64,000 bases of DNA, from NCBI RefSeq assembly GCF_000383955.1, contig NZ_KB913013.1, positions 539,694 through 603,693 of the forward strand, in the 5' to 3' direction. Source of the stretch: Rudanella lutea DSM 19387. GTDB taxonomy: Bacteria > Bacteroidota > Bacteroidia > Cytophagales > Spirosomataceae. Positions 1 to 64,000 of this stretch are shown here, one piece after another (the stretch's first letter is position 1; every line of letters starts with the position of its first letter). Below the pieces are notes generated by a model. That model made no database searches, had not been told where the DNA came from, and saw only the letters and a program-made list of their open reading frames with translations. The position numbers were made by a program, and so were the translations under genes.

Positions 1-1244
1 GCCCCCACCGAACCCATCGGCAGATTTACGGCCATGGCCAGTTCGGCGGCTGCCCCTTTCTTACCACCCAGCGCGCCAGCGGGTAGTTTACCGCTTTCGG
101 CAAACGCCTGCTTGAGCGTCTCCAGCGAGCCCGTAGCCAGCTGCATACCGGCCCCGTTGGGTACGGCGAGGTACGCGTACCCCCAGTCGATGCGCACGTT
201 GTCGCCTTTCTTTTTCAGAACGGGCTGCTCCTGCGTCCCCACCGTGAGCCAGCGGAAATTACCCGACTGCCCCGCATCTGTAACCACGCCCTGCCCCGCG
301 GTGTTGGTGGCTACCGCAGCCGATTCGCCAAAGAATACTTCCACCTTGTGGGCTTTACCGTCGCGCGCACGGGCGTTGAACGTCACATATGTAACCGGGC
401 GGGCTACCACCTCCAGATCTTCCAGCAGCAGGGGCGACAGGAAATTGACCTTCAGGTCGACAGGCCCTGCCGTAAACGTGTATTCGGTTTGGGTGGCCGT
501 CACTTTCACGTCGGTTTGGGTGGCTTTGGCGAGCGTGGGCACCTCGGCCGGGCTCACCAACCCCACATCAATAATGGCCCCACCGACTGGGCTCACGCAA
601 TGCGCAGCCAGCACGTTTCGACCGGGCTTGAGGGCTTTCTGCCCCTCAGCCGAGAGCGGCAGGTAGATATGGTCGCCCGCGCAGCATTTTTTCTGGAGAA
701 TCTGCACGCCATTGAGATACACCTCCACATCGTCGTCGTGGCTAATAGCCAGCAAGAGTTTCGAGGGGTCGGTTTTACCGTCGTACGTAAACTCACGCCG
801 AACATGAATCCCGTTTTTATCGGACCGGCTGCTGTTCCAGACCGTGCGGGCATCGGGGGTATTGCCAAACGGACCGGGGCCGGTTTTCCAGCCCTCAGCC
901 TTGTAATCGAGTTGCTGCCAACCCGGCTGTGGCTGCTCAAAGGTGTACTGCGCCATGTAGGGCTTCGCTTCGCCGGTGGGCAATAAGGCATTGTACACGG
1001 TTGGAGGGGCTCCGAGAAACCCATACGCTTTGCCATCGACGCGCACCACGCCTTCGAGCGACTGTGGCTTGCCGGTCCAGTGGCGGGTGGGACTATCGTT
1101 GAGGTTGTCGGTATTGCTCCAGAGGCTAAAGTAAGGGTCGTGCGTCACCAGCGGGTACGAAGGGGGCCGGAGCGTTTGGGCCTGTGCCGGACCAACCGTC
1201 AGGGCCGAGGCCAGCAGGATAAGTTGAAGAGATAGTTTGGTCAT
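1..1244 (-). CDS. GtaA-type glutaminase-like secreted protein (DUF4964/DUF5127), 3' end cut by window edge
   Basis: The frame is open from the ATG at 1242-1244 to the left edge, 414 codons, so the C-terminal half is missing. Residues 1-22 form a Sec signal peptide ending AQA. Just after it, residues 25-42 read RPPSYPLVTHDPYFSLWS and are followed by W.G.PQSLEG..RVDGK.YGFLG, the hallmark of the DUF4964 N-terminal domain. A beta-sandwich region resembling DUF5127 follows. In the family these domains precede DUF4965 and DUF1793 in large exported proteins annotated as glutaminase A or as uncharacterised glycoside hydrolases. The catalytic part lies outside the window, so the activity is inferred. 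It is transcribed away from the hydrolase at 1421. Confidence 0.8.
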   Translation of the reverse strand, partial: MTKLSLQLILLASALTVGPAQAQTLRPPSYPLVTHDPYFSLWSNTDNLNDSPTRHWTGKPQSLEGVVRVDGKAYGFLGAPPTVYNALLPTGEAKPYMAQYTFEQPQPGWQQLDYKAEGWKTGPGPFGNTPDARTVWNSSRSDKNGIHVRREFTYDGKTDPSKLLLAISHDDDVEVYLNGVQILQKKCCAGDHIYLPLSAEGQKALKPGRNVLAAHCVSPVGGAIIDVGLVSPAEVPTLAKATQTDVKVTATQTEYTFTAGPVDLKVNFLSPLLLEDLEVVARPVTYVTFNARARDGKAHKVEVFFGESAAVATNTAGQGVVTDAGQSGNFRWLTVGTQEQPVLKKKGDNVRIDWGYAYLAVPNGAGMQLATGSLETLKQAFAESGKLPAGALGGKKGAAAELAMAVNLPMGSVG

Positions 1245-1420
1245 TCGTGTACAGTTAGCAGCCGGTGAGTCGCCAGCCGCTTCATAAAGACATAAAACGG
1301 GGGAGTGTCTACTAATTGGGGCCTGAAATTTCGTTAATCGAACCAACTGACCCCGCAACGAAAACCGCCAAACGGCTCGCCGTGTACCTTTACGGTTCGA
1401 ACTCTCCTTTTCGACACAAT

Positions 1421-2400
1421 ATGCTACGCGCCTTGCTCTTTTTGGGAGCTTTCCTACTCGGCTCTTCCTTAACCTCCGCTCAGATCGGCCCTACGGGTGG
1501 CCGCGACACCTCGTTTACGGTACGCAAATCGTTTATTCAGGAGAAGAAACGGCACCCGAACATTACCCTCGTCGACTCTGCGCTGCCGTCGGGTGTGCGC
1601 GTGACACGCAACCTTCCGTACAGCACCCCGACACCCGGCCGCTCCCTCGTCCTCGACGTGTACGCGCCCCCTCGGAGCCGTACGCGCCAGCACCCGGCCG
1701 TACTGATGATTCACGGGGGCGGATGGCGCTCTGGCGACCGCTCGCACAACAATACCCTGGCCGGGCGACTTGCCGAGCGGGGCTTTGTGGCTATTCCGGT
1801 TGAATATCGGCTGTCGACGGAGGCTCTGTACCCGGCTTCGGTACATGATGTGAAGGCGGCCCTCCGCTGGATGCGGGCCAATGCCAAACGCTACCAGATC
1901 GACCCGAACCGGATAGCGGTGCTGGGGTTTTCGTCGGGTGGGCAACTGGCCGCGCTCATCGGTAGTACCAACGAAAATCCGGCCTTTGAAGGTGCGGGTG
2001 GGCATCCGACTCAATCGAGCCGGGTGCAGGCTGTGGTTGATATTGACGGGATTCTGGCGTTTATCCACCCTGAGTCGGGCGAAGGCAACGACACCCGGTC
2101 GACCTCGGCGGCTACGTACTGGTTTGGGTACTCTAAATCCGAAAAACCAGAGCTCTGGAACGAGGCTTCGGCCCTGCATCAGGCCGGGCCCACACCCCAC
2201 CTATGTTGTTTCTGAATAGCTCCGTGGAGCGGATGCATGCCGGGCGGGATGATCTGATCAAAAAGCTAAACGGACTTGGTATTTACACCGAAGTACACAC
2301 CTTTGCCGACGCTCCCCACACGTTCCTCTTTTTCGAGCCGTGGTTTACCCCGACGCTCAACCACATCACCGGGTTTCTGAACCAGACCTTAAAAAAGTAG
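1421..2400 (+). pseudogene. Alpha/beta hydrolase of the BD-FAE/esterase type, interrupted by a -1 frameshift
   Basis: The ATG at 1421 opens a signal peptide (MLRALLFLGAFLLGSSLTSA). The oxyanion motif HGGGW and nucleophile elbow GFSSGG (Ser171) follow, as in exported carbohydrate esterases. The frame then stops at 2215, after about 265 codons. The missing C-terminus, with the catalytic-His motif DAPHTFLFF, continues in the next frame from about 2196 to 2400. Restoring one C in the run at 2189-2191 would give AGPHTPPMLFLNSSVERMHAG as a seamless joint (first 20 residues normal for the fold). So either one base was lost from a homopolymer, giving a dead gene, or this is a sequencing error. Product without the His loop should be inactive. 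Confidence 0.75.
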
Positions 2401-2450
2401 TCTGGGGTTTTAGTTTTGCCCTCAATGGTATGGTTTCAGTATCACCTGAC

Positions 2451-2709
2451 CCGCGAAAAAGGGCTTTATCCGCGCCGTTCGCAGACTAATTTGTTTGGAT
2501 TTAAATGGCACGCGGATGACACAGATCAAGCAGATTGACGCTGATAGTTTTGATGCTTAATTCGTGAAAATTAGCTTAATCCGTGTCATCCGCGTGCCAA
2601 TTCATTTAAATAATCGCACGCGAATGACGCGAATTGCCGGATTTACGCTGATTACTTTTAATCCGTGAAAATCACCCTGATCCGCGCCATTCGCGTCCCA
2701 ATTCATTTC
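2451..2709. repeat. Tandem hairpin repeats of the CGCGGATGACAC family (two whole units and a right-half remnant)
   Basis: This fills most of the 323-base gene-free gap 2401-2723. Unit 1 (2501-2609) has a left arm TTAAATGGCACGCGGATGAC and a right arm at about 2579-2609 that is nearly its reverse complement. Unit 2 (2613-2709) repeats the plan with diverged arms (CACGCGAATGACGCG and CGCGCCATTCGCGTCCCAAT). A worn right arm alone is seen at 2451-2498. The loops share GTGAAAAT. Each unit can fold into a long hairpin. There is no open reading frame and no transposase. Confidence 0.75.
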
Positions 2710-2723
2710 ATTCGTCGCCCTGC

Positions 2724-3974
2724 TTAAAACCGATCAAGTCGGAATGGCGTAAGATCCATACTTTCTGGACGGTTGGCCACGGTTTCGGCGACCAGCAGAC
2801 CAGTAGCAGGCCCCAGACTCAGCCCCATCATGCCATGACCGGTGGCCAGCGTGAGGTTGTCGAACCGGCCCGCCCGGCCAATATACGGCAGGCCATCGGG
2901 CGAGCAGGGCCGCAGTCCACGCCATACGGCATCCACGGCGGGCATCTGTACAGGCAGTTCGGGGTAGTACTGATTAATCGACTCGGCAATGCCTCGCACC
3001 CGGTTCAGATTCACGGTCAGGTCGGTGCCGGCCACTTCGAGCGTGCCCGCAAACCGAAGGTCGCTACCCATCGGCGTGGCCGTGGCGCGCGCTTCGAGCA
3101 TGATGGCCGGTACGCGCACGTTGGGTGTAAGCCCACGCAGCATAAAGCTGTATCCTTTGCCTCCCTGCAACGACAGGCTCACCCCCAGCCGGGCGGCAAT
3201 CTCCGGCGACCAGGCTCCGCCCGCAACTACCACCTCATCCACAGGCATTTCACCACCAGCCGTTTGCACCGTCGTGACCCGGTTGCCACTCGTTCCAAAA
3301 CCCGTTACAGCCGTGCCCGTCACAAACCCGACCCCCTGCCCACGCAGGTAATCGAGCAGAGCGCGCACCAGCGCGCCGGGGTTCAGGTGCGCATCGCCGG
3401 GGTAGTACACCGCCCCCCGCACATCCACGCGGACGTCGGGTTCCAGGTCCTGCACCTGCGCGCCATTGAGCACCTGCGCTTCGATACCCGCCCGGTTGGC
3501 CACCTCGGCTTCTTCGGCCATCTCATGCTCGGCCGATGCCGTTTTGTAGAGCATAAACAAGCCTCGCTCCTGCCAGCCAAAATCGGCCAGCGGGCTCGCC
3601 GAACCGGCCAGTTCGATGTAGAGTTTCTTGCTCAGCAGGCTCAGGTCGCGCAGGGCCGGAATAGCCCGTTCGACGTGCCGGGCGTTGGCATGCCGGTAAA
3701 ATAACCAGCCCCACCGCAGCAGGTCGGCACTCAGCCGGGGCCGCACATAAAACGGGCTTGTCGACCGGAGCATCCAGCGCATTCCCTTCGCAATCATGCC
3801 CGGCTGAGCCAGCGGGATAATGTGGCTTGGGACAATCATACCCGCGTTGCCAAACGAACACCCATCCGTGATGGGGTTCTGATCGAAAACGGTAACGCGG
3901 TAACCCGCCCGGTGCAGGTAATAAGCCGAACTAAGCCCGACTATGCCCCCGCCAATGATACCTACGTGTGTCAT
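2724..3974 (-). CDS. FAD-dependent amino-acid oxidoreductase (DadA family), probable D-hydroxyproline dehydrogenase
   Basis: 416 residues, the usual length for DadA-type enzymes. The N-terminus MTHVGIIGGGIVGLSSAYYL carries the GxGxxG dinucleotide fold. The C-terminal LRPCSPDGLPYIG and TGHGMMGLSLGPATG stretches are the FAD/substrate signature of the DAO superfamily. In the cell it would oxidise cis-4-hydroxy-D-proline to 1-pyrroline-4-hydroxy-2-carboxylate and pass electrons to the respiratory chain. The substrate is assigned from context: its start overlaps by four bases (ATGA) the stop of the 4-hydroxyproline epimerase gene, and a DapA-family gene lies upstream on the same strand. D-proline or a general D-amino acid is the alternative. 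Confidence 0.85.
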   Translation of the reverse strand: MTHVGIIGGGIVGLSSAYYLHRAGYRVTVFDQNPITDGCSFGNAGMIVPSHIIPLAQPGMIAKGMRWMLRSTSPFYVRPRLSADLLRWGWLFYRHANARHVERAIPALRDLSLLSKKLYIELAGSASPLADFGWQERGLFMLYKTASAEHEMAEEAEVANRAGIEAQVLNGAQVQDLEPDVRVDVRGAVYYPGDAHLNPGALVRALLDYLRGQGVGFVTGTAVTGFGTSGNRVTTVQTAGGEMPVDEVVVAGGAWSPEIAARLGVSLSLQGGKGYSFMLRGLTPNVRVPAIMLEARATATPMGSDLRFAGTLEVAGTDLTVNLNRVRGIAESINQYYPELPVQMPAVDAVWRGLRPCSPDGLPYIGRAGRFDNLTLATGHGMMGLSLGPATGLLVAETVANRPESMDLTPFRLDRF

Positions 3975-4975
3975 ACTACCTGAAAACCAAAGCGGTACGG
4001 ATCGTTTTGATCCAAAATAAGGTGATTATACCCATGAATAATGGCCCAGCCTTCAATACTCGGCACAATAGCGGGTTTTCCGGCCAGCGTGGTCTCGGCT
4101 TCGATGCGTCCGTTGAAAATGGAGCCGATGATGCTTTCGTGTACAAAGGTTTCGCCCGGTTTGAGCCGCCCCTGTGCGTACCACTGCGCCATACGCGCCG
4201 AGGTACCGGTGCCGCAGGGCGAACGGTCGATGGCTTTGTCACCGTAAAAAACAGCGTTGCGGGCCGTCGACGACTCCTGAATAGGTGTGCCTGTCCAGAG
4301 TACATGGCTCAGCCCGTTGATGGTCGGGTTTTCGGGGTGCACAAACGTGTGCTCGGCGTTGATCCGCTGCCGCATCACCCGTGCCCAGTCGACGAGCTGA
4401 CTCGCATTGAAATGCTCCAGACCGGGAAAATTGGGTTGCGGATCGACAATAGCGTAAAAATTACCGCCATAGGCCACATCGACCACCAGCTCGCCCAGAT
4501 CGGGGCATTCCACTGCAATTTTTTCGGCGGCCAGGTAAGACTTGATGTTCGTGATCTTCACCGACTTCACCTTTTTCCCTTCCTGAACGTACTCGGCCCG
4601 CACCAGCCCGGCCGGCACTTCGAGGTTGAGTACACCGGGGGTTTTCGGCACAATCAACCCCTGCTCAATAGCTACAGTTACGGTACCAATGGTGCCATGC
4701 CCGCACATGGGCAGGCAACCCGACGTCTCGATAAACAGCACCCCAGCATCGTTGGCCGGGTCGATAGGTGGGTACAGGATACTGCCCGACATCATGTCGT
4801 GACCCCTCGGCTCAAACATGAGCGACTGCCGAATCCAGTCGTACTCCCGCAGAAAATGCTGCCGCTTTTCGCTCATGGAGTTGCCCACCAGATGCGGGAT
4901 ACTCCCGCCCGTAACGACCCGAACGGGGTTGCCGCAGGTATGCGCGTCGATGCAGAAAAAATGGTAATCTGGCAT
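3971..4975 (-). CDS. 4-hydroxyproline 2-epimerase (proline racemase family)
   Basis: 334 residues. Both catalytic cysteines of the racemase family are present: Cys91 in MCGHGTIGT and Cys254 in DRSPCGTGTSA. The first site is Cys rather than Thr, which separates epimerases from the trans-3-hydroxyproline dehydratases. The reaction is trans-4-hydroxy-L-proline to cis-4-hydroxy-D-proline, in the cytoplasm. It feeds the oxidoreductase whose start it overlaps at 3971-3974. The epimerase start MPDYHFFCIDAHTCGNPVR is standard for the family. Proline racemase is less likely given the neighbours. Confidence 0.9.
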   Translation of the reverse strand: MPDYHFFCIDAHTCGNPVRVVTGGSIPHLVGNSMSEKRQHFLREYDWIRQSLMFEPRGHDMMSGSILYPPIDPANDAGVLFIETSGCLPMCGHGTIGTVTVAIEQGLIVPKTPGVLNLEVPAGLVRAEYVQEGKKVKSVKITNIKSYLAAEKIAVECPDLGELVVDVAYGGNFYAIVDPQPNFPGLEHFNASQLVDWARVMRQRINAEHTFVHPENPTINGLSHVLWTGTPIQESSTARNAVFYGDKAIDRSPCGTGTSARMAQWYAQGRLKPGETFVHESIIGSIFNGRIEAETTLAGKPAIVPSIEGWAIIHGYNHLILDQNDPYRFGFQVV

Positions 4976-5013
4976 TGCTAATGCAGTATGAAGTGATTAA
5001 GGGTTTAGGAGTT

Positions 5014-5130
5014 AATGAACAATGAACAATGAACAATGAACAATGAACAATGAACAATTTATAATTCATAAACTGATAATCAGCACCATTATTCATTATT
5101 CATTATCCATTGTACATTATCCATTCATTT
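5014..5130. repeat. AATGNNN heptad hairpin (six exact AATGAAC copies plus inverted arm)
   Basis: Six perfect tandem copies of AATGAAC lie at 5014-5055. After an AT-rich loop, 5088-5130 reads as the complement of AATGAAT/AATGGAT/AATGTAC heptads. The transcript of the operon would form a long A/U hairpin between the deaminase and epimerase genes. The same family recurs at 40123-40238 and 54891-54988, always between co-directional genes. Confidence 0.8.
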
Positions 5131-5138
5131 AGCCTCCC

Positions 5139-6053
5139 CTACTGAGCAACAGTCAGGTTTGGGCGTACGGCCAGCTGTTTCTGAATAATCGCCCAAACTC
5201 GCTCACGCTCTTCGCCTTCGAGCACCAGGCGGGGAGCCCGCACATACTCCGAACCAATTTCGGTAGCCGTAGCGGCCAGCTTGATGTACTGCACCAGCTT
5301 GGGCAGAATATCCAGTTCGAGCAGGGGCATAAACCAGCCGTAGAGCGCGCGGGCAGCTTCGAGCTGACCCGCTTTCATCATATCGTACAAAGCCACCGTT
5401 TCCGCTGGGAACGCATCCACCAGACCTGCCACCCAGCCGTCGGCACCCACAGCGAGGGCTTCGAGGGCGAGGGTGTCTACCCCGTTCAGAATCTTGAACC
5501 GGTCGCCAAAGGCATTGCGCATCCTGACAATGTTCGTCACGTCGCGGGTCGACTCTTTCACGGCCTGAATGTTGGGTAACTCGGCCAGTTGCTCAAACAT
5601 GGCAATCGTCGTCATGATCTTGTAATCGACCGGGTTATTGTAAATCATCACCGGCAGTGACGTCGACTCGGCTACGGTACGGAAAAACGTGACTGTCTCG
5701 CGCGAATCGGCAAAGTAGCGCATCGGCGGCAACAGCATAAGGCCATGGGCCCCGGCGGCTTCGGCCTCGCGGGCACAAGCCACGGCTTCGCGGGTTGCCT
5801 GCTCCACCACGTTCATGATTACGGGCACCCGGCCGGCGCTTACATCAAGGCCACACTCCAGCAAGTCGAGTTTTTCGGGGCGGGTGAGCGTACTGGCTTC
5901 GCCCAGCGAGCCACCAATGATGAGGCCGTGTACGCCCGCGTCGATCTGAGCGTGCAGGTTCTTTTCAAAAAGGGCCAGATCGAGCCGGTCGTCGGCGGTG
6001 AAGGGAGTCAGCAGGGCGGGGTACACACCTTCCCATTGTACAGGCATTGACAT
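5139..6053 (-). CDS. DapA/NanA-family lyase or deaminase, probable pyrroline-4-hydroxy-2-carboxylate deaminase
   Basis: 304 residues forming one TIM barrel of the dihydrodipicolinate synthase family. The Schiff-base lysine is Lys166 (QAVKEST) and the conserved tyrosine is Tyr138 (MIYNNPVDY). GGSLGEASTL replaces the GTTGE motif of true DapA. In hydroxyproline degraders a member of this family converts pyrroline-4-hydroxy-2-carboxylate to 2-oxoglutarate semialdehyde. The place at the head of the epimerase/oxidoreductase operon supports that role. The last enzyme, oxoglutarate semialdehyde dehydrogenase, is not next to it. A different 2-keto-acid aldolase is possible. Confidence 0.8.
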   Translation of the reverse strand: MSMPVQWEGVYPALLTPFTADDRLDLALFEKNLHAQIDAGVHGLIIGGSLGEASTLTRPEKLDLLECGLDVSAGRVPVIMNVVEQATREAVACAREAEAAGAHGLMLLPPMRYFADSRETVTFFRTVAESTSLPVMIYNNPVDYKIMTTIAMFEQLAELPNIQAVKESTRDVTNIVRMRNAFGDRFKILNGVDTLALEALAVGADGWVAGLVDAFPAETVALYDMMKAGQLEAARALYGWFMPLLELDILPKLVQYIKLAATATEIGSEYVRAPRLVLEGEERERVWAIIQKQLAVRPNLTVAQ

Positions 6054-6226
6054 AGTTAGTTCGGAGTTATGCGTTACGTGTTTTGAGGTAGCCGTCAGGC
6101 GGTCGAAAGTATAGCCTCAAATTTCGGCCGGTTTCGGTCCGTAGCCTTGCACCTTCTTTGGCCGGTTCTAATACAATTTTCACCAGTATCACTCAACTAT
6201 CGGCACATCTCCTTATTTTTAGTACC

Positions 6227-7111
6227 ATGAAGCCTCTACTATTCCGGGTTCCTTCGGTTGATACCCGCTCGTTTCGGGTACAAGTCGACCGGGGGCCGTA
6301 CTTTTACGATCGGCTGCATTTCCACCCCGAATACCAGCTGACCCTCATTCGGGAAGGCACCGGCACGCAGGTGGTTGGCGACCGCATCGATCAGTTTCGA
6401 CCTTTCGACATCTTATTGCTGGGCACCAACCTACCCCACGTTTTTCGTAACGATCCGGCTTATTTTGAGCCCGGCTCCTCCTTGCAATCGCTTTCGTATT
6501 CGGTGTACCTGCGTTTCGACCCGGCACAGGGCCCACTGTTTGGCCTGCCTGAGCTCGACCACCTGACCACGCTCTTTACCGAGTCGCGCCACGGGATTCG
6601 GTTGCGTATGGGGCAAGCCTGCGACCTTACCGAAAAGCTGGAACAACTGCACACCCTCCGCCCCTTTGAGCAACTCACCCAACTCCTCACTGTTCTCGAT
6701 GGGTTAACGACCCACCCCGGCCGCGAAATGCTCTCGGCCGTAGCCTACGAGAAGCCCCGCCGACCCGACGACCATCAGCGGCTCGACCGGGTGTTTGCGT
6801 ACATCATGCGGCATTACGCCCAGCCCATCACGCTCGACGATGTAGCGGCCGAAGCAAACCTGACGCCGGGGGCTTTCTGCCGGTTTTTCCGGCTACACAC
6901 CCGCAAAACGTACTCGCAGCTCCTCAACGAAGTGCGGGTCGAACACGCGTGCCGGTTGCTTCAGGAAACCCCGCAGCCTGTGAGTCAGATTGCCCTCGCC
7001 TGTGGCTACCCAAACCTGTCGCATTTCAACCGGCAGTTCCGGCAGATTACGGGTATGACCCCAAGCCGGTATCTGCGCACCCTGCACGATCATCCGCAAA
7101 CCGACGAGTAG
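6227..7111 (+). CDS. AraC-family transcriptional regulator, likely of the hydroxyproline operon
   Basis: The ATG at 6227 (MKPLLFRVPSVDTRSFRVQ) is chosen because the family homology begins there. An earlier in-frame codon at 6158 adds only low-complexity sequence. Residues 1-90 are a cupin sensor part with FHPEYQLTLIREG and GDRIDQFRPFDILLLG. The last 100 residues carry two helix-turn-helix motifs (LDDVAAEANLTPGAFCRFF and ISQIALACGYPN-like ending in GMTPSRYLR). It is divergent from the epimerase operon across 173 bases, the usual place for a local activator. The inducer, perhaps hydroxyproline, is a guess. Confidence 0.85.
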   Translation: MKPLLFRVPSVDTRSFRVQVDRGPYFYDRLHFHPEYQLTLIREGTGTQVVGDRIDQFRPFDILLLGTNLPHVFRNDPAYFEPGSSLQSLSYSVYLRFDPAQGPLFGLPELDHLTTLFTESRHGIRLRMGQACDLTEKLEQLHTLRPFEQLTQLLTVLDGLTTHPGREMLSAVAYEKPRRPDDHQRLDRVFAYIMRHYAQPITLDDVAAEANLTPGAFCRFFRLHTRKTYSQLLNEVRVEHACRLLQETPQPVSQIALACGYPNLSHFNRQFRQITGMTPSRYLRTLHDHPQTDE

Positions 7112-7213
7112 CCCCTCAGCCGACCGTTACCATCCGTGTAATTGTCATTTGGCAAATGTACCAAACGGGCTTTTTTTGTGTAGAAAAACAAGGGGGCGAA
7201 CCTGTAGGCCCCG

Positions 7214-7245
7214 CACTCTTTCGCTCATTCACTCTTTTACTCTTT
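7214..7245 (+). repeat. CACTCWTT octad tract
   Basis: Four octads (CACTCTTT, CGCTCATT, CACTCTTT, TACTCTTT) stand end to end just before the peptidase ATG at 7256. GCCCCG before it and ACCGCC after it look like remains of the GC-rich box seen whole at 32231 and 37596. Confidence 0.7.
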
Positions 7246-7255
7246 ATACCGCCTA

Positions 7256-9472
7256 ATGCGCTTTACTTCTTTTTTGTATCCACGGGTAGCCACCGCCCTG
7301 CTGTTGGGTCTGGTGAGTACGCCGTTTTTATCGCTCGGACAGGGCCGGGGCGCCGGTGGACGCTGGTCGGCCGACGGGCGTACCCTGGTAGCCGTTGACA
7401 ACAACGGTATCGTCCGCACCGACGTTGTCAATGGGCAATCGACCGTACTGGTACCCGCTGCCCAGCTCAAACGCCCCGACGTTCGGACGGGCGATACCCC
7501 GGCCCCCTTGCCTGTTGCTGACTTCGAGTTCAGCCGCGACTCCAGCAAGGTGCTTCTATTTACGAATACGGCCCGGGTTTGGCGGTACAACTCACGCGGA
7601 GACTACTACCTCCTCGACCGGGCCTCGGGTACGGTTCGGCGGGTAGGAGCCGGTCAGCCGGGGCAGTCGCTGCTGTACGCCAAACTCTCGCCCGACGGCA
7701 GCCGGGTTGCCTACGTGAGCCGCAATAATATCTATGTGGAAGATGCCGCCAACCCCGGCAAAGCCACCGCCCTGACCACCGACGGCACCCGCAAACGCAT
7801 CAACGGTACGTTTGATTGGGTATACGAAGAAGAATTTGGGTGCCGCGACGGGTTCCGGTGGAGCCCCGACAGCAAGCAGATCGCGTACTGGCAGGTCGAC
7901 GCGACCAACATCCGCGATTACCTGATGATCAACACCACCGATTCGGTGTACTCGCGGGTGATTCCGGTCGAGTACCCGAAAGTAGGTGAAGCCCCCTCGC
8001 CCACCCGGATCGGGGTGGTGAGCGCGTCGGGCGGAGCCACTACCTGGCTCCAGATTCCGGGCGACCCGCAACAGCACTACCTCACCCGGATGGAATGGGT
8101 TCCCTCGGGCAATACCCTTATCATTCAGCAACTCAACCGCAAGCAAAACAGCAGTATCCTGTTTCTGGGACAGCCCAACGGCTCGGTAACGCCCATTCAC
8201 CGCGAAACCGATGCAGCCTGGATCGACGCCAAAGCCCGCTGGAACGGGGGCGACCCAAGCGGCTGGGAATGGCTCGACGGTGGTAAGTCGTTTTTGTGGG
8301 TTTCGGAGAAAGACGGCTGGCGGCATCTCTACCGCATCACAACCAACGGCAAAACCGAAACGCTGCTCACGCCGGGGAAGTACGACATGGCCAAAATTAA
8401 CCGCATCGACGAAGCGGGCGGTTACGTGTATTTTACGGCCTCGCCCGAAAACCCCATTCAGCGGTATCTGTTCCGGGTTCGGCTCGACGGGAAAGGCAAG
8501 CACGAACGGCTGACACCGGCCGGGCAGGTGGGTACACACGATTACAACGTGTCGCCCGACGGCCGATACGCCCTGCATTCGTTCAACAGTCACCAGCAGA
8601 CTCCCGTGCGGGAATGGGTGCAACTGCCCGATCATAAAGTAGTCCGGCCACTGGGTGGCAATCTGGGAACCCGGCCCGGTCGGGATGTGCGCTTCTTCAC
8701 CGTTACAACGGCCGACGGCGTGACGCTCGACGGCTGGATGGTACGCCCTGCCAACTTCGACAGTACGAAGAAGTACCCGGTGGTGTTTCATGTGTATGGC
8801 GAGCCTGCCAGCGTGACCACCAACGATGTGTTCTCGGCGGGCAGCAACAACCTGTTTGCCGGCGACATGGCTAAGGCAGGGTATTGCTACGTAGCCCTCG
8901 ACAACCGGGGGACGCCTAACCTCAAAGGAGCTGCCTGGCGCAAGAGCATCTACCGGCAAATCGGTCGACTCAATATCCGGGATCAGGCTATGGGCGCGCG
9001 CAAGTTGTTTGAGCAACACGCCTGGCTCGACACCAGCCGCGTAGCCGTTTGGGGCTGGAGCGGGGGCGGCTCTACCACGCTGCACCTGCTGTTTCAGTAC
9101 CCCGAAATTTATAAGACCGGCATTGCCATTGCGGCCGTTGCCAACCAGTTGTTTTACGACAACATCTATCAGGAACGGTACATGGGTCTGCCGCAGGAAA
9201 ACCGCGAGGACTTTGTGGCCGGATCGCCGATTACCTACGCCAAAAACCTGCGCGGCAACCTGCTTTACATTCACGGTACCGGCGACGACAACGTGCATTA
9301 CGACAATGCCGAGGTGCTCGTCAACGAGTTGGTGAAGCATAATAAGCAGTTTCAGTTTATGGCTTACCCCAACCGAACCCACGGCATCTCGGAAGGCGAA
9401 GGCACCACCGAACACCTGCGCACGCTGTACACCAAATTCCTGACTGAACACTGCCCACCGGGTCCGCGATAA
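7256..9472 (+). CDS. Dipeptidyl peptidase IV-type S9 peptidase, exported
   Basis: 738 residues. A signal peptide covers about residues 1-28 (hydrophobic VATALLLGLVSTPFLSLGQ). A beta-propeller (DPPIV_N) spans roughly 40-490 and includes WVYEEEFG, equivalent to the double-Glu motif that anchors the free N-terminus of substrates. The alpha/beta hydrolase part has Ser602 in GWSGGG, Asp677 in GDDNVH and His709 in NRTHGI. Such enzymes remove X-Pro or X-Ala dipeptides in the periplasm. With the M1 aminopeptidase downstream and hydroxyproline catabolism upstream it suggests use of proline-rich or hydroxyproline-rich protein. Confidence 0.92.
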   Translation: MRFTSFLYPRVATALLLGLVSTPFLSLGQGRGAGGRWSADGRTLVAVDNNGIVRTDVVNGQSTVLVPAAQLKRPDVRTGDTPAPLPVADFEFSRDSSKVLLFTNTARVWRYNSRGDYYLLDRASGTVRRVGAGQPGQSLLYAKLSPDGSRVAYVSRNNIYVEDAANPGKATALTTDGTRKRINGTFDWVYEEEFGCRDGFRWSPDSKQIAYWQVDATNIRDYLMINTTDSVYSRVIPVEYPKVGEAPSPTRIGVVSASGGATTWLQIPGDPQQHYLTRMEWVPSGNTLIIQQLNRKQNSSILFLGQPNGSVTPIHRETDAAWIDAKARWNGGDPSGWEWLDGGKSFLWVSEKDGWRHLYRITTNGKTETLLTPGKYDMAKINRIDEAGGYVYFTASPENPIQRYLFRVRLDGKGKHERLTPAGQVGTHDYNVSPDGRYALHSFNSHQQTPVREWVQLPDHKVVRPLGGNLGTRPGRDVRFFTVTTADGVTLDGWMVRPANFDSTKKYPVVFHVYGEPASVTTNDVFSAGSNNLFAGDMAKAGYCYVALDNRGTPNLKGAAWRKSIYRQIGRLNIRDQAMGARKLFEQHAWLDTSRVAVWGWSGGGSTTLHLLFQYPEIYKTGIAIAAVANQLFYDNIYQERYMGLPQENREDFVAGSPITYAKNLRGNLLYIHGTGDDNVHYDNAEVLVNELVKHNKQFQFMAYPNRTHGISEGEGTTEHLRTLYTKFLTEHCPPGPR

Positions 9473-9504
9473 ACGGGGGTGGTTTTACCATCGGCACCGG
9501 CTGA

Positions 9505-9735
9505 CCACCCCCTGACCCCCTCCTGAAAAACAGGAGGGGGAGGCTGAGAATTGTCAATATTGATTCACAAAAGGCACAACTTCCGTCTCATTCTCAGCCT
9601 AGCAGACCTCTCTCCTGAAAAACAGGAGAGAATGTAACCCTGTCAATGTTGATTCATAAAAAGTCATAATTACCCTCTCGCTGTCAGACTGATAAGCCAC
9701 CCCCTCCTGTTTTTCAGGAGGGGGCCGGGGGGTGG
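9505..9735. repeat. Composite REP-like element with CCCCCTCCTG hairpins and terminal inverted repeats
   Basis: Three compact hairpins sit at 9516-9540, 9610-9630 and 9700-9724. The first and third have CCCCCTCCTG stems, and the middle one CTCTCCTG. The outer ends (9505-9525 and 9715-9735) are inverted copies of each other. Between the hairpins, TGTCAAT.TTGATTCA..AAA occurs twice as a direct repeat (from about 9553 and 9641). A single related unit lies at 16315-16370. The hairpins could also end transcription of the S9 peptidase gene. No reading frame is seen in the gap 9473-9751. Confidence 0.75.
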
Positions 9736-9751
9736 TAAACCCATCTACTGA

Positions 9752-11395
9752 ATGCAAAACAGACTAAAAACCCTTTGGCTGGCTGGACTCCTGCTGCTGA
9801 CCACCACCGCCTGGGCACAACGGTACGAGTTTACCCGGGCCGATACGCTCCGGGGCTCCATCACACCGGAGCGGGCCTGGTGGGACTTAGCCTACTACCA
9901 CCTACAGGTTCGGGTGCAACCCACCGACAGCACCCTGAGCGGAAGCACGACCATCCGCTACCGGGTCCTGAAACCCGCCCAAACCATGCAGATTGATCTG
10001 CAACGGCCCTTACGCATCGAAAAAGTAGAGCAGGACGGTCGCTCACTGACGTTTCGGCAGGATGGCGATGCCTACTTCGTGACGCTCCAGAAGCCCCAGC
10101 AAAGCGGCCGCAGCGAATCCATCACGGTTTATTACGCCGGAAAGCCCAAAGTGGCCAAACGCCCTCCCTGGGATGGTGGCATGGTGTGGGGCCGCGATGA
10201 AACCGGCAAACGGTTTATCGCAACGGCCTGTCAGGGACTGGGCGCAAGTGCCTGGTGGCCCTGCAAAGACCACATGTACGACGAGCCCGACTCCATGCGC
10301 ATCAGTGTGACCGTACCCGATGGGCTCACGGATATTTCAAACGGTCGGCTCCGGCAAACAACGCCCAACGCCGACGGTACTCGTACGTTTGACTGGCACG
10401 TGGTGAACCCCATCAACAATTATGGCGTGAACCTGAACATCGGCGACTACGTGCAGTGGACCGATACGCTGCGGGGCGAAAAAGGCGTGCTCGACCTGTC
10501 GTTTTATGCCCTACGCCATCACGAAGACATGGCCCGCAAACAGTTTGCCCAGGCCAAACCCATGCTGCGGGCCTTTGAGCACTGGTTTGGCCCCTACCCG
10601 TTTTACGAAGATGGCTACAAACTGGTCGAGACGCCATACCTAGGGATGGAACACCAAAGCTCGGTCACGTATGGCAACGGGTTTCAGAACGGCTACCGGG
10701 GCCGCGACCTCTCTGGCACGGGCTGGGGGTTGCTCTGGGACTTTATCATCATTCACGAGTCGGGGCACGAGTGGTATGCTAACAACATTACCTACAAAGA
10801 CGTGGCCGATATGTGGGTGCACGAGAGTTTCACCAATTACTCCGAGAACCTGTACATCGAGTACCTCTACGGCAAAGAGGCCGGTGCTGCGTATGTGATC
10901 GGGTGCCGCAACCTGATCCGCAACGACAAACCCATTGTGGGCGTGTACAACGTGAACCAGTCGGGCTCGGGCGATATGTACTACAAGGGCGGCAATATGC
11001 TGCACACGATTCGGCAGATTGTGGGCAACGACGAAAAATGGCGGCAGATTTTGCGGGGTATGAACAAAACATTTTACCACCAAACCGTAGAGGGTCGGCA
11101 AATTGAAGCGTACATGAGTGAGCAGGCCGGGCGCGACCTGAGCAACGTATTTGACCAGTACCTGCGCGACACCCGCCTGCCTACGCTCGAATACCGCCGG
11201 ACAAAAGGCGGATTTGAATACCGCTGGGCCAATTGCGTGGAGGGTTTCAACATGCCGCTGGAAGTATGCCTGGGCGAGTCGGGACCGCAGCAGTCGCTCA
11301 ACCCCACTACTCGCTGGCAGAAATTGACGACCAAAGCCACTACCCTCACCGCCGACGCTGACTATTACGTACTGGTGACTGAGGTAACTAAATAG
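9752..11395 (+). CDS. M1-family zinc aminopeptidase, exported
   Basis: 547 residues with a signal peptide (residues 1-22, ending AWAQ). The zinc site is HESGH (His335, His339) with Glu358 in HESFTNYSE, a perfect HExxH-18-E spacing. The exopeptidase motif reads GMEHQ where typical members have GAMEN. It lacks the C-terminal ARM domain of long PepN enzymes, so it is a short periplasmic type. It would release N-terminal residues from peptides. The DPP-IV gene lies upstream on the same strand, though the hairpin-rich gap may separate their transcription. Confidence 0.9.
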   Translation: MQNRLKTLWLAGLLLLTTTAWAQRYEFTRADTLRGSITPERAWWDLAYYHLQVRVQPTDSTLSGSTTIRYRVLKPAQTMQIDLQRPLRIEKVEQDGRSLTFRQDGDAYFVTLQKPQQSGRSESITVYYAGKPKVAKRPPWDGGMVWGRDETGKRFIATACQGLGASAWWPCKDHMYDEPDSMRISVTVPDGLTDISNGRLRQTTPNADGTRTFDWHVVNPINNYGVNLNIGDYVQWTDTLRGEKGVLDLSFYALRHHEDMARKQFAQAKPMLRAFEHWFGPYPFYEDGYKLVETPYLGMEHQSSVTYGNGFQNGYRGRDLSGTGWGLLWDFIIIHESGHEWYANNITYKDVADMWVHESFTNYSENLYIEYLYGKEAGAAYVIGCRNLIRNDKPIVGVYNVNQSGSGDMYYKGGNMLHTIRQIVGNDEKWRQILRGMNKTFYHQTVEGRQIEAYMSEQAGRDLSNVFDQYLRDTRLPTLEYRRTKGGFEYRWANCVEGFNMPLEVCLGESGPQQSLNPTTRWQKLTTKATTLTADADYYVLVTEVTK

Positions 11396-11416
11396 GAGAA
11401 GTTTATTTTTTGACCG

Positions 11417-11489
11417 CCCGGCGGCCCGGAGGATTACAGGATGTACAGGATTATTTTTACGGAAGAAAATCCTGTATATCCTGTAATCC
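11417..11489. repeat. GGATTACAGGAT hairpin element
   Basis: The left arm 11431-11452 and right arm 11468-11489 match as reverse complements at 21 of 22 bases (core GGATTACAGGAT and ACAGGATT). A GC-rich flank CCCGGCGGCCCGGAG precedes it. A second copy, with the GC flank on the other side, is at 62440-62518. It fills most of the convergent gap between the M1 peptidase and Hsp70 genes and could act as a terminator. Confidence 0.75.
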
Positions 11490-11566
11490 TGTCGCAAAGA
11501 CCAGAGCTACACTTGTGCATTTTGTCCAGTGCTGAGAATTACGGATACGATACACCGCCCTCACAT

Positions 11567-12826
11567 TCAGGCTCCAAACCGGGCGCGGCTATCATAACCA
11601 AGCCCCAGCCCCACGCTCGATAGTTTGTTCTGATCGGCAATGGCGGCTTTGGGAAACAACTGCCGGAACAGCGCTTGTACCGATCTGACTTCGGTAGAGC
11701 CGCCCGTCAGAATCACCAGCTCGATGGCTTCGGGGCTTACGCCCGCGGCTTGCAGGCACGCCCGCGCCGACGTCTCAATGGCTCGTACATCCTCAGCAAT
11801 AGCTTCTTCAAACACGGTCCGATCTACCGGAATGGTAAACCCCTCCTGAATAAAATCGAAATGGGTTTCGTGGGTTTCATCCTCCGAAAGGGCGATTTTG
11901 GCTTCTTCGGCTCCCGCCAGCAGCATATGCCCCGTTTCGCGCACGAGCACATCCAGCAGCCGGCTATACCGGGTTTTATCGTGCGACTCATGCAGCAGTT
12001 GCCGGGTCTGCATAATGAGTTTGGGCGTGTACAGGAAGTTGACCTTACTCCACTCCGCCAGATCGTGGAAGGGCTTGAGTGGCACCTCCAGGTTCTTGGG
12101 GCCGTAGGTGGTCCGGTAGCCGATTTCGGGCATGATAGCCGCCAGGCTGAGGGCTTTATCAAAATCATTGCCCCCGATACGAACCCCGGTATTAGCCAGA
12201 ATATCCGACGTACGATCGGGCTTGTTGACGCACCGGTTCGACAAACGGATAACGGTAAAATCGGACGTACCACCACCCAGATCGGCTACGATGGCCAGCT
12301 TTTCGCCCGAAATGCCGGTTTCGTGGGCAAAGGCGGCCGCAATCGGCTCAAACTGAAACTCGATGTGTTTGAACCCCAGCCGCCCGGCAATGGTCCTGAG
12401 TTCGGCCTGCGCCTGCTCGTCGGCCTGCGGGTCGTTGTCGACAAAATGAACCGGGCGCCCCATCACCACATTATCAATAGTGGCCCCGGCCTGAGCTTCA
12501 GCGCCGTCTTTCAGATTCTTGAGAAACGCCGTAATGATAACCCCGAAATTCATGGCGGCCCCGTTGACGAGCGTACCCTGCTTCATGAGCGAGGTTCCCA
12601 ACACCCGTTTCAGGCTTCGCATAAACCGCCCCGGCTCCCGGTCAAAAAACCGCCGAACGGCCACCCGTCCATACAACGCCTTGTTATCAGCCTGTCGAAA
12701 AAAGATGGCACTCGGCATGGTAACGTGGTCCTGTTCAACCGGCACCAGCTTGATTTCGCCGTTTAGATCAATAGCTATGGTGGAGTTGGACGTACCAAAG
12801 TCGATGCCGCAGGAAAGGGGTTTCAT
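11567..12826 (-). CDS. Hsp70-family ATPase, short YegD-like form
   Basis: 419 residues from the ATG at 12826 (a GTG three codons earlier is possible). The N-terminus CGIDFGTSNSTIAI is the phosphate-1 motif, VADLGGGTSDFTVI phosphate-2, and ILTGGSTEVRSVQ the adenosine motif, so the whole actin-like ATPase fold is there. There is no substrate-binding beta-sandwich or lid, as in YegD rather than DnaK. Its client and role are unknown. It stands alone, divergent from the TonB receptor gene. Confidence 0.88.
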   Translation of the reverse strand: MKPLSCGIDFGTSNSTIAIDLNGEIKLVPVEQDHVTMPSAIFFRQADNKALYGRVAVRRFFDREPGRFMRSLKRVLGTSLMKQGTLVNGAAMNFGVIITAFLKNLKDGAEAQAGATIDNVVMGRPVHFVDNDPQADEQAQAELRTIAGRLGFKHIEFQFEPIAAAFAHETGISGEKLAIVADLGGGTSDFTVIRLSNRCVNKPDRTSDILANTGVRIGGNDFDKALSLAAIMPEIGYRTTYGPKNLEVPLKPFHDLAEWSKVNFLYTPKLIMQTRQLLHESHDKTRYSRLLDVLVRETGHMLLAGAEEAKIALSEDETHETHFDFIQEGFTIPVDRTVFEEAIAEDVRAIETSARACLQAAGVSPEAIELVILTGGSTEVRSVQALFRQLFPKAAIADQNKLSSVGLGLGYDSRARFGA

Positions 12827-12947
12827 TTGCTTCACGTATTAGGCCCATTTCGGGGCAAAAAGGCCGCAAAAGTACCATTTTTTGCCTAAACCCCTTCACT
12901 AAACTCTGCTTTTATCAACTGACCAAAACCCACGACCCATCTTTTTA

Positions 12948-12983
12948 CAACATTGTTGCAGAAAGTTTTTGCAACAATGTTGC
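12948..12983. promoter_or_regulatory. Twin palindromic operator sites before the TonB receptor gene
   Basis: CAACATTGTTG (12948-12958) and GCAACAATGTTGC (12971-12983) are perfect inverted repeats about one central base. Their centres are 24 bases apart. The second lies between the -33 and -7 boxes, so a bound repressor would block RNA polymerase. A Fur/Zur-type metal repressor is a reasonable guess for a TonB receptor, but the protein is not known. Confidence 0.65.
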
Positions 12984-12999
12984 GGCTGCTGTAGTTTTG
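12966..12999 (+). promoter_or_regulatory. Bacteroidetes-type promoter of the TonB receptor gene
   Basis: TTTTTG at 12966-12971 (-33 region) is followed after 20 bases by TAGTTTTG at 12992-12999, a full match to the TAnnTTTG -7 consensus. The first usable ATG is at 13009, so the mRNA leader would be only a few bases long. Confidence 0.7.
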
Positions 13000-13008
13000 T
13001 GGCTACGA

Positions 13009-15420
13009 ATGATGATCCAGTCTCCAATTAGTAACCGGGCCAATGCTTGCCTTCGTCAACTCACCACTCTGCTGAGTCTGGCATGGTTCCTGTTGCCGCT
13101 CGGGGCTCAGGCCCAACTGACCCCAGCCTGTACGGGCAGCTTATCCGGTCAGATTCTGACGAGTGCGCCAGCGAGCGCGGGCCTGCCCGGTGCCACTATT
13201 TATATCCGCGAGCTGCAACGCGGTGCCCTCACCGATAGCGAGGGGCGGTTTCGGCTCGACAACCTGTGCCCCGGCCAATACACCGTCGAATACCGTTTTC
13301 TGGGTTTTACGTCCGTAACCGAATCGGTACGATTACCTGTGGATTCGGTGCGGCAAATCACCCTGAGCAACGATGCCCGCAACTTACCCGGCGTCGATGT
13401 GACCGAGCACCGTTCAGAAGCCAAACAGATCCTACAGACACAAAGCGAACTGGCAGGGATAGCCCTCGACCAAACGCGGGGCCTCACTTTGGGCGAAAGC
13501 CTGAAAGCCATTGCCGGGCTCTATTCAATTCAGAGCGGGCCTACCATCTCCAAACCCGTGATTCACGGTCTGTACAGCAATCGGATTCTGGTGTTGAACA
13601 ACGGGATTCGGCAGGAAGACCAGCAGTGGGGTAGCGAACACGCTCCGCAGGTAGATCAGTTTGTGGCCTCGCGACTGACCGTCATCAAAGGGGCCGCGAG
13701 TATCCGGTACGGCTCCGATGCGGTTGGCGGGGTTATTCTGGTGGAGCCTAAAGCTATGCCCTCTGCACCGGGGATTCACGGCGAAGCCAACCTCGTGGGT
13801 GCTACCAACGGGCGAATGGGGGCCATTTCGGGCTTTCTGGAAGGCGCGTTCGACCGTAAACTAACGGGCCTCAGCTGGCGGGTGCAAGGCACCCTCAAAC
13901 GGGCCGGCAATGCCCGCGCGCCGGGTTATTTTCTGGAAAACACCGGGTTCCGGGAGCGCAACTTCTCGGCCGACCTCCACTACGACCGTAAGCACTGGGG
14001 GGCCGAAGTGTACTACAGCCAGTTTAACAATCAGATTGGGATGTTCAGGGGGGCGCAGGTCGGCAGCCTGAGCGACTTGTACGCGGCCATTGCCCGCCCG
14101 GAACCGCTGGTGCAACCGGGATTTACGTACACCATCGACCGCCCGTTTCAGGATGTTCAGCATCAATTGCTCAAAGGCCGGGCCTACTACCGCTCTGCGT
14201 CATTTGGCGAACTGACCCTGACCGTAGCCAGCCAGCATAACACCCGGGAAGAGTACGACCGGTTGTCGTTCAGCCGGGTGACTACGCCCGAATTGTACCT
14301 GAAACTAAACACCCAAACAGCCGATCTTATTTGGGAACACCCCGTGAAGCGTACGCCCTCGGGCGGGGTGTGGTCGGGCAGTGTGGGAGTCAACGCTCTC
14401 ACGCAGGGCAACGTCCGGCGGTATTTGTTCCTGATTCCAAACTTCCGGGCCAACGGGCTGGGCGGGTTTATCATCGAACGGTACGCCCACAACCGCTGGG
14501 TGTTTGAAGGGGGGCTCCGGTACGATGTTCGTACCCTGCGGGCGTTTTTCCTCGACGAAACCACCGACCGGGTCTTTAGTCGCTCACATAACTGGGATAA
14601 TGCCAACGGCTCATTCGGGGTCTCGTATGAGCTACGCCCCGACCTGACGCTGACCACCAACCTGAGCACGGCCTGGCGGGCACCCAACGCCAGTGACCTG
14701 TACGCCAATGGCCTACACCAAAGCTCAGTGGCCTACGAGCGGGGTAACCCCAACCTGAAAGCCGAACAAGCCTACAACGGAAACCTGGCTTTGGCCTATG
14801 CTGGGGAGCGATTATCGTTTGAGATTGGTATTTACAACAACCTCATTAACAACTATATCTACCTTAAGCCCGATTCGGTACCGACTATCCGGCAGCGGGG
14901 GGCGTTTCCGGCCTACAGCTACGATCAGGTGCGGGCTCTGTTTCGCGGTGTGGATGCCACCATCAGCTACAAACTAAGCGAACCCCTCACGTTTACGTCA
15001 AAAACCTCTTCGTTGTGGGCCTACAACCAGACCGCCCGCGACTATCTGGTGCTGGTGCCTCCCCAACGATCCGACAACAGTATCCGGTACGAGTTCGCCG
15101 ATCGAGGGCGGGTATCGGGTTTGTACCTACAGGCCAGTTTGCTCGCCGTAGCCCGGCAACACCGGGTACCAACGGTGTCGAGCGAAATGCGCGAGGGTAC
15201 GCTTATTTTCCGGGGCGACTTTGCCCCTCCGCCACCGGGCTATGTGCTGCTCGGAGCCGAAGCGGGCCTGACCCTGCGGCTTGGAAACCAGCCGGTGCAA
15301 CTGATTCTGACCGGTGCCAATCTGGCAAACACGGCCTACCGCGATTACCTCAACCGGTTCCGATACTTCGCCGACGAGCCGGGTCGTAATCTCAGCCTAA
15401 AACTCAAAGTAACAATCTAA
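13009..15420 (+). CDS. TonB-dependent outer-membrane receptor with N-terminal carboxypeptidase-regulatory-like domain
   Basis: 803 residues from the ATG at 13009 (13012 is equally possible; the frame also runs to a TTG at 12997 inside the promoter). The signal peptide ends about residue 37 (LGAQAQ). Residues about 42-115 form a CarboxypepD_reg-like domain (PGATIYI, GRFRLDNL). The plug follows at about 140-245 with VIHGLYSNRILVLNNG and IKGAASIRYGSDAVGG, then the beta-barrel to the C-terminal strand. No SusD partner follows; instead a small lipoprotein gene does. The substrate is unknown. The palindromic operator suggests repression by a metal or cofactor. Confidence 0.88.
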   Translation: MMIQSPISNRANACLRQLTTLLSLAWFLLPLGAQAQLTPACTGSLSGQILTSAPASAGLPGATIYIRELQRGALTDSEGRFRLDNLCPGQYTVEYRFLGFTSVTESVRLPVDSVRQITLSNDARNLPGVDVTEHRSEAKQILQTQSELAGIALDQTRGLTLGESLKAIAGLYSIQSGPTISKPVIHGLYSNRILVLNNGIRQEDQQWGSEHAPQVDQFVASRLTVIKGAASIRYGSDAVGGVILVEPKAMPSAPGIHGEANLVGATNGRMGAISGFLEGAFDRKLTGLSWRVQGTLKRAGNARAPGYFLENTGFRERNFSADLHYDRKHWGAEVYYSQFNNQIGMFRGAQVGSLSDLYAAIARPEPLVQPGFTYTIDRPFQDVQHQLLKGRAYYRSASFGELTLTVASQHNTREEYDRLSFSRVTTPELYLKLNTQTADLIWEHPVKRTPSGGVWSGSVGVNALTQGNVRRYLFLIPNFRANGLGGFIIERYAHNRWVFEGGLRYDVRTLRAFFLDETTDRVFSRSHNWDNANGSFGVSYELRPDLTLTTNLSTAWRAPNASDLYANGLHQSSVAYERGNPNLKAEQAYNGNLALAYAGERLSFEIGIYNNLINNYIYLKPDSVPTIRQRGAFPAYSYDQVRALFRGVDATISYKLSEPLTFTSKTSSLWAYNQTARDYLVLVPPQRSDNSIRYEFADRGRVSGLYLQASLLAVARQHRVPTVSSEMREGTLIFRGDFAPPPPGYVLLGAEAGLTLRLGNQPVQLILTGANLANTAYRDYLNRFRYFADEPGRNLSLKLKVTI

Positions 15421-15516
15421 ATCCCTTGACCGATTGTCTCCCACTCACCCTCGTTGGTGGGGTTCGGAGTACTATGCTCAATTACAAGTTCATTCACCTA
15501 AAAACAATCTACCTTC

Positions 15517-16083
15517 ATGTTTACAAAACGCCTGTTTCTCCCCCTCCTTGCCGTAGCTCTGCTGACGGGTGCATGCAACCGCGACGAAGAAAACGTTGCC
15601 CCCGACGAGGACAACGAGCGCATCACCACCGTGACGCTGCGGCTCACCAACAAAGCCAATGCGAGTGAAACCGTGACGGCCGTACTGGATGGCCTTGCGG
15701 CCGATGGCAGCCAACCCAGCACTCTGGCAGCCAGCCTCATCCTGAAGCCCAACGCGGCTTACTCGATGCGTATTGAGCTGGCCGACAAGAGCAAAACGCC
15801 AGCCGCCGACGTTACCGCATACATCAAAGAAGAAGCCAACGAGCACTTGCTGGTGTACCGGCCCACTACCGGATTGAACATGACCGTAACCCCCAACGAC
15901 CGCGATACGAACCCGGCTCCCGGTCCCTTCCCCATTGGTCTGACGGCCGACGTAACCACCGGTGCCGCCAGCTCGGGCAAACTCAATGTAGTGTTGCGCC
16001 ACCAGCCCGGCACTAAAAACGGCACCGCTACCCCCGGCACCTCCGACCTCGATGTTAATTTCGACGTATCGATTCGGCAGTAG
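15517..16083 (+). CDS. Small lipoprotein encoded behind the TonB receptor
   Basis: 188 residues. The N-terminus (LFLPLLAVALLTGAC) is a lipoprotein signal peptide with the lipid-acceptor Cys at about residue 20, followed by an acidic stretch (NRDEENVAPDEDNE). The rest is beta-rich with no catalytic motif that I recognise. Gene order with the receptor 96 bases upstream suggests co-transcription and a surface or periplasmic accessory role in the same uptake. No family name can be given with confidence. Confidence 0.75.
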   Translation: MFTKRLFLPLLAVALLTGACNRDEENVAPDEDNERITTVTLRLTNKANASETVTAVLDGLAADGSQPSTLAASLILKPNAAYSMRIELADKSKTPAADVTAYIKEEANEHLLVYRPTTGLNMTVTPNDRDTNPAPGPFPIGLTADVTTGAASSGKLNVVLRHQPGTKNGTATPGTSDLDVNFDVSIRQ

Positions 16084-16314
16084 TGGGTTAGCGATAATGG
16101 CGGCCCTCTGGTTTTGGGTTCATCGTTTTGGGTTTAACGTGCGTTGTTGAAAATTTAGAAACAGACACCAGTTTGTTTTTCAGTTTGTCAGCAAGGTTAG
16201 ATGCTCTGGTGTCTGCTCCGTAGACATAGCTACTACTTACCAATTGTACGGGTATCTGTTACTGCTTTACGTACGATAACACCGACCCTGACGAACAAAA
16301 AACACAATGACGTT

Positions 16315-16370
16315 GTCTCTGTCAGCCTGTTAAGCCACCCCTCCTGAAATCAGGAGGGGGCAGGGGTGGT
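16315..16370. repeat. Single CCCCTCCTG REP-like unit
   Basis: CTGTCAG.CTG.TAAGCCACC leads into the stem CCCCTCCTG/CAGGAGGGGG, as in the third unit at about 9681-9735. It lies in the gene-free stretch 16084-16564. That gap also holds a 10-base inverted repeat CAGACACCAG/CTGGTGTCTG (16162-16171 and 16205-16214) and a TTTTGGGTT-rich segment (16112-16137). Confidence 0.7.
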
Positions 16371-16437
16371 CGAACCATCAGACGCTACCCGCCCTCTTCG
16401 GCTCTGCCGGAAATTATATTTTACCTAAAAAAGTGAA

Positions 16438-16484
16438 TAAAGCCCTTTGCGTCATTTAGACGTAAAGGGCTTTTAGTATTTTTG
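16438..16484 (+). terminator. Terminator-like hairpin followed by a -7 promoter box
   Basis: AAAGCCCTTT (from 16438) pairs with AAAGGGCTTT (to about 16474) through a 15-pair stem with one wobble and a loop ATTTA, followed by T-rich sequence. TATTTTTG at 16477-16484 then matches the TAnnTTTG -7 box for the downstream MetE-like gene. The hairpin would insulate that gene from the receptor operon. Confidence 0.6.
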
Positions 16485-16564
16485 GCCGAATGAGCCCCGG
16501 AGCAACATCAGTCCGAGGCCACTTTACCGCTTTACAACCCGATTCTTACCTGATTCATTTTTGC

Positions 16565-17674
16565 ATGAAAACTCTCCCCTTCCGCGCCGACCATGTTGGC
16601 AGCCTGTTGCGTACCCCGGCCGTAAAAGAAAACCGTCAGAAGTGGAAACAAGGCGAAATCACGGCCGACGAGTTGCGGGCGGTCGAAGATGAAGCCATCG
16701 CCGAGACCGTTCGGCGGCTCGAAGCCACCGGAATGCGGTCGATTACCGACGGGGAATTTCGGCGGGATTATTTTCACCTCGACTTTTTGAAAGAACTGTC
16801 GGGCGTGAGCGTTACGGGTGGCATTGAGGCTAACCCGCAGGCTAAGGTGGCAGAAGACGGGTTTAAGCCACCCGTACTGAGCGTAACGGGCAAACTCCGG
16901 CACGTGAAAGACATTCAGGTGGCCGACTTCAATTACCTCAAGTCTGTAACGACACAAACGCCCAAAGTATCGATTCCGTCGCCCACGATGATTCACTTTC
17001 GGGGCGGCCGTAAATCAATCGATATTCAGTCGTACCCCGACATGGATGAGTTTTTTGCCGATTTGGCCGAAGCGTACCGGCAGGAAATTGACCACCTCTA
17101 CGCAGCCGGTTTGCGGTACCTGCAACTCGACGATACGAATCTTGCTTACCTCTGCGACCCCAAAATGCGGGCGGCCGCCGTGGAGCGGGGCGAAGACCCT
17201 AACGAGCTTCCCCGTACGTACGCGGCCCTGATCAACTCGGTCATTGACAACCGCCCGGCCGACCTCACGGTGGGCATTCACCTCTGCCGGGGCAACTACC
17301 GCAGTACGTGGTTTGCCGAGGGTGGGTACGAGCCCGTGGCCGAGGTGCTGTTCAACACGATTAATGTCGACGCGTATTTTCTGGAATACGACGACGAGCG
17401 CTCCGGCGATTTTGCTCCGTTGCGGTTTGTGCCCAGCCATAAATCGGTAGTGCTCGGTATTGTCTCGTCGAAAGTGCGGGCCCTGGAAGACATGGATGAT
17501 CTCTGTCGCCGGATCGACGAAGCGGCCCAATACATGCCGCTCGAAAATCTGTGTATCAGCCCACAGTGCGGTTTTTCATCGACCCACCACGGCAACGACC
17601 TGACGCCCGACGATCAGTGGCGCAAACTCGAGCTGGTGGTTGATACCGCCCGAAAGGTATGGGGAACGGCCTAA
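16565..17674 (+). CDS. MetE C-terminal-domain-like methyltransferase (cobalamin-independent methionine synthase family)
   Basis: 369 residues from the ATG at 16565 (MKTLPFRADHVGSLLR, where family homology starts; an in-frame ATG at 16490 would add 25 residues). The zinc ligands of MetE are all there: His and Cys in GIHLCRGN, Glu in FLEYDDERSG and Cys in ISPQCGFSS. It has only the C-terminal barrel of full MetE (about 750 residues). Such single-barrel proteins transfer methyl groups from folate or another donor to a thiol; the substrate is unknown. The gene is 48 bases before an aromatic-acid carrier gene, probably one operon. Confidence 0.8.
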   Translation: MKTLPFRADHVGSLLRTPAVKENRQKWKQGEITADELRAVEDEAIAETVRRLEATGMRSITDGEFRRDYFHLDFLKELSGVSVTGGIEANPQAKVAEDGFKPPVLSVTGKLRHVKDIQVADFNYLKSVTTQTPKVSIPSPTMIHFRGGRKSIDIQSYPDMDEFFADLAEAYRQEIDHLYAAGLRYLQLDDTNLAYLCDPKMRAAAVERGEDPNELPRTYAALINSVIDNRPADLTVGIHLCRGNYRSTWFAEGGYEPVAEVLFNTINVDAYFLEYDDERSGDFAPLRFVPSHKSVVLGIVSSKVRALEDMDDLCRRIDEAAQYMPLENLCISPQCGFSSTHHGNDLTPDDQWRKLELVVDTARKVWGTA

Positions 17675-17722
17675 CGCCTTTAGCTATCTAAACGCCTTAT
17701 TCCCCCTTACCGGCTCGTATTT

Positions 17723-19021
17723 ATGGAAGTAAGTCCTACCCTGCTGATTGATCAGCGCCCGATTTCGCGGCTTCAGTACGCCACCGTCTGGATCTGTTTT
17801 CTGATGAACATGCTCGATGGCATGGATGTCATGGTGATTTCGTACGCGGCCCCGGCCATTGCCAAAAGCTGGAACGTGCGCCCCGAAGCCCTCGGGGCGG
17901 TGTTCAGTTCAGGCCTGTTCGGGATGACCGCCGGGGCCTTATTTATGGCCCCTTACGCCGACAAAATTGGCCGCAAAGCCATGATTATGCTTAGTGCGCT
18001 GATCATGGGAGTTAGTATCTACCTCACGGCCCTGTCGACGGGTATCGGCCACCTGATTATCTACCGGTTTATCAGCGGGTTGGGTATTGGTTGCATGCTG
18101 GCGAGTACGGCCGCGCTGGCGTCGGAGTACACCCCTCACAAAACGCGCGATTTCTGGGTGAGCTTCGTCATTGCGGGCTACCCGGTGGGAGCGGTTCTGT
18201 CGGGGTTGGTAGCGGCCCGCGTCATTCCCGATCTGGGCTGGCAGAGCATTTTTGAAATTGCGGGTGTGGCTACGTTTGTAACCCTGCCCCTGATCGGGCT
18301 TTTCCTGACCGAATCGCTCGAATTTTACCTCAAATCGCAACCGGCAGGGGCACTGGAAAAGGCCAATTCCATTCTGACCCGGATGGGGCAACCTACGTAC
18401 AGCCAATTACCGGCCAAACCCGCCCGGCAGGCTGTGATCCCGGTAAAGTCGCTGCTGGCCAACGACTACAAGGTTCCGACGATTCAGCTTTGGTCGGCCC
18501 TGTTTCTGGCCTTTGCTACCCTGTATTTTCTGACGAGCTGGATCCCCAAACTCGCGACCAATGCGGGCCTCTCGATGAAACTGGCCATTTATGCGGGCAC
18601 GGTGTTCAACGTAGGCGCGTTTTTCGGGATTACGATTCAGGGGTATTTTTCGAGCCGGTTTGGCCTGAAACGCACCATTGGGCTTTACCTGATTATGACC
18701 GGGGTGGTGATGATTGCCTTCCGGTTTTTTATGGGTTCAGATACTCTGCTGCTGGTGTTTGGCCTGCTGGGCTTCGGGATTCAGGGCGGCTTTGTGGGGC
18801 TTTATGCCGTGGCGGCCCGTATGTACCCAACCGAGTTTCGGACTACGGGCGTGGGCTGGGCCATCGGCATGGGCCGACTGGGGGGAATCATTGGCCCGGC
18901 AGTGGGTGGTATTCTGATCGGGATGGGGCTTTCAATGGTCACCAACTTCCTCATTTACGCCGTCCCGACCATTTTTGCGGGCATTATGACCCTGTATATT
19001 TCCTCGAAAAAGGTCAGTTAA
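17723..19021 (+). CDS. MFS transporter of the aromatic acid:H+ symporter type
   Basis: 432 residues, 12 predicted membrane segments. The first helix carries LDGMDVMVIS, matching the DG.D motif typical of the AAHS family (PcaK, BenK). The loop between helices 2 and 3 has ADKIGRKAMI, the MFS signature. It would import an aromatic acid such as 4-hydroxybenzoate or protocatechuate with protons. That fits the ring-cleavage genes 17 kb downstream, but the exact substrate cannot be read from the sequence. Its end is 10 bases from the convergent PIN toxin gene. Confidence 0.82.
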   Translation: MEVSPTLLIDQRPISRLQYATVWICFLMNMLDGMDVMVISYAAPAIAKSWNVRPEALGAVFSSGLFGMTAGALFMAPYADKIGRKAMIMLSALIMGVSIYLTALSTGIGHLIIYRFISGLGIGCMLASTAALASEYTPHKTRDFWVSFVIAGYPVGAVLSGLVAARVIPDLGWQSIFEIAGVATFVTLPLIGLFLTESLEFYLKSQPAGALEKANSILTRMGQPTYSQLPAKPARQAVIPVKSLLANDYKVPTIQLWSALFLAFATLYFLTSWIPKLATNAGLSMKLAIYAGTVFNVGAFFGITIQGYFSSRFGLKRTIGLYLIMTGVVMIAFRFFMGSDTLLLVFGLLGFGIQGGFVGLYAVAARMYPTEFRTTGVGWAIGMGRLGGIIGPAVGGILIGMGLSMVTNFLIYAVPTIFAGIMTLYISSKKVS

Positions 19022-19031
19022 GACAGCCGCA

Positions 19032-19412
19032 TCAATGCTCCAGTAAGATGAGATCTAACCCGCTTATTTTAGCAAAGTCTGTATCAAATGTGAGCAGCGG
19101 AATCCCTAAAAACAGTGCTGTAGCAGCAATTACAGCGTCCGGGAGCTTAATGCGATGTGTTTTGCGAAGTTGAATAGTTTGCGTCTTAATAGCAGGAATT
19201 AGTTCATTGAGTCGACAGTTTTCATCATCAATGAAATACCGAATTTGTTGTTCACTTTCTTCGTCAAGACGAGGAAAACTGAGCAACTCAATTTTAGTAA
19301 TAGCAGAAATGTATAAGACTTTATCCTCAATGGCCTCGACTACTTTTTCGTTTCCATTAAAGAAATAAATCAGCGAGTTCGTATCCATTACGATGGAATC
19401 ACTGCCACTCAT
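19032..19412 (-). CDS. PIN-domain ribonuclease toxin, VapC-like
   Basis: 126 residues. VMDTNSLIYF gives the first catalytic Asp, AITKIELLSF the Glu, LPDAVIAATAL the second Asp, and LLTFDTDFAKI the last, the usual four-acid PIN site for Mg-dependent RNA cleavage. Its start overlaps the end of the small antitoxin gene by 14 bases. Base composition is more AT-rich than its neighbours, which suggests acquisition by transfer. Confidence 0.85.
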   Translation of the reverse strand: MSGSDSIVMDTNSLIYFFNGNEKVVEAIEDKVLYISAITKIELLSFPRLDEESEQQIRYFIDDENCRLNELIPAIKTQTIQLRKTHRIKLPDAVIAATALFLGIPLLTFDTDFAKISGLDLILLEH

Positions 19413-19578
19413 CCCGCACTTGTTTTTGATATGTCAAGCCATCTACGGGGAATTTAATTTTCCCCGCATACTTCTTCGGGTCGAAACCTTTGCGGGCTTT
19501 TTTGGGCTGGCTGGCAATCTGCTTCAACGCTTCATCCACAGCGGAGGCTGGCGCATCTTTAGGAATCCGAATGACCAT
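19399..19578 (-). CDS. Putative antitoxin partner of the PIN toxin (59 residues)
   Basis: A short frame read directly from the sequence, ATG at 19578 and TGA at 19399-19401. It begins MVIRIPKDAPASAVDEALKQ and contains a basic middle (KKARKGFDPKKYAGKIKF) and a tail ending VRDEWQ. Translational overlap with the toxin and small size fit an antitoxin whose C-terminal half would block the nuclease. The family is not recognised (VapB-like by context only). Confidence 0.7.
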   Translation of the reverse strand: MVIRIPKDAPASAVDEALKQIASQPKKARKGFDPKKYAGKIKFPVDGLTYQKQVRDEWQ

Positions 19579-19635
19579 GTTGCTTTTGTTTTAATCAAAT
19601 ATACAACGACAACCTGACACATAAAAGATCGTTTC

Positions 19636-21126
19636 ATGCAAGGACTTTTTACCAATGCGTACCGTAACCCGGCCGCTACGGCAATTGTCGCCGATGGCAA
19701 TACCTACACCTACGGGCAGCTCCTCGATGCCTCGGCCGACATAGCCGCGCAGCTCCTCGACGGCACTGACGACCTCGCCGAAGCCCGGGTTGCTTTTATG
19801 ATAACGCCCGGCTTCGACTACGTACGGGTGCAGTGGGGTGTTTGGCGGGCGGGCGGTGTTGCGGTACCCCTGGCCCTGTCGTACCCGTTGCCTTCGCTGC
19901 GCTACGTAATCGAAGACACCGGTGCCCAAATCGTGGTGGCCGACCGGGCACACAGCCAAATCCTGGCCCCTTTGTCGGCTGAGAAAGGCTTCCGGCTGAT
20001 TATCCTTGGTGACAATGAAGCTGTCCTTAAACCCGTAACGCTGCCTACCCTGACACCCGAGCGCCGGGCCATGATCTTGTACACAAGTGGCACCACCAAC
20101 CTGCCCAAAGGCGTGGTGACTACGCACGCCAACCTCGAAACTCAGATTTCGACCCTTGTCGACGCCTGGCAATGGTCGTCGGCCGATTATACCCTGTGCG
20201 TGCTGCCCCTGCATCATGTGCACGGCATTGTCAACGTGGTGTCGTGTGCGCTTTGGTCGGGCGCTACGGTTCAGTTTATGCCCCAATTCTCAGCCGAAGC
20301 CGTTTTTGACACCTTCGCCGAAGGGCGCGTCAACGTGTTTATGGCCGTTCCGACCATCTATTTCAAACTAATTTCGTATTGGGAAAGTCAACCCGCTCCG
20401 CGTCAGCAGGCCATTTCGGCCGTATTGGCCCGGTTTCGGTTGATGGTATCGGGCTCGGCTGCGCTGCCGGTATCGGTGCTCGAAAAATGGCAGGGCATCA
20501 GCGGGCATACGCTGCTCGAACGATACGGCATGACCGAAATAGGCATGGGAATCAGCAACCCCTACGCGGGCGAGCGTCGGGTCGGATGCATCGGCAAACC
20601 CTTACCGGGCGTGGACGTTCGGCTGGTAGATGAAGCCAACGCCGACGTTGCCGCCGGGCAACCGGGCGAAATTCAGATCAAGGGGGCCAACGTGTTTCTG
20701 GAATACTGGAACCGGCCCGAAGCTACTCAGAGCGCCTTTACCCCCGACGGCTGGTTCCGAACGGGCGACATTGCCGTGGTTGAAGACGGATACTACCGAA
20801 TGCTCGGCCGCGACTCGGTCGACATCATCAAATCGGGGGGATACAAAATATCAGCTCTTGAGATTGAGGAAATTTTGCGTACTCACCCCGCCCTGAGCGA
20901 TTGCAGCGTGGTTGGGATTCCGAACGACGAATGGGGCGAACTGGTATGCGCCGTGTTGGTGCTAAAGGATCGGTCTGTTTCGGTGGCCGACATTAATGCC
21001 TGGCTGCGGGAGCAGATGCCAGCCTACAAAATTCCCCGGCAGTACCGAATCGTGGATGAGCTCCCCCGTAACGCAATGGGGAAGGTGACCAAAAACGACC
21101 TCAAACCCTTGTTTCAAACTGCTTAA
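19636..21126 (+). CDS. matB: Malonyl-CoA synthetase-like AMP-forming ligase
   Basis: 496 residues. The ATP site is YTSGTTNLPKGV, the A5 motif RYGMTEIGM, and the hinge GWFRTGDIA. The C-terminal lysine lies in PRNAMGKVTKNDL. The segment MTEIGMGISNPYAGERR with GCIGKPLPGVDVR is what MatB enzymes show; other acyl-CoA ligases differ there. MadL and MadM genes follow on the same strand, so the likely reaction is malonate + CoA + ATP to malonyl-CoA + AMP + PPi in the cytoplasm. No malonyl-CoA decarboxylase is near. A short-chain or aromatic acid ligase is the alternative. Confidence 0.8.
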   Translation: MQGLFTNAYRNPAATAIVADGNTYTYGQLLDASADIAAQLLDGTDDLAEARVAFMITPGFDYVRVQWGVWRAGGVAVPLALSYPLPSLRYVIEDTGAQIVVADRAHSQILAPLSAEKGFRLIILGDNEAVLKPVTLPTLTPERRAMILYTSGTTNLPKGVVTTHANLETQISTLVDAWQWSSADYTLCVLPLHHVHGIVNVVSCALWSGATVQFMPQFSAEAVFDTFAEGRVNVFMAVPTIYFKLISYWESQPAPRQQAISAVLARFRLMVSGSAALPVSVLEKWQGISGHTLLERYGMTEIGMGISNPYAGERRVGCIGKPLPGVDVRLVDEANADVAAGQPGEIQIKGANVFLEYWNRPEATQSAFTPDGWFRTGDIAVVEDGYYRMLGRDSVDIIKSGGYKISALEIEEILRTHPALSDCSVVGIPNDEWGELVCAVLVLKDRSVSVADINAWLREQMPAYKIPRQYRIVDELPRNAMGKVTKNDLKPLFQTA

Positions 21127-21251
21127 AAACCTTGTGCGGGTTTAGCGTTTTACGGGTATGCAACCCACACGAAGCTCACCCGGATGCGGGTTTTTCCATC
21201 CTCAACTGACCAAAAACAATAAACCCAAAACCATAAACTCATTCCAAACTG

Positions 21252-21647
21252 ATGGTCATTTACGGTGTTGCTGTACTGGCATTTTGCTACGTGATGGGGC
21301 AACTGGCAGGCGAATTTCTGGGCCAACTCATCGGCGTTGATGCCAATGTGGGCGGGGTTGGCTTTGCCATGCTCCTGCTGATTCTGTTCAACGACTGGTT
21401 CACCAAAAAAGGCTACACCGACCGCCTGACCGAGGGGGGCATTCAGTTCTGGAGCCAGATGTACATTCCGATTGTGGTGGCGATGTCGGCCACCCAAAAT
21501 GTGAAGGTGGCCGTTTCGAGCGGTCTGATTGCGGTTCTGGCGGGCGTTGTTCCAGTACTCCTGTGCGGGGCCGTGATCCCGCTGCTTGCAAAACTCACTA
21601 CGCCCAAAACCACCGAACAACATGGACCTTATCACCCGGTTTCTTGA
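21252..21647 (+). CDS. madL: Malonate transporter subunit MadL
   Basis: 131 residues, four predicted membrane helices, the standard size of MadL. Motifs such as GGVGFAMLLLI and GGIQFWSQMYIPIVVAM are typical. It works with MadM in the inner membrane as a two-subunit sodium- or proton-coupled malonate importer. The end overlaps the start of madM by 26 bases in another frame, which points to coupled translation. Confidence 0.85.
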   Translation: MVIYGVAVLAFCYVMGQLAGEFLGQLIGVDANVGGVGFAMLLLILFNDWFTKKGYTDRLTEGGIQFWSQMYIPIVVAMSATQNVKVAVSSGLIAVLAGVVPVLLCGAVIPLLAKLTTPKTTEQHGPYHPVS

Positions 21648-22386
21648 AAAAAATGGGCTGATTGTGGCGTTTCTGCTCGTCGGTCTGCTCATGTACCTGT
21701 CTGAGGTGCTCTCCCGCCGACTTACCAACCGTAAGATACCCGGCTCGGCCATTGCGATTGTGGCCGGGCTCGCTCTCGCCTACTGGGGCGGGTTACGCTC
21801 CGGTGGCGAAAAAGGGGTAGCCGACCTGAAGGTCTTTTCGGGATTCGGGCTCATGGGCGGAGCTATGTTTCGCGACTTTGCCATTGTGTCCACGGCCATG
21901 GGGGCTAGTTTTACGGTTATGCGCCAAACCGGCTGGGTGGGTGCGTTATCGTTGTTTCTGGGTATTGTCCTTTCATTTGTAAGTGGCGTAGCGGTGGGGT
22001 TGCTATGGGGATACACCGACGCCGTTAGCCTGACGACCATTGGAGCCGGCGCCTGTACGTACATTGTGGGGCCGGTCACGGGCGCTGCTATCGGTGCCAG
22101 CTCCGACGTGATGGCCCTGAGCATTGCGGCCGGTGTGGTAAAAGCCGTGGTAGTCACCATTGGCACTCCGCTGATGGCCCGCAATATCGGGCTGAACAAT
22201 CCGCACACGGCCATGATTTTTGGCGGGCTGATGGGAACCACCAGCGGTGTCTCGGCCGGATTAGCCGCCACAGACCCCAAACTGGTGCCCTACGGCGCGC
22301 TGACAGCCACGTTCTACACCGGGCTGGGTTGCCTGTCGTGTCCCTCGGTGCTGTACCTGTTGATGCGCCTGGTGTTTGGTGGGTAA
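21622..22386 (+). CDS. madM: Malonate transporter subunit MadM
   Basis: 254 residues from the ATG at 21622 (MDLITRFLEKNGLIVAFLLV); the frame runs upstream inside madL but homology starts here. About eight membrane helices, with GKIPGSAIAI-like NRKIPGSAIAIVAGLALAYW near the N-terminus and GGLMGTTSGVSAGLAATDPK in the C-terminal third. It is the larger subunit of the malonate importer. The stop is 61 bases before the MEDS-BTAD regulator gene. Confidence 0.88.
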   Translation: MDLITRFLEKNGLIVAFLLVGLLMYLSEVLSRRLTNRKIPGSAIAIVAGLALAYWGGLRSGGEKGVADLKVFSGFGLMGGAMFRDFAIVSTAMGASFTVMRQTGWVGALSLFLGIVLSFVSGVAVGLLWGYTDAVSLTTIGAGACTYIVGPVTGAAIGASSDVMALSIAAGVVKAVVVTIGTPLMARNIGLNNPHTAMIFGGLMGTTSGVSAGLAATDPKLVPYGALTATFYTGLGCLSCPSVLYLLMRLVFGG

Positions 22387-22410
22387 CGAACGGATTGAAC
22401 CGCTCGTTTT

Positions 22411-22418
22411 TACCTTTG
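22411..22418 (+). promoter_or_regulatory. -7 box of the MEDS-BTAD regulator gene
   Basis: TACCTTTG matches TAnnTTTG and lies 30 bases before the ATG at 22448. No clear -33 TTG at the right distance is seen, so strength is uncertain. Confidence 0.45.
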
Positions 22419-22447
22419 CCGTCTTAACAAACCCGCTTAACTTCGCC

Positions 22448-23920
22448 ATGTCGCGCTTTATCGGCTTGTTTACCGCATCGGAAGAAACCCTCTGGCAGGG
22501 CGTCACGGCCTTGCTGTCGACAGGGCAAACCGTGTACATCACCGACGAACACACCCTACCGCAGGTGCGGGCGGCCTTGTCGGTAGGCGAGTCGGAAAGT
22601 GGGTCGGTCGAGGTGGTGTCGTCGGCCGAGGTTTACCTGCGCGAGTCGGTAGTGCGGGCCCGGCCCGTGGTGGACGCCCTAGCCCACCGGCTCGACGAGC
22701 TACCCGCCCGCCCAGTGACCGTTTTTCTGGAAATGACCTGGGCCGTCCGGACGCCATCAGGCGATATTTACCTCCGCGAACTTCAGGAAGCCCTGCAACA
22801 GTTACTGGCCGAGCGGCCCGCGCTGACCGTCGTTTGCCTCTACAACGAGTCGATTCTGCTCGAAGACCAGCTGCTGCTGGGCCTGTTTTCGCACCCGGTC
22901 GTGTACGCGCAGGCGGGTGTGCGCCCCAACCCTTACTACCTGCCGCCCGCCATCATTCGAAAAAACGACGCCAAGCAGCGGTTCGATTACTGGCTGGCCA
23001 ATATCGACCCGCACCGGGCTGCGCCCACGCCCGCACTCGCTAAAGACCCGGTCGCTGAGAAAAAAGCGTACCCGGTCGAGAAGCCGTTTCAGAAAATGGT
23101 GGCCCAAACCGCCGAAGGCCGCTGGAAAATCCGGTGCTTCGGCGAACTCCGCATTCACCGCGAAAACGGTGAGCTGATTGACTGGAACACCAAGGCCGGC
23201 TCCACCCGGAAGCTCAAAACCATATTCGCGTTTCTGCTGCTTCGGGGCGAAAAAGGGGCTACGGCCGACGAACTCGCCGACCTGCTCTGGCCCGATGCCG
23301 AGAGCGAACAGCAGGCCATGAACCGGCTCTATCATGCCGTGCGGTACCTCCGGGCGGTACTCAACGGCAGTGCAGCCGACACCCGGCAGTCGTCGTTTGT
23401 GGTGCAGCAAAGTTCCATTTACTACCTCCGCCTACCCTACGATAGCTGGATCGACCTACCCATGTTTCAGGAGTTGTGTTTCAAGGGCAATCAACACCTG
23501 ACCGACGGCAATCTGGAACCTTGTAAAATATGCTACGAATCGGCCGAGCGGTTGTATAGCGGGGACCTGTTCAACGACATTCCGCCCAAGTACATCGACA
23601 ACAACGAAAACGACTGGTGCTGGAGTAAGCGAACCTGGTACCGCGACATGTACTATAAACTGCTCTACAGCCTGGCCCGAATTCACCGCCAAATGGGCAA
23701 CCTCGCGCAGGCAATTGCCTATGCCGATAAAGCGTTGGACGAAAACCCGAATCTGGAAGAGGCCCACCGCGAAAAAATGCTGGCTCTGGCCGAATCGGGC
23801 CGCACGGACGCCCTGCACCGGCAATACCGGATTTACGTCGAATCGCGCAAAAAATTCAACCTGGGGTCGCCTTCGGACGAAATTCGCTTGTTGTACCTAA
23901 ATCTTTCAAGAAATAATTGA
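22448..23920 (+). CDS. MEDS-BTAD fusion regulator (sensor-like domain plus SARP-type activator)
   Basis: 490 residues from the ATG at 22448 (MSRFIGLFTASEETLWQG). Residues 1-165 match the MEDS domain (sensor part of DcmR): nucleotide-like fold, EMTWAV at about 100, VVCLYNES at about 130, and the end PNPYYLPP. Residues about 215-305 are a winged helix (LLRGEKGATADELADLLWPD), and about 310-490 a BTAD/TPR-like helical region with YKLLYSLARIHRQMGN and AIAYADKALDENPNLEEAHR. MEDS domains are proposed to sense hydrocarbon derivatives; BTAD proteins activate promoters through direct repeats. Exactly such repeats lie 15 bases beyond its stop, before the P450 gene, so it probably turns on the alkylphenol operon. 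Confidence 0.8.
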   Translation: MSRFIGLFTASEETLWQGVTALLSTGQTVYITDEHTLPQVRAALSVGESESGSVEVVSSAEVYLRESVVRARPVVDALAHRLDELPARPVTVFLEMTWAVRTPSGDIYLRELQEALQQLLAERPALTVVCLYNESILLEDQLLLGLFSHPVVYAQAGVRPNPYYLPPAIIRKNDAKQRFDYWLANIDPHRAAPTPALAKDPVAEKKAYPVEKPFQKMVAQTAEGRWKIRCFGELRIHRENGELIDWNTKAGSTRKLKTIFAFLLLRGEKGATADELADLLWPDAESEQQAMNRLYHAVRYLRAVLNGSAADTRQSSFVVQQSSIYYLRLPYDSWIDLPMFQELCFKGNQHLTDGNLEPCKICYESAERLYSGDLFNDIPPKYIDNNENDWCWSKRTWYRDMYYKLLYSLARIHRQMGNLAQAIAYADKALDENPNLEEAHREKMLALAESGRTDALHRQYRIYVESRKKFNLGSPSDEIRLLYLNLSRNN

Positions 23921-23934
23921 AAAACTTCTAAAAA

Positions 23935-23971
23935 AACCAAAGATTAACCAAAGAAAGGCCAGTTATATTTG
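23935..23971 (+). promoter_or_regulatory. Direct-repeat activator site and -7 box of the P450 operon
   Basis: AACCAAAGA occurs at 23935-23943 and again at 23946-23954, start to start exactly 11 bases, one helical turn. Nine bases further, TATATTTG (23964-23971) fits the TAnnTTTG -7 box. No -33 TTG is present, as expected for an activator-dependent promoter. SARP proteins are known to bind heptamer repeats at 11-base spacing about 8 bases before the -10 box, the same geometry. TTTGGTT at 23968-23974 is an inverted copy. Confidence 0.65.
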
Positions 23972-24004
23972 GTTACGTTTTTACAAAACCAACGTGTAAC
24001 GCCT

Positions 24005-25234
24005 ATGAGCGGTTGCCCTTATCACCAGACCCGCGAGGAATTCAAGCCGTTCGACTTGACCAATCCCTTCCCGTTTTACAAGCAGGCCCGTGAAGAGGAG
24101 CCTGTTTTCTTCAGCGAAGAACTCGGCTACTACGTCGTGACCCGCTACGAAGACATCAAGGCGGTTTTCAGCAACTGGAAAACGTACACTTCCGAAAACG
24201 CACAGTCGCCGTTTAAGCCCATTGCCCCCAAAGCCAAGGCACTCATGGAAGCCCACGGCATGATTGGGCTGTCGGGATTGTCGGGGCGTATTCCACCCGA
24301 TCATACCCGCATCCGGCGCATTGTGAGCATGGCGTTCAACGTAAGCCGGTTCAAAAAACTGGAGCCGCGCATCCGCGAACTGGCGATTAACATGATTGGT
24401 CAGTTTCAGGCCGACGGCCACGCCGAAATGGTCCGTCAGCTGGCCTACGACCTACCCGCCTTCGTTATATTCATGCTGCTGGGCGTTCCTAACGAAGATG
24501 TGCAGCAGGTAAAAAGCTGGGCCGAAAGCCGTTTGCTGATGACCTGGGGCGACCTCACCGAAGACGAGCAGCTGGTGCATGCCGAGAACATGATCAAGTA
24601 CTGGAACTACTGCCAGAACCTAGTGAAGCTACGCCACGAAAACCCCACCGACGACCTCCCCGGCGACCTGGTGCGGCTTCAGGCCGAAGGGCACGAAATC
24701 AGCGACCGCGAGATTGCCGCCATGTGCTACAGTCAGCTGTTTGCAGGCCACGAGACCACAACCTCGCTCATCGGCAATGGCATCCGGGAGTTGCTGCTCA
24801 AACGCGAAAGCTGGGAGGCTATCTGCGCCAACCCGGCCCTGATTCCGAACGCGATTGAAGAGGTGCTGCGGTACTCGCCCTCGATTGTGTCATGGCGTCG
24901 GCGCGCGCTCGAAGACAGCATCGTCGGCGGGGTACACATCCCGGCCGGCTCCAATTTGCTGCTCGTAATGGGCTCAGCCAACCGCGACGAAGCTCAGTTC
25001 GAACAAGGCGAAACCTTTGATATTGAGCGAACCAACGCCAAAGAGCACCTGTCGTTCGGGTACGGGATTCACTTCTGCCTCGGCTCCCCGCTGGCCAAGC
25101 TCGAATCCAAAATTGTGCTTGAAGAACTCACCCGCCTGATCCCGAACCTCCGTATCAAACCGGATCAGGCATTCAAATTTGCCCCCAACACCTCATTCCG
25201 CGCACCAGTAGCCGTAGAGGTGGAGTGGACATAA
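24005..25234 (+). CDS. Cytochrome P450, class I, CreJ-like
   Basis: 409 residues from the ATG at 24005 (MSGCPYHQ); the frame also runs to a TTG at 23969, but that lies in the promoter. The I-helix motif AGHETTT is at 247-253, the K-helix ExxR in EEVLRYSPS, and the haem loop FGYGIHFCLG has the ligand Cys358. Soluble, with no membrane anchor. It needs a ferredoxin and reductase, which are encoded at the end of the same operon. By context it would oxidise the alkyl group of a phosphorylated alkylphenol, as CreJ does for 4-cresol phosphate. The substrate is inferred, not seen. Confidence 0.9.
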   Translation: MSGCPYHQTREEFKPFDLTNPFPFYKQAREEEPVFFSEELGYYVVTRYEDIKAVFSNWKTYTSENAQSPFKPIAPKAKALMEAHGMIGLSGLSGRIPPDHTRIRRIVSMAFNVSRFKKLEPRIRELAINMIGQFQADGHAEMVRQLAYDLPAFVIFMLLGVPNEDVQQVKSWAESRLLMTWGDLTEDEQLVHAENMIKYWNYCQNLVKLRHENPTDDLPGDLVRLQAEGHEISDREIAAMCYSQLFAGHETTTSLIGNGIRELLLKRESWEAICANPALIPNAIEEVLRYSPSIVSWRRRALEDSIVGGVHIPAGSNLLLVMGSANRDEAQFEQGETFDIERTNAKEHLSFGYGIHFCLGSPLAKLESKIVLEELTRLIPNLRIKPDQAFKFAPNTSFRAPVAVEVEWT

Positions 25235-25488
25235 TGAATGGTGAAAGAGAGAAAGAGTGAACTAACAAGCTCACATTTAGCCCATTCGCACAAAAACAAG
25301 ATTATTGAACTCCGTACTGGACAGTCGGACTTCAGACTCCAGACGTTAGACTTCTCTACAGAATGGTAGTAATTCTAACGTCTAATGTCCAACATCTAAT
25401 GTCCAGTACTGAGATCATTGAATCAGAACCACCTTGTTTTCACTCATTCACTCTTTCTCTCTTTCACTCATTCACTCTTTCGTTCTTT
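25235..25488. repeat. Nested hairpins: octad arms around a GTCCAGTACTGA hairpin
   Basis: Directly after the P450 stop, AAAGAGAG and AAAGAGTG (25241-25260) are reverse complements of the six CACTCWTT-type octads at 25441-25488. Between them, 25314-25351 and 25375-25409 form a second hairpin (GTACTGGACA ... TGTCCAGTAC). The segment 25374-25414 is an exact 41-base match, on the opposite strand, to 46988-47028. No reading frame is present; the ATG of the next gene follows at 25513. Confidence 0.8.
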
Positions 25489-25512
25489 TACCCTTGTAAG
25501 CGTTCCTACCTG

Positions 25513-26586
25513 ATGAAGTATACCCTTTTTTTCAAAGAAGCCCAACCCGAAGACTACCCGCTGCTGGGTGGTAAGGGCGCTAGTTTGGCCAGCATGAGCG
25601 CGGCTAACCTGCCCGTACCGGTTGGTTTTTGCGTGACAACCCACGCCTACTCGGCGTTTTTGCACGCATCGGATCTGTTCGATACCATCATGGCGCAGGT
25701 CGAACAGGTCGACTGTGCCAATGTGGCTGAACTCGACCGGCAGTCGGCCGAAATCCGGGCCCTGATTTTGGACAAGCCCCTGCCTGCCGAGGTTGAATCG
25801 GTGATTCGGAGCTCGTACCGGCAACTGTGCGACCTCACCGGCCTGCCCGGCACCCTGCCCGTAGCGGTGCGGTCGAGCGCAACGGCCGAGGACCTGCCCG
25901 ACGCCAGCTTTGCCGGTCAGCAGGACACCTACCTCTGGGTAGTGGGCGAAGACGAGGTGATCGAACACGTACGCCGGTGCTGGGCCAGCCTCTACACGGC
26001 CCGCGCTATCAATTACCGCCGGAATGGCAACATCCCCGAAAACGATGTGCTGATGAGCGTGGTGGTACAGAAAATGGTCAACGCCCGCACGGCCGGGGTA
26101 GCCATGACCCTCAATCCCACCAACGGCGACCGTTCCAAAATTGTGATTGATGCCTCCTGGGGCCTGGGCGAAGCCGTGGTGTCGGGCGAGGTAACCCCCG
26201 ATAACTTCCTGGTGGACAAGGTGATGCTGGAAATCATCAAAGCAGACATTCAGCACAAGGCCGTTGAACACGTCCCCGACCGCGTAAACCGCCGGGTAAT
26301 CACGCGCGACATAGAACCCGACCGGGCCGCCCAGCCCTGCCTCTCCGACGACGAGGTGAAGGCCGTGTGCCGAATCGCTAAAACGATTGAGAAGCACTAC
26401 CGATGCCCGCAGGATATTGAGTGGGCGCTGGATGCCGACCTTCCCGACGGCGAGAACTTCACACTCCTGCAAAGCCGCCCCGAAACGGTCTGGACGCAGA
26501 AAAAAGCGACAACGCAGGCAACCACCAAAACCGGCATGGAGGGCATTCTGAACACCCTGATGAACCCGCTGGCCGCCCGTCAGTAA
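25513..26586 (+). CDS. PEP-synthase-like ATP-binding subunit (phenol/alkylphenol phosphotransferase, CreHI/phenylphosphate-synthase type)
   Basis: 357 residues (about 39 kDa) from the ATG at 25513 (MKYTLFFKEAQPEDYPLLGG). It is only the ATP-grasp (PPDK_N) domain: GGKGASLASM near residue 20, VAVRSSATAEDLPDASFAGQ at about 117-136, and QDIEWALD with LLQSRPETVW at the end. Full PEP synthase is about 800 residues with all domains in one chain. Here the phosphohistidine domain is in the next gene. The pair would move the beta-phosphate of ATP through a histidine onto a phenolic OH, giving AMP and Pi. This is the first step of the 4-cresol route in Corynebacterium and of anaerobic phenol use in Thauera. 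Confidence 0.82.
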   Translation: MKYTLFFKEAQPEDYPLLGGKGASLASMSAANLPVPVGFCVTTHAYSAFLHASDLFDTIMAQVEQVDCANVAELDRQSAEIRALILDKPLPAEVESVIRSSYRQLCDLTGLPGTLPVAVRSSATAEDLPDASFAGQQDTYLWVVGEDEVIEHVRRCWASLYTARAINYRRNGNIPENDVLMSVVVQKMVNARTAGVAMTLNPTNGDRSKIVIDASWGLGEAVVSGEVTPDNFLVDKVMLEIIKADIQHKAVEHVPDRVNRRVITRDIEPDRAAQPCLSDDEVKAVCRIAKTIEKHYRCPQDIEWALDADLPDGENFTLLQSRPETVWTQKKATTQATTKTGMEGILNTLMNPLAARQ

Positions 26587-26721
26587 GCTCATATTACCCC
26601 CGTAACGTACGACAAACCGGCTTCAGGTTCACCCGTTTGCACAGCCTCCATAGCAAACTCGGTGGACCGGAAGTCCGGCTACCACTCACCCGTAATCGAG
26701 TTCCTTTAACCACAATTCAGC

Positions 26722-28533
26722 ATGGATCACAAATTCATTAGCCCGTATGACCACCACGCGCCAGCGGGTGCCGAGAATTGGAAAGACCTGTACCCGTACT
26801 ACATGGTGTTTCAGGACAACCTCAAGGAGTCGGAAAATGCCAAGTTTTTCTTCTGCGATTCGCAACACTGGCCCAACGTGTTTAAGCCGTTCGATGCCAT
26901 TACGGTTGAGTTTGCCGTGAAATGCCTCGGGCAGTACAACACCCGGCAGTGGCTCATTCCGCCCGCCAACGGTATCGACTTCAAAATTCACAATGGCTAC
27001 TGCTACATGAGCCCCGTAGCCGTGGCCCCCGAGCTGATTGGTGAGCGCGTACCGCAGTTTCTGGAGCGAGCCGGGTACTATTTCCAGAACTGGAACGACC
27101 TGCTCGACAACTGGCACAAAAAAGTAAAAGCTACCATCGACGAGATGGAAGCCGTTACGTTTGAGCCGCTCCCCGAGGTCATTCCGATGGACTGGGTAAC
27201 GGGCGGTGTGGGCCTCGACCCTACCTACCACCTGATTCACAACTATACCAAAATGATTGATCTGTGCTATAAGACATGGATGTATCATTTTGAATTTTTG
27301 AACCTTGGCTATGCGGCTTACCTCGACTTCTTCGGGTTCTGCAAAGAGGCTTTCCCCGGTATCCCCGACCTGTCGATTGCCAAAATGGTGCAGGGTATTG
27401 ACTCGGAACTGTTCCGGCCCGACGATGAACTGCGGAAACTGGCCAAGCGGGCCGTGGAGCTGGGCGTTGCCGACACCATTGTCAACCACGACCTCACAAC
27501 GGCTTTGGCGGCCCTCGCCGAAACCGAAGCCGGGCAACAGTGGATTGCCGCCTGGGAAGGAGCCAAGTACCCCTGGTTCAATTTTACGGTGGGCAACGGC
27601 TTCTACTCGACCGATAAGTACTGGATTGAGCATCTGGACATTCCGTTCGGTTACGTGCAAGACTACACCCGCAAGGTGCAGGCTGGCGTCAGCATTGACC
27701 GCCCAACTGAGGCCATTGCCGCCGAGCGCGACCGAATCACTGAGGAGTATCGCGACTCGCTCTTCGACGAGGAAGCTCAGGCTGCTTTTGATGGCAAGCT
27801 GGGGCTGGCGCGCGTGGTGTTCCCCTACGTAGAGAATCATAATTTCTATATCGAGCACTGGGCGATGAGCGTTTTCTGGCGGAAAATGCGCGAACTGGCC
27901 AACGTGCTGACCGGGGCTGGCTTCTTCGCCGACCCGAACGATATGTTCTACTTCCGGCGCGAAGAAATCCAGAACCTCCTGTTCGACTACGGCCGGGGTT
28001 GGGCTATGGGCGTACCGGCCATTGGGCCGAGCTACCTGCCCGGCGAAGTGGCCCGCCGGAAAGCCATTGTCGACGCCCTGTCGACGGCACCGCCCAAGCC
28101 GGCCTTCAACGAGCCACCCGCCGTGGTAACCGAGCCGTTTACGATTATGCTGTGGGGCATCACCACCGAAAGCGTGCAGGGCTGGCTGAGCACGGCAGAG
28201 GTAACCAACAAGCTGAAAGGCATGGCGGCCTCGCCCGGAACGGTGGAAGGAGTGGCCCGGGTCATCAACAATCCGGATGAGCTGGGGCAGTTGCAGGAAG
28301 GTGAAATTCTGGTGACGCGGGTCACGGCTCCCAGCTGGGCACCGGTGTTTGGCAAGATCAAAGCTACGGTTACCGACATTGGCGGTATGATGTCGCACGC
28401 GGCCATCGTATGCCGGGAGTATGGCCTCCCCGCCGTGACCGGAACGGGCTCAGCCAGCACGACCATCAAAACCGGCGACCTTATCCGGGTCAATGGTGCA
28501 CAGGGCGAAGTAACGATTTTACAGGCAGCTTAA
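26722..28533 (+). CDS. PEP-utiliser phosphohistidine-domain subunit of the alkylphenol phosphotransferase
   Basis: 603 residues (about 68 kDa). The last 110 residues are the swivelling phosphohistidine domain: GMAASPGTVEGVARV, EILVTRVTAPSWAP, then GGMMSHAAIVCREYGLPAV with the active His559. Residues 1-480 are a large mostly helical domain without an ATP-grasp, likely the acceptor-binding part, comparable to the phenol- or rifampin-binding domain of related phosphotransferases. The 39 and 68 kDa split matches the 40 and 70 kDa core subunits of Thauera phenylphosphate synthase. The third, CBS-domain subunit is absent. A pyruvate acceptor is unlikely because the PEP-synthase C-terminal barrel is missing. 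Confidence 0.82.
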   Translation: MDHKFISPYDHHAPAGAENWKDLYPYYMVFQDNLKESENAKFFFCDSQHWPNVFKPFDAITVEFAVKCLGQYNTRQWLIPPANGIDFKIHNGYCYMSPVAVAPELIGERVPQFLERAGYYFQNWNDLLDNWHKKVKATIDEMEAVTFEPLPEVIPMDWVTGGVGLDPTYHLIHNYTKMIDLCYKTWMYHFEFLNLGYAAYLDFFGFCKEAFPGIPDLSIAKMVQGIDSELFRPDDELRKLAKRAVELGVADTIVNHDLTTALAALAETEAGQQWIAAWEGAKYPWFNFTVGNGFYSTDKYWIEHLDIPFGYVQDYTRKVQAGVSIDRPTEAIAAERDRITEEYRDSLFDEEAQAAFDGKLGLARVVFPYVENHNFYIEHWAMSVFWRKMRELANVLTGAGFFADPNDMFYFRREEIQNLLFDYGRGWAMGVPAIGPSYLPGEVARRKAIVDALSTAPPKPAFNEPPAVVTEPFTIMLWGITTESVQGWLSTAEVTNKLKGMAASPGTVEGVARVINNPDELGQLQEGEILVTRVTAPSWAPVFGKIKATVTDIGGMMSHAAIVCREYGLPAVTGTGSASTTIKTGDLIRVNGAQGEVTILQAA

Positions 28534-28539
28534 TGTTTC

Positions 28540-28637
28540 GTTTTGGGTTTATGGTTTAGCGTTTTTGGTTGCTGAGTAACAGGTTAATAGTCCAACTGGT
28601 GTTTTTCTAAAAGCCATACGCCTAAAACCATAAACCC
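28540..28637. repeat. GGGTTTATGGTTT hairpin
   Basis: GGGTTTATGGTTTAGCG (from 28545) and ACGCCTAAAACCATAAACCC (28618-28637) form a hairpin with one gap, filling the space between two operon genes. Related sequence lies at 21121-21245 (AATAAACCCAAAACCATAAA) and 37501-37541 (TTTATTGTTTTTGG). Confidence 0.65.
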
Positions 28638-28654
28638 TTTCTTTACCTATTTAC

Positions 28655-29245
28655 ATGGACGACGCCCACTCAACCATCCTGAAAGCGGCCGAAACGTATA
28701 TGCGGGTGCGCCAGAATGATGTGCATATTCCGATTTCGTTTGGGTACGCCATGCGGCTTGCCGAGTTGTACCCCGAAGCCGATAGAGACATTGTGGCTGC
28801 GGCCATTATTCTGCACGACATCGGCTGGTACTCCATCGACGAGGACGATATTTTCAAAAAAGGGTTTCAAACCGAAAACTACCTCTACAGCGATGTGCGC
28901 TACCTCCACGAGTCGGAGGGCGTACGGCTGTCGGCCCCCTTGCTGAAAGAACTGGGGTATTCGAATGAGTTTATCGAGCGTGTAGGCACCATCATCGACG
29001 GGCACGATACCCGCCGGGAAGCCCGCTCCCTCGAAGACCAAATTGTGCGCGATGCCGACAAGCTCTGGCGATTTACCGTAACGGGTGTCAGCATTGCCAG
29101 CACCTGGTTCAAACTGGTTCCGAGTCAGTACTGCCGCCGGCTCGTGACCGAAGTGATTCCTTATCTGCACTTGCCCGAATCGGTAGCGATGGCCGAGGCC
29201 GACCTCACCGAAACCCGCGCAACCTTGTGCTGTGACGTAATCTGA
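28655..29245 (+). CDS. HD-domain phosphohydrolase 1, candidate CreD-like aryl-phosphate phosphatase
   Basis: 196 residues, single HD domain. Metal-site residues: His24 (NDVH), His54-Asp55 (LHDIGW), His85 (LHESEG), His117-Asp118 (DGHDT) and Asp135 (DADKLW). HD enzymes hydrolyse phosphate esters with two or more metals. In the 4-cresol pathway a phosphohydrolase (CreD) removes the phosphate after P450 oxidation. This gene, two bases before an aldehyde dehydrogenase gene in a P450/phosphotransferase operon, is a fair candidate. A second copy of the same subfamily lies at 30679. Nucleotide hydrolysis is the alternative. Confidence 0.8.
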   Translation: MDDAHSTILKAAETYMRVRQNDVHIPISFGYAMRLAELYPEADRDIVAAAIILHDIGWYSIDEDDIFKKGFQTENYLYSDVRYLHESEGVRLSAPLLKELGYSNEFIERVGTIIDGHDTRREARSLEDQIVRDADKLWRFTVTGVSIASTWFKLVPSQYCRRLVTEVIPYLHLPESVAMAEADLTETRATLCCDVI

Positions 29246-29247
29246 GT

Positions 29248-30675
29248 ATGGAAAACTTTATCAATGGGATCTGGTCGAAGCCCCATTCGGGCCGGTATGC
29301 CGAGGTGCTGAACCCCTGCACGGGCGACGTTGTGGACACGTTTGCCTGTAGCGACCTGACCGACGTGACCAAGGTGATGCAGGTGGCGCAGGAGGCTTAC
29401 CGCGACTGGCGCAAAACACCCGTAGCCGTGCGGGCCCGGTTGCAGCACGCTGCCGCCCGCCTGATGCGCGAACACGCCGACGAACTGGCCCAAACCCTTG
29501 CCCGTGAACTGGGCCGCCCCATGGCGGGTTGCCAGACCGAGATAAGCCGTAGCGCCGACCTCCTCGACTTTTACGCCGAAGAGGGACTCCGGCTCAAAGG
29601 CGAAATTCCGCTGCATAACCTCGACGGCGAGAAGGCCCTGATTGTCCGCGAGCCCATTGGCGTGGTGGTGGCTATTACGCCATTCAATTACCCCATTACA
29701 CTGCTCACCATGAAACTGGGCGCAGCCCTGATTGCGGGTTGCACCGTGGTCGCTAAACCGTCGGAAGATACGCCCCTGTCGACCCTCCGACTGGCCGAAC
29801 TGTTTATGCAGGCGGGTTACCCGGCGGGTGTGTTCAACGTGATTACGGGCTACGGCCACGAAATTGGTAACGCCCTGATTGAGCACCCCGCCACGGCTAA
29901 AATAGCCTTTACAGGTGGCACCGGCACGGGCAAGCGCATTGGCGCGCTGGCGGCCATGCACAACAAACGCGTGACGCTCGAACTGGGCGGGCAGTCGCCG
30001 GCCATTGTCTGCGCCGACGCCAACCTCGCCGTAGCTGTACCGGCCATTGTTCGGCACGCCTTTGCCAACAGCGGGCAGTTTTGCTACCGCGTAAACCGGC
30101 TGTACGTACACGAGAGCATCTATGACGGGTTTCTGGATCAGATGGTTACGCTAACGGGTAATCTGCGCGTGGGGCATCCGCAATCGGGGGCCGACATGGG
30201 GCCGATGGTCAATCAAAAAATTTACCAGAACAGCGAGATTCAGGTGGCCGATGCGCTCGGCAAAGGGGCTATCCTGAAAACGGGCGGCCGACGACTCACC
30301 GGCCCGCAGTACGACAATGGCTGGTTTTTCCCGCCAACGATTCTGGCCAATACGGACCACTCCATGAAAATCATGACCGAAGAGACCTTCGGGCCGGTGG
30401 TGGGTGTGATGCCGTTCGGAACGGTGGAGGAAGCCGTACAACGGGCCAACGATTCGGAGTATGGCCTGGCGGGATACGTGTTTTCGGAAAATCTGAGCAC
30501 CGGCCTGCGCGTGGCGGAGTCGCTGGAAGCCGGGTCGGTCTGGATCAACAACATCCACCGCTCGTACCACGATGTACCCTTTGGGGGCTACAAGCAGAGT
30601 GGCATCGGGCGGGAAAAAGGCCGGTACGGGGTAGAGGCTTATACCGAGCTGAAAACGATTTACCTGAACTACTGA
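29248..30675 (+). CDS. NAD(P)-dependent aldehyde dehydrogenase, CreG-like
   Basis: 475 residues. The catalytic Cys279 lies in NSGQFCYRVNRL and the general base Glu245 in TLELGGQSPAI. FTGGTGTGKRIG is the cofactor-binding turn and TPFNYPITLL the conserved N-terminal motif. Expected reaction: oxidation of 4-hydroxybenzaldehyde (or its phosphate) to 4-hydroxybenzoate in the cytoplasm. It is tightly packed between the two HD genes (2 and 3 bases), so the three are surely co-translated. A semialdehyde substrate cannot be excluded from sequence alone. Confidence 0.9.
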   Translation: MENFINGIWSKPHSGRYAEVLNPCTGDVVDTFACSDLTDVTKVMQVAQEAYRDWRKTPVAVRARLQHAAARLMREHADELAQTLARELGRPMAGCQTEISRSADLLDFYAEEGLRLKGEIPLHNLDGEKALIVREPIGVVVAITPFNYPITLLTMKLGAALIAGCTVVAKPSEDTPLSTLRLAELFMQAGYPAGVFNVITGYGHEIGNALIEHPATAKIAFTGGTGTGKRIGALAAMHNKRVTLELGGQSPAIVCADANLAVAVPAIVRHAFANSGQFCYRVNRLYVHESIYDGFLDQMVTLTGNLRVGHPQSGADMGPMVNQKIYQNSEIQVADALGKGAILKTGGRRLTGPQYDNGWFFPPTILANTDHSMKIMTEETFGPVVGVMPFGTVEEAVQRANDSEYGLAGYVFSENLSTGLRVAESLEAGSVWINNIHRSYHDVPFGGYKQSGIGREKGRYGVEAYTELKTIYLNY

Positions 30676-30678
30676 GCC

Positions 30679-31338
30679 ATGACCCCAACGCAAACCGCTC
30701 ACTTTTTCGATACGCCCGCCGGCAATCTGGAGGAGGTATGGCTCCGGGCGCGGCCGCATCTGAACGTGCGCAACAACGACGAGCACACGCTGTTTTCGTT
30801 CTTGTACGCCAAAACACTCTGCGAGACGTACCCGGAAGCCGACGCCGGGCTGGTGCTGCCCGCCATTCTGTTGCACGACACGGGCTGGTCGAAGATTCCA
30901 CAAGACAAGATTCTGCACGCGTTTGGCCCCAACAATAAGTACCCGGAACTGACGCGGCAGCACGAACTGGAAAGCCTCGACATTGCCATGCCGGTGCTCA
31001 CGGAGCTGGGCTACGCCGATGAGGCCGTTGAGCAGATTCTGAACCTGATCGACGGGCATGATACCACCAAACACGCCCGCTCACTCAACGATGCCATTCA
31101 TAAAGATGCCGATAAGCTCTGGCGGTACACGCCCCACGGCAACCGCATCATTGGCGAGTGGTTCGAAATTGGCCTCGCCGACGTACTGGACATCCTCGAA
31201 AACTTTGTGTTGCCGGGTTTCCTGACCGACGAAGGCCGCCGACTGGCTACCCTGCTCCTGCAAACGGCCCGGCTCGATCAGAAAATAAGCGAATGGGGCC
31301 GGGCCGTCGCTTCGACGCACCGGGGCGGCAATGATTGA
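30679..31338 (+). CDS. HD-domain phosphohydrolase 2, paralogue of the upstream HD gene
   Basis: 219 residues. The metal site matches the first copy: His36 (NDEH), His66-Asp67 (LHDTGW), His95 (QHELES), His127 (DGHDTT) and Asp145 (DADKLWRY). GYADEAVEQILNLIDGHDT parallels GYSNEFIERVGTIIDGHDT of the first. So both are active-looking members of one subfamily, kept on either side of the aldehyde dehydrogenase. They may act on different phosphorylated intermediates (alcohol versus acid) or form a heterodimer; the sequence does not decide. Confidence 0.8.
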   Translation: MTPTQTAHFFDTPAGNLEEVWLRARPHLNVRNNDEHTLFSFLYAKTLCETYPEADAGLVLPAILLHDTGWSKIPQDKILHAFGPNNKYPELTRQHELESLDIAMPVLTELGYADEAVEQILNLIDGHDTTKHARSLNDAIHKDADKLWRYTPHGNRIIGEWFEIGLADVLDILENFVLPGFLTDEGRRLATLLLQTARLDQKISEWGRAVASTHRGGND

Positions 31339-31389
31339 TTAAGCGGATTAAAACCGCAACAGCTACAAAAGCTTACTAATCAAAACATT

Positions 31390-31421
31390 CACTCTTTCAC
31401 TCTTTTGCTCTTTCACTCTTT
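31390..31421 (+). repeat. CACTCWTT octad tract before the SDR gene
   Basis: Four octads (CACTCTTT twice, TGCTCTTT, CACTCTTT), then ACCC and the ATG at 31426. The tract takes the place of a ribosome-binding region. Confidence 0.75.
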
Positions 31422-31425
31422 ACCC

Positions 31426-32181
31426 ATGCTCGATTATACAGACAAAATAGTGGTCATCACGGGCGCAGCGGGTGGCCTGGGCCGCACCTTTGCGCAGGCT
31501 TTTGCGGGCGGGGGTGCTCAGGTTGTAGCCTGTGACAAAAACAAAGCCGGGGCCGACGAAACCGCTCAACTCGTTGGCGGCCTGGGGCTGGAGGTCGACG
31601 TGACCGATGCCGCATCCGTCGAACGCATGACGAGACAGATCATCGACACGTACGGACGGATCGACGTGCTTATCAACAACGCGGCCATTTACGCCACCAT
31701 CAACCGCAAGCCGTTTTACGAACTGACCGACGCGGAATGGGATCTGGTGATGAACGTCAACCTCAAGGGGGTTTGGCAGTGTACCAAAGCCGTTGTCAAG
31801 CCGATGATAGAGCGATTCAAGAACGAGGGCGTTGGTGGCAAAATCATCAACATCTCGTCGGCAACGGTCATGAGTGGCTCGCCCAACTGGTCGCATTATG
31901 TATCCTCAAAAGGGGGCGTTATTGGCCTGACCCGCTCGATGGCGAAAGAACTCGGCGGCTTCAACATCAACGTCAACGCCATTGCGCCCGGCTTTACCCT
32001 GACCGAAGCGAGCCTGAACCTGATGGAAAATGCAGGGCAGTACGGTGTCGACCGGGGGGCTATCAAACGCCCGTCGACCGCCGAAGATATTGCCGGAACA
32101 GCCTTGTATCTGGCCTCGCCCCTATCCGATTTCGTAACCGGCCAAACCGTCATTGTCGATGGCGGCAAGCAGTTTATTTAA
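31426..32181 (+). CDS. Short-chain dehydrogenase/reductase, probable hydroxybenzyl-alcohol dehydrogenase
   Basis: 251 residues from the ATG at 31426 (MLDYTDKIVVITGAAGGLG); codons upstream fall in the octad repeat. Cofactor motif TGAAGGLGRT, structural NNAAIYA, catalytic Ser145, Tyr158 and Lys162 (SHYVSSK), and C-terminal GQTVIVDGGKQF. A classical SDR using NAD(P). In the 4-cresol pathway an alcohol dehydrogenase (CreC) turns 4-hydroxybenzyl alcohol into the aldehyde; this is the only such enzyme in the operon. The exact alcohol is inferred. Confidence 0.85.
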   Translation: MLDYTDKIVVITGAAGGLGRTFAQAFAGGGAQVVACDKNKAGADETAQLVGGLGLEVDVTDAASVERMTRQIIDTYGRIDVLINNAAIYATINRKPFYELTDAEWDLVMNVNLKGVWQCTKAVVKPMIERFKNEGVGGKIINISSATVMSGSPNWSHYVSSKGGVIGLTRSMAKELGGFNINVNAIAPGFTLTEASLNLMENAGQYGVDRGAIKRPSTAEDIAGTALYLASPLSDFVTGQTVIVDGGKQFI

Positions 32182-32221
32182 AAAAAGGAGGAAAGGGAGA
32201 AGGGATAAAGGACATGCTCTT

Positions 32222-32292
32222 TCGCTCTTTACCGCCCCGGTGCGCCAGAGCGACGCCCCGCACTCTTTCACTCATTCACTCTTTCACTCATT
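32222..32292 (+). repeat. GC-rich box plus CACTCWTT octads before the ferredoxin gene
   Basis: CGCTCTTT, then a 30-base GC-rich box (ACCGCCCCGGTGCGCC at 32231-32246, then AGAGCGACGCCCCG), then four octads CACTCTTT/CACTCATT at 32261-32292, six bases before the ATG. The same box, with three base changes, is at 37596-37625 before another operon gene. A poor left arm (AAAGGAGG, AAAGGGAG) lies at 32186-32210. Confidence 0.75.
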
Positions 32293-32298
32293 AAAATT

Positions 32299-32619
32299 AT
32301 GCCAAAAGTAACCTACATCGAAACAAGCGGAAAAGAGCATCTGGTCGATCTGCCGCTTGGCGCTACCCTCATGGAAGGAGCCGTACAAAACGACGTAAAA
32401 GGCATTGTGGCCGAGTGTGGGGGCTCCTGCATGTGTGCTACCTGTCATGTGTACGTCGACGAAACGTTTCTGGACCGGCTGCCGGAAATGGAAGAGGAAG
32501 AAAACGAGATGCTCGACGGTGCCTCGGCCGAACGCAAAGCCAATAGCCGGCTCGGCTGTCAGGTGCGGATTTCGAACCAACTGGACGGGCTGATCGTCCG
32601 TATTCCTGACAAACAATGA
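32299..32619 (+). CDS. [2Fe-2S] ferredoxin of the adrenodoxin/putidaredoxin type
   Basis: 106 residues. Cluster ligands Cys40, Cys46, Cys49 (ECGGSCMCATCHVYVDE) and Cys87 (RLGCQVRIS) follow the C-x5-C-x2-C-xn-C rule. The acidic stretch EMEEEENEMLDG after the ligands is the usual docking face for P450 and reductase. It would carry single electrons from the reductase encoded next to the P450 eight kilobases upstream, like CreF. It overlaps the reductase gene by four bases (ATGA). Confidence 0.93.
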   Translation: MPKVTYIETSGKEHLVDLPLGATLMEGAVQNDVKGIVAECGGSCMCATCHVYVDETFLDRLPEMEEEENEMLDGASAERKANSRLGCQVRISNQLDGLIVRIPDKQ

Positions 32620-33824
32620 AACCGCGTGTCGTCATAGTCGGGGCCGGGCACGGGGGTATTCAGGCGGCCGCATCGCTCCGCGAAGAGGGATTTGAGGGAG
32701 ACATCACGCTGCTTTCCGAAGACCCCGCCCTGCCCTACCAGAAACCCCCGCTGAGTAAGGGCTATTTGCAGGGCAAACAAACCGACGAGGCTATCCTGTT
32801 TCGGTCGGCAACCTGGTACACAACCAACCAAATCGACCTGCGGCTGGGCGTTTCGGCTACCCACCTCGACCCGGCTACGAATCAGTTGACCACCTCAACA
32901 GGCGATACCCTGACGTACACGCACCTCATATTGGCGACGGGGGCCGCAAACCGGCGGCTTCCGATGCCCGGTGCCGATGAGGTCTTGTACCTCCGTACGC
33001 TGGCCGATGCCCGGCAAATTGGCGACCGATTGGCGCAGGCCAAACGGGTGGCCATCATTGGGGGCGGCTTCATCGGGCTCGAACTGGCGGCTGTGGCCGT
33101 TGAAAAAGGCAAGGAAGTAACCGTAGTTGAGTACCAGCCGCGACTCATGCAGCGGGTGTTACCCCCGGTTATCTCCGACGTGTTTGGGCGTACCCATCAG
33201 CAGCACGGCGTTGGGCTTCGGCTGGGCGTTGGGCTTCAGGCTATCCAAAAACAAGGACATACACACACCTTGACCCTGACCGACGGCCAAAGCCTGACTG
33301 CCGATCTGGTGGTTGCGGGAATTGGGGTTATTGCCGAAACGGGCCTGGCCGCATCGGCGGGTCTGGTGTGTGAAGATGGGATTCGGATCAATGAATACGG
33401 GCAAACGTCGGTGGCAACTATTTACGCCATTGGCGACTGTGCTGCGCACGATAACCCCTTCGCGGGCAAGTGTCTCCGTCTCGAATCGGTGCAGAATGCC
33501 GTCGATCAGGCCAAAACCGTTGTGAGTCACCTGCTGGGCAACCCTCGTCCGTACCGGGCCGTACCCTGGTTCTGGACCAATCAGTACCACCTGAAACTGC
33601 AAATGGCCGGGATTTCGGCGGGCTTTGATACCTACCTGATTCGGGGCGACGAAGCGGCCGAAAAATTTTCGGTTTACTATTTCAAAGGGGACAAGCTGCT
33701 GGCGGTCGACTCGCTCAACCGCCCGGCCGATCACCTCAACGCCCGCAAGCTCCTCGAAGCGGGTATCACGCCCACCGAGGCTCAAATTACCGACCTGAGC
33801 TTCAATCTCAACGGGGTGCTGTAG
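32616..33824 (+). CDS. FAD-dependent ferredoxin-NAD(P)+ reductase, putidaredoxin-reductase type
   Basis: 402 residues. Two dinucleotide folds: VIVGAGHGGIQAAASL near residue 6 for FAD and VAIIGGGFIGLELAA near 145 for NAD(P)H. The FAD ribityl motif is VATIYAIGDCAAH at about 268. The C-terminal third is the reductase dimer-like domain (PWFWTNQYHLKLQMAG). It completes the class I P450 electron chain (CreE-like). Translational overlap with the ferredoxin gene ensures matched supply. Confidence 0.92.
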   Translation: MKPRVVIVGAGHGGIQAAASLREEGFEGDITLLSEDPALPYQKPPLSKGYLQGKQTDEAILFRSATWYTTNQIDLRLGVSATHLDPATNQLTTSTGDTLTYTHLILATGAANRRLPMPGADEVLYLRTLADARQIGDRLAQAKRVAIIGGGFIGLELAAVAVEKGKEVTVVEYQPRLMQRVLPPVISDVFGRTHQQHGVGLRLGVGLQAIQKQGHTHTLTLTDGQSLTADLVVAGIGVIAETGLAASAGLVCEDGIRINEYGQTSVATIYAIGDCAAHDNPFAGKCLRLESVQNAVDQAKTVVSHLLGNPRPYRAVPWFWTNQYHLKLQMAGISAGFDTYLIRGDEAAEKFSVYYFKGDKLLAVDSLNRPADHLNARKLLEAGITPTEAQITDLSFNLNGVL

Positions 33825-33827
33825 TCA

Positions 33828-33868
33828 GGAACACGGATGGAACGGGTACGCCCTTCGGTCCGTGTTCC
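33828..33868. terminator. Hairpin between the convergent reductase and AraC genes
   Basis: GGAACACGGA (33828-33837) and TCCGTGTTCC (33859-33868) are perfect complements with a 21-base loop. No T-run follows on either side, so intrinsic termination is only likely, not certain. Confidence 0.5.
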
Positions 33869-33878
33869 ACCCCCGCCC

Positions 33879-34757
33879 CTACTTTGCCTGCTTCCGAAAC
33901 GCCCCCGGCGTCAGGCCCGTTTGTTTTTTGAACAGGCGCGAAAAATAAGCCGGGTCCTTAAAATTGAGCAGATACGAGATCTCCGACAGCGAATAACTCG
34001 TTCCGAGCAGGTACTTTTTCGCTTCGCCAATGAGGTAATCGTGCACAACCTGCAAAGCCGATTTACCCACCACCGACTGACAGACCCGATTCAGGTGAAC
34101 TGTCGTAATCGACAACTCGCGGGCGTACTCCTGCACCGATTGCGTTTGGTAGCCAGCTTGCCGGATGCGTTTCTGAAAGCCCTGAAAATACCCCAGCGTT
34201 CGGTTGTCGGCCTTCTGAATAAACACGCTGGATGCCAGACTTAACCGGTACAATTGCACCCAGAGTAACTGCACCCAAAAGCCCAGCGCCCGTTCCTTTT
34301 CCAGCTGATCGCCCACCAGCTCGGCACAAATTCGATCCCGCAACGCCACCAATTCGGCAAAATCTGACTCGTGCTCGCGAAACGTCAGGTGATTCAGGCG
34401 GTTCACCTCCAGCAACACGTGCGGAGCCGTTTTGAAAAAGGCGTCGAGCGCCCCTTCGGTAATCGTAAACACCTCACCTACCATGCCGGCTTCAAACCGA
34501 AAACCGTGCAGCGTGTTGGTCGGAATTAGCAAGACACAGGGCGGGTTGAGCGGCACCCGGTTCTGCTCGGTGAGCAACACGCCGTTGCCTGAGGTAAAGA
34601 AAAAGACCTGCAACAAGTCAGTATGCAAATGGGTGTCGATAGCCCAGTCGTACAGGCGACTCCTAACCTCCAGCAACTCATGATGTATAAAACCATCCGT
34701 AAATGGGTGCTGCTTATCGCCGTAGAGCCCTTCAAAGTTTTTGAGTGCCTTCCGCAT
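33879..34757 (-). CDS. AraC-family regulator, PobR/PobC-like
   Basis: 292 residues. The N-terminal cupin part reads RLYDWAIDTHLHTDLLQVFF with LIPTNTLHGFRFE, the layout of AraC proteins that respond to 4-hydroxybenzoate and control pobA. The C-terminal double helix-turn-helix has LSITTVHLNRVCQSVVGKSA and LSEISYLLNFKDPAYFSRLF, ending TGLTPGAFRK. It is divergent from pcaH across 169 bases, so the pca-pob operon is the obvious target. The inducer is inferred. Confidence 0.85.
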   Translation of the reverse strand: MRKALKNFEGLYGDKQHPFTDGFIHHELLEVRSRLYDWAIDTHLHTDLLQVFFFTSGNGVLLTEQNRVPLNPPCVLLIPTNTLHGFRFEAGMVGEVFTITEGALDAFFKTAPHVLLEVNRLNHLTFREHESDFAELVALRDRICAELVGDQLEKERALGFWVQLLWVQLYRLSLASSVFIQKADNRTLGYFQGFQKRIRQAGYQTQSVQEYARELSITTVHLNRVCQSVVGKSALQVVHDYLIGEAKKYLLGTSYSLSEISYLLNFKDPAYFSRLFKKQTGLTPGAFRKQAK

Positions 34758-34885
34758 GGGTTTTGGTTTTGAGCAGTCTACGTTTTATGTTCCAATTAGA
34801 CAATTTCAGGCCCTAATTACCGGAAAATGTTCGATTTGTACAAGCTTAATTTTTATTTATCCAAGATAGTTTAGTACCCTATCGA

Positions 34886-34893
34886 TAGTTTTG
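34886..34893 (+). promoter_or_regulatory. -7 box of the pca-pob operon
   Basis: TAGTTTTG matches TAnnTTTG and lies 33 bases before the pcaH ATG. A -33 TTG is not seen, which suits control by the divergent AraC protein. AATTAG and TAATTA at about 34794-34819 are weak candidates for its site. Confidence 0.55.
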
Positions 34894-34926
34894 CATAGTG
34901 ACTTTCCTAAGCAAATACGCACACAA

Positions 34927-35634
34927 ATGAGCCAGCTTATCTATAATCCGTTTGATCGGGAGGTGCACCCACCGTACCTGTCGCCTGAGTATAAATCAAC
35001 CCTGTTGCGGGCTCCCAGTCAGCCGCTGATGGTGGTCAAACAATCGCTTTCGGAGTTGTCAGGGCCTGTTTTTGGCGACATGAACGTCGGCCCGCTCGAC
35101 CACGACCTGACCAAAAACGCCCGCCGAAATGGCGAACCCCTCGGTGAGCGTATCGTGGTTCACGGCAAAGTGACCGACGAAAACGGCCGCCCTATACCGT
35201 TTACGCTGATCGAAATCTGGCAGGCCAACGCGGCCGGACGGTATGTGCACAAGGTCGATCAGCACGATGCCCCCCTCGACCCTAATTTTCTGGGCGCGGG
35301 CCGGGTGCTAACCGATGCCGAAGGAAACTACAAATTTTACACGATTAAGCCGGGCGCCTACCCGTGGGGTAATCACCACAATGCCTGGCGGCCCAACCAT
35401 ATCCATTTTTCGCTGTTCGGACCGAACATTACCACCCGGCTCGTCACGCAGATGTATTTCCCCGGCGACCCGCTCCTGCAGCACGACCCTATTTTTCTGG
35501 GTGTGCCTCCCAAAGGCCGCGAGCTGCTTATTTCCAAATTCGACCTCGACATCACCGAACCGGCCTTTGCCCTGGGCTACCGCTTCGATTTTGTCCTGAG
35601 AGGCAGTCAGGCTACCCCTTTCGAAACCGTTTAA
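34927..35634 (+). CDS. pcaH: Protocatechuate 3,4-dioxygenase beta subunit
   Basis: 235 residues from the ATG at 34927 (MSQLIYNPFDREVHPPYL). All four iron(III) ligands are seen: Tyr106 (AGRYVH), Tyr145 (GAYPWG), His158 and His160 (PNHIHFS), with the same spacing as the Pseudomonas enzyme. RPPYL-like HPPYLSPEYKST near the start is typical of beta subunits. It cleaves protocatechuate between C3 and C4 to 3-carboxy-cis,cis-muconate with O2, together with the alpha subunit encoded 10 bases downstream. Confidence 0.95.
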   Translation: MSQLIYNPFDREVHPPYLSPEYKSTLLRAPSQPLMVVKQSLSELSGPVFGDMNVGPLDHDLTKNARRNGEPLGERIVVHGKVTDENGRPIPFTLIEIWQANAAGRYVHKVDQHDAPLDPNFLGAGRVLTDAEGNYKFYTIKPGAYPWGNHHNAWRPNHIHFSLFGPNITTRLVTQMYFPGDPLLQHDPIFLGVPPKGRELLISKFDLDITEPAFALGYRFDFVLRGSQATPFETV

Positions 35635-35644
35635 CCCGACCGAC

Positions 35645-36163
35645 ATGCTACAGACACCTTCGCAAACCGTGGGCCCGTACTTTGCCTACGGCCTCACCCC
35701 CGAACAATACCTGTACGACTTCAAAAGTCTGGTCGGTAACCAGTTGGTGGACCCGCTGAACACCCCAGACGCCATTACCATCACGGGTCGGGTGTTCGAC
35801 GGGCAGGGACAACCCATTTCCGACGCCATGATCGAGCTTTGGGACCCCGCTAACAAGCGGTTTGGCCGGTTTGGCACGGGCACCGACCCACAGAACCGCT
35901 TTGTGTTTCAGGCCACTAAGCCCGGCTCGGTGGATGGGCAGGCTCCGCACTTCTGGGTGATCGTGTTCATGCGTGGGCAACTTATTCACTCGTACACCCG
36001 GCTATACTTTGCCGACGAAACAGCCCTGAACGAAGCCGACCCCGTACTTGATGCCGTACCGGCCAACCGGCGGGCTACGCTTCTGGCGCAAAAAACGCCC
36101 GGCGGCTATACCTTTGATATTTACATGCAGGGCGACAACGAGACCGTGTTTTTCGAGGTTTAG
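35645..36163 (+). CDS. pcaG: Protocatechuate 3,4-dioxygenase alpha subunit
   Basis: 172 residues, starting MLQTPSQTVGPYFAYGLTPE, the standard alpha-subunit N-terminus. It keeps the same beta-sandwich fold as PcaH but lacks the iron ligands, as alpha subunits do. APHFWVIVFMRGQLIHSYTR takes the place of the HIH loop and shapes the active site at the subunit interface. Together with PcaH it makes the (alpha-beta)n non-haem dioxygenase. Confidence 0.95.
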   Translation: MLQTPSQTVGPYFAYGLTPEQYLYDFKSLVGNQLVDPLNTPDAITITGRVFDGQGQPISDAMIELWDPANKRFGRFGTGTDPQNRFVFQATKPGSVDGQAPHFWVIVFMRGQLIHSYTRLYFADETALNEADPVLDAVPANRRATLLAQKTPGGYTFDIYMQGDNETVFFEV

Positions 36164-36188
36164 CCTGCTCACTCCAACCGGCCTGATT

Positions 36189-37496
36189 ATGTCTCTTTAC
36201 AGCGGTCTTTTCTACAGTTCGGAGGTCGAGCCAATGGTTTCGCCCGAGGCTATGCTGGGTCGAATGCTCGCGTTTGAGGGGGCATTGGCACAGGCGCAGG
36301 CCCAACACGAGCTCGTTCCCGAACCGATGGCCCAAATCATCGCTGATTGCTGTGCCCATCCGCTCCTCGATCTGTCGAAACTACAGGCTGACATTGCACT
36401 GGGGGGCAATGCGGCTATTCCGCTGGTAAAGCAACTGACGGCGCAGGTACGCAGCCAAAGCGAAGAGGCCGCCCGGTACGTACACCTCGGGGCCACGAGT
36501 CAGGACGTTGTCGATACAGCTACCGTACTGACAATCAAAACATTTTCAGACTGGCTAACGACCCGACTGACGGCCGTTGAGGAACAGCTTATTCGGTTGA
36601 CTCGCACCTACCGAACCACCGTGATGCCCGGCCGCACGTTGCTACAACAGGCCAAACCCATCACGTTTGGACTCAAGACCGCCGGTTGGCTCGACGCACT
36701 TCGGCGGAGTTGGCAGCGACTGGCGGAGGGGCAGAAACGGGTGCTAGTGCTGCAATTGGCCGGGGCAGTCGGGAGCCGCAACGCGTCGATACCGGCCGAG
36801 GTACACCGGACAATGGCTACGCAGCTGGACCTCTCGGAGTCGGTTTCGTGGCATACCCATCGCGACAATCTGGCCGAGTTTGGGGCTACGCTGGGCATTC
36901 TGACGGGCAGCCTGGGCAAAATAGCCCGCGATATTGCCTTGCTGATGCAAACCGAGGTAGCCGAGGTGTTCGAAGGCAAAGCAGAGGGCAAGGGCGGGTC
37001 GAGCACAATGCCGCACAAGCGCAACCCGGTTACCTGCACGGCCATTTTAGCCAATGCCAACCGGGTGCCGCAACTGGTGGCCACCTTACTCGCGGCTATG
37101 CCGCAGGAGCACGAACGATCAGCGGGGTTGTGGCATTCCGAATGGGACGTACTGACCGAGATCATGCAGCTAACAGCCGGGGCCGTTGACAAGGGGCTTG
37201 ATTTACTGACTAATCTGGACGTTGACCCCGACCGGATGCGCCAGAACCTCGAACAGACCAACGGCCTGATTTACGCCGAAACCGTCTCGCTGGCTCTGGC
37301 AGCCCATCTGGGTAAAGCCGAGGCCCACGCGCAGGTGGAGGAAGCAAGCCGGGTAGCGGTCACCGAAAAACGGCATCTGAAAGCGGTGTTGGCCCGTATG
37401 AACCTGCCGCTCACCAACCTCGACGCCCTGTTTGACCCCGTCAACTCACTCGGCGAAACCCTCGCCCTGATTGACTCGATTCTGGCGGGGTCATAA
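36189..37496 (+). CDS. pcaB: 3-carboxy-cis,cis-muconate cycloisomerase
   Basis: 435 residues from the ATG at 36189 (MSLYSGLFYSSEVEPMVSPE). The fumarase/ASL-superfamily signature GSSTMPHKRNP is at 270-280, and GATSQDVVDTA holds the conserved substrate-binding His region. It lactonises carboxymuconate to 4-carboxymuconolactone. It follows pcaG by 25 bases. The long C-terminal tail of adenylosuccinate lyase is absent, which agrees with PcaB. Confidence 0.93.
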   Translation: MSLYSGLFYSSEVEPMVSPEAMLGRMLAFEGALAQAQAQHELVPEPMAQIIADCCAHPLLDLSKLQADIALGGNAAIPLVKQLTAQVRSQSEEAARYVHLGATSQDVVDTATVLTIKTFSDWLTTRLTAVEEQLIRLTRTYRTTVMPGRTLLQQAKPITFGLKTAGWLDALRRSWQRLAEGQKRVLVLQLAGAVGSRNASIPAEVHRTMATQLDLSESVSWHTHRDNLAEFGATLGILTGSLGKIARDIALLMQTEVAEVFEGKAEGKGGSSTMPHKRNPVTCTAILANANRVPQLVATLLAAMPQEHERSAGLWHSEWDVLTEIMQLTAGAVDKGLDLLTNLDVDPDRMRQNLEQTNGLIYAETVSLALAAHLGKAEAHAQVEEASRVAVTEKRHLKAVLARMNLPLTNLDALFDPVNSLGETLALIDSILAGS

Positions 37497-37579
37497 CGAG
37501 TTTATTGTTTTTGGTTTATTGTTTATTGTTTTTGGTGGCCGACGCACCGGTTTCTGATTTTGGGACTAACTCGCCCATT

Positions 37580-37641
37580 CACTCTTTCGCTCTTTGCCGC
37601 CCCGGTGCGCCGGAGCGACGGCCCGCACTCATTCACTCATT
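37580..37641 (+). repeat. Octads split by the GC-rich box before pcaD-pcaC
   Basis: CACTCTTT and CGCTCTTT (37580-37595), then the GC box (GCCGCCCCGGTGCGCC, 37596-37611 and on to 37625), then CACTCATT twice (37626-37641), TCCC and the ATG at 37646. It is the same composite as at 32222-32292. Confidence 0.75.
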
Positions 37642-37645
37642 TCCC

Positions 37646-38806
37646 ATGTCTCTGAACTACAAGCTTTCTGGCGCGCCTAACAGCCCGGTTTTGATCTTCT
37701 CGAACTCGCTCGGTTCGGAAATGTGCATGTGGGACGAGCTGTTGCCCTACCTCCTGCCCTATTTTCGGGTGCTTCAGTACGACACCCGGGGGCATGGCGG
37801 TAGCTATCAACCAGCCACATTGCCGGGCGACGCTTCGTCGGGCGACGCTTACACCATCGCGCAGCTCGGCGAAGATGTCATCAATCTGATGGATGAACTT
37901 GGCATCGGGCAGGCTTACTTCTGCGGCCTGTCGATGGGTGGGCTGACGGGGCAGTGGCTGGGCATTCACCGACCCAACCGGATTAAAAAACTGGTTATCA
38001 GCAATACAGGCGCCAAAATCGGCAACGACGAACGCTGGAACGGCCGCATTGCTACCATTACCGAGCACGGCATGGAAGCCATTGTCGACGACACAATGGA
38101 GCGTTGGTTTACCTCTCTGTTCCGGGCCGACAACCCTACCCGCGTGGCGCAGATGCGGGCTATGTTTCTCCGAAGCCCCGTGCCCGGCTACGCGGCCTGT
38201 TGCGCGGCTATCCGCGACGCCGACTTCCGCCAGGACCTCAACCGGCTCTCGGTCGAGACGCTCGTGATTACCGGCGACGAAGACCCCGTAACTAACGTGG
38301 AGCAGGCTCAGTTTTTGCAAGAAAACATCCCGGTGGCCAATCTGGTGGTGCTGCCCGCCCGGCACCTCGCCAGCACGGAGCTGCCCCGGCAATACGCGCA
38401 AGTGCTGATTGATTTTCTGGTGGGCGACACCCGCTACGAGCAGGGGATGCACGTTCGGCGCACGGTGCTGGGCGATGCCCACGTGGACCGCGCCAATAGC
38501 CAAACGACCCCGTTTACAGCCGACTTTCAGGATTTTATCACCCGCTACGCCTGGGGCGAAATCTGGCCCCGGCCGGGTCTGCCCAAGCACAGCCGGAGCC
38601 TGATTACCCTCGCCATGCTGATTGCCCTGAACCGGAAAGCCGAATTTCAGATGCACGTACGGGCAGCCATTCACAACGGGGTTAGCCCCGACGAGATCAA
38701 AGAAGTCATTATGCAGTCGGCCCTGTATTGCGGGCTACCGGCTGCCAACGAAGCCTTTCATGCCGCTCAGGAGGTGCTGGCAACATTACCGATAAACCAC
38801 GCGTAA
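37646..38806 (+). CDS. pcaL: Fused 3-oxoadipate enol-lactonase and 4-carboxymuconolactone decarboxylase (PcaD-PcaC, PcaL type)
   Basis: 386 residues from the ATG at 37646. Residues 1-255 are an alpha/beta hydrolase with YDTRGHGGS, the nucleophile Ser96 (GLSMGG) and the catalytic His in PARHLAS. Residues 265-386 are a carboxymuconolactone decarboxylase domain (RRTVLGDAHVDRA, KHSRSLITLAMLIALNR, and AALYCGLPAA-like SALYCGLPAANEAF). The two domains do consecutive steps, so the fusion passes the unstable lactone from the C-terminal to the N-terminal active site. Such fusions are known in actinobacteria and some others. Confidence 0.93.
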   Translation: MSLNYKLSGAPNSPVLIFSNSLGSEMCMWDELLPYLLPYFRVLQYDTRGHGGSYQPATLPGDASSGDAYTIAQLGEDVINLMDELGIGQAYFCGLSMGGLTGQWLGIHRPNRIKKLVISNTGAKIGNDERWNGRIATITEHGMEAIVDDTMERWFTSLFRADNPTRVAQMRAMFLRSPVPGYAACCAAIRDADFRQDLNRLSVETLVITGDEDPVTNVEQAQFLQENIPVANLVVLPARHLASTELPRQYAQVLIDFLVGDTRYEQGMHVRRTVLGDAHVDRANSQTTPFTADFQDFITRYAWGEIWPRPGLPKHSRSLITLAMLIALNRKAEFQMHVRAAIHNGVSPDEIKEVIMQSALYCGLPAANEAFHAAQEVLATLPINHA

Positions 38807-38933
38807 ACAAAACGATTCTGGCGTTTCAGGCGATTGTTTCTGGCTGCTTAGGCAAGCCACAGCCCTCCTTTTGCCCTTGAATAAGCACCGGTACATTCAC
38901 ACGGAACCCAGACTCCCAAACCACGATTCATGT

Positions 38934-40127
38934 ATGAAAACGATTAAAACACAGGTAGGCATTATTGGCGCAGGGCCCGCGGGGCTTACGCTGGCTCACT
39001 GGCTCAAAAAACACGGCATCGACTCGGTTATTATTGAGCACCGCAGCCGCGAGTACGTTGAGGCTCGGGTACGGGCTGGCTTGCTGGAGCAAAACACCGT
39101 CGATATTCTGAAAACCCTCGGTCTGGCCGACCGGCTCGTGCGCGAAGGTCACGAGCACCACGGCGTGTACCTGAGCTTCGACGGCGAACGCATCCGGGTG
39201 CCTTTCGGCCCCTACACCAACGGGCGGCATATCACCATTTACGGGCAGCAGGAAGTAGTCAAGGACCTGACCGATGCCTGGCTCACGGGGGGCGGCACGC
39301 TCCTGTTTGAGGCCCCCGCCCTCGAACTGGCCGATTACGATACGAACCACCCAAAAATCTATTTCGAGCAAAACGGCGAAAAAGGCGTTGTAGAATGCGA
39401 TTTCATTGCCGCCTGCGACGGGTTCCACGGGCTGGGTCGCAAAACCCTACCCAAAAACACCTACAAAGAATATTCGCTCACGTATCCGTTTAGCTGGCTG
39501 GGGATTCTGGCCCACGTGCCGCCCTCGTCGGACGAGCTGATCTATGCCTACCACGAGCGGGGCTTTGCCCTCCACAGCCTGCGGTCATCGACGGTGAGCC
39601 GCCTGTATATTCAGGTCGAAAACGACGACAAAGTTGACAACTGGTCTGACGATCAGATTTGGGAAGAACTATCCCTACGGCTGGGCACGCCGGGCTGGAA
39701 CCTGCAATCCGGCCCAATTTTTGAAAAAGCCATCACCCCCATGCGCAGTTATTTCATCGATAACATGCAGGCCGGGCGGTTGTTTTTGGCGGGCGATGCC
39801 GCGCACATTGTACCGCCCACGGGGGGCAAAGGCCTCAACCTCGCCATTGCTGATGTGAAGCATTTAGTCGATGCATTCATTGATTACTACCATAACAACT
39901 CGACAACCGGGCTGGATACCTACACGCCCACGGCCCTCCGGCGCATCTGGCGGGCACAGGATTTCTCGAACTTTATGACCACGCTCCTCCACAAGCAGGA
40001 CGAACACGGGTCGTTTCAGTACCGCCTGCAACGGGCCAAATTCGACTACATTCGTATTTCGGACAATTACGCGGCCACCGTCGCCGAAAACTATGTCGGG
40101 CTGCCTTTCGAATCGTTTAATAAATGA
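38934..40127 (+). CDS. pobA: 4-hydroxybenzoate 3-monooxygenase
   Basis: 397 residues from the ATG at 38934 (MKTIKTQVGIIGAGPAGLTL); an in-frame ATG at 38871 adds no homologous sequence. FAD fold GAGPAGLT, then RVRAGLLEQNTVDIL, the PobA mark after the first helix. FLAGDAAHIVPPTGGKGLNL is the second FAD motif. A single-component flavoprotein using NADPH and O2 to make protocatechuate. This is the link between the alkylphenol operon, which ends at 4-hydroxybenzoate, and the ring-cleavage genes. Confidence 0.95.
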   Translation: MKTIKTQVGIIGAGPAGLTLAHWLKKHGIDSVIIEHRSREYVEARVRAGLLEQNTVDILKTLGLADRLVREGHEHHGVYLSFDGERIRVPFGPYTNGRHITIYGQQEVVKDLTDAWLTGGGTLLFEAPALELADYDTNHPKIYFEQNGEKGVVECDFIAACDGFHGLGRKTLPKNTYKEYSLTYPFSWLGILAHVPPSSDELIYAYHERGFALHSLRSSTVSRLYIQVENDDKVDNWSDDQIWEELSLRLGTPGWNLQSGPIFEKAITPMRSYFIDNMQAGRLFLAGDAAHIVPPTGGKGLNLAIADVKHLVDAFIDYYHNNSTTGLDTYTPTALRRIWRAQDFSNFMTTLLHKQDEHGSFQYRLQRAKFDYIRISDNYAATVAENYVGLPFESFNK

Positions 40128-40238
40128 ATAGTTAAGTGAAGGAATAATGCACAATGGGTAATGAATAATGTACAATGGTTAAAGGATAATGCTATTGATT
40201 ATCAGCTTATCCATTGTGCACTATACATTATTCATTCT
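40123..40238. repeat. AATGNNN heptad hairpin overlapping the pobA stop
   Basis: Heptads AATGCAC, AATGGGT, AATGAAT, AATGTAC, AATGGTT on the left (to about 40190) and their complements at 40206-40238 form a hairpin between pobA and the CoA-transferase gene. The first AATGAAT includes the pobA TGA stop region. Confidence 0.75.
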
Positions 40239-40260
40239 CCACGACACCTACTCCAACAAG

Positions 40261-41610
40261 ATGAAGCAAGTACCAGTAATTGATAGTCAAACAGCCGCCG
40301 ACCTGGTTAAGGAGGGTGATGTGCTCCTGCAAGGCGGCTTCGGTATGACCGGCAATCCGGTTCACCTGATGCACGCCCTCGCCGAACGGGGCACCGGTAA
40401 TCTGACCTTTGTGGGCAACAACACCGGCGAGGCCGGTCTGGGCGGAGGTCGGCTGTTGCGCAACGGACAGATTCGGAAAATGATCGGTTCGTTTTTTACG
40501 TCGAACCCCGACGCCGTTAAGGCCGCCCAAAGCGGGCAGGTGGCTTACGAACTGCTGCCGCAGGGAACCCTCGCCGAGGCCATCCGGGCCGGTGGAGCGG
40601 GTATCGGCGGTTTTTACACGCCTACATCGGCCGGTACGCCGTTGGCCGAAGGCCGCGAAACCAAGGTGATCGACGGTGTGGAGCAGGTGTTTATCAAAAG
40701 TATTCGGGGTAACGTGGCGTTTATCCGGGCCTGGCGCGCCGATACCGCCGGGAACCTGCAATACCGCATGACCGAAAACAACTTTAATAAGGCGATGGCC
40801 ACGGCCGCCGACCTGGTAATTGCCGAAGTGGAAGAAATTGTGCCCGTGGGTGCTATTGCCCCCGAACACGTACACACGCCCGGCTGCTACGTCGACTATC
40901 TGGTGCAGGCGACCCTCACGCTCGAAGACCTCGGTAGCTCGGCATCGGTATCGTCGTCGAAAAAAGTAGACGAAGTTCGTATGAACATGGCCCGGCGGGC
41001 CTTGGCCGAACTGAAAAAAGGCGATGTGGTCAACCTCGGCATTGGTATTCCGACCCTCGTGGCCGACCTCATCACCGACGAGCACGGAATTATCATGCAC
41101 ACCGAAAATGGCATGTTGGGCGTGGGTCCCGTACCGGCCGATGGCGGTGGTGCGATGGACTACCCCGTCAACGCGGGCAAAATTCCGGTAACGGCCCTCA
41201 AAGGCAGCAGCTATTTCGACAGTGCCGACTCATTTGCCATGATTCGGGGGGGGCATATCGACGTGGCCATCATGGGCGGTCTGGAAGTAGACGAGCAGGC
41301 GAATCTGGCCAACTGGGCCGTACCGGGCAAGCCGTTGCTGGGTGTGGGCGGAGCCATGGACCTGGCCAAAGGAGCCAAGCGGCTGATCATCACAATGACC
41401 CACATCAACCCCGACGGATCATCGAAGGTAGTGCCCCAATGCACGCTGCCGCTCACAGCCACGGGCGTTGTCGACATGATCATAACCGATCTGGCCGTTT
41501 TCGCTTTCCCCGACGGGCAACTCACCCTGATCGACCTGATGCCCGGCGTAACCCTGGACGACGTTCGCGCCAAGACGAGCGCAACATTTAATGAGCGATT
41601 GAGTAATTGA
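40261..41610 (+). CDS. Fused 3-oxoadipate CoA-transferase (PcaI-PcaJ in one chain)
   Basis: 449 residues from the ATG at 40261 ([20 protein letters not shown]). Residues 1-225 are the A-type ([20 protein letters not shown]) and 240-449 the B-type half, with [12 protein letters not shown] and the catalytic Glu282 in [12 protein letters not shown]. Most bacteria encode the halves as two proteins; the fused form resembles eukaryotic SCOT. Position between pobA and the thiolase gene makes succinyl-CoA:3-oxoadipate the likely reaction; acetoacetate is the alternative. The last codons run into an inverted octad repeat. Confidence 0.88.
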
Positions 41611-41660
41611 GCGAAAACGGAATACATTCACTCAATCACTCATTCGCTAATTCACTCAAT
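41589..41660. repeat. Octad hairpin that reaches into the 3' end of the CoA-transferase gene
   Basis: AATGAGCG, ATTGAGTA, ATTGAGCG (41589-41612) are inverse octads and encode the last residues of the transferase. Forward octads CACTCAAT, CACTCATT, CGCTAATT, CACTCAAT follow at 41629-41660, four bases before the thiolase ATG. Confidence 0.75.
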
Positions 41661-41664
41661 ACCT

Positions 41665-42870
41665 ATGGATTCATTCATCATCGACGCCGTCCGGACGCCC
41701 ATTGGCAATTTTGGGGGTAGTTTGTCGCCCGTTCGGGCCGACGATCTGGCGGCTTTACCTATACGAGAACTCCTGTTGCGCAACCCAAACATCCCGGCCG
41801 ACGCCATCGACGACGTGATACTGGGTTGCCACAATCAGGCCGGTGAAGACAACCGTAACGTGGCCCGCATGGCCCTGTTGCTCGCTGGTTTACCCTATAC
41901 CGTACCCGGCGAAACCGTCAACCGGCTCTGCTCATCGGGCATGTCGGCCGTGGTACACGCCAACCGGGCCATCAAAGCCGGTGATGGCGACCTGTTTATT
42001 GCGGGCGGTATGGAGCACATGACGCGCGGCCCCTGGGTTATCTCCAAAACCTCGAAACCTTTTGGCAACGACGCCCAGATGTTTGATTCGAGCTTTGGCT
42101 GGCGGTTTGTGAACCCCAAAATGCATGAGCTGTACGGGACCGATGCGATGGGCGTAACGGCCGAAAACCTCGCCGAGCTGTACAACATCAGCCGCGACGA
42201 TCAGGACCTGTTTGCCTACCATTCGCAGCAAAAAGCAGCCCAAGCCCAACAGGCAGGCCGTTTCGCTGAAGAGATTGTGGGGGTTCCGATTCTGGTCAAA
42301 AAAGGCCCTGCTACCGTGTTCGACGCCGACGAGTTCATCAAGCCCCAAACCACCCTCGAAGTGCTGGCGAAACTGAAGCCAGCCTTCAGGAAAGAAGGTG
42401 GTACGGTAACGGCCGGCAATGCGTCGGGCCTGAACGATGGCGCAGCGGCCATGCTGCTTGCTTCCGACGAGGCCGTTCGGCAGTACAAGCTCACGCCCAA
42501 AGCCCGAATTGTGGCCTCGGCCGTTGCGGGTGTGGAGCCACGCATCATGGGGATTGGGCCCGTACCGGCTACCCGCAAAGCCCTCCAGAAAGCGAACCTG
42601 ACCCTCGACCAAATCGACGTCATCGAGCTAAACGAAGCCTTCGCGGCCCAATCACTCGCCTGTACACGGGCACTTGGCCTGGCCGACAACGACCCCCGCA
42701 TTAACCCCAACGGCGGAGCTATCGCGCTGGGGCACCCGTTGGGCATGTCGGGCACCCGGATTATCCAGACGGCCGCGCTCGAATTAGCCAAAACTGGCAA
42801 ACGCTACGCCCTCGCCACCATGTGCGTAGGCGTAGGTATGGGCTATGCCATTATTATCGAGCGCGTGTAA
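41665..42870 (+). CDS. pcaF: Thiolase, probable 3-oxoadipyl-CoA thiolase
   Basis: 401 residues. Catalytic Cys89 in NRLCSSGMSA, His in GGAIALGHPLGMSG, and the second Cys in ATMCVGVGMG. It cleaves 3-oxoadipyl-CoA to succinyl-CoA and acetyl-CoA, the last step of the beta-ketoadipate pathway. The length and the VPGETVNRLC motif fit PcaF/PaaJ types; acetoacetyl-CoA thiolase is possible on sequence alone but context favours PcaF. A strong terminator follows. Confidence 0.9.
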   Translation: MDSFIIDAVRTPIGNFGGSLSPVRADDLAALPIRELLLRNPNIPADAIDDVILGCHNQAGEDNRNVARMALLLAGLPYTVPGETVNRLCSSGMSAVVHANRAIKAGDGDLFIAGGMEHMTRGPWVISKTSKPFGNDAQMFDSSFGWRFVNPKMHELYGTDAMGVTAENLAELYNISRDDQDLFAYHSQQKAAQAQQAGRFAEEIVGVPILVKKGPATVFDADEFIKPQTTLEVLAKLKPAFRKEGGTVTAGNASGLNDGAAAMLLASDEAVRQYKLTPKARIVASAVAGVEPRIMGIGPVPATRKALQKANLTLDQIDVIELNEAFAAQSLACTRALGLADNDPRINPNGGAIALGHPLGMSGTRIIQTAALELAKTGKRYALATMCVGVGMGYAIIIERV

Positions 42871-42887
42871 CTGACCGGGCTACAAGC

Positions 42888-42924
42888 AAAAACGGGCCGC
42901 CAGATTATCTGGCGGCCCGTTTTT
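42888..42924. terminator. Bidirectional intrinsic terminator
   Basis: AACGGGCCGCCAGA (42891-42904) pairs with TCTGGCGGCCCGTT, flanked by A-run and T-run on both sides. It lies between the convergent thiolase and fructose-bisphosphatase genes and ends both transcripts. Confidence 0.92.
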
Positions 42925-42942
42925 ACTTGTCAACAACTCTGT

Positions 42943-43962
42943 CTACAACTCGTCGACCATAGCGGCCGAGCCAATGTACAGGGCTGAGCGTTGATGCACC
43001 GATATAGGGGCAACGTCGAGAATCGATTCATGCCCGTTGGTAGCCCGTCCCCCGGCCTGTTCGACAATAAAGGCCATTGGGTAACACTCGTACAAAAGCC
43101 GCAGCTTACCGTTGGGCGACTTCACCGTGGGCGGGTACAGATAAATGCCGCCCTTGATCAGATTCCGGTGAAAATCGGCCACGAGCGAGCCGATGTACCG
43201 ACCTGTGAAGCGCCGTCGGCGGCAATCGGACAGGTAGGCCTGTACATGCGCGGGATAGTCGTCGACGTTGCCATCGTTGCACGAAAAAATAGTCCCGATC
43301 GGTGGTTGCCGCAGGTTAGCGTGCGACAGGATGTACTCACCCAGGGAATTGTCGTAGGTGAAGCCGCTCACACCCGCGCCCGACGTAAGCACGAGCAGGG
43401 TCGATGAGCCGTACAGAATGTACCCGGCGGCAATCTGGCACCGGCCGCCCTGCAAAAAATCGGCTTCGGTGGCCTCGGTCCCCACGGGTGTTATCCGCCG
43501 ATAAATGGAGAAAATAGTCCCAATAGACACGTTTACGTCGATGTTAGACGAGCCGTCGAGCGGGTCGATAGCCACTACGTAGCGGGCATTCACGTTGCCG
43601 GTATGCACAATATCGTCATCTTCTTCCGAGATAATGGCGCATACCTCACCCCCATTTTTCAAGGCCCGGATAAACCGGATGTTAGCAATAACGTCGAGCT
43701 TCTGCTGGGTCTCGCCCTGCACATTGCCCGACCCCGCCGAGCCGGCAATATCCATTAACCCCGCCCGGTTAATTTCGCGGTGGACAATCTTGCTGGCGAG
43801 GGCAATGTCGCGCAGTAGCTGCGACAACTCACCCGTTGCGTACGGAAAGTCGTTTTGCCGACGCATAATGTACCGGTCGAGCGTGGTGCCCACCGGCATG
43901 GCCAACTCGCCATTTTGGGAGGCATTGGACCGCCCCGTAATTCGTTCCTGATGGATGAGCAT
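42943..43962 (-). CDS. fbp: Class I fructose-1,6-bisphosphatase
   Basis: 339 residues from the ATG at 43962; [15 protein letters not shown], where family homology is strongest, begins at residue 22. Metal motif ISEEDDD and [17 protein letters not shown], and substrate part GGIYLYPPT. It makes fructose 6-phosphate in gluconeogenesis. The gene lies four bases behind pckA, so the two gluconeogenic enzymes are made together. They stand next to the aromatic island whose products enter at the TCA cycle. Confidence 0.93.
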
Positions 43963-43966
43963 ACCG

Positions 43967-45559
43967 TTACAGGGCTGGAGAGTACGACGCCAACTTACTC
44001 GCAAACAAGCTATTCAGATGCTCCGCTTTGGCGTCATAAGCCGCCGGGTCGGCCCAGGTTTGGCGGGGATTGAGGAGTGTTTCGGGTACGCCGGGGCAGC
44101 TTGTGGGCATCTGCACACCAAACACGGGGTGTTTTTCAAAAGCTACCTTGTCGAGTGTGTGGTTGAGTGCCGCCCGGATCATGGCGCGGGTATAGCTCAG
44201 TTTCATGCGCTCGCCTACGCCATAGCTGCCGCCCGTCCAGCCGGTATTAATGAGCCACACACTTGTCTGATGCTCCCGGATTTTATCGCCCAGCATTCGG
44301 GCATACACTGTCGGGGGCAACGGCATAAAGGCCGCCCCGAAACAAGCCGAAAACGTAGCCTGCGGCTCAGAAACACCCATTTCGGTACCGGCTACCTTGG
44401 CGGTGTAGCCCATCACGAAGTAATCCATAGCCTGTTCGGGAGTGAGCCGCGAAATAGGCGGCAACACCCCGAAGGCGTCGCAGGTGAGGAAGAAGATAGC
44501 CTTCGGGTGCGTACCAACCGAGGGCACCACAGCATTGTCGATAAAGTCAATGGGGTATGATGTACGCGTGTTTTCAGTGATCGACGTGTTGGTGTAGTCG
44601 ACTGTGTGGCTGTTGCGCACAAAACATGTATTTTCCACGATAGACCCGTAGCGGATGGCGTCGAAAATCTGCGGCTCGCGTTCGCGGGTGAGGTCGATTA
44701 CTTTGGCGTAACAACCCCCTTCGAAATTAAACACGCCCTGATTACTCCAACCGTGTTCATCATCGCCGATGAGCCCGCGTTCGGGGTCGGCCGAGAGCGT
44801 GGTTTTGCCTGTGCCTGAGAGTCCAAAGAAAATAGCCACATCGCCCTCGGCTCCCCGATTGGCCGAGCAGTGCATGGGCAGTCCCCCCTGAGCAGGCAAC
44901 AGGAAGTTCAGCGCCGAAAACACACTTTTTTTGATTTCACCGGCATAGCCCGTTCCGCCAATGAGCACTACCCGCTTACTCAGGTTCAGAATAGCGAAGT
45001 TGGCGTTGCGGGTACCGTCTTCGGACGGGTGCGCCATAAACTCAGGCACGGCCAAAATGGTAAAATCGGGTTCGAAATCGTCTAATTCATCTTCATCGGG
45101 CCGCAGAAACATGTTGGCACAAAACAGATTCTGCCAGGCAGAAGTCGTCAGAATACACAGTTTCAGGGCGTAGCGAGGGTCGGCACCGGCAATAGCGTAC
45201 CGCACATACACTTTCTGGTATTCCAGAAAATGGCACATTTTGCGGTGCAGCCGGTCAAACTGCCCCGCATCGAACGGAATATTGACGGCACCCCAATCAA
45301 CCCGCGACTCGGTCAGTTCGTCTTTCACGATATACCGGTCTTTGGGCGAGCGGCCGGTAAACTGCCCGGTGGCGCACATCAGCGCGCCCTGATCGGTCAG
45401 TTGCCCTTCGTTACGCCGTAGTGCATGCTGTACCAACGCAGCGGGCGGCAACTGAAAGTTCAATTCCTTTACATCACTGATTTTGAGGAAACGCAACGCT
45501 TTTTCGTCGGGCGTGTCGAGAGCGAAAGCAGAGGTCGGCTGTATTTCCTGGGCTACCAT
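43967..45559 (-). CDS. pckA: ATP-dependent phosphoenolpyruvate carboxykinase
   Basis: 530 residues. [11 protein letters not shown] is the kinase P-loop and [20 protein letters not shown] the PEPCK-specific and metal region; [12 protein letters not shown] is the substrate motif. Converts oxaloacetate + ATP to PEP + CO2. It heads the pckA-fbp operon. A perfect 48-base palindrome lies 48 bases before its ATG and may serve in control. Confidence 0.96.
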
Positions 45560-45607
45560 GCGGATTTATTTTAGTTGGTCATCATATTCTGGGCATGAAG
45601 ATATAAA

Positions 45608-45655
45608 GCGGATTGGATAAAAATAGCGAACGTTCGCTATTTTTATCCAATCCGC
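45608..45655. promoter_or_regulatory. Perfect 48-base palindrome before pckA
   Basis: The 24 bases from GCGGATTGGATAAAAATAGC (45608-45627) onward are followed without any loop by their exact reverse complement, centred on GAAC|GTTC. It is either an operator or cruciform for pckA, or the terminator of the NHL gene upstream. No other copy was seen. The rest of the gap 45560-45758 shows nothing else. Confidence 0.6.
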
Positions 45656-45758
45656 CATAATTCTACGTTTTTTACAGAAAGCTCCTTAAATAATCTAACC
45701 GGTATTGATAGACCCTGTTGGCAACACACAATTCATACCCACTACAATACAGGTGCTC

Positions 45759-46817
45759 TCATTTCAAAAAGGTGCTGACTATCCCATCAGCTGAGAGTTT
45801 ACGAATGCAGTAGTTGCCCCCGTCGACAATGTAGAGATTGCCCCGGCTGTCGAACGTGATGGCATTGCCAAGCGGAAAATCGAACAACGCCTGCCGGGCC
45901 GGGCCATCTTTGTAGCCTTCTGTAGCCCGGCCACCCATGTTCACGCCTTTCTGAATTTTGCTGTTACCGGCTACGTCGACCACCTGATTCTGTGCAATTT
46001 TAATAATCCGGTGCAGCCGGACATCCGCAAAATGCAGCTCCCCTTTCGGCGAAAAGGCCAACGGACCGGGCGTAAATAACTCGGCGGTTTTAACGTCGCC
46101 GGGTGTGTAAACCGGGTGAAACTCACGCTTACCACACTGCCCGGCCACCACGCTCACCGTAGCCTGCCGACGATCGGGGGTCAGGGTGAGCTTTTTGATA
46201 CAGCGCGGGTAAGCATCACTGATGTAGAGGTTGCCCTCGGCATCGGAGGTCAGTCCGTCGATCAGATCAAACCAGAGCTTTTCGCCGGTAGCTTTATCGC
46301 GCAGGGTGGTCACCTCACCGGCCGGGCTGATGTGCCGAATTACGTAATTATGATAGCTCAGGTTGGTTTTGGGTGTTTTTTCGTCGGCATCGGTCACGTA
46401 CATATTACCGGTCCGATCGATAGTAATATGGTCGAGGCTCCGAAAATTGGCTTTGGCCAGCGGACCATCGATCACGCTATACTGATACGGCTGCCCGGCA
46501 AATAGACTGATCTTACCCTCGGGCGTGATTTTTCGAATGAGGTTATCGCGGGATGCCACCACATACAGGTTATCGCGCGAATCGATGGCCATGTAGCTGA
46601 TCCCGACCGTCAGGGGCTTGATGTAGTTTTTCCAGCCATCGAGCACCAAAGTCGGTTTCCCGTCGGGGGTCACCTTGAGCAGCCGGTCGCTCACCCCTAC
46701 CCACAGGTTGTCGCGGCTATCAACGGCCACGCACCGGGCTCCGCGTGCCGACACATTATCTTGCGCCTGGACGGCCGCTGTCAGGAAAAGGAGGAAACTA
46801 TAAAGAAAGGTACGCAT
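45759..46817 (-). CDS. Secreted NHL-repeat beta-propeller protein
   Basis: 352 residues with a signal peptide (MRTFLYSFLLFLTAAVQA). Repeated blades with D.RDNLWV, DSRDNLYVV, DRTGNMYVTD, DAEGNLYISD and DSRGNLYIVDGGN..IRK, about six in all, give an NHL propeller. No catalytic site is seen. Likely periplasmic or outer-membrane associated; function unknown. It is preceded by a 337-base gap rich in repeats. Confidence 0.85.
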   Translation of the reverse strand: MRTFLYSFLLFLTAAVQAQDNVSARGARCVAVDSRDNLWVGVSDRLLKVTPDGKPTLVLDGWKNYIKPLTVGISYMAIDSRDNLYVVASRDNLIRKITPEGKISLFAGQPYQYSVIDGPLAKANFRSLDHITIDRTGNMYVTDADEKTPKTNLSYHNYVIRHISPAGEVTTLRDKATGEKLWFDLIDGLTSDAEGNLYISDAYPRCIKKLTLTPDRRQATVSVVAGQCGKREFHPVYTPGDVKTAELFTPGPLAFSPKGELHFADVRLHRIIKIAQNQVVDVAGNSKIQKGVNMGGRATEGYKDGPARQALFDFPLGNAITFDSRGNLYIVDGGNYCIRKLSADGIVSTFLK

Positions 46818-46987
46818 AGCTCGTTTGTTTTGGGGGTGAATGGTGCCATTGTCTGGCGTGAGGTCCGGTTAAGTTAATGGACCCCACCGTGAAATTTATC
46901 ATGACTACCCGCCCGTGTTACTGGTTTTTCGTGAATGGTTATGGGGCTTATTGTATGTTTGTCTGCTCAAGCCGGTAAAGACCCTCA

Positions 46988-47092
46988 TCTCAGTACTGGA
47001 CATTAGATGTTGGACATTAGACGTTAGACCTCCATATATAAAGGTAGTAAGTCTAATGTCCAGTGTCTAAAGTCCGAATGTCCAGTACTGAG
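46988..47092. repeat. GTCCAGTACTGA hairpin, second copy
   Basis: Left arm 46988-47028, right arm 47051-47092 (TCTAATGTCC, TGTCCAGTACTGA), loop TATATATAAAGGTAGTAA-like. The left arm is identical over 41 bases to the reverse complement of 25374-25414. It fills part of the gene-free stretch 46818-47154, where otherwise only a -7 box is found. Confidence 0.85.
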
Positions 47093-47142
47093 GCCCCTCG
47101 TGTGTATTAGGTGCTAAACCCTGCTGGATCAATCTCTACTCT

Positions 47143-47150
47143 TATTTTTG
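47143..47150 (+). promoter_or_regulatory. -7 box directly before the XRE regulator gene
   Basis: TATTTTTG fits TAnnTTTG and ends only four bases before the ATG at 47155, so transcription would start at or within a base or two of the start codon: a leaderless mRNA. Confidence 0.5.
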
Positions 47151-47154
47151 TGGC

Positions 47155-48642
47155 ATGGCATCAGATCGGGAAAAGGTACGTTTGGTATTTGGGTTAAAAG
47201 TAAGGCAGTTACGCACCGAACTCGGTTTGTCGACCTACGACCTGGCGGCCCAGACAGGGCTGTCGCCTTCGTACCTGAATGAAATCGAAAAAGGGAAGAA
47301 GTACCCGAAAACCGAAAAAATCTTCGCGCTGGCCAAAGCCTTACAAACCGATTACGACTCCCTGGTGTCGTTGCGGGTGAGCAAACAGCTGGAGCCGGTG
47401 GTGGAGCTGTTCGATTCGAACATTCTGAACGAACTCCCCCTCGACCTCTTCGGTATCGAGCCGGGGTATTTTCTGGAGGTGATGGCCAATGCCCCGGCCA
47501 AGCTGAGTGCCCTCATCAGTACGCTGATCGAAATTGGCCGTAATTACGATCTGCGGGTCGAGCAGTTTTACTTCTCGGTGCTGCGGACCTATCAGGCCAT
47601 GCACGACAATTATTTCGAGGATCTGGAGCTGGAAGCCGACCTGTTTCTGAGTGAGCACCCACTCCCCCCCAACCCGGCCGACTGCCCCAATTGGCTCTTC
47701 GACCTGCTGACGCGTACCTACGGCTGCACCATCCAAACCTACGACACCACCGATCAGCCCAATCTGGCAGCTCTGCGCTCGGTTTACCTGCCCGAAAAAA
47801 ATACCCTGTTACTCAACCGGCAGCTTTCCAACGAGCAGCGGGCCTTCACGCTGGCGCGCGAAATAGGCTACCGGCGGCTCAAGGCGACCATCCGCCCCCT
47901 CGAATCGTCAGTTTTGTCGGCCCGGTCGTTTGAGGAAGTGTTTACTAATTTCAGAGCCTCGTACTTTGCCCGCGCGGTGCTCATTCCCCGGCAGCGACTC
48001 ATCGACGAGCTGACCGAACTGGCGGGTTCAGCCACCTGGAGCAACAACCGGCTCCTCGATATGATGCTGCCCTTTGCCGTGACGCCCGAAATGTTTCTGC
48101 TGCGCATGACCAATGTACTCACGAGTCATTTCGGGCTGAAAGAGCTGTTTTTTATCCGCTTCAACCAAAATGCCGATGGCCGGTACACGCTCAACAAAGA
48201 GCTGCATCTGAGTAAGTTACACACCCCCCACGGCACCGCCCGCGACGAGCATTACTGCCGTCGGCAGGTGTCGGTCACGATTTTGTCGGAGTTACGGCAA
48301 TTACAGCAGTCCGGTGCCTGGAACGGGCAGCCAATCTGCCGGGCCCAGCAGATTACGTTTTCGACCAACGGTAACACGTATTTTGTTTTTTCGATTGCCA
48401 AGTCGTCGCCCCCAACAACTACCAACAGCAGCATCAATATCGGCTTTCCGTTGACGCCCCAACTGCGCGAGGTGTTCCGGTTTCTCGACGATCCGGCCAT
48501 TCCACGTACGTCTGTGGGCGAAACCTGCCAACGGTGCCCGATCCCCGACTGCGCCGTACGGGCCGCCCCCCCGGTTGAACTGATGCGCGAAAGTCAGATT
48601 AGACAAACCCAGGCAACTATCGAAAAACTCCGATTCGGGTAA
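47155..48642 (+). CDS. XRE-family regulator with degenerate IrrE-like domain (ScfR type)
   Basis: 495 residues. Residues 10-68 are a Cro/CI helix-turn-helix (LGLSTYDLAAQTGLSPSYLN). The middle carries a domain related to ImmA/IrrE, but the zinc-protease HExxH is replaced by REIGY (in TLAREIGYRRL), so no peptidase activity is expected. The C-terminus has the cysteine group CQRCPIPDCAV of ScfR/RamB-like regulators, which in other bacteria control short-chain acyl-CoA metabolism. Target genes are unknown; neighbours give no hint. Confidence 0.8.
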   Translation: MASDREKVRLVFGLKVRQLRTELGLSTYDLAAQTGLSPSYLNEIEKGKKYPKTEKIFALAKALQTDYDSLVSLRVSKQLEPVVELFDSNILNELPLDLFGIEPGYFLEVMANAPAKLSALISTLIEIGRNYDLRVEQFYFSVLRTYQAMHDNYFEDLELEADLFLSEHPLPPNPADCPNWLFDLLTRTYGCTIQTYDTTDQPNLAALRSVYLPEKNTLLLNRQLSNEQRAFTLAREIGYRRLKATIRPLESSVLSARSFEEVFTNFRASYFARAVLIPRQRLIDELTELAGSATWSNNRLLDMMLPFAVTPEMFLLRMTNVLTSHFGLKELFFIRFNQNADGRYTLNKELHLSKLHTPHGTARDEHYCRRQVSVTILSELRQLQQSGAWNGQPICRAQQITFSTNGNTYFVFSIAKSSPPTTTNSSINIGFPLTPQLREVFRFLDDPAIPRTSVGETCQRCPIPDCAVRAAPPVELMRESQIRQTQATIEKLRFG

Positions 48643-48648
48643 GCGGCC

Positions 48649-49647
48649 TCAATCGACCCACACCACGGCTGCGGGGTCGAGGGTAAGCCGAACCCGGTCA
48701 CCTTCGGAAATAGGCTCGGTGGTATTAGCCAGCAACCGAACGTATCGGGAAATGGCCACCTCAATTTCGGAGAACCCACCTTTGTAATACACCGCCTTCA
48801 CCACGCCCTCAGCGCCATCGGGGAGCCCCACCCGGACCCGTTCGGGCCGGATACAGGCGTAGCGCTCAGGATTTGGGTCGGCGGCAAGGCCCAGCTGCGG
48901 CAGGTATTTCGCTTTGACGAGATTGGCAGGGCCTGTCATACGGGCTACGTAGGCCGTGCGGGGGCTCGTGTACAGCTCGCGGGGCGTCCCCATCTGGATA
49001 ATCTGGCCCTGATGCATCACCCCGAGGGTGTCGGCAATCGACAGGGCATCGGTGGCATCGTGTGTCACAAACAGGCAGGCCGTTTGGTGATCGGGGTCGT
49101 GCCGCACCAGATCGAGCAGCATGGCCCGCACAATGGTTCGGTTGGGGAGGTCGAGGTGCGCAAACGGCTCATCGAACAAAAGCACGGGCGGCTTCTCGGC
49201 CACGGCCCGCGCAATGGCCACCCGTTGTTTTTCGCCCCCCGAAATCTGTTTGGGCGTTCGGTCCTGTACGGCCTCAAGCCGGCAGATTCGGAGCAGCTGA
49301 TCCACCCGGTAGGCCTGGTACGCTTTTTCGTAGTAGCGGATGGTGTAGGCTATGTTTTCACGCACCGACACATTGGGCATGAGCTGATACTCCTGATGCA
49401 CCAGCCGGATGTCGGGGTGCCCGGCCACCAGTACCTCCGATGGCCCTTTGAGCCGCTCGCCGTTCAGGCGTACCTCGCCCGCGTCGGCATCGGTCAGGCC
49501 CGCCAGCACATTGAGCAGTGTGCTTTTGCCCGAACCGCTAGCCCCCACCAGGCCCATAATCTGACCCGGCTGTAACTGGAGCGACACGCGCCGAACGGCC
49601 CGGACATCGGCCGTAAAGGATTTAGAGATAGACAGGGCTTCGAGCAA
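48649..49647 (-). CDS. ABC transporter ATP-binding protein with TOBE-like C-terminus
   Basis: 332 residues. Walker A GASGSGKST, Q-loop VHQEYQ, signature ISGGEKQRVAIARA, Walker B PVLLFDEPFAHLD, and the switch His in FVTHDATDAL. The last 100 residues (YACIRPERVRVG...VRLTLDPAAVVWV) form a TOBE-like domain as in the CysA/PotA/FbpC importers. No permease or binding protein is nearby, so the substrate is unknown. It converges with the XRE gene, six bases apart. Confidence 0.9.
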   Translation of the reverse strand: MLEALSISKSFTADVRAVRRVSLQLQPGQIMGLVGASGSGKSTLLNVLAGLTDADAGEVRLNGERLKGPSEVLVAGHPDIRLVHQEYQLMPNVSVRENIAYTIRYYEKAYQAYRVDQLLRICRLEAVQDRTPKQISGGEKQRVAIARAVAEKPPVLLFDEPFAHLDLPNRTIVRAMLLDLVRHDPDHQTACLFVTHDATDALSIADTLGVMHQGQIIQMGTPRELYTSPRTAYVARMTGPANLVKAKYLPQLGLAADPNPERYACIRPERVRVGLPDGAEGVVKAVYYKGGFSEIEVAISRYVRLLANTTEPISEGDRVRLTLDPAAVVWVD

Positions 49648-49683
49648 GTTCGTAGGGGTACGTGTTGAACGGGCAAAAATAGA

Positions 49684-49718
49684 AGGGCCCGGCCTTCTTT
49701 CTGCAAGAAGCCGGGCCC
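49684..49718 (-). terminator. Intrinsic terminator of the SusC/SusD operon
   Basis: On the minus strand GGGGCCCGGCTTCTT and AAGAAGGCCGGGCCC form a strong stem followed by TTCTATTTTT. It lies 17 bases after the SusD stop. Confidence 0.88.
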
Positions 49719-49734
49719 CAACGGGTATTTTATT

Positions 49735-51240
49735 CTATCGCTTATCCCACCAAACGCGGCTCAGGTACGTATCGCCCCGGTTCAACCGGCTCGCGGCCTC
49801 GTTGTAGTTGGTTGCGTTGCGCAGACGCTCGGTGCTTGAGTACACACCCCGGCGCGGAATCTGACCACCCGTCACGCCGGGATTCGGGCCGGGCGTCAGC
49901 CGGGGGTAGCCCGTCCGGCGCCACTCGGCATAGGCCTCGTAGTTCCGCATAAACAGGCTTATCCATTTCTGGGTCATGATCTGCTCCAGCTTCTCCTCGT
50001 CGGAGCCGGTCAGCTTACCCTGCCGGCCGATGTATTCGGCAATGGCTGTTTCGGCAATGTTGTAGGGCTGCACCTGCATAGCCGCCCGGATACCGGCCTG
50101 ATAAAAGCCTTCGGCCTGCGACGGGTTGAGGCCCGCCCAACCAAGCAGGGCGGCTTCGGCCCGGTAGAAGCAAAGGTCCGAGAACGTCAGAAACAGGTAC
50201 GGGAAGGTGGCTTTGCGGTCGTTGAAAACGGCGATGTTCATGTACGAATAATCGTCGCGGTTGATGATCACACTACCGCCAAGAGCCACACCCAGTCCCC
50301 GGTAAACAGGCTTACCGGCTTTCTTGGAGTTCTCGGTTGGCTCGGCAATCCGGGGTAAACGCGGGTCGTTGCGGGTCTGGAGGGCGTCGACAAAAGCTGC
50401 CGCCATCTGGTTCAGCTCCTTACTGCTGTTATAGCTCGCAATGATCGGGTGGTAGCCCAGAGCGTTGCCATCCAGCGTGTTGGTGGGCATGGCTGCGTTG
50501 TCGGCGTTGCTCACAAACACAGGTCCAGCCAGGGCTTCGGTCACGGTTTTCTGGGCGAGGGCCGGGTCGGCAAAGCGTATCCGCATCCCCATACGCAGCT
50601 TCAGCACGTTGGCAAACTTTCGCCACTTCTCAATGTCGCCTTTGTAGACAATATCGGCGGCCCCAAACGACACATCGTTCCGGTTCAGCTGGGCCACGGC
50701 TCCATCCAGATTACTGATGAGCGAGCGGTAAATATCCTCCTGCTTGTCGTACCTGGGCAACAGTGCCAGATTATCGTCGGGCATACCGGCCTGGGTGTAC
50801 GGAATGTCCCCCCAGAAATCGGTCATACGCTGCCAGATAAATGTTTCGTAGATTTTGGCAATCGCCAGCTTGGTACGGCCGTTGGGGGTATCCTCCTGCC
50901 CTTTCAACGCCCGGTTCCGAATCTGAGCCAGGTTCTTGATCAGGTCGTAATGGTTACGCCAGTTGTTGGTTTCGTACAGGTCGCGGTCTTCGAGGTACTG
51001 CGACGGGGCCGAGAGCGAGCCGCTGGCCCACTGCTGAATCCAGGAACCAACCTGCCAGTTGTTGTCGCCATCGGCCGTGATGCCTGAGAGTTGCGCCTGC
51101 GTGAGCAGGTATTCGGCCGGCACACTGGCCGGAGCGACCGGCGAGGTATTGATCTCCTCAAAATTTTGGGTACAACCAACTGCCAGCGTCGTCAGCGCGA
51201 TCATCAGCAGGCGGGGTGTTGCTATCGTTTTCATCTTCAC
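49735..51240 (-). CDS. SusD/RagB-family outer-membrane lipoprotein
   Basis: 501 residues. Lipoprotein signal with acceptor Cys in TTLAVGC. NFEEINTSPVAP after it and ATNYNEAASRLNRGD near the end are usual for the SusD-like subgroup rich in helices (TPR). It caps the SusC channel encoded 15 bases upstream and binds the nutrient at the cell surface. No polysaccharide lyase or hydrolase gene is beside it, so a peptide or other non-glycan ligand is as likely as a sugar. Confidence 0.92.
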   Translation of the reverse strand: MKMKTIATPRLLMIALTTLAVGCTQNFEEINTSPVAPASVPAEYLLTQAQLSGITADGDNNWQVGSWIQQWASGSLSAPSQYLEDRDLYETNNWRNHYDLIKNLAQIRNRALKGQEDTPNGRTKLAIAKIYETFIWQRMTDFWGDIPYTQAGMPDDNLALLPRYDKQEDIYRSLISNLDGAVAQLNRNDVSFGAADIVYKGDIEKWRKFANVLKLRMGMRIRFADPALAQKTVTEALAGPVFVSNADNAAMPTNTLDGNALGYHPIIASYNSSKELNQMAAAFVDALQTRNDPRLPRIAEPTENSKKAGKPVYRGLGVALGGSVIINRDDYSYMNIAVFNDRKATFPYLFLTFSDLCFYRAEAALLGWAGLNPSQAEGFYQAGIRAAMQVQPYNIAETAIAEYIGRQGKLTGSDEEKLEQIMTQKWISLFMRNYEAYAEWRRTGYPRLTPGPNPGVTGGQIPRRGVYSSTERLRNATNYNEAASRLNRGDTYLSRVWWDKR

Positions 51241-51255
51241 GGAAACAAATGCCGG

Positions 51256-54200
51256 TTAAAAACTCAGATTAAGGTCCAGACCCACGGTCCGCATCAGGGG
51301 CAGCGAGTGTTGCTCCATACCCATAGTGCCGGAGTTAACATTGACCGACGCATTTTCGGGCGAGAACCCATCGGTATGCCGTTCGAGATACCCCAGGTTA
51401 CGTCCGTACACACTTACTGCCAACGACTTAAAGGGCGTCCGCTTGAGCCAGTCGGCCGACAGCTGGTAGCCCAGCCGCAACTCGCGGATGGCAATGTAGC
51501 TGGCATCGTACAGAAACTCTTCGGCTATGGCGAAGCCCTTGTCCGACGCAACCCGGTTCCAGTAAGCCTGGGCGGTAGTCGGTATGTCGTTGGGCTGACC
51601 GGTGCTTACCCACTTGCCGTTTTCGAGTTTCGCCTTCACACCTTCGGCAATCAGGCCACCCTCGCGGCCGTCGAGAGTGCGTTTTGAGGTTCCGTAGGCG
51701 GCCTCCTGCACACGACCCTGCGAGAAAATCTGACCACCCCGCCGGATATCAATCAGCGACGAGAACACGAGTCCTTTATACGACAGGCTGTTGCTCAACC
51801 CGCCAATCCAGCGCGGGCTGGCGTTGCCAATCGGCTGGGTCGAGATGCTCTGCCGAACGGGCAGACCCTGCGTGTCGATCAGGCGGTTGCCTTTCTCATC
51901 TTTCACCCAGGCATAGTCGGCCTGGCTCAGTACACCGTAGGGTTCACCCGGCTTGGCTGTCACGCGAATATTTCGGTCCGACCCAATCACCAGTTCCGAT
52001 ACCCCGTCGATCAGTTCGAGTACCTTGTTGCGGTTCACGGCAAGGTTAAAACTTGCCTCCCACGTCAGGCCCGACCGCGACCGTACAGGGGTCCCCCCCA
52101 CGAGGAGCTCGATACCCTGATTCTGGATTTTACCCGCGTTGGTCAGCTTGGTCGAATACCCCGTTGACTCCGAGATCACGATGGGTAGAATCTGGTTGCT
52201 GGTTACCGAGTGGTAGTACGTGAAGTCGATGTTCATCCGGTTGCGGAACAACCGCACCTCAGCCCCGGCCTCGTACGATTCCTTCAGCTCGTTTTTGAGG
52301 TTCGGGTCAACAATCGTGTTGGTGTACGTTGCCAGCGGCAAGCCCTGAAACGTATTGGCGTTCAGGTTATAATACCCGGTTGTGGTGTACGGATTGCCCG
52401 ACCGGCCGGCCTGTGCCCACGACCCGCGAAGCTTGAGGTAGCTAAGGTAGTTATTTTGCAGGCCAAAGGCGTCGGAGACCACAAAGCTGCCCCCCACCGA
52501 GGGGTAGAAGTACGAATTATTCTGCACGGGCAAGGTACTCGACCAGTCGTTACGTGCCGACAGATCCAGAAACGCGTAGTTTTTGAACCCTACACTCGCC
52601 GACGCATACACCGAATTAATGACCGACTCCACCAGGTTGTAGCTTGGCGTGTTGAGCACGGTACGGCCCACGGCGTACAGGCCCGGAATACTCAATTGCG
52701 ATCCGAAGTTGCCCACCAGCCGATAACGGTTATTCTGGTGGTTTGTCCCGGCCAGTACGTTCATCGACCAGGTCTCGCCAAAGTCGTGGTTGTAGGTCAG
52801 CAGCAGGTCGGCGTTTTCGGTTTTGTTGTACTCATTGTTTTCAAAAACATCGCCGGTTTGCGCAACCCGCGTGCCTACCGCCCGCCAGCCATACTGCCGC
52901 TCGTAGTAGAAATCGGTACCGTAGCGCCCCTGCACCGAAAGCCCTTTGGCAATTTCGTAGCTCAGTTTGGCGTAGCCGATCACCCGGTCGCGGGTGTCGC
53001 CGTTGCGGGTGTTATTGATAGTCCAGAATGGGTTTGAGGTGACCGAGTTACTCTCAAAAATTTTCTCCCCACCCACAAAGAACCCGTTGCCACCCAAATC
53101 GCGCGACAGTCGAATGTCTTTGGCGCTATACTCGTACCGGCGCAGGCCATCCATCGACAGCGAGCGGGGCACGTACAGGAAACGGTACACCGGGTTGGCC
53201 CCGTCGTCGCCCACATAGGGGCGGTTCACTACGGCCTGATTGATGTAGTTCAGTTTCATGTCGAGGTTAAGGCCCTTCACAATATCGGTAGCCACTTTTA
53301 CCGTCACACTGTTGCGCTTGAGGGTGTTGGTCGGCACAAAGCCGTCATTGCTGAGGTTTGCGACCGAGATAAAGTAGTTTGTATTTTCCCCGCCCCCATC
53401 TACGCTCAGCGTGTGGCTCATTTGCCGCTCAGGCCGGAAAAAGGCGGTGTACGGGTCGTCGATGGGCCGGTACTGAAGCGTGTCGCCCCACATATCCTCG
53501 TAGGTTTGGCCCTGCATTTTGGGTCCCCAGCTGCCGCGCGTAGTTGGGTTACGCCCCCCGGCCAGTTTCGGAATGCCACCCGTCAGAGCCGCGTCGTAAG
53601 GCACCACCGAACCGTCGGCTTTGCGGTAAAACGTAAAGGCTCCGTTGTACCCTTGCCCGTACTCACTCTGATAATCGGGTTTCACCAGCGCCCGACCGAC
53701 CGACACATTGCCGGAGTACGAAACCGTTGGTTTCCGATTGCGCCGACCAGCCTTGGTGGTGATCAGAATGACCCCGTTGGCACCGAGTTGACCGTACAAA
53801 GCTGCCCCATTGGGCCCTTTGAGCACCGAGATTGACTCAATATCGTTCGGGTTGAGGTTCGAAATACCATCGCCCCCGTCCAGACCGCTTTGCAGCGCAA
53901 ACGAGCCGATACTCCGCCGGTTCGAATTGTCGATAGGCACCCCGTCGATTACATACAGCGGCTGCGAATTACCCGACAGCGACGAGTTTCCGCGAATCAC
54001 CACCCGCGACGAGCCACTCATGCCCCCCGCCGAACTGGTCACCTGTACGCCCGGTACTTTGGCCGAAAGTGCATTGGCTAAATTCGTTTCGCGGGCTCCT
54101 ACCAGATCACGGCCCTGAATCTCACCCGTTGCGTACGTCAGAGCTTTTTTCTCCCGCTTGATGCCCAGTGCCGTAACCACCACCTCATTGAGGGTTTGAT

Positions 54201-54873
54201 CTGACGACGAAAGGGTTATCGTCATCACCGACTCGCTCGTGAGCGGCACCTCGCGGGTTTGGTAGCCAATAAACGAAAAAACAAGCGTGGTAGCCTCGGT
54301 CGGTACGGCCAGCCGGAAGTTACCTTCGCCATCGGTCGTGGTCCCCCGGTTGGTACCTTTCACGGCGATATTCACCCCCGGCAAGCCCTGCCCCGACAAG
54401 CCGTCGGTTACTTTACCGGTAATGGTCCGGTCGTCGGCAGTGCGGACGGTTTCGAGACGGGGGCTGGCATCGTCGGCAGTGGTTTCGGGCAGGGGGGCCT
54501 GTTCGGTTTGCGACACCGACCGCGCCCGACGGTCGGACCGGCGCACCACGTAGGCCCCATTTTTCAGCTGCCGAAACTCAAAACCAGTCGATTTAAGCAG
54601 TTCGGTCAAGCCGGCTTCGAGCGTGTTGGTGCGGCTCAGTACATGACCGGGCACCATCACCTGATTCATACCCGCTTCTTCAAACAGGATGTCGACGCGG
54701 TATCGCTGCTGGAGGCTATTGAGCGCATCGGTCAGGCGCACCGTTCGGGCGGGCTGCCCGTCGACCGTCTGCTGGCGGGCAAGGGCCCGGGGGGCAATAG
54801 CCAACGTCTGGGCAAAAGAGGTATGATGCAGCAACCATAGCCCCATACACCCGTACAGTAGTGGTTTGTTCAT
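51256..54873 (-). CDS. SusC/RagA TonB-linked outer-membrane protein with STN signalling domain
   Basis: 1205 residues. Signal peptide 1-21; STN domain at about 45-110 (YRVDILFEEAGMNQVMVPG); carboxypeptidase-like beta-sandwich at about 155-235 (GKVTDGLSGQGLPGVNIAVK); plug with the SusC mark NEVVVTALGIKREKKALTYA and ISVLKGPNGAALYG; then a 22-strand barrel. The STN domain passes a substrate signal to FecR, encoded just upstream. It imports an unknown nutrient with SusD. Confidence 0.95.
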   Translation of the reverse strand: MNKPLLYGCMGLWLLHHTSFAQTLAIAPRALARQQTVDGQPARTVRLTDALNSLQQRYRVDILFEEAGMNQVMVPGHVLSRTNTLEAGLTELLKSTGFEFRQLKNGAYVVRRSDRRARSVSQTEQAPLPETTADDASPRLETVRTADDRTITGKVTDGLSGQGLPGVNIAVKGTNRGTTTDGEGNFRLAVPTEATTLVFSFIGYQTREVPLTSESVMTITLSSSDQTLNEVVVTALGIKREKKALTYATGEIQGRDLVGARETNLANALSAKVPGVQVTSSAGGMSGSSRVVIRGNSSLSGNSQPLYVIDGVPIDNSNRRSIGSFALQSGLDGGDGISNLNPNDIESISVLKGPNGAALYGQLGANGVILITTKAGRRNRKPTVSYSGNVSVGRALVKPDYQSEYGQGYNGAFTFYRKADGSVVPYDAALTGGIPKLAGGRNPTTRGSWGPKMQGQTYEDMWGDTLQYRPIDDPYTAFFRPERQMSHTLSVDGGGENTNYFISVANLSNDGFVPTNTLKRNSVTVKVATDIVKGLNLDMKLNYINQAVVNRPYVGDDGANPVYRFLYVPRSLSMDGLRRYEYSAKDIRLSRDLGGNGFFVGGEKIFESNSVTSNPFWTINNTRNGDTRDRVIGYAKLSYEIAKGLSVQGRYGTDFYYERQYGWRAVGTRVAQTGDVFENNEYNKTENADLLLTYNHDFGETWSMNVLAGTNHQNNRYRLVGNFGSQLSIPGLYAVGRTVLNTPSYNLVESVINSVYASASVGFKNYAFLDLSARNDWSSTLPVQNNSYFYPSVGGSFVVSDAFGLQNNYLSYLKLRGSWAQAGRSGNPYTTTGYYNLNANTFQGLPLATYTNTIVDPNLKNELKESYEAGAEVRLFRNRMNIDFTYYHSVTSNQILPIVISESTGYSTKLTNAGKIQNQGIELLVGGTPVRSRSGLTWEASFNLAVNRNKVLELIDGVSELVIGSDRNIRVTAKPGEPYGVLSQADYAWVKDEKGNRLIDTQGLPVRQSISTQPIGNASPRWIGGLSNSLSYKGLVFSSLIDIRRGGQIFSQGRVQEAAYGTSKRTLDGREGGLIAEGVKAKLENGKWVSTGQPNDIPTTAQAYWNRVASDKGFAIAEEFLYDASYIAIRELRLGYQLSADWLKRTPFKSLAVSVYGRNLGYLERHTDGFSPENASVNVNSGTMGMEQHSLPLMRTVGLDLNLSF

Positions 54874-54890
54874 AAGTATTCAGGCAAAAT

Positions 54891-54988
54891 TAAATGTATA
54901 ATGAATAATGTGAAATGTACAATTAAACTGTTGACTATCAACAGATAATCCAATTGTTCATTATGCGTTTTACATTGTTCATTCACTT
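54891..54988. repeat. AATGNNN heptad hairpin between fecR and susC
   Basis: AATGTAT, AATGAAT, AATGTGA, AATGTAC on the left and TTGTTCATT, TTACATTGTTCATT on the right flank a loop with TGTTGACTATCAACAG, itself a small inverted repeat (GTTGA/TCAAC). Confidence 0.7.
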
Positions 54989-54995
54989 AACTGGT

Positions 54996-56000
54996 TTAGT
55001 AAGGATTATCGACAAAAGCTGACTCAATCTGCACGGTTTTATCCGTTTGGGTGACCCGTACATCAAACAGTTCGGTTAGCGCCGTCAGAATTTCGTCGGC
55101 CGTGCGGGCGTGGAATTGCCCACTTAGTTTGCGGTCGGCAAGTTCGGGGGCCAATATCACCCGCAGGCCGAAATTATCTTCAATTAGCTGGGCTACTTCG
55201 GGCAGTGGTGTCTGCCGAAAATCGTAGCGAAACAGTTTCCAGGCGGGTTCGGCAGGAACCGGGTCGGCACTACGCCCACGCTGCAACGCCGTGCCGGGCC
55301 GTACCCGCACCCACTCGCCGGGTAGCATAGTGAGGGTTTGCGGGCGTTGCTGTTTGCCATAGCGTAGCTGCACTTTACCCCGGTTGAGCACCACGCGGGT
55401 ACCCCGTCGGGTGTTCATCACAAACTCGGTCCCCAGCACCACCACCTCAACCCCGTCGGCGCCGGTCACCACAAACCGCTGTGCATCGGGGGTATGCACC
55501 ACCGCAAATTCGGCCTCCCCGCGCAGGCTCACCTGCCGGGTCGATCGACCAAAGCCAAAACGGGGCAGCCGAATAGCGGAGTTTGCGTTGAGTGTCACCC
55601 GGCTACCGTCGGGCAACACCACCGACCGAATTTCGCCATACTCAGTGGCAATGGTACGCGTATTCCAGTAGGGCTCGGTGAGGGTTAGCAGCCCGGCCAA
55701 GCCCGCCAACCCAAGCGACGCTGCCACACCCATGAGCCAACGCGACCCCCGCCCCCCCCGAACCGGGCGCGGGGGCTGGGCCTCGGCGGTTTGGGTGAGC
55801 TGGGCTACAAAACGGGCGTATGCGTCGGTATCATCGACCACGAGTTGGGGTTGCTGTTGTTCCCGTCGCTGCAACTGCGCGTAAAACATCTCCTGATTGG
55901 CCGGGTCGAGCAACCACGTTCGGATTAGCTGCTTCTGCAACGGAGTAGCCCGCCCATCGAGGTACGTCTGAAGCAGTTCGGGCTGAATCGGGTTATCCAT
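54996..56000 (-). CDS. FecR-family anti-sigma factor
   Basis: 334 residues. N-terminal cytoplasmic anti-sigma part (residues 1-90), one membrane helix at about 90-110 (WLMGVAASLGLAGLAGLLTL), then the periplasmic FecR domain with TEYGEIRSVVLPDGSRVTLN and RQVSLRGEAEFAV, and a C-terminal DUF4974-like part (FRQTPLPEVAQLIEDNFGL). It holds the ECF sigma factor inactive until the SusC STN domain signals. It overlaps the sigma gene by eight bases. Confidence 0.95.
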   Translation of the reverse strand: MDNPIQPELLQTYLDGRATPLQKQLIRTWLLDPANQEMFYAQLQRREQQQPQLVVDDTDAYARFVAQLTQTAEAQPPRPVRGGRGSRWLMGVAASLGLAGLAGLLTLTEPYWNTRTIATEYGEIRSVVLPDGSRVTLNANSAIRLPRFGFGRSTRQVSLRGEAEFAVVHTPDAQRFVVTGADGVEVVVLGTEFVMNTRRGTRVVLNRGKVQLRYGKQQRPQTLTMLPGEWVRVRPGTALQRGRSADPVPAEPAWKLFRYDFRQTPLPEVAQLIEDNFGLRVILAPELADRKLSGQFHARTADEILTALTELFDVRVTQTDKTVQIESAFVDNPY

Positions 56001-56694
56001 TGGTGGGTACGAAATAACGTGAAAGCAAATGTAGACCGGGCCCGCAAGCCAGAACCAGTACGAGCCATTCGCCCCGGAGGGCCTTGCGGAGCCGCCCGAG
56101 GGCGCGTGTCAGGTGATTTTCGACTGTCTTGGGGGTGAGTTGAAGCTCGGCCGCGATGTCGGCCTGGCTTTTGCCTTCAAATCGGCTCATCATAAACACG
56201 CGCTGTGCCTGTGGAGGTAGCGTTTGGACGGCCGCCCCGATTTGTTGCACCAGTTCATCCAGAAAAATAATCCGATCGGGCTGATCGTAGCCCGCGGTGA
56301 TGGTCAGCTCGTCGAGCGAATCGGGTAACGATTCGATGGGGCCAAACTCGGCCCGCAGGTAGTCGATAGCCCGGTTGCGCACGGCACGGAAGAGGTAAGC
56401 CCGGTAGCTGCTGGTGATGTGTTCGTAGGCACGGGTGCGCCAGAACGTCAGAAATACCTCCCCGACGATATCCTCGGCCACATCGCGCCCGTACACGAAC
56501 CGCACAGCATGGCTGCACAAATCGCGGTAATACTGCCGGAATAGCAGCGCACACCCCTGCGTCGGGTCTTTGGCAAACGCCTGCCGAACAAAAAAGTCAG
56601 GATCGGTGCCCGCCCGGCTTATATCTGGCTGCCCTCCCAGCGCAGGAAGCCCCGAAGGCGAGGAAGCATTTTCTGATGACGTAGAAAAAGGCAT
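55993..56694 (-). CDS. ECF sigma-70 factor of the FecI type
   Basis: 233 residues. Region 2 reads CSHAVRFVYGRDVAEDIVGE with TFWRTRAYEHIT; region 4 reads LPPQAQRVFMMSRFEGKSQA and VENHLTRALGRLRKAL. A longer N-terminus than usual (about 45 residues) precedes region 2. It would direct RNA polymerase to the SusC/SusD promoter, and probably its own, when released by FecR. Confidence 0.93.
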   Translation of the reverse strand: MPFSTSSENASSPSGLPALGGQPDISRAGTDPDFFVRQAFAKDPTQGCALLFRQYYRDLCSHAVRFVYGRDVAEDIVGEVFLTFWRTRAYEHITSSYRAYLFRAVRNRAIDYLRAEFGPIESLPDSLDELTITAGYDQPDRIIFLDELVQQIGAAVQTLPPQAQRVFMMSRFEGKSQADIAAELQLTPKTVENHLTRALGRLRKALRGEWLVLVLACGPGLHLLSRYFVPTNG

Positions 56695-56817
56695 AGGCAG
56701 GCTGAAGTACGTATAACGTGAAGACGATTTTTTTGGACGTTACCCCCAATGCAGACGGAAAACTTTTCAACACCGACGCTAGAAGGCGTTATTTTGTGCT
56801 TACTCCGTTTACCACGT

Positions 56818-57342
56818 ATGACCATTCGCCCTGCCACCCCGGCCGACCAGGCTGCCCTGCTCGCCCTACACCGGGCCGTTGCCCAAGACCCCAACGGCAT
56901 AGCCCGTATGCCCGACGAAATTACCGATGCCTACATCGCGTCGTTGCTCAACCTGCAGCCGCCCGTGGGCCTGCAACGGGTTGTCACCGACGAAGCGGGC
57001 GAGCTGATGGGCGAAATTCATGGGGAGCGATACCGGTTACGCATCTTTACGCACATCCTGACCGGTATCACGGTTGTGGTGCACCCCCGGCATCAGGGCA
57101 GAGGCATTGGCAAAGCGTTGTTTAGTCAGTTTTTGCGGGATGTCCGGCAGACGTTTCCCGACATCCGGCGGGTCGAGCTGGAAGCCCGGGCCACCAACGA
57201 AGCATCGTTGCGGCTATACGAGAGCCTTGGGTTTGAACGGGAAGGCGTTTACCGCAACAAAACCCGCAACCGCGACGGGAGCTTTGTCGACAGTGTCGCT
57301 ATGGCGTTGACGTTTACAGAATCCGATCGTTATTCTCGCTGA
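56818..57342 (+). CDS. GNAT-family N-acetyltransferase
   Basis: 174 residues from the ATG at 56818 (MTIRPATPADQAALLALHRA); an in-frame ATG at 56749 adds nothing homologous. Acetyl-CoA motif VVVHPRHQGRGIGKALFSQF, then LEARATNEASLRLYESLGF and YRNKTRNRDGSFVDSVAMAL, the RimI/SpeG-like end. The substrate is unknown. Its 3' end overlaps ruvC, convergent, by 29 bases. Confidence 0.88.
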   Translation: MTIRPATPADQAALLALHRAVAQDPNGIARMPDEITDAYIASLLNLQPPVGLQRVVTDEAGELMGEIHGERYRLRIFTHILTGITVVVHPRHQGRGIGKALFSQFLRDVRQTFPDIRRVELEARATNEASLRLYESLGFEREGVYRNKTRNRDGSFVDSVAMALTFTESDRYSR

Positions 57343-57898
57343 CAAACGCACCCCAGGCCCCTTTTTTGGTTTTCTTGCTCGACACTACGGGCTGGGCATT
57401 GGCGTGAAAATGGTGGCAGATAGCGATACCCAGCGCGTCGGTCGCATCGAAAAATTGCGGGTCAAGTTCCGCTCTGAGCAGATGCGAAACCATTTGCGAG
57501 ACCTGTTCTTTAGACGCGTTACCGTTGCCCGTGACCGATAGTTTTACCCGGCGCGGGGCATACTCGACAATCGGAATGTTGCGCGACAGAGCGGCCGCCA
57601 TCACGACCCCCTGCGCCCGCCCGAGCTTGAGCATCGACTGCACGTTTTTCCCGAAAAACGGGTCCTCGATGGCCATTTCGTCGGGCTTATGTTGCTCGAT
57701 AAGCCGGATCATGGTTTCGTGCAGTTTCTGAAGCTTCAGCTGGTAGGTTGTATATTTGCTCAGTTGAACAACGCCGTATTGCAACAGCCGCATGACGCCC
57801 CCGTTTTGCACCGCAATGACGCCGTAACCCGCTACCTGCGTACCGGGATCAACGCCAAGGATAATTTTTTCCGTATTGTGTGCAGTTGGTAAAGCCAT
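57314..57898 (-). CDS. ruvC: Crossover junction endodeoxyribonuclease RuvC
   Basis: 194 residues. The catalytic acids are in ILGVDPGTQVAGYGV (Asp), AIEDPFFGKNVQS (Glu) and DATDALGIAICHHF (two Asp). It cuts Holliday junctions made in recombination. The core is complete; the tail (SSKKTKKGAWGAFVSE) is longer than in E. coli but common in Bacteroidetes. Confidence 0.95.
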   Translation of the reverse strand: MALPTAHNTEKIILGVDPGTQVAGYGVIAVQNGGVMRLLQYGVVQLSKYTTYQLKLQKLHETMIRLIEQHKPDEMAIEDPFFGKNVQSMLKLGRAQGVVMAAALSRNIPIVEYAPRRVKLSVTGNGNASKEQVSQMVSHLLRAELDPQFFDATDALGIAICHHFHANAQPVVSSKKTKKGAWGAFVSENNDRIL

Positions 57899-57930
57899 GT
57901 GTGCAAGGTAACGCTTTCGGAACCGCTTTG

Positions 57931-58902
57931 ATGCGTTTAGAAGACAAAAAAATCGCGTTTGGGCTTAAAATGGCCGTTTTATCGGGCCTGATTGCCTACA
58001 TCGTCTACACCCTTAGCCGCCAACCCGCCGACCTGGGGGTGATCTGGCTAGCCCTGGCTCAAGCGCCCAACCCGTTTTTTTGGGTAAGTCTGCTGCTATT
58101 GCTTACACCCGTAAACTGGGGCTTCGAAGCCCTCAAGTGGCAAGGCCTCGTCCGGCGGATAGAGCCCATTTCATTCGCCGACGCTTACCGGGGTGTACTG
58201 GCCGGGCTGGCCCTGAGCATGGCGATTCCGACCGGCGTAGGCGATACGGTCGGGCGAGTGCTTTCCCTCCGCTCAACGCGCCGGGCCGACTCTATTGGGG
58301 CGGCCCTGGTATCGGGCGGGATGCAGTTTTACGTCGCCATTTGTCTGGGCGCTCCCGCCTGGACGCTCTACATCGACCGGGTACCCCAACGCGACGGCAC
58401 GGCGGCACGGGCCTTGGCCATTGGCCTCTGGACCCTGGTCGGGCTGGGGGTTCTGCTGGCCAACATCAGGCCGATGTTGCTGCGCTGGTCGGGTCATGTG
58501 CCCTTCCTGAACCGATTTAGCGCATACTGGGCCGTAGCAGCCCAGTACACTGGCCGTGAGTTACTGGCCGCTTTTGGGGCTGCAACGGGCCGTTACCTGA
58601 CCTTTTCGGTTCAGTTTCTGCTCGTTTTGCACCTCTACGGTCTGTCGTTGCCCCCGGCCGATCTGCTGGCGGGCATCGGGCTGGTGTTTCTGGTAAAAAC
58701 CATCACGCCCGCTTTCAACTGGCTGAGCGATTTGGGCGTGCGCGAGGCCGCAGCCCTGTGGGTATTTGCCCCGTATAACCTACCCGCCCCTCTGCTGATA
58801 GCCGCTACGCTCACGCTCTGGATCGTCAATGTGCTGGCTCCGGTGCTGGTGGGGCTGGTGGGCGTTTGGCGAATCCGCCTGGCAGGCACCCGAACTACAT
58901 GA
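57931..58902 (+). CDS. Lysylphosphatidylglycerol-synthase-TM/YbhN-type membrane protein
   Basis: 323 residues from the ATG at 57931 (MRLEDKKIAFGLKMAVL). Seven to eight membrane helices; NWGFEALKWQGLVRR and AIPTGVGDTVGRVLSLR are conserved in PF03706-type proteins. Such proteins are suspected lipid or lipid-sugar flippases. It overlaps by four bases the following glycosyltransferase gene, so it probably acts in the same glycan or glycolipid pathway. Exact substrate unknown. Confidence 0.8.
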   Translation: MRLEDKKIAFGLKMAVLSGLIAYIVYTLSRQPADLGVIWLALAQAPNPFFWVSLLLLLTPVNWGFEALKWQGLVRRIEPISFADAYRGVLAGLALSMAIPTGVGDTVGRVLSLRSTRRADSIGAALVSGGMQFYVAICLGAPAWTLYIDRVPQRDGTAARALAIGLWTLVGLGVLLANIRPMLLRWSGHVPFLNRFSAYWAVAAQYTGRELLAAFGAATGRYLTFSVQFLLVLHLYGLSLPPADLLAGIGLVFLVKTITPAFNWLSDLGVREAAALWVFAPYNLPAPLLIAATLTLWIVNVLAPVLVGLVGVWRIRLAGTRTT

Positions 58903-60077
58903 TTACGACTATTCTGCTCATCATCAGCGTCCTGTACGTCTTCATGACCCTAACTCTCTGGTGGGGTTGGCGACGTATTCCATACGCTCAGACGACACCG
59001 CTAACCGACGGACCGCTTATTTCGGTCGTGATTCCGGTGCGTAACGAAGCGGCTAACCTTCCCCATTTGCTGGCCGATCTGGCCCGGCAAACCTACACCC
59101 GATTTGAGGTGATTGTCGCCGACGACTCCTCCACCGACGATACCGTAGCGGTGGTTCAGAAACTAGTGAACGACTTACCCTATACGCTCCATTTACTCCC
59201 CTTACCCAACGAAAAAACCGGTGCGCCCAAGAAGCGGGCCATTGCCCAGAGCATTCGTATCGCCCAGGGCGAACTGATTCTGACTACCGACGGCGATTGC
59301 CGGGTTGGCCCCGACTGGGTTAGGAGCTTTGCTGCGTACTACCGCCAGCATCAACCCCGCATGATGACTGGTCCCGTCACGTTTACGCCAGACTGGACAG
59401 ATGACATCTCGTTTGGAGAGATGTCATCTGTCCAGTCTGGTGGGGGGCTGGTTGGGCTATTTGGTCAGCTGCAAACCGTCGAATTTTCGAGTTTGATTGG
59501 ATCGGGAGCGGCTACGTTGGCCCTGAACAACCCAACTATGTGCAACGGCGCCAACCTTTGTTATGAAAAACGAGTTTTTGAGGAAGTCAATGGGTTTGCG
59601 GGCATCGACCACGTAGCATCGGGCGACGATGAGCTGCTGATGCACAAGATCGCCAGGCGGTACCCGGGTGGGGTTCAGTTTCTGAAAAACCGGGATGCCA
59701 TTGTGCAAACGGCCCCGCACAGCTCGTGGGTCGCCTTCTACCAGCAACGCAAGCGTTGGGCGAGTAAATGGAAAGCCTACGAAAGCTGGCACCCGTCGGC
59801 CCTGGCTATTTTTGTGTTTCTAAGCAACATGGCTCCGGTTGTTGCCGTACTGGGAGGTGTAGGCGGGCTGGTTCCATGGCCCATAGTTCTATTAATCATT
59901 GGCTTGAAAACTATACCAGAGTTTATATTTTTGCGGGCTATCCTTCGTTTTCTGCAAAAACCAGGGGCCGCTCGCTGGATACCGGCTACTCAGCTTGTGT
60001 ATCCGTTTTACGTCGTGCTGTTCGGGCTAGCCGCTCAGCAAAAAGGGTTTACCTGGAAAGGCCGATCGCTAAAGTAA
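58899..60077 (+). CDS. Family 2 glycosyltransferase with membrane segments, carrying an internal palindromic insertion
   Basis: 392 residues from the ATG at 58899. One N-terminal helix, GT2 domain with VIPVRNEAANLPHLLADLAR, ADDSSTDDT and TTDGDCRVG (the D.D metal motif), GDDELLMHK and QQRKRWASKW, then two to three C-terminal helices. Between GPVTFTP and GLFGQLQTVEF lies DWTDDISFGEMSSVQSGG, coded by a perfect 53-base hairpin (59388-59440). It keeps the frame. The sugar is unknown; gene context suggests a lipid-linked envelope glycan. Confidence 0.88.
   Translation: MITTILLIISVLYVFMTLTLWWGWRRIPYAQTTPLTDGPLISVVIPVRNEAANLPHLLADLARQTYTRFEVIVADDSSTDDTVAVVQKLVNDLPYTLHLLPLPNEKTGAPKKRAIAQSIRIAQGELILTTDGDCRVGPDWVRSFAAYYRQHQPRMMTGPVTFTPDWTDDISFGEMSSVQSGGGLVGLFGQLQTVEFSSLIGSGAATLALNNPTMCNGANLCYEKRVFEEVNGFAGIDHVASGDDELLMHKIARRYPGGVQFLKNRDAIVQTAPHSSWVAFYQQRKRWASKWKAYESWHPSALAIFVFLSNMAPVVAVLGGVGGLVPWPIVLLIIGLKTIPEFIFLRAILRFLQKPGAARWIPATQLVYPFYVVLFGLAAQQKGFTWKGRSLK
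59388..59440. repeat. Perfect 23-base-pair inverted repeat inside the glycosyltransferase gene
   Basis: The arm at 59388-59410 (CCAGACTGGACAGATGACAT then CTC) and the arm at 59418-59440 are exact reverse complements, loop GTTTGGA. It lies wholly within coding sequence in frame, with no T-run, so it is not a terminator. It looks like a small palindromic element inserted in a surface loop of the protein. Confidence 0.9.
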
Positions 60078-60182
60078 TTCGTTTTTAGGTGCTTAGTTTT
60101 CCGTTCTTTGCTCATGTAGCATCAGACCAAACGGTTTATCAACCAACCAGTATACCGACACGCCACTAATCAACATACAACC

Positions 60183-60824
60183 TTGTTCCTGCATAAATCC
60201 AATTTTCTACTTCGTTCGGTTTACCCGGAATTCTGGTGGCGCATGGACCCTTCCGAGCCGGTTATCTACCTGACGTTCGACGATGGGCCTATACCGGATG
60301 TGACGGAATTTGTGCTCGAACAATTAGACAAATTTGCAGCTCAGGCTACGTTTTTCTGTATTGGCGATAACGTACGAAAACACCGAAACGTGTTTTATCA
60401 GGTTATTGAAGCCGGACATCTAATTGGTAACCACACGTTTAACCACCTGAACGGCTGGAAAACTGACGACGACGAATATCTGGACAATATCGACCAATGC
60501 CGGGATCAGATGCGAATCGAAACGGCCTTGTTCCGACCGCCTTACGGTCGTATTAAGAAAAGTCAGGCGGCCGAAGTACTCGAACAGTACGCCGTTGTGA
60601 TGTGGGATGTGCTTTCGGGCGATTTTGACCAAAGTCTTTCGCCGGAAGTTTGCCTGCGTAAAACCCTGCAATACACCGAACCGGGTTCGATTGTGGTTTT
60701 CCACGACAGTATCAAGGCGTTTCCGAACATGCGGTACGCCCTGCCCCGGATGCTGCGGTATTTTGCCATGCGCGGGTACGAATTCAGGGCGTTGCCGCAG
60801 CCTGTTTTATCGGTGTATGAGTGA
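60183..60824 (+). CDS. Polysaccharide deacetylase (NodB domain, family CE4)
   Basis: 213 residues. The NodB motifs are TFDDGPIPDV, GNHTFNH (metal His pair), RPPYGRIKKS, and MWDVLSGDFD with VFHDSIKA. The start is set at the TTG at 60183, because the segment FLHKSNFLLRSVYPEFWWRM before the first ATG (60243) is also family-like. It would remove N-acetyl groups from a glycan made by the neighbouring GT2 enzymes. It overlaps the next gene by eight bases. Confidence 0.87.
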   Translation: MFLHKSNFLLRSVYPEFWWRMDPSEPVIYLTFDDGPIPDVTEFVLEQLDKFAAQATFFCIGDNVRKHRNVFYQVIEAGHLIGNHTFNHLNGWKTDDDEYLDNIDQCRDQMRIETALFRPPYGRIKKSQAAEVLEQYAVVMWDVLSGDFDQSLSPEVCLRKTLQYTEPGSIVVFHDSIKAFPNMRYALPRMLRYFAMRGYEFRALPQPVLSVYE

Positions 60825-61869
60825 GCTATTACCCGGCGAATTACCCAACGTAACGGTACTGATTGCGGCCCGCAACGAAGAACTGACCATTCTGGACTGC
60901 CTCCGGTCAGTAGAGCGGCTCGATTACCCGACCGACCGCCTACAGGTACTGATTGGCAACGATAGCTCCTCCGACCGCACCGGTACGGTCGTGCGCGACT
61001 TTATCCAGGGCAAGCCCCAATTCAGGCTCATCGACATTACCGAACAGTTGCCCGATCTGGCCGGACCGGGTCTCGCTAGACCTAAGCTCAACGGGAAAGC
61101 TAACGTACTGGCCCAACTGGCCCACCACGCAACGGGCGAGTACCTGTTCACGACCGATGCCGACGCCCGCGTGCCACCCGGCTGGCTGCGGGCTATGCTG
61201 GCTCCGTTTGGGCAGCAAACCGATGGGCAGACGGTGGGTATTGTCAACGGGTGCACGCTCGTATCGGGGCACTCGGTTGGGGCAAAATTGCAGGCCGTTG
61301 AGTCGGCACTGGTGTTCAGGCTACTGGCGTTAGCAGCGCAAATGGGCGTGGCCCTCACTGGCGCGGGCAACAATATGGCGATCCGAAAAGAGGCCTACAC
61401 GGCAGTTGGTGGCTTTGAGGGGCAACCGTTTTCGGTAGTTGAAGATTACACCCTGTTTCAGTCGATTGTGCGAAAGGGCTACGGTTTCCGTCAGCTCATC
61501 AGCCCCGAAACGCTTGTCTGGACGCTACCTCCCCCTTCGATTGGGGCTTATTTCCGGCAACGCAAACGCTGGATGCAGGGCGTTTTCGACCTTCCTCTTT
61601 TGCTACGGCTCACCACCCTCGGTCAGTATTTGCTGCCCCCCCTGCTGCTCGTGCTGGCGTTTTGGTTTCCGGCCCTTGCGCTCGGTTTGTACACCGCCAA
61701 AGTACTTACCCAAACACTTCTTTTGGGTGATGGGTTAATTCGGTTACGACAAACGCGCTACTGGCATTATGTGCTTCTTTACGAGCCATACCAAACCATA
61801 GCTGGTCTGCTGTTGCTGCTCTATTATAGGTGGCCGGGCCAGGTGGAGTGGAAAGACCGGCGCTATTGA
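60817..61869 (+). CDS. Family 2 glycosyltransferase
   Basis: 350 residues from the ATG at 60817 (MSELLPGELPNVTVLIAARN). GNDSSSDRTG, FTTDADARVPPGW, the GGFEG motif, SVVEDYTLFQ and RQRKRWMQG complete the GT2 site. C-terminal helices at about 265-335 anchor it to the membrane. It is a partner of the GT2 at 58899 and of the deacetylase. Acceptor unknown. Confidence 0.9.
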   Translation: MSELLPGELPNVTVLIAARNEELTILDCLRSVERLDYPTDRLQVLIGNDSSSDRTGTVVRDFIQGKPQFRLIDITEQLPDLAGPGLARPKLNGKANVLAQLAHHATGEYLFTTDADARVPPGWLRAMLAPFGQQTDGQTVGIVNGCTLVSGHSVGAKLQAVESALVFRLLALAAQMGVALTGAGNNMAIRKEAYTAVGGFEGQPFSVVEDYTLFQSIVRKGYGFRQLISPETLVWTLPPPSIGAYFRQRKRWMQGVFDLPLLLRLTTLGQYLLPPLLLVLAFWFPALALGLYTAKVLTQTLLLGDGLIRLRQTRYWHYVLLYEPYQTIAGLLLLLYYRWPGQVEWKDRRY

Positions 61870-61898
61870 GTTGTCGGCTTCATCACACTAACCTGCCC

Positions 61899-62426
61899 AT
61901 GCATATGTCTCAGTCCACTTCGGACACGGCCCGCCAGCTACAGCAACTGGTTACCGATGTTGGTCAACATCTAAACGCCGACCGCTGTTTTCTGCACATC
62001 CGCAAACCCGAACAGGGTTTAGGCCGCATTGCTTACTGCTGGCGACGTGATGAAAGCATCCCCGACGCCATCCGGGCCGAGTGGGAAGAGGATGCCCGCA
62101 CCCTGCCTGATATAGATCCGTTGTTCCGGGCCGCCCTGCTCACCCAGCCCTCAGTGTATGTAGACGATGTAGAGACCGCCCCGGCCACCGTACTCAACCG
62201 CGATTTTGAGGCTCAGACCTTCGGACACCGGGCCCTTGTCCACGCCCACGTGGTTGAGGGCGATACCCTCTGGGGTATTCTGCAACCGTGCATGTTTGGG
62301 CAACCCCGGCACTGGACCGAAGCCGATCGGGCGTATATCGACAATCAGTTACCCCGGTTGTTAGCTTTACTAAAGGAAGAATGGAAACGAGAGAAAGAAG
62401 GCCCAAAGCAGGCAGGAAGCGAGTAG
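61899..62426 (+). CDS. GAF-domain protein
   Basis: 175 residues from the ATG at 61899 (61905 is equally possible). One GAF-like domain: LNADRCFLHIRK, then VYVDDVETAPATV and ALVHAHVVEGDTLWGILQPC, and a charged tail (KEEWKREKEGPK). No output domain. It resembles phytochrome-like or sensor GAF units that stand alone; ligand not known. Confidence 0.7.
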   Translation: MHMSQSTSDTARQLQQLVTDVGQHLNADRCFLHIRKPEQGLGRIAYCWRRDESIPDAIRAEWEEDARTLPDIDPLFRAALLTQPSVYVDDVETAPATVLNRDFEAQTFGHRALVHAHVVEGDTLWGILQPCMFGQPRHWTEADRAYIDNQLPRLLALLKEEWKREKEGPKQAGSE

Positions 62427-62439
62427 GACACGTTTCGGA

Positions 62440-62518
62440 CAGGATTACAGGATAAACAGGATTCATTCTGGTCGGAGAAAATCCGGGTTATCCTGTAATC
62501 TCTCCGGGCCACCCGGCG
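62440..62518. repeat. GGATTACAGGAT hairpin element, second copy
   Basis: Left arm ACAGGATTACAGGAT (from 62440) and right arm ATCCTGTAATC (to 62500) with the GC-rich flank CCGGGCCACCCGGCGG (62504-62519). The end of the preceding gene, AGGAAGCGAGTAGGA (62414-62428), is repeated at 62571-62585, so a short duplication flanks the element. No gene is seen in 62427-62645. Confidence 0.7.
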
Positions 62519-62645
62519 GTCCCAAAACTATTTTGGTAAGCCTGCCGTAAAAAACTTGTCCTGCACCAGAAAGGAAGCGAGTAGGATGAATTTCGCTCCG
62601 TTGTGCTTAGATTTTCCCATTCACACCTTGTAAACCAGCTATCCA

Positions 62646-64000
62646 TTGCTCCGTCGTGTTCGTCACATATTGCTTAGTTTTCAGTACTTCCTCATTTATT
62701 CGTGGGCGGTACTCCGGCATGTGCTGATGCACCTGCTCCTGCTGCTGGTGGCTTACCTGAGCCTGACAAGCGGGCCGCAGATCGACGACATTTTCCGGTC
62801 GCTCAACGCGAGTGATCCCAATTTTTTCACCAACCGGCCCTTCCGGATTGCCACGCTCTACACCGCCATCTGGGGGCTGAGCATCTGGTTTTGTGGGCGT
62901 ACCCTCCTCACCCTGGCCGATGTGCGAGGCCCGAAACTACTGGCTACGTTCCGGCGGTTTCCGCAACAGGAGTCCGAACGGGAGCGCGAACGACTCACGG
63001 TTTTTATCCGCATTGTTCCGATGCTGCTGGGCGTGTTGCCCCCCATACTGATTGCGATGGCGTTTGGGCGGGCCGAGAACGTGCAGCCGGTTTACGTGAT
63101 CTGGTTTGTGGTGCTCGCCCTGGGGCTGGGCGTCTGGTTTTTGTACCACCGGGCTCTGCTTCGCAAACTGCTGCCCGGCATTCGGTTCGATCCGTATCTG
63201 TACTACCCCGACCGGCGGCACTGGCATAATGTCTGGCTGGCTTCCAACAACCCAACCCGGCTGATTTACGCCTTTTTGGTGGGCAACTGGTTTTTGTGGA
63301 TGGCCATCATGTTTATCCCCGCCGACTGGATGATTTACCGTAAGCTCGGTCCGCTGGGGGTACTGCTCATCGGGTTTGTGTGGCTTACCCCGCTTGTATC
63401 AGTGCTTACGTACTGGAACCGCCCTACCCGACCGGTTCTGTTGTTGACGCTCCTCTGGATCATCTTTTGCAGTTTTTTTAACGACCATACCGAACTCCGA
63501 TTTTCCGACACCCGGCCGAGTGCGTTACTGGCCGCCCGCCCAACTGTACCGGCCCATTTCGACCGGTGGCTGCAAGCCCGGGCAAATTGGCCGGGCGACA
63601 CCTTGCCCGTTTTCATTGTGGCCACCGAGGGCGGGGGCATCCGAAGTCTGAACTGGACGGCGGGGGTACTGCACAAGCTCGATTCGTTGTTTCCGGCGTT
63701 TCGGCAACAGACATTTGCCATCAGTGGCGTATCGGGCGGGGGGGCCGGGGCCGCGCTATACGCTACATTCCAGCACGACCGGCGCACTCGCCCCCAACTG
63801 AAAACAAGCCAATTTCAACAGGCCATCGGTGAAGACTTTCTGTCGCCGGTGCTGGGGCCGCTTATTTTCCACGAATCGTTTCAGCGGATGCTGCCTGTTG
63901 CGGTGCAGCAACTCAACCGCAGCAACTGGCTCGAAGACGCCTGGAGCCTGTCGTACCAGAAGCACCTGCGGCTCGAAACCCTCGAAAAGCCCTTTATGGA
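62646..64000 (+). CDS. Membrane-anchored patatin-like phospholipase, 3' end cut by window edge
   Basis: The frame is open from 62634 to the right edge. A TTG at 62646 is the likely start (the first ATG, 62727, would cut into the first helix). About eight membrane helices come first (HLLLLLVAYLSL, TAIWGLSIWFCG, and others to about residue 275). The patatin region then begins with ATEGGGIRSLNWTAGVL (oxyanion hole) and the nucleophile Ser in ISGVSGGGAGAALY. The catalytic Asp would lie beyond the window. It would hydrolyse lipids at the membrane. Confidence 0.78.
   Translation, partial: MLRRVRHILLSFQYFLIYSWAVLRHVLMHLLLLLVAYLSLTSGPQIDDIFRSLNASDPNFFTNRPFRIATLYTAIWGLSIWFCGRTLLTLADVRGPKLLATFRRFPQQESERERERLTVFIRIVPMLLGVLPPILIAMAFGRAENVQPVYVIWFVVLALGLGVWFLYHRALLRKLLPGIRFDPYLYYPDRRHWHNVWLASNNPTRLIYAFLVGNWFLWMAIMFIPADWMIYRKLGPLGVLLIGFVWLTPLVSVLTYWNRPTRPVLLLTLLWIIFCSFFNDHTELRFSDTRPSALLAARPTVPAHFDRWLQARANWPGDTLPVFIVATEGGGIRSLNWTAGVLHKLDSLFPAFRQQTFAISGVSGGGAGAALYATFQHDRRTRPQLKTSQFQQAIGEDFLSPVLGPLIFHESFQRMLPVAVQQLNRSNWLEDAWSLSYQKHLRLETLEKPFM

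Follow-up and report, generated by a model that had tools for sequence, protein, structure and literature searches.

A putative Cre-type p-cresol pathway joined to a beta-ketoadipate route in the Bacteroidota genome of Rudanella lutea

What does a member of the Bacteroidota do with a two-part aryl kinase, a P450 and a complete route for 4-hydroxybenzoate lying side by side? The question arises from a window of 64,000 nucleotides of Rudanella lutea DSM 19387, the whole stretch of DNA analysed here, for which a sequence-only reading had proposed phosphorylation-first alkylphenol catabolism of the Cre type with a joined beta-ketoadipate route. A phosphorylation-first cresol pathway has been characterized in Corynebacterium glutamicum. 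P450 and kinase kinship and gene content bear the proposal out, and we consider it quite probable that the island encodes a Cre-type pathway for the pollutant p-cresol. We infer the reactions, the operator binding, the effector and the substrate from gene content, kinship, motifs and operator conservation.

Gene content of the island

The island spans positions 22376-42870 of the window, with all genes on the plus strand except one AraC regulator gene (Table 1). In profile searches, every gene named in the sequence-only reading was found at its place and on the plus strand. The enzymes of its parts list stand; its start of the island does not, as the true start lies further upstream and takes in a putative MEDS-SARP regulator gene and a candidate operator that had been missed. 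Motifs are intact in the CreH-type protein (TDIGGMMSH, with His559), the P450 (FGYGIHFCLG), the SDR (YxxxK) and both hydrolases (HD). Scans for sigma-70-type promoters (2 sites vs 6.1 in shuffles; uninformative here) and terminators (18 vs 17.8 in shuffles) added nothing.

Table 1. Features of the island (window positions)
Feature	Position	Strand	Basis or remark
MEDS-SARP transcription activator (putative)	22376..23920	+	MEDS 49 bits, BTAD 57 bits (Pfam); probable ATG near 22448
Candidate SARP operator ACCAAAG-N4-ACCAAAG	23936..23953	+	11-bp direct repeat; upstream of creJ
Candidate Bacteroidota -7 box TATATTTG	23964..23971	+	10 nt past operator
CreJ-type cytochrome P450	24005..25234	+	ATG 24005; ORF opens at TTG 23969
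CreI-type ATP-grasp half of aryl kinase	25363..26586	+	PF01326 390 bits
CreH-type substrate-binding and swivel half, predicted catalytic His559	26722..28533	+	NF006150 1027 bits (cut-off 650); motif; tree
HD1 phosphohydrolase, CreD-like by place	28655..29245	+	PF01966; HD1 side of tree
Aldehyde dehydrogenase, ALDH (CreC role)	29248..30675	+	PF00171 547 bits
HD2 phosphohydrolase, old paralogue of HD1	30679..31338	+	PF01966; tree
SDR alcohol dehydrogenase (CreG role)	31405..32181	+	Profile match; YxxxK
[2Fe-2S] ferredoxin (CreF role)	32299..32619	+	PF00111
Ferredoxin reductase (CreE role)	32616..33824	+	PF07992 and PF14759
AraC regulator gene	33879..34757	-	PF12833; between upper and lower operons
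PcaH	34891..35634	+	TIGR02422 348 bits
PcaG	35645..36163	+	TIGR02423 183 bits
PcaB	36048..37496	+	TIGR02426 373 bits; match begins at about residue 49
Fused PcaDC	37505..38806	+	NF051488 488 bits
PobA 4-hydroxybenzoate 3-monooxygenase	38871..40127	+	NF006091 551 bits
Fused PcaIJ CoA-transferase	40189..41610	+	TIGR02428 and TIGR02429
PcaF thiolase	41665..42870	+	TIGR02430 639 bits

Each kind of component in the CreHI-CreJEF-CreD-CreG-CreC system of C. glutamicum has its counterpart in the cassette: both kinase halves, a P450 with its ferredoxin and reductase, an HD hydrolase, an SDR and an ALDH. Gene order and a second HD paralogue set the cassette apart from that system. Phosphohydrolases and alcohol and aldehyde dehydrogenases (HD1, HD2, SDR, ALDH) thus all lie within the cluster. 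For comparison we took the best 80 of at least 510 confirmed kinase loci (hereafter the best 80), 42 of them alphaproteobacterial, two from Chloroflexota and one betaproteobacterial, and two Rhodococcus plasmid loci (with the best 80, the extended sample); this sample is biased towards close relatives. On the two plasmids the order is P450-I-H-SDR-Fd-FdR-HD-ALDH, which equals the creJ (cg0645) to creC (cg0637) order in the C. glutamicum table of PMC7764795, a table from which cg0643 is absent. Two HD genes also occur in 16 of the 21 actinobacterial loci of the extended sample. The sequence-only reading had noticed both HD proteins in the window and overlooked that they are old paralogues, as placed by a tree from which frames shorter than 120 residues were dropped and in which HD1 and HD2 labels denote the better BLAST match to one of the window's two proteins.

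The lower pathway is as complete as had been claimed, with every step from 4-hydroxybenzoate to acetyl-CoA and succinyl-CoA encoded: the protocatechuate branch of the beta-ketoadipate pathway is present in full (PcaHG, B, C, D, IJ and F), and PobA is the sole match above the NF006091 cut-off in the genome. The supposed novelty of the arrangement did not survive the comparison. The conserved cassette occurs in Bacteroidota, Alphaproteobacteria, Chloroflexota and Actinomycetota, and pca/pob genes also lie near cre in 8/21 actinobacterial and 4/42 alphaproteobacterial loci of the extended sample; uniqueness to Bacteroidota, or of the joined lower pathway, is ruled out by these loci in other phyla.

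Kinship of the P450 and the kinase

The best PDB matches of the P450 are 5gwe/5xjn (485 bits; next chain 305 bits), and it is 54.5% identical to 5gwe. We take these structures to be CreJ of C. glutamicum, although the match itself is titled only Cytochrome P450. In a P450 tree limited to loci whose CreJ frame reaches 330 residues or more, 5gwe nests among P450s of cre clusters and is 77% identical to that of Arthrobacter MA-N2. The window P450 therefore appears orthologous to CreJ, and it has its own ferredoxin and reductase in the cluster.

The kinase points the same way. Among 14 control genomes, only that of C. glutamicum rises above the NF006150 cut-off, and the CreH of Rudanella paleaurantiibacter, from the same genus, is 97% identical to the window protein. 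In the kinase tree, built without C. glutamicum CreH and HpeH of Rhodococcus rhodochrous GD02, the window CreH groups in an 80-row clade (support 100) from which Azoarcus PpsA and the carboxylase-linked kinases are excluded (L076, L085, L109 and a second PEP-synthase-like copy, L120b, were dropped). Our trees are quick builds with SH-aLRT support and no bootstrap, and the Cre-type names of the kinase and HD proteins were given without direct comparison with the CreH, CreI and CreD sequences of C. glutamicum. Clustering of the P450 and kinase with unrelated families, set beforehand as a refuting test, was looked for and not found.

Could the kinase instead be of the phenol (Pps) or hydroxyphenylethanone (Hpe) type, with the P450 serving something else? 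Kinases encoded next to a phenylphosphate carboxylase or a biotin carboxylase retain 43-48% identity, and phenol phosphorylation is common to all these enzymes. The HpeHI kinase of the Hpe pathway in R. rhodochrous GD02 is a two-component ATP-grasp and swivel dikinase with the motif T/SxxGGxxxH (PMC9618137, PMC12167813), and the window kinase has both features. However, the tree sets it apart, the island is without carboxylase genes, and a P450 accompanies the kinase in 76 of the best 80 loci (of the rest, two contigs start too late and two loci are without one), so that we give this reading a very slim chance. The window cassette also departs from the Hpe system in lacking a biotin carboxylase, a HAD phosphatase and a CoA ligase. 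No HpeB-like protein, as part of HpeCBA, was found in the island or the genome; the only candidate, a 29% match in a 1177-residue frame, is probably pyruvate carboxylase.

Taken together, the kinship of the P450 to 5gwe and the place of the kinase in the CreH clade argue for a Cre-type, phosphorylation-first alkylphenol pathway. What counts against it is the ALDH, which is not orthologous to the actinobacterial enzyme (33-37% identity in 20/21 actinobacterial loci of the extended sample) and fits CreC by role; in 37/42 alphaproteobacterial loci the identity is 54-63%.

The likeliest substrate

In the proposed pathway, CreI and CreH would transfer phosphate from ATP onto the phenolic hydroxyl of p-cresol via phospho-His559. 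CreJ, with electrons from the adjacent ferredoxin and reductase, would recognize the aryl phosphate and oxidize the para-methyl group; the SDR and ALDH would bring the oxidation to the acid level, HD1/HD2 would remove the phosphate to give 4-hydroxybenzoate, and PobA and the Pca enzymes would take this to acetyl-CoA and succinyl-CoA. p-Cresol is the likeliest substrate because pobA and pca adjoin the cassette, an ALDH is present, and in relatives a toluene-4-monooxygenase lies beside cre (8/42 alphaproteobacterial and 2/21 actinobacterial loci of the extended sample), with a second candidate operator before it in those eight alphaproteobacterial loci. A profile search for toluene/phenol monooxygenases (PF02332) found none in this genome, which counts against p-cresol; the profile matched two control genomes and neither those of L042 and L047, so we reject such an enzyme as the p-cresol source here.

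The same absence of an enzyme able to make p-cresol fits a cassette that detoxifies cresols or other phenols from neighbours rather than serving growth, as do several relatives (L027, L029, L037 and L038) whose next 13-15 kb or so downstream hold no pca genes. In this genome, however, a complete lower pathway to central metabolism adjoins the cassette, which makes detoxification distinctly improbable.

Another 4-alkylphenol could also be the main natural substrate, above all 4-ethylphenol, which would yield phosphorylated 4-hydroxyacetophenone. Both Hpe-type biotin carboxylase subunits lie beside the cassette in 8/42 alphaproteobacterial and 2/21 actinobacterial loci of the extended sample, and at L069 CreJ-I-H-HD2-SDR is joined straight to BCCP-BC-CT, with no ALDH or HD1 within the available stretch; in such relatives this outlet probably reflects 4-ethylphenol use. 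By contrast, none of the 16 bacteroidotal loci of the extended sample has Hpe-type carboxylase genes, and the window cluster has ALDH, PobA and Pca. With no HpeB relative in the genome either, beyond the rejected match, we consider 4-ethylphenol unlikely and retain p-cresol.

A putative activator and its candidate operator

What is new is that the Gram-negative cassettes share a putative MEDS-SARP activator and a candidate operator before creJ, whereas all 21 actinobacterial loci of the extended sample have an IclR gene. Of 150 family genomes, 16 have the regulator, and CreH is found in precisely those 16; among these 16 regulators BTAD is found in 16 and Trans_reg_C in 6. In the AF2 model (pLDDT 83.7), the C-terminal half resembles AfsR (8k60; TMt 0.83) and EmbR, and the predicted fold has the SARP trait of a winged helix followed by BTAD. 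SARP operators are heptameric direct repeats with a 4-nt spacer, an 11-bp unit (PMC10972967). The candidate operator has this geometry and would lie at the -35 region. Unlike AfsR and EmbR, the window regulator has an N-terminal MEDS sensor domain, precedes a catabolic operon outside Actinomycetota, and has its candidate site before a candidate Bacteroidota-type -7 box, which we take to be TAnnTTTG. By eye, this box is at the same place in 12 bacteroidotal rows, of which 11 fit and L051 has TACCTTCG.

Beyond the window's candidate operator, the pattern matches exactly nowhere else in this genome of 6.5 Mb. Within the extended sample, the operator precedes creJ in 46 of 49 SARP loci, against 5 of 1960 shuffles, and is missing in 2/36 alphaproteobacterial and 1/2 Chloroflexota loci. 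A reversed-pattern control reached a score of at least 12 in 9/12 bacteroidotal, 1/2 Chloroflexota and 2/36 alphaproteobacterial upstream regions, which counts against the operator; the shuffles and a family-wide control (2/150 genomes) are cleaner. The only pattern-bearing family genome without CreH (G478) has its match within a coding frame, and the nearest 10 kb contain neither a cre nor a pca match; we regard it as chance. Where a toluene-4-monooxygenase lies beside cre, a second candidate operator precedes that gene in all eight alphaproteobacterial loci of the extended sample (counted without a shuffle control), which would tie the regulon to p-cresol. The MEDS-SARP protein would sense the substrate or a metabolite, bind ACCAAAG-N4-ACCAAAG and activate the creJ promoter.

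On a wider reading we are evenly divided: CreHI may be a portable aryl-phosphate handle across phyla, with its own MEDS-SARP activator, near-unchanged operator, regulon and interchangeable outlets. The operator would be kept in Bacteroidota, Alphaproteobacteria and one Chloroflexota locus, and the regulon would comprise creJ, the toluene-4-monooxygenase and a GMC oxidoreductase. The outlets would be P450 with ALDH/HD for p-cresol, P450 with SDR and Hpe-type carboxylase for 4-ethylphenol and, on methylphenyl phosphate, the Rieske oxygenase with HAD phosphatase that is found in some relatives, in clusters of the type of L095 and L097.

These findings make the phosphorylation-first cresol pathway a system of several phyla. 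Its Gram-negative form offers a switch that can be put to the test, in which a sensor-activator is paired with a candidate binding site that is defined and conserved, so that the inducer is directly testable and the pair could give a p-cresol biosensor part. The phosphate handle may be combined with different oxidation modules, which would be useful for lignin-phenol conversion.

Gene content and kinship of the island

The 6.55 Mb genome containing the window (Rudanella, Bacteroidota) carries the island as two gene groups on one strand, separated by an opposite-strand AraC gene (see table); its PobA is the sole above-cut-off PobA family match in the genome. Genes for gluconeogenesis adjoin the aromatic island just past pcaF.

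Coordinates of the island, its candidate operator and features of related loci
Source	Position	Strand	Feature
Window	17723-22386		MFS transporter, AMP-binding enzyme and malonate/sodium symporter MadM genes, immediately 5' of regulator
Window	from 22376	+	Upper part: MEDS-SARP regulator, P450, ATP-grasp kinase half, swivel kinase half, HD1, ALDH, HD2, SDR, ferredoxin, ferredoxin reductase
Window	23936-23953		Candidate operator ACCAAAGATTAACCAAAG, ACCAAAG-N4-ACCAAAG match between regulator gene and creJ
Window	to 42870	+	Lower part: PcaH, PcaG, PcaB, PcaDC, PobA, PcaIJ, PcaF
Window	42943-45559	-	Fructose-1,6-bisphosphatase and ATP-type PEP carboxykinase genes, immediately past pcaF
L053, Cecembia lonarensis	6447-7355	-	AraC gene immediately 5' of creJ, 34% identity to window AraC
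L069, Rhodobacteraceae NORP153	6238-16344	one strand	SARP-CreJ-CreI-CreH-HD2-SDR-BCCP-biotin carboxylase-carboxyltransferase
L095, Caenimonas sedimenti	8872-15953		CreI-CreH-SDR, then Rieske oxygenase (VanA_C) and HAD phosphatase
L097, Bradyrhizobium sp. dw_411	8866-14409		As L095
L124 (genome G550)			As L095; CreH split in two pieces
L098	4411-6009	-	GMC oxidoreductase gene divergent from regulator, own operator copy
L101	4279-5901	-	As L098

CreH, the swivel half of the aryl kinase, contains TDIGGMMSH (His559), matching T/SxxGGxxxH, the motif of phenol dikinases according to PMC12167813, which also describes a Ser preceding the motif His in CreH and PpsA; the window CreH has the same Ser. 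All 86 rows carry the general motif (78 the exact form), and the Rudanella paleaurantiibacter CreH is 97% identical to that of the window. In the CreH tree, a single clade (support 100) holds 80 rows, and its 14 Bacteroidota rows group together (99). Outside it fall Azoarcus PpsA, whose gene stands 5' of phenylphosphate carboxylase genes, three kinases with biotin carboxylase genes close by (L022, L023, L024) and one haloarchaeal kinase. Distinct clades for phenol, hydroxyphenylethanone and 4-alkylphenol kinases are reported in PMC9618137, whose supplementary trees may include Gram-negative members.

Among solved structures the P450 is closest to 5gwe and 5xjn (485 bits; next chain 305 bits). 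Identity to 5gwe, which we take to be C. glutamicum CreJ, is 54.5% across 398 residues. When 81 P450s are placed in a tree, 5gwe groups with actinobacterial cre-cluster P450s (nearest 77%) and the window P450 with Bacteroidota (16 rows, 99). One branch (99) divides the phosphohydrolases HD1 and HD2, with 1 of 149 rows misplaced, and each occurs in Bacteroidota, Alphaproteobacteria and Actinomycetota; from this split and distribution, the two hydrolases seem to be old components of the cassette.

Distribution across phyla

Gene content, together with P450 and CreH kinship, bears out the sequence-only reading of the island as a phosphorylation-first Cre pathway. The placement in a Bacteroidete is not unique: the best 80 of at least 510 kinase relatives from a genome scan comprise 16 Bacteroidota, 42 Alphaproteobacteria, 1 Betaproteobacterium, 2 Chloroflexota and 19 Actinomycetota loci. 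The P450 is also present at 76 of these 80; L095 and L097 lack it, and the contigs of L066 and L109 start too far in to show it. After two Rhodococcus plasmid loci were added (82 in all), pca/pob genes scoring 100 bits or more lay within reach at 20 (8/16 Bacteroidota, 4/42 Alphaproteobacteria, 8/21 Actinomycetota, 0/3 others), in flanks that reached no further than about 10-12 kb and were often cut short by a contig end. On contig 12 of genome G456 (L016, L017, L040) the CreI and CreH matches are split into several pieces, reflecting a decayed copy or assembly errors.

NF006150, the profile matched by CreH, exceeded its cut-off in 2 of 395 phylum-sample and 15 of 150 family-sample genomes. 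A CreH match at E 1e-80 or better occurred in 16 of the 150, and the same 16 carry the regulator (E 1e-40 or better); they span five genera and are not 16 independent events.

Regulators and the candidate operator

The cassette comes in two regulatory forms. A Rhodococcus-like IclR gene marks 21/21 actinobacterial loci versus 1/61 others; at L097 Pfam identifies an IclR gene too weak for that search, and L093 shows an apparent one by eye. A window-like regulator occurs at 11/16 Bacteroidota, 36/42 Alphaproteobacteria, 2/2 Chloroflexota, 1/1 Betaproteobacterium and 0/21 Actinomycetota loci. Among the five Bacteroidota loci without it, three (Cecembia, Nitritalea) have an AraC gene before creJ, about 34% like the window AraC, and two contigs are too short; at the Cecembia lonarensis locus L053 a search for both SARP and operator found neither. 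Of 16 regulators scanned, leaving out L050, whose stretch contained a stop, all have BTAD and 14 have MEDS, a domain typical of regulators binding simple hydrocarbon derivatives, as stated in PMC11507031. The C-terminal half of the window regulator's AF2 model (pLDDT 83.7) matches AfsR and EmbR.

The exact repeat occurs once in the genome, before creJ; allowing one mismatch gives six sites, versus five for a reversed control. Scored over 14 positions in the 300 bases 5' of creJ, with the window included, the operator reached 12 or more at 12/12 bacteroidotal, 34/36 alphaproteobacterial and 1/2 Chloroflexota SARP loci, versus 0/3 bacteroidotal and 2/3 alphaproteobacterial loci without SARP and 0/21 actinobacterial loci. 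The reversed pattern reached it at 9/12, 2/36 and 1/2 of the same SARP groups, matches that in our opinion stem from the A-rich repeat itself. Shuffling retained the operator in 5 of 1960 sequences, versus 46 of 49 real upstream regions, and it preceded nine other genes from the same loci in 1 of 392 cases. The form ACCAAAGANNAACCAAAG occurs in 17 of 150 family genomes, in single copy: in the 16 with CreH it begins 22-75 bases past the regulator match, and in G478 it lies within a coding frame; its reversed control hit 2 of 150. PMC10972967 describes SARP sites as heptameric repeats with 4-15 nt spacers, classically 11-bp units.

Further copies occur in relatives. A second opposite-strand site (13/14 or better) lies near the regulator start at six alphaproteobacterial loci, preceding a GMC oxidoreductase gene in both loci examined. 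A second site (12/14 or better, counted in real sequences only) also stands 5' of the toluene-4-monooxygenase gene at all eight alphaproteobacterial loci having that gene and at neither of two Rhodococcus loci; judged by this predicted operator, the monooxygenase may share the regulon.

Outlets and substrate

The PobA and Pca genes adjoining the upper part suggest 4-hydroxybenzoate as the outlet, consistent with a para substituent of one carbon. Toluene-4-monooxygenase converts toluene to p-cresol. Both subunits of an Hpe-type carboxylase are encoded at 8/42 Alphaproteobacteria, 2/21 Actinomycetota and 0/16 Bacteroidota loci, and 4-ethylphenol may be the substrate in relatives with these genes; a search of the window's own genome found no HpeB. 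Given this outlet, the toluene-4-monooxygenase link and a genome without HpeB, we infer p-cresol as the favoured substrate in this strain, and the earlier substrate reading is probably right.

Other loci carry other outlets. L069 is predicted to be a Cre-Hpe hybrid acting on 4-ethylphenol; neither ALDH nor HD1 was found in the stretch examined around it. L095, L097 and L124, whose stretches gave no match to P450 or HD, likely represent a variant that relies on a Rieske enzyme to oxidise the aryl phosphate. The Rieske proteins of L095 and L097 are 76-77% identical, and 2 of 195 genomes in a Bradyrhizobium-centred sample encode such a protein at E 1e-130.

Among the matches listed in a literature search covering few subscription papers, there was no publication on a Cre cluster or regulator in Bacteroidota or other Gram-negatives, an absence that is weak evidence of novelty. 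The fresh parts are the regulator-operator pair common to several phyla and the exchange of outlets.
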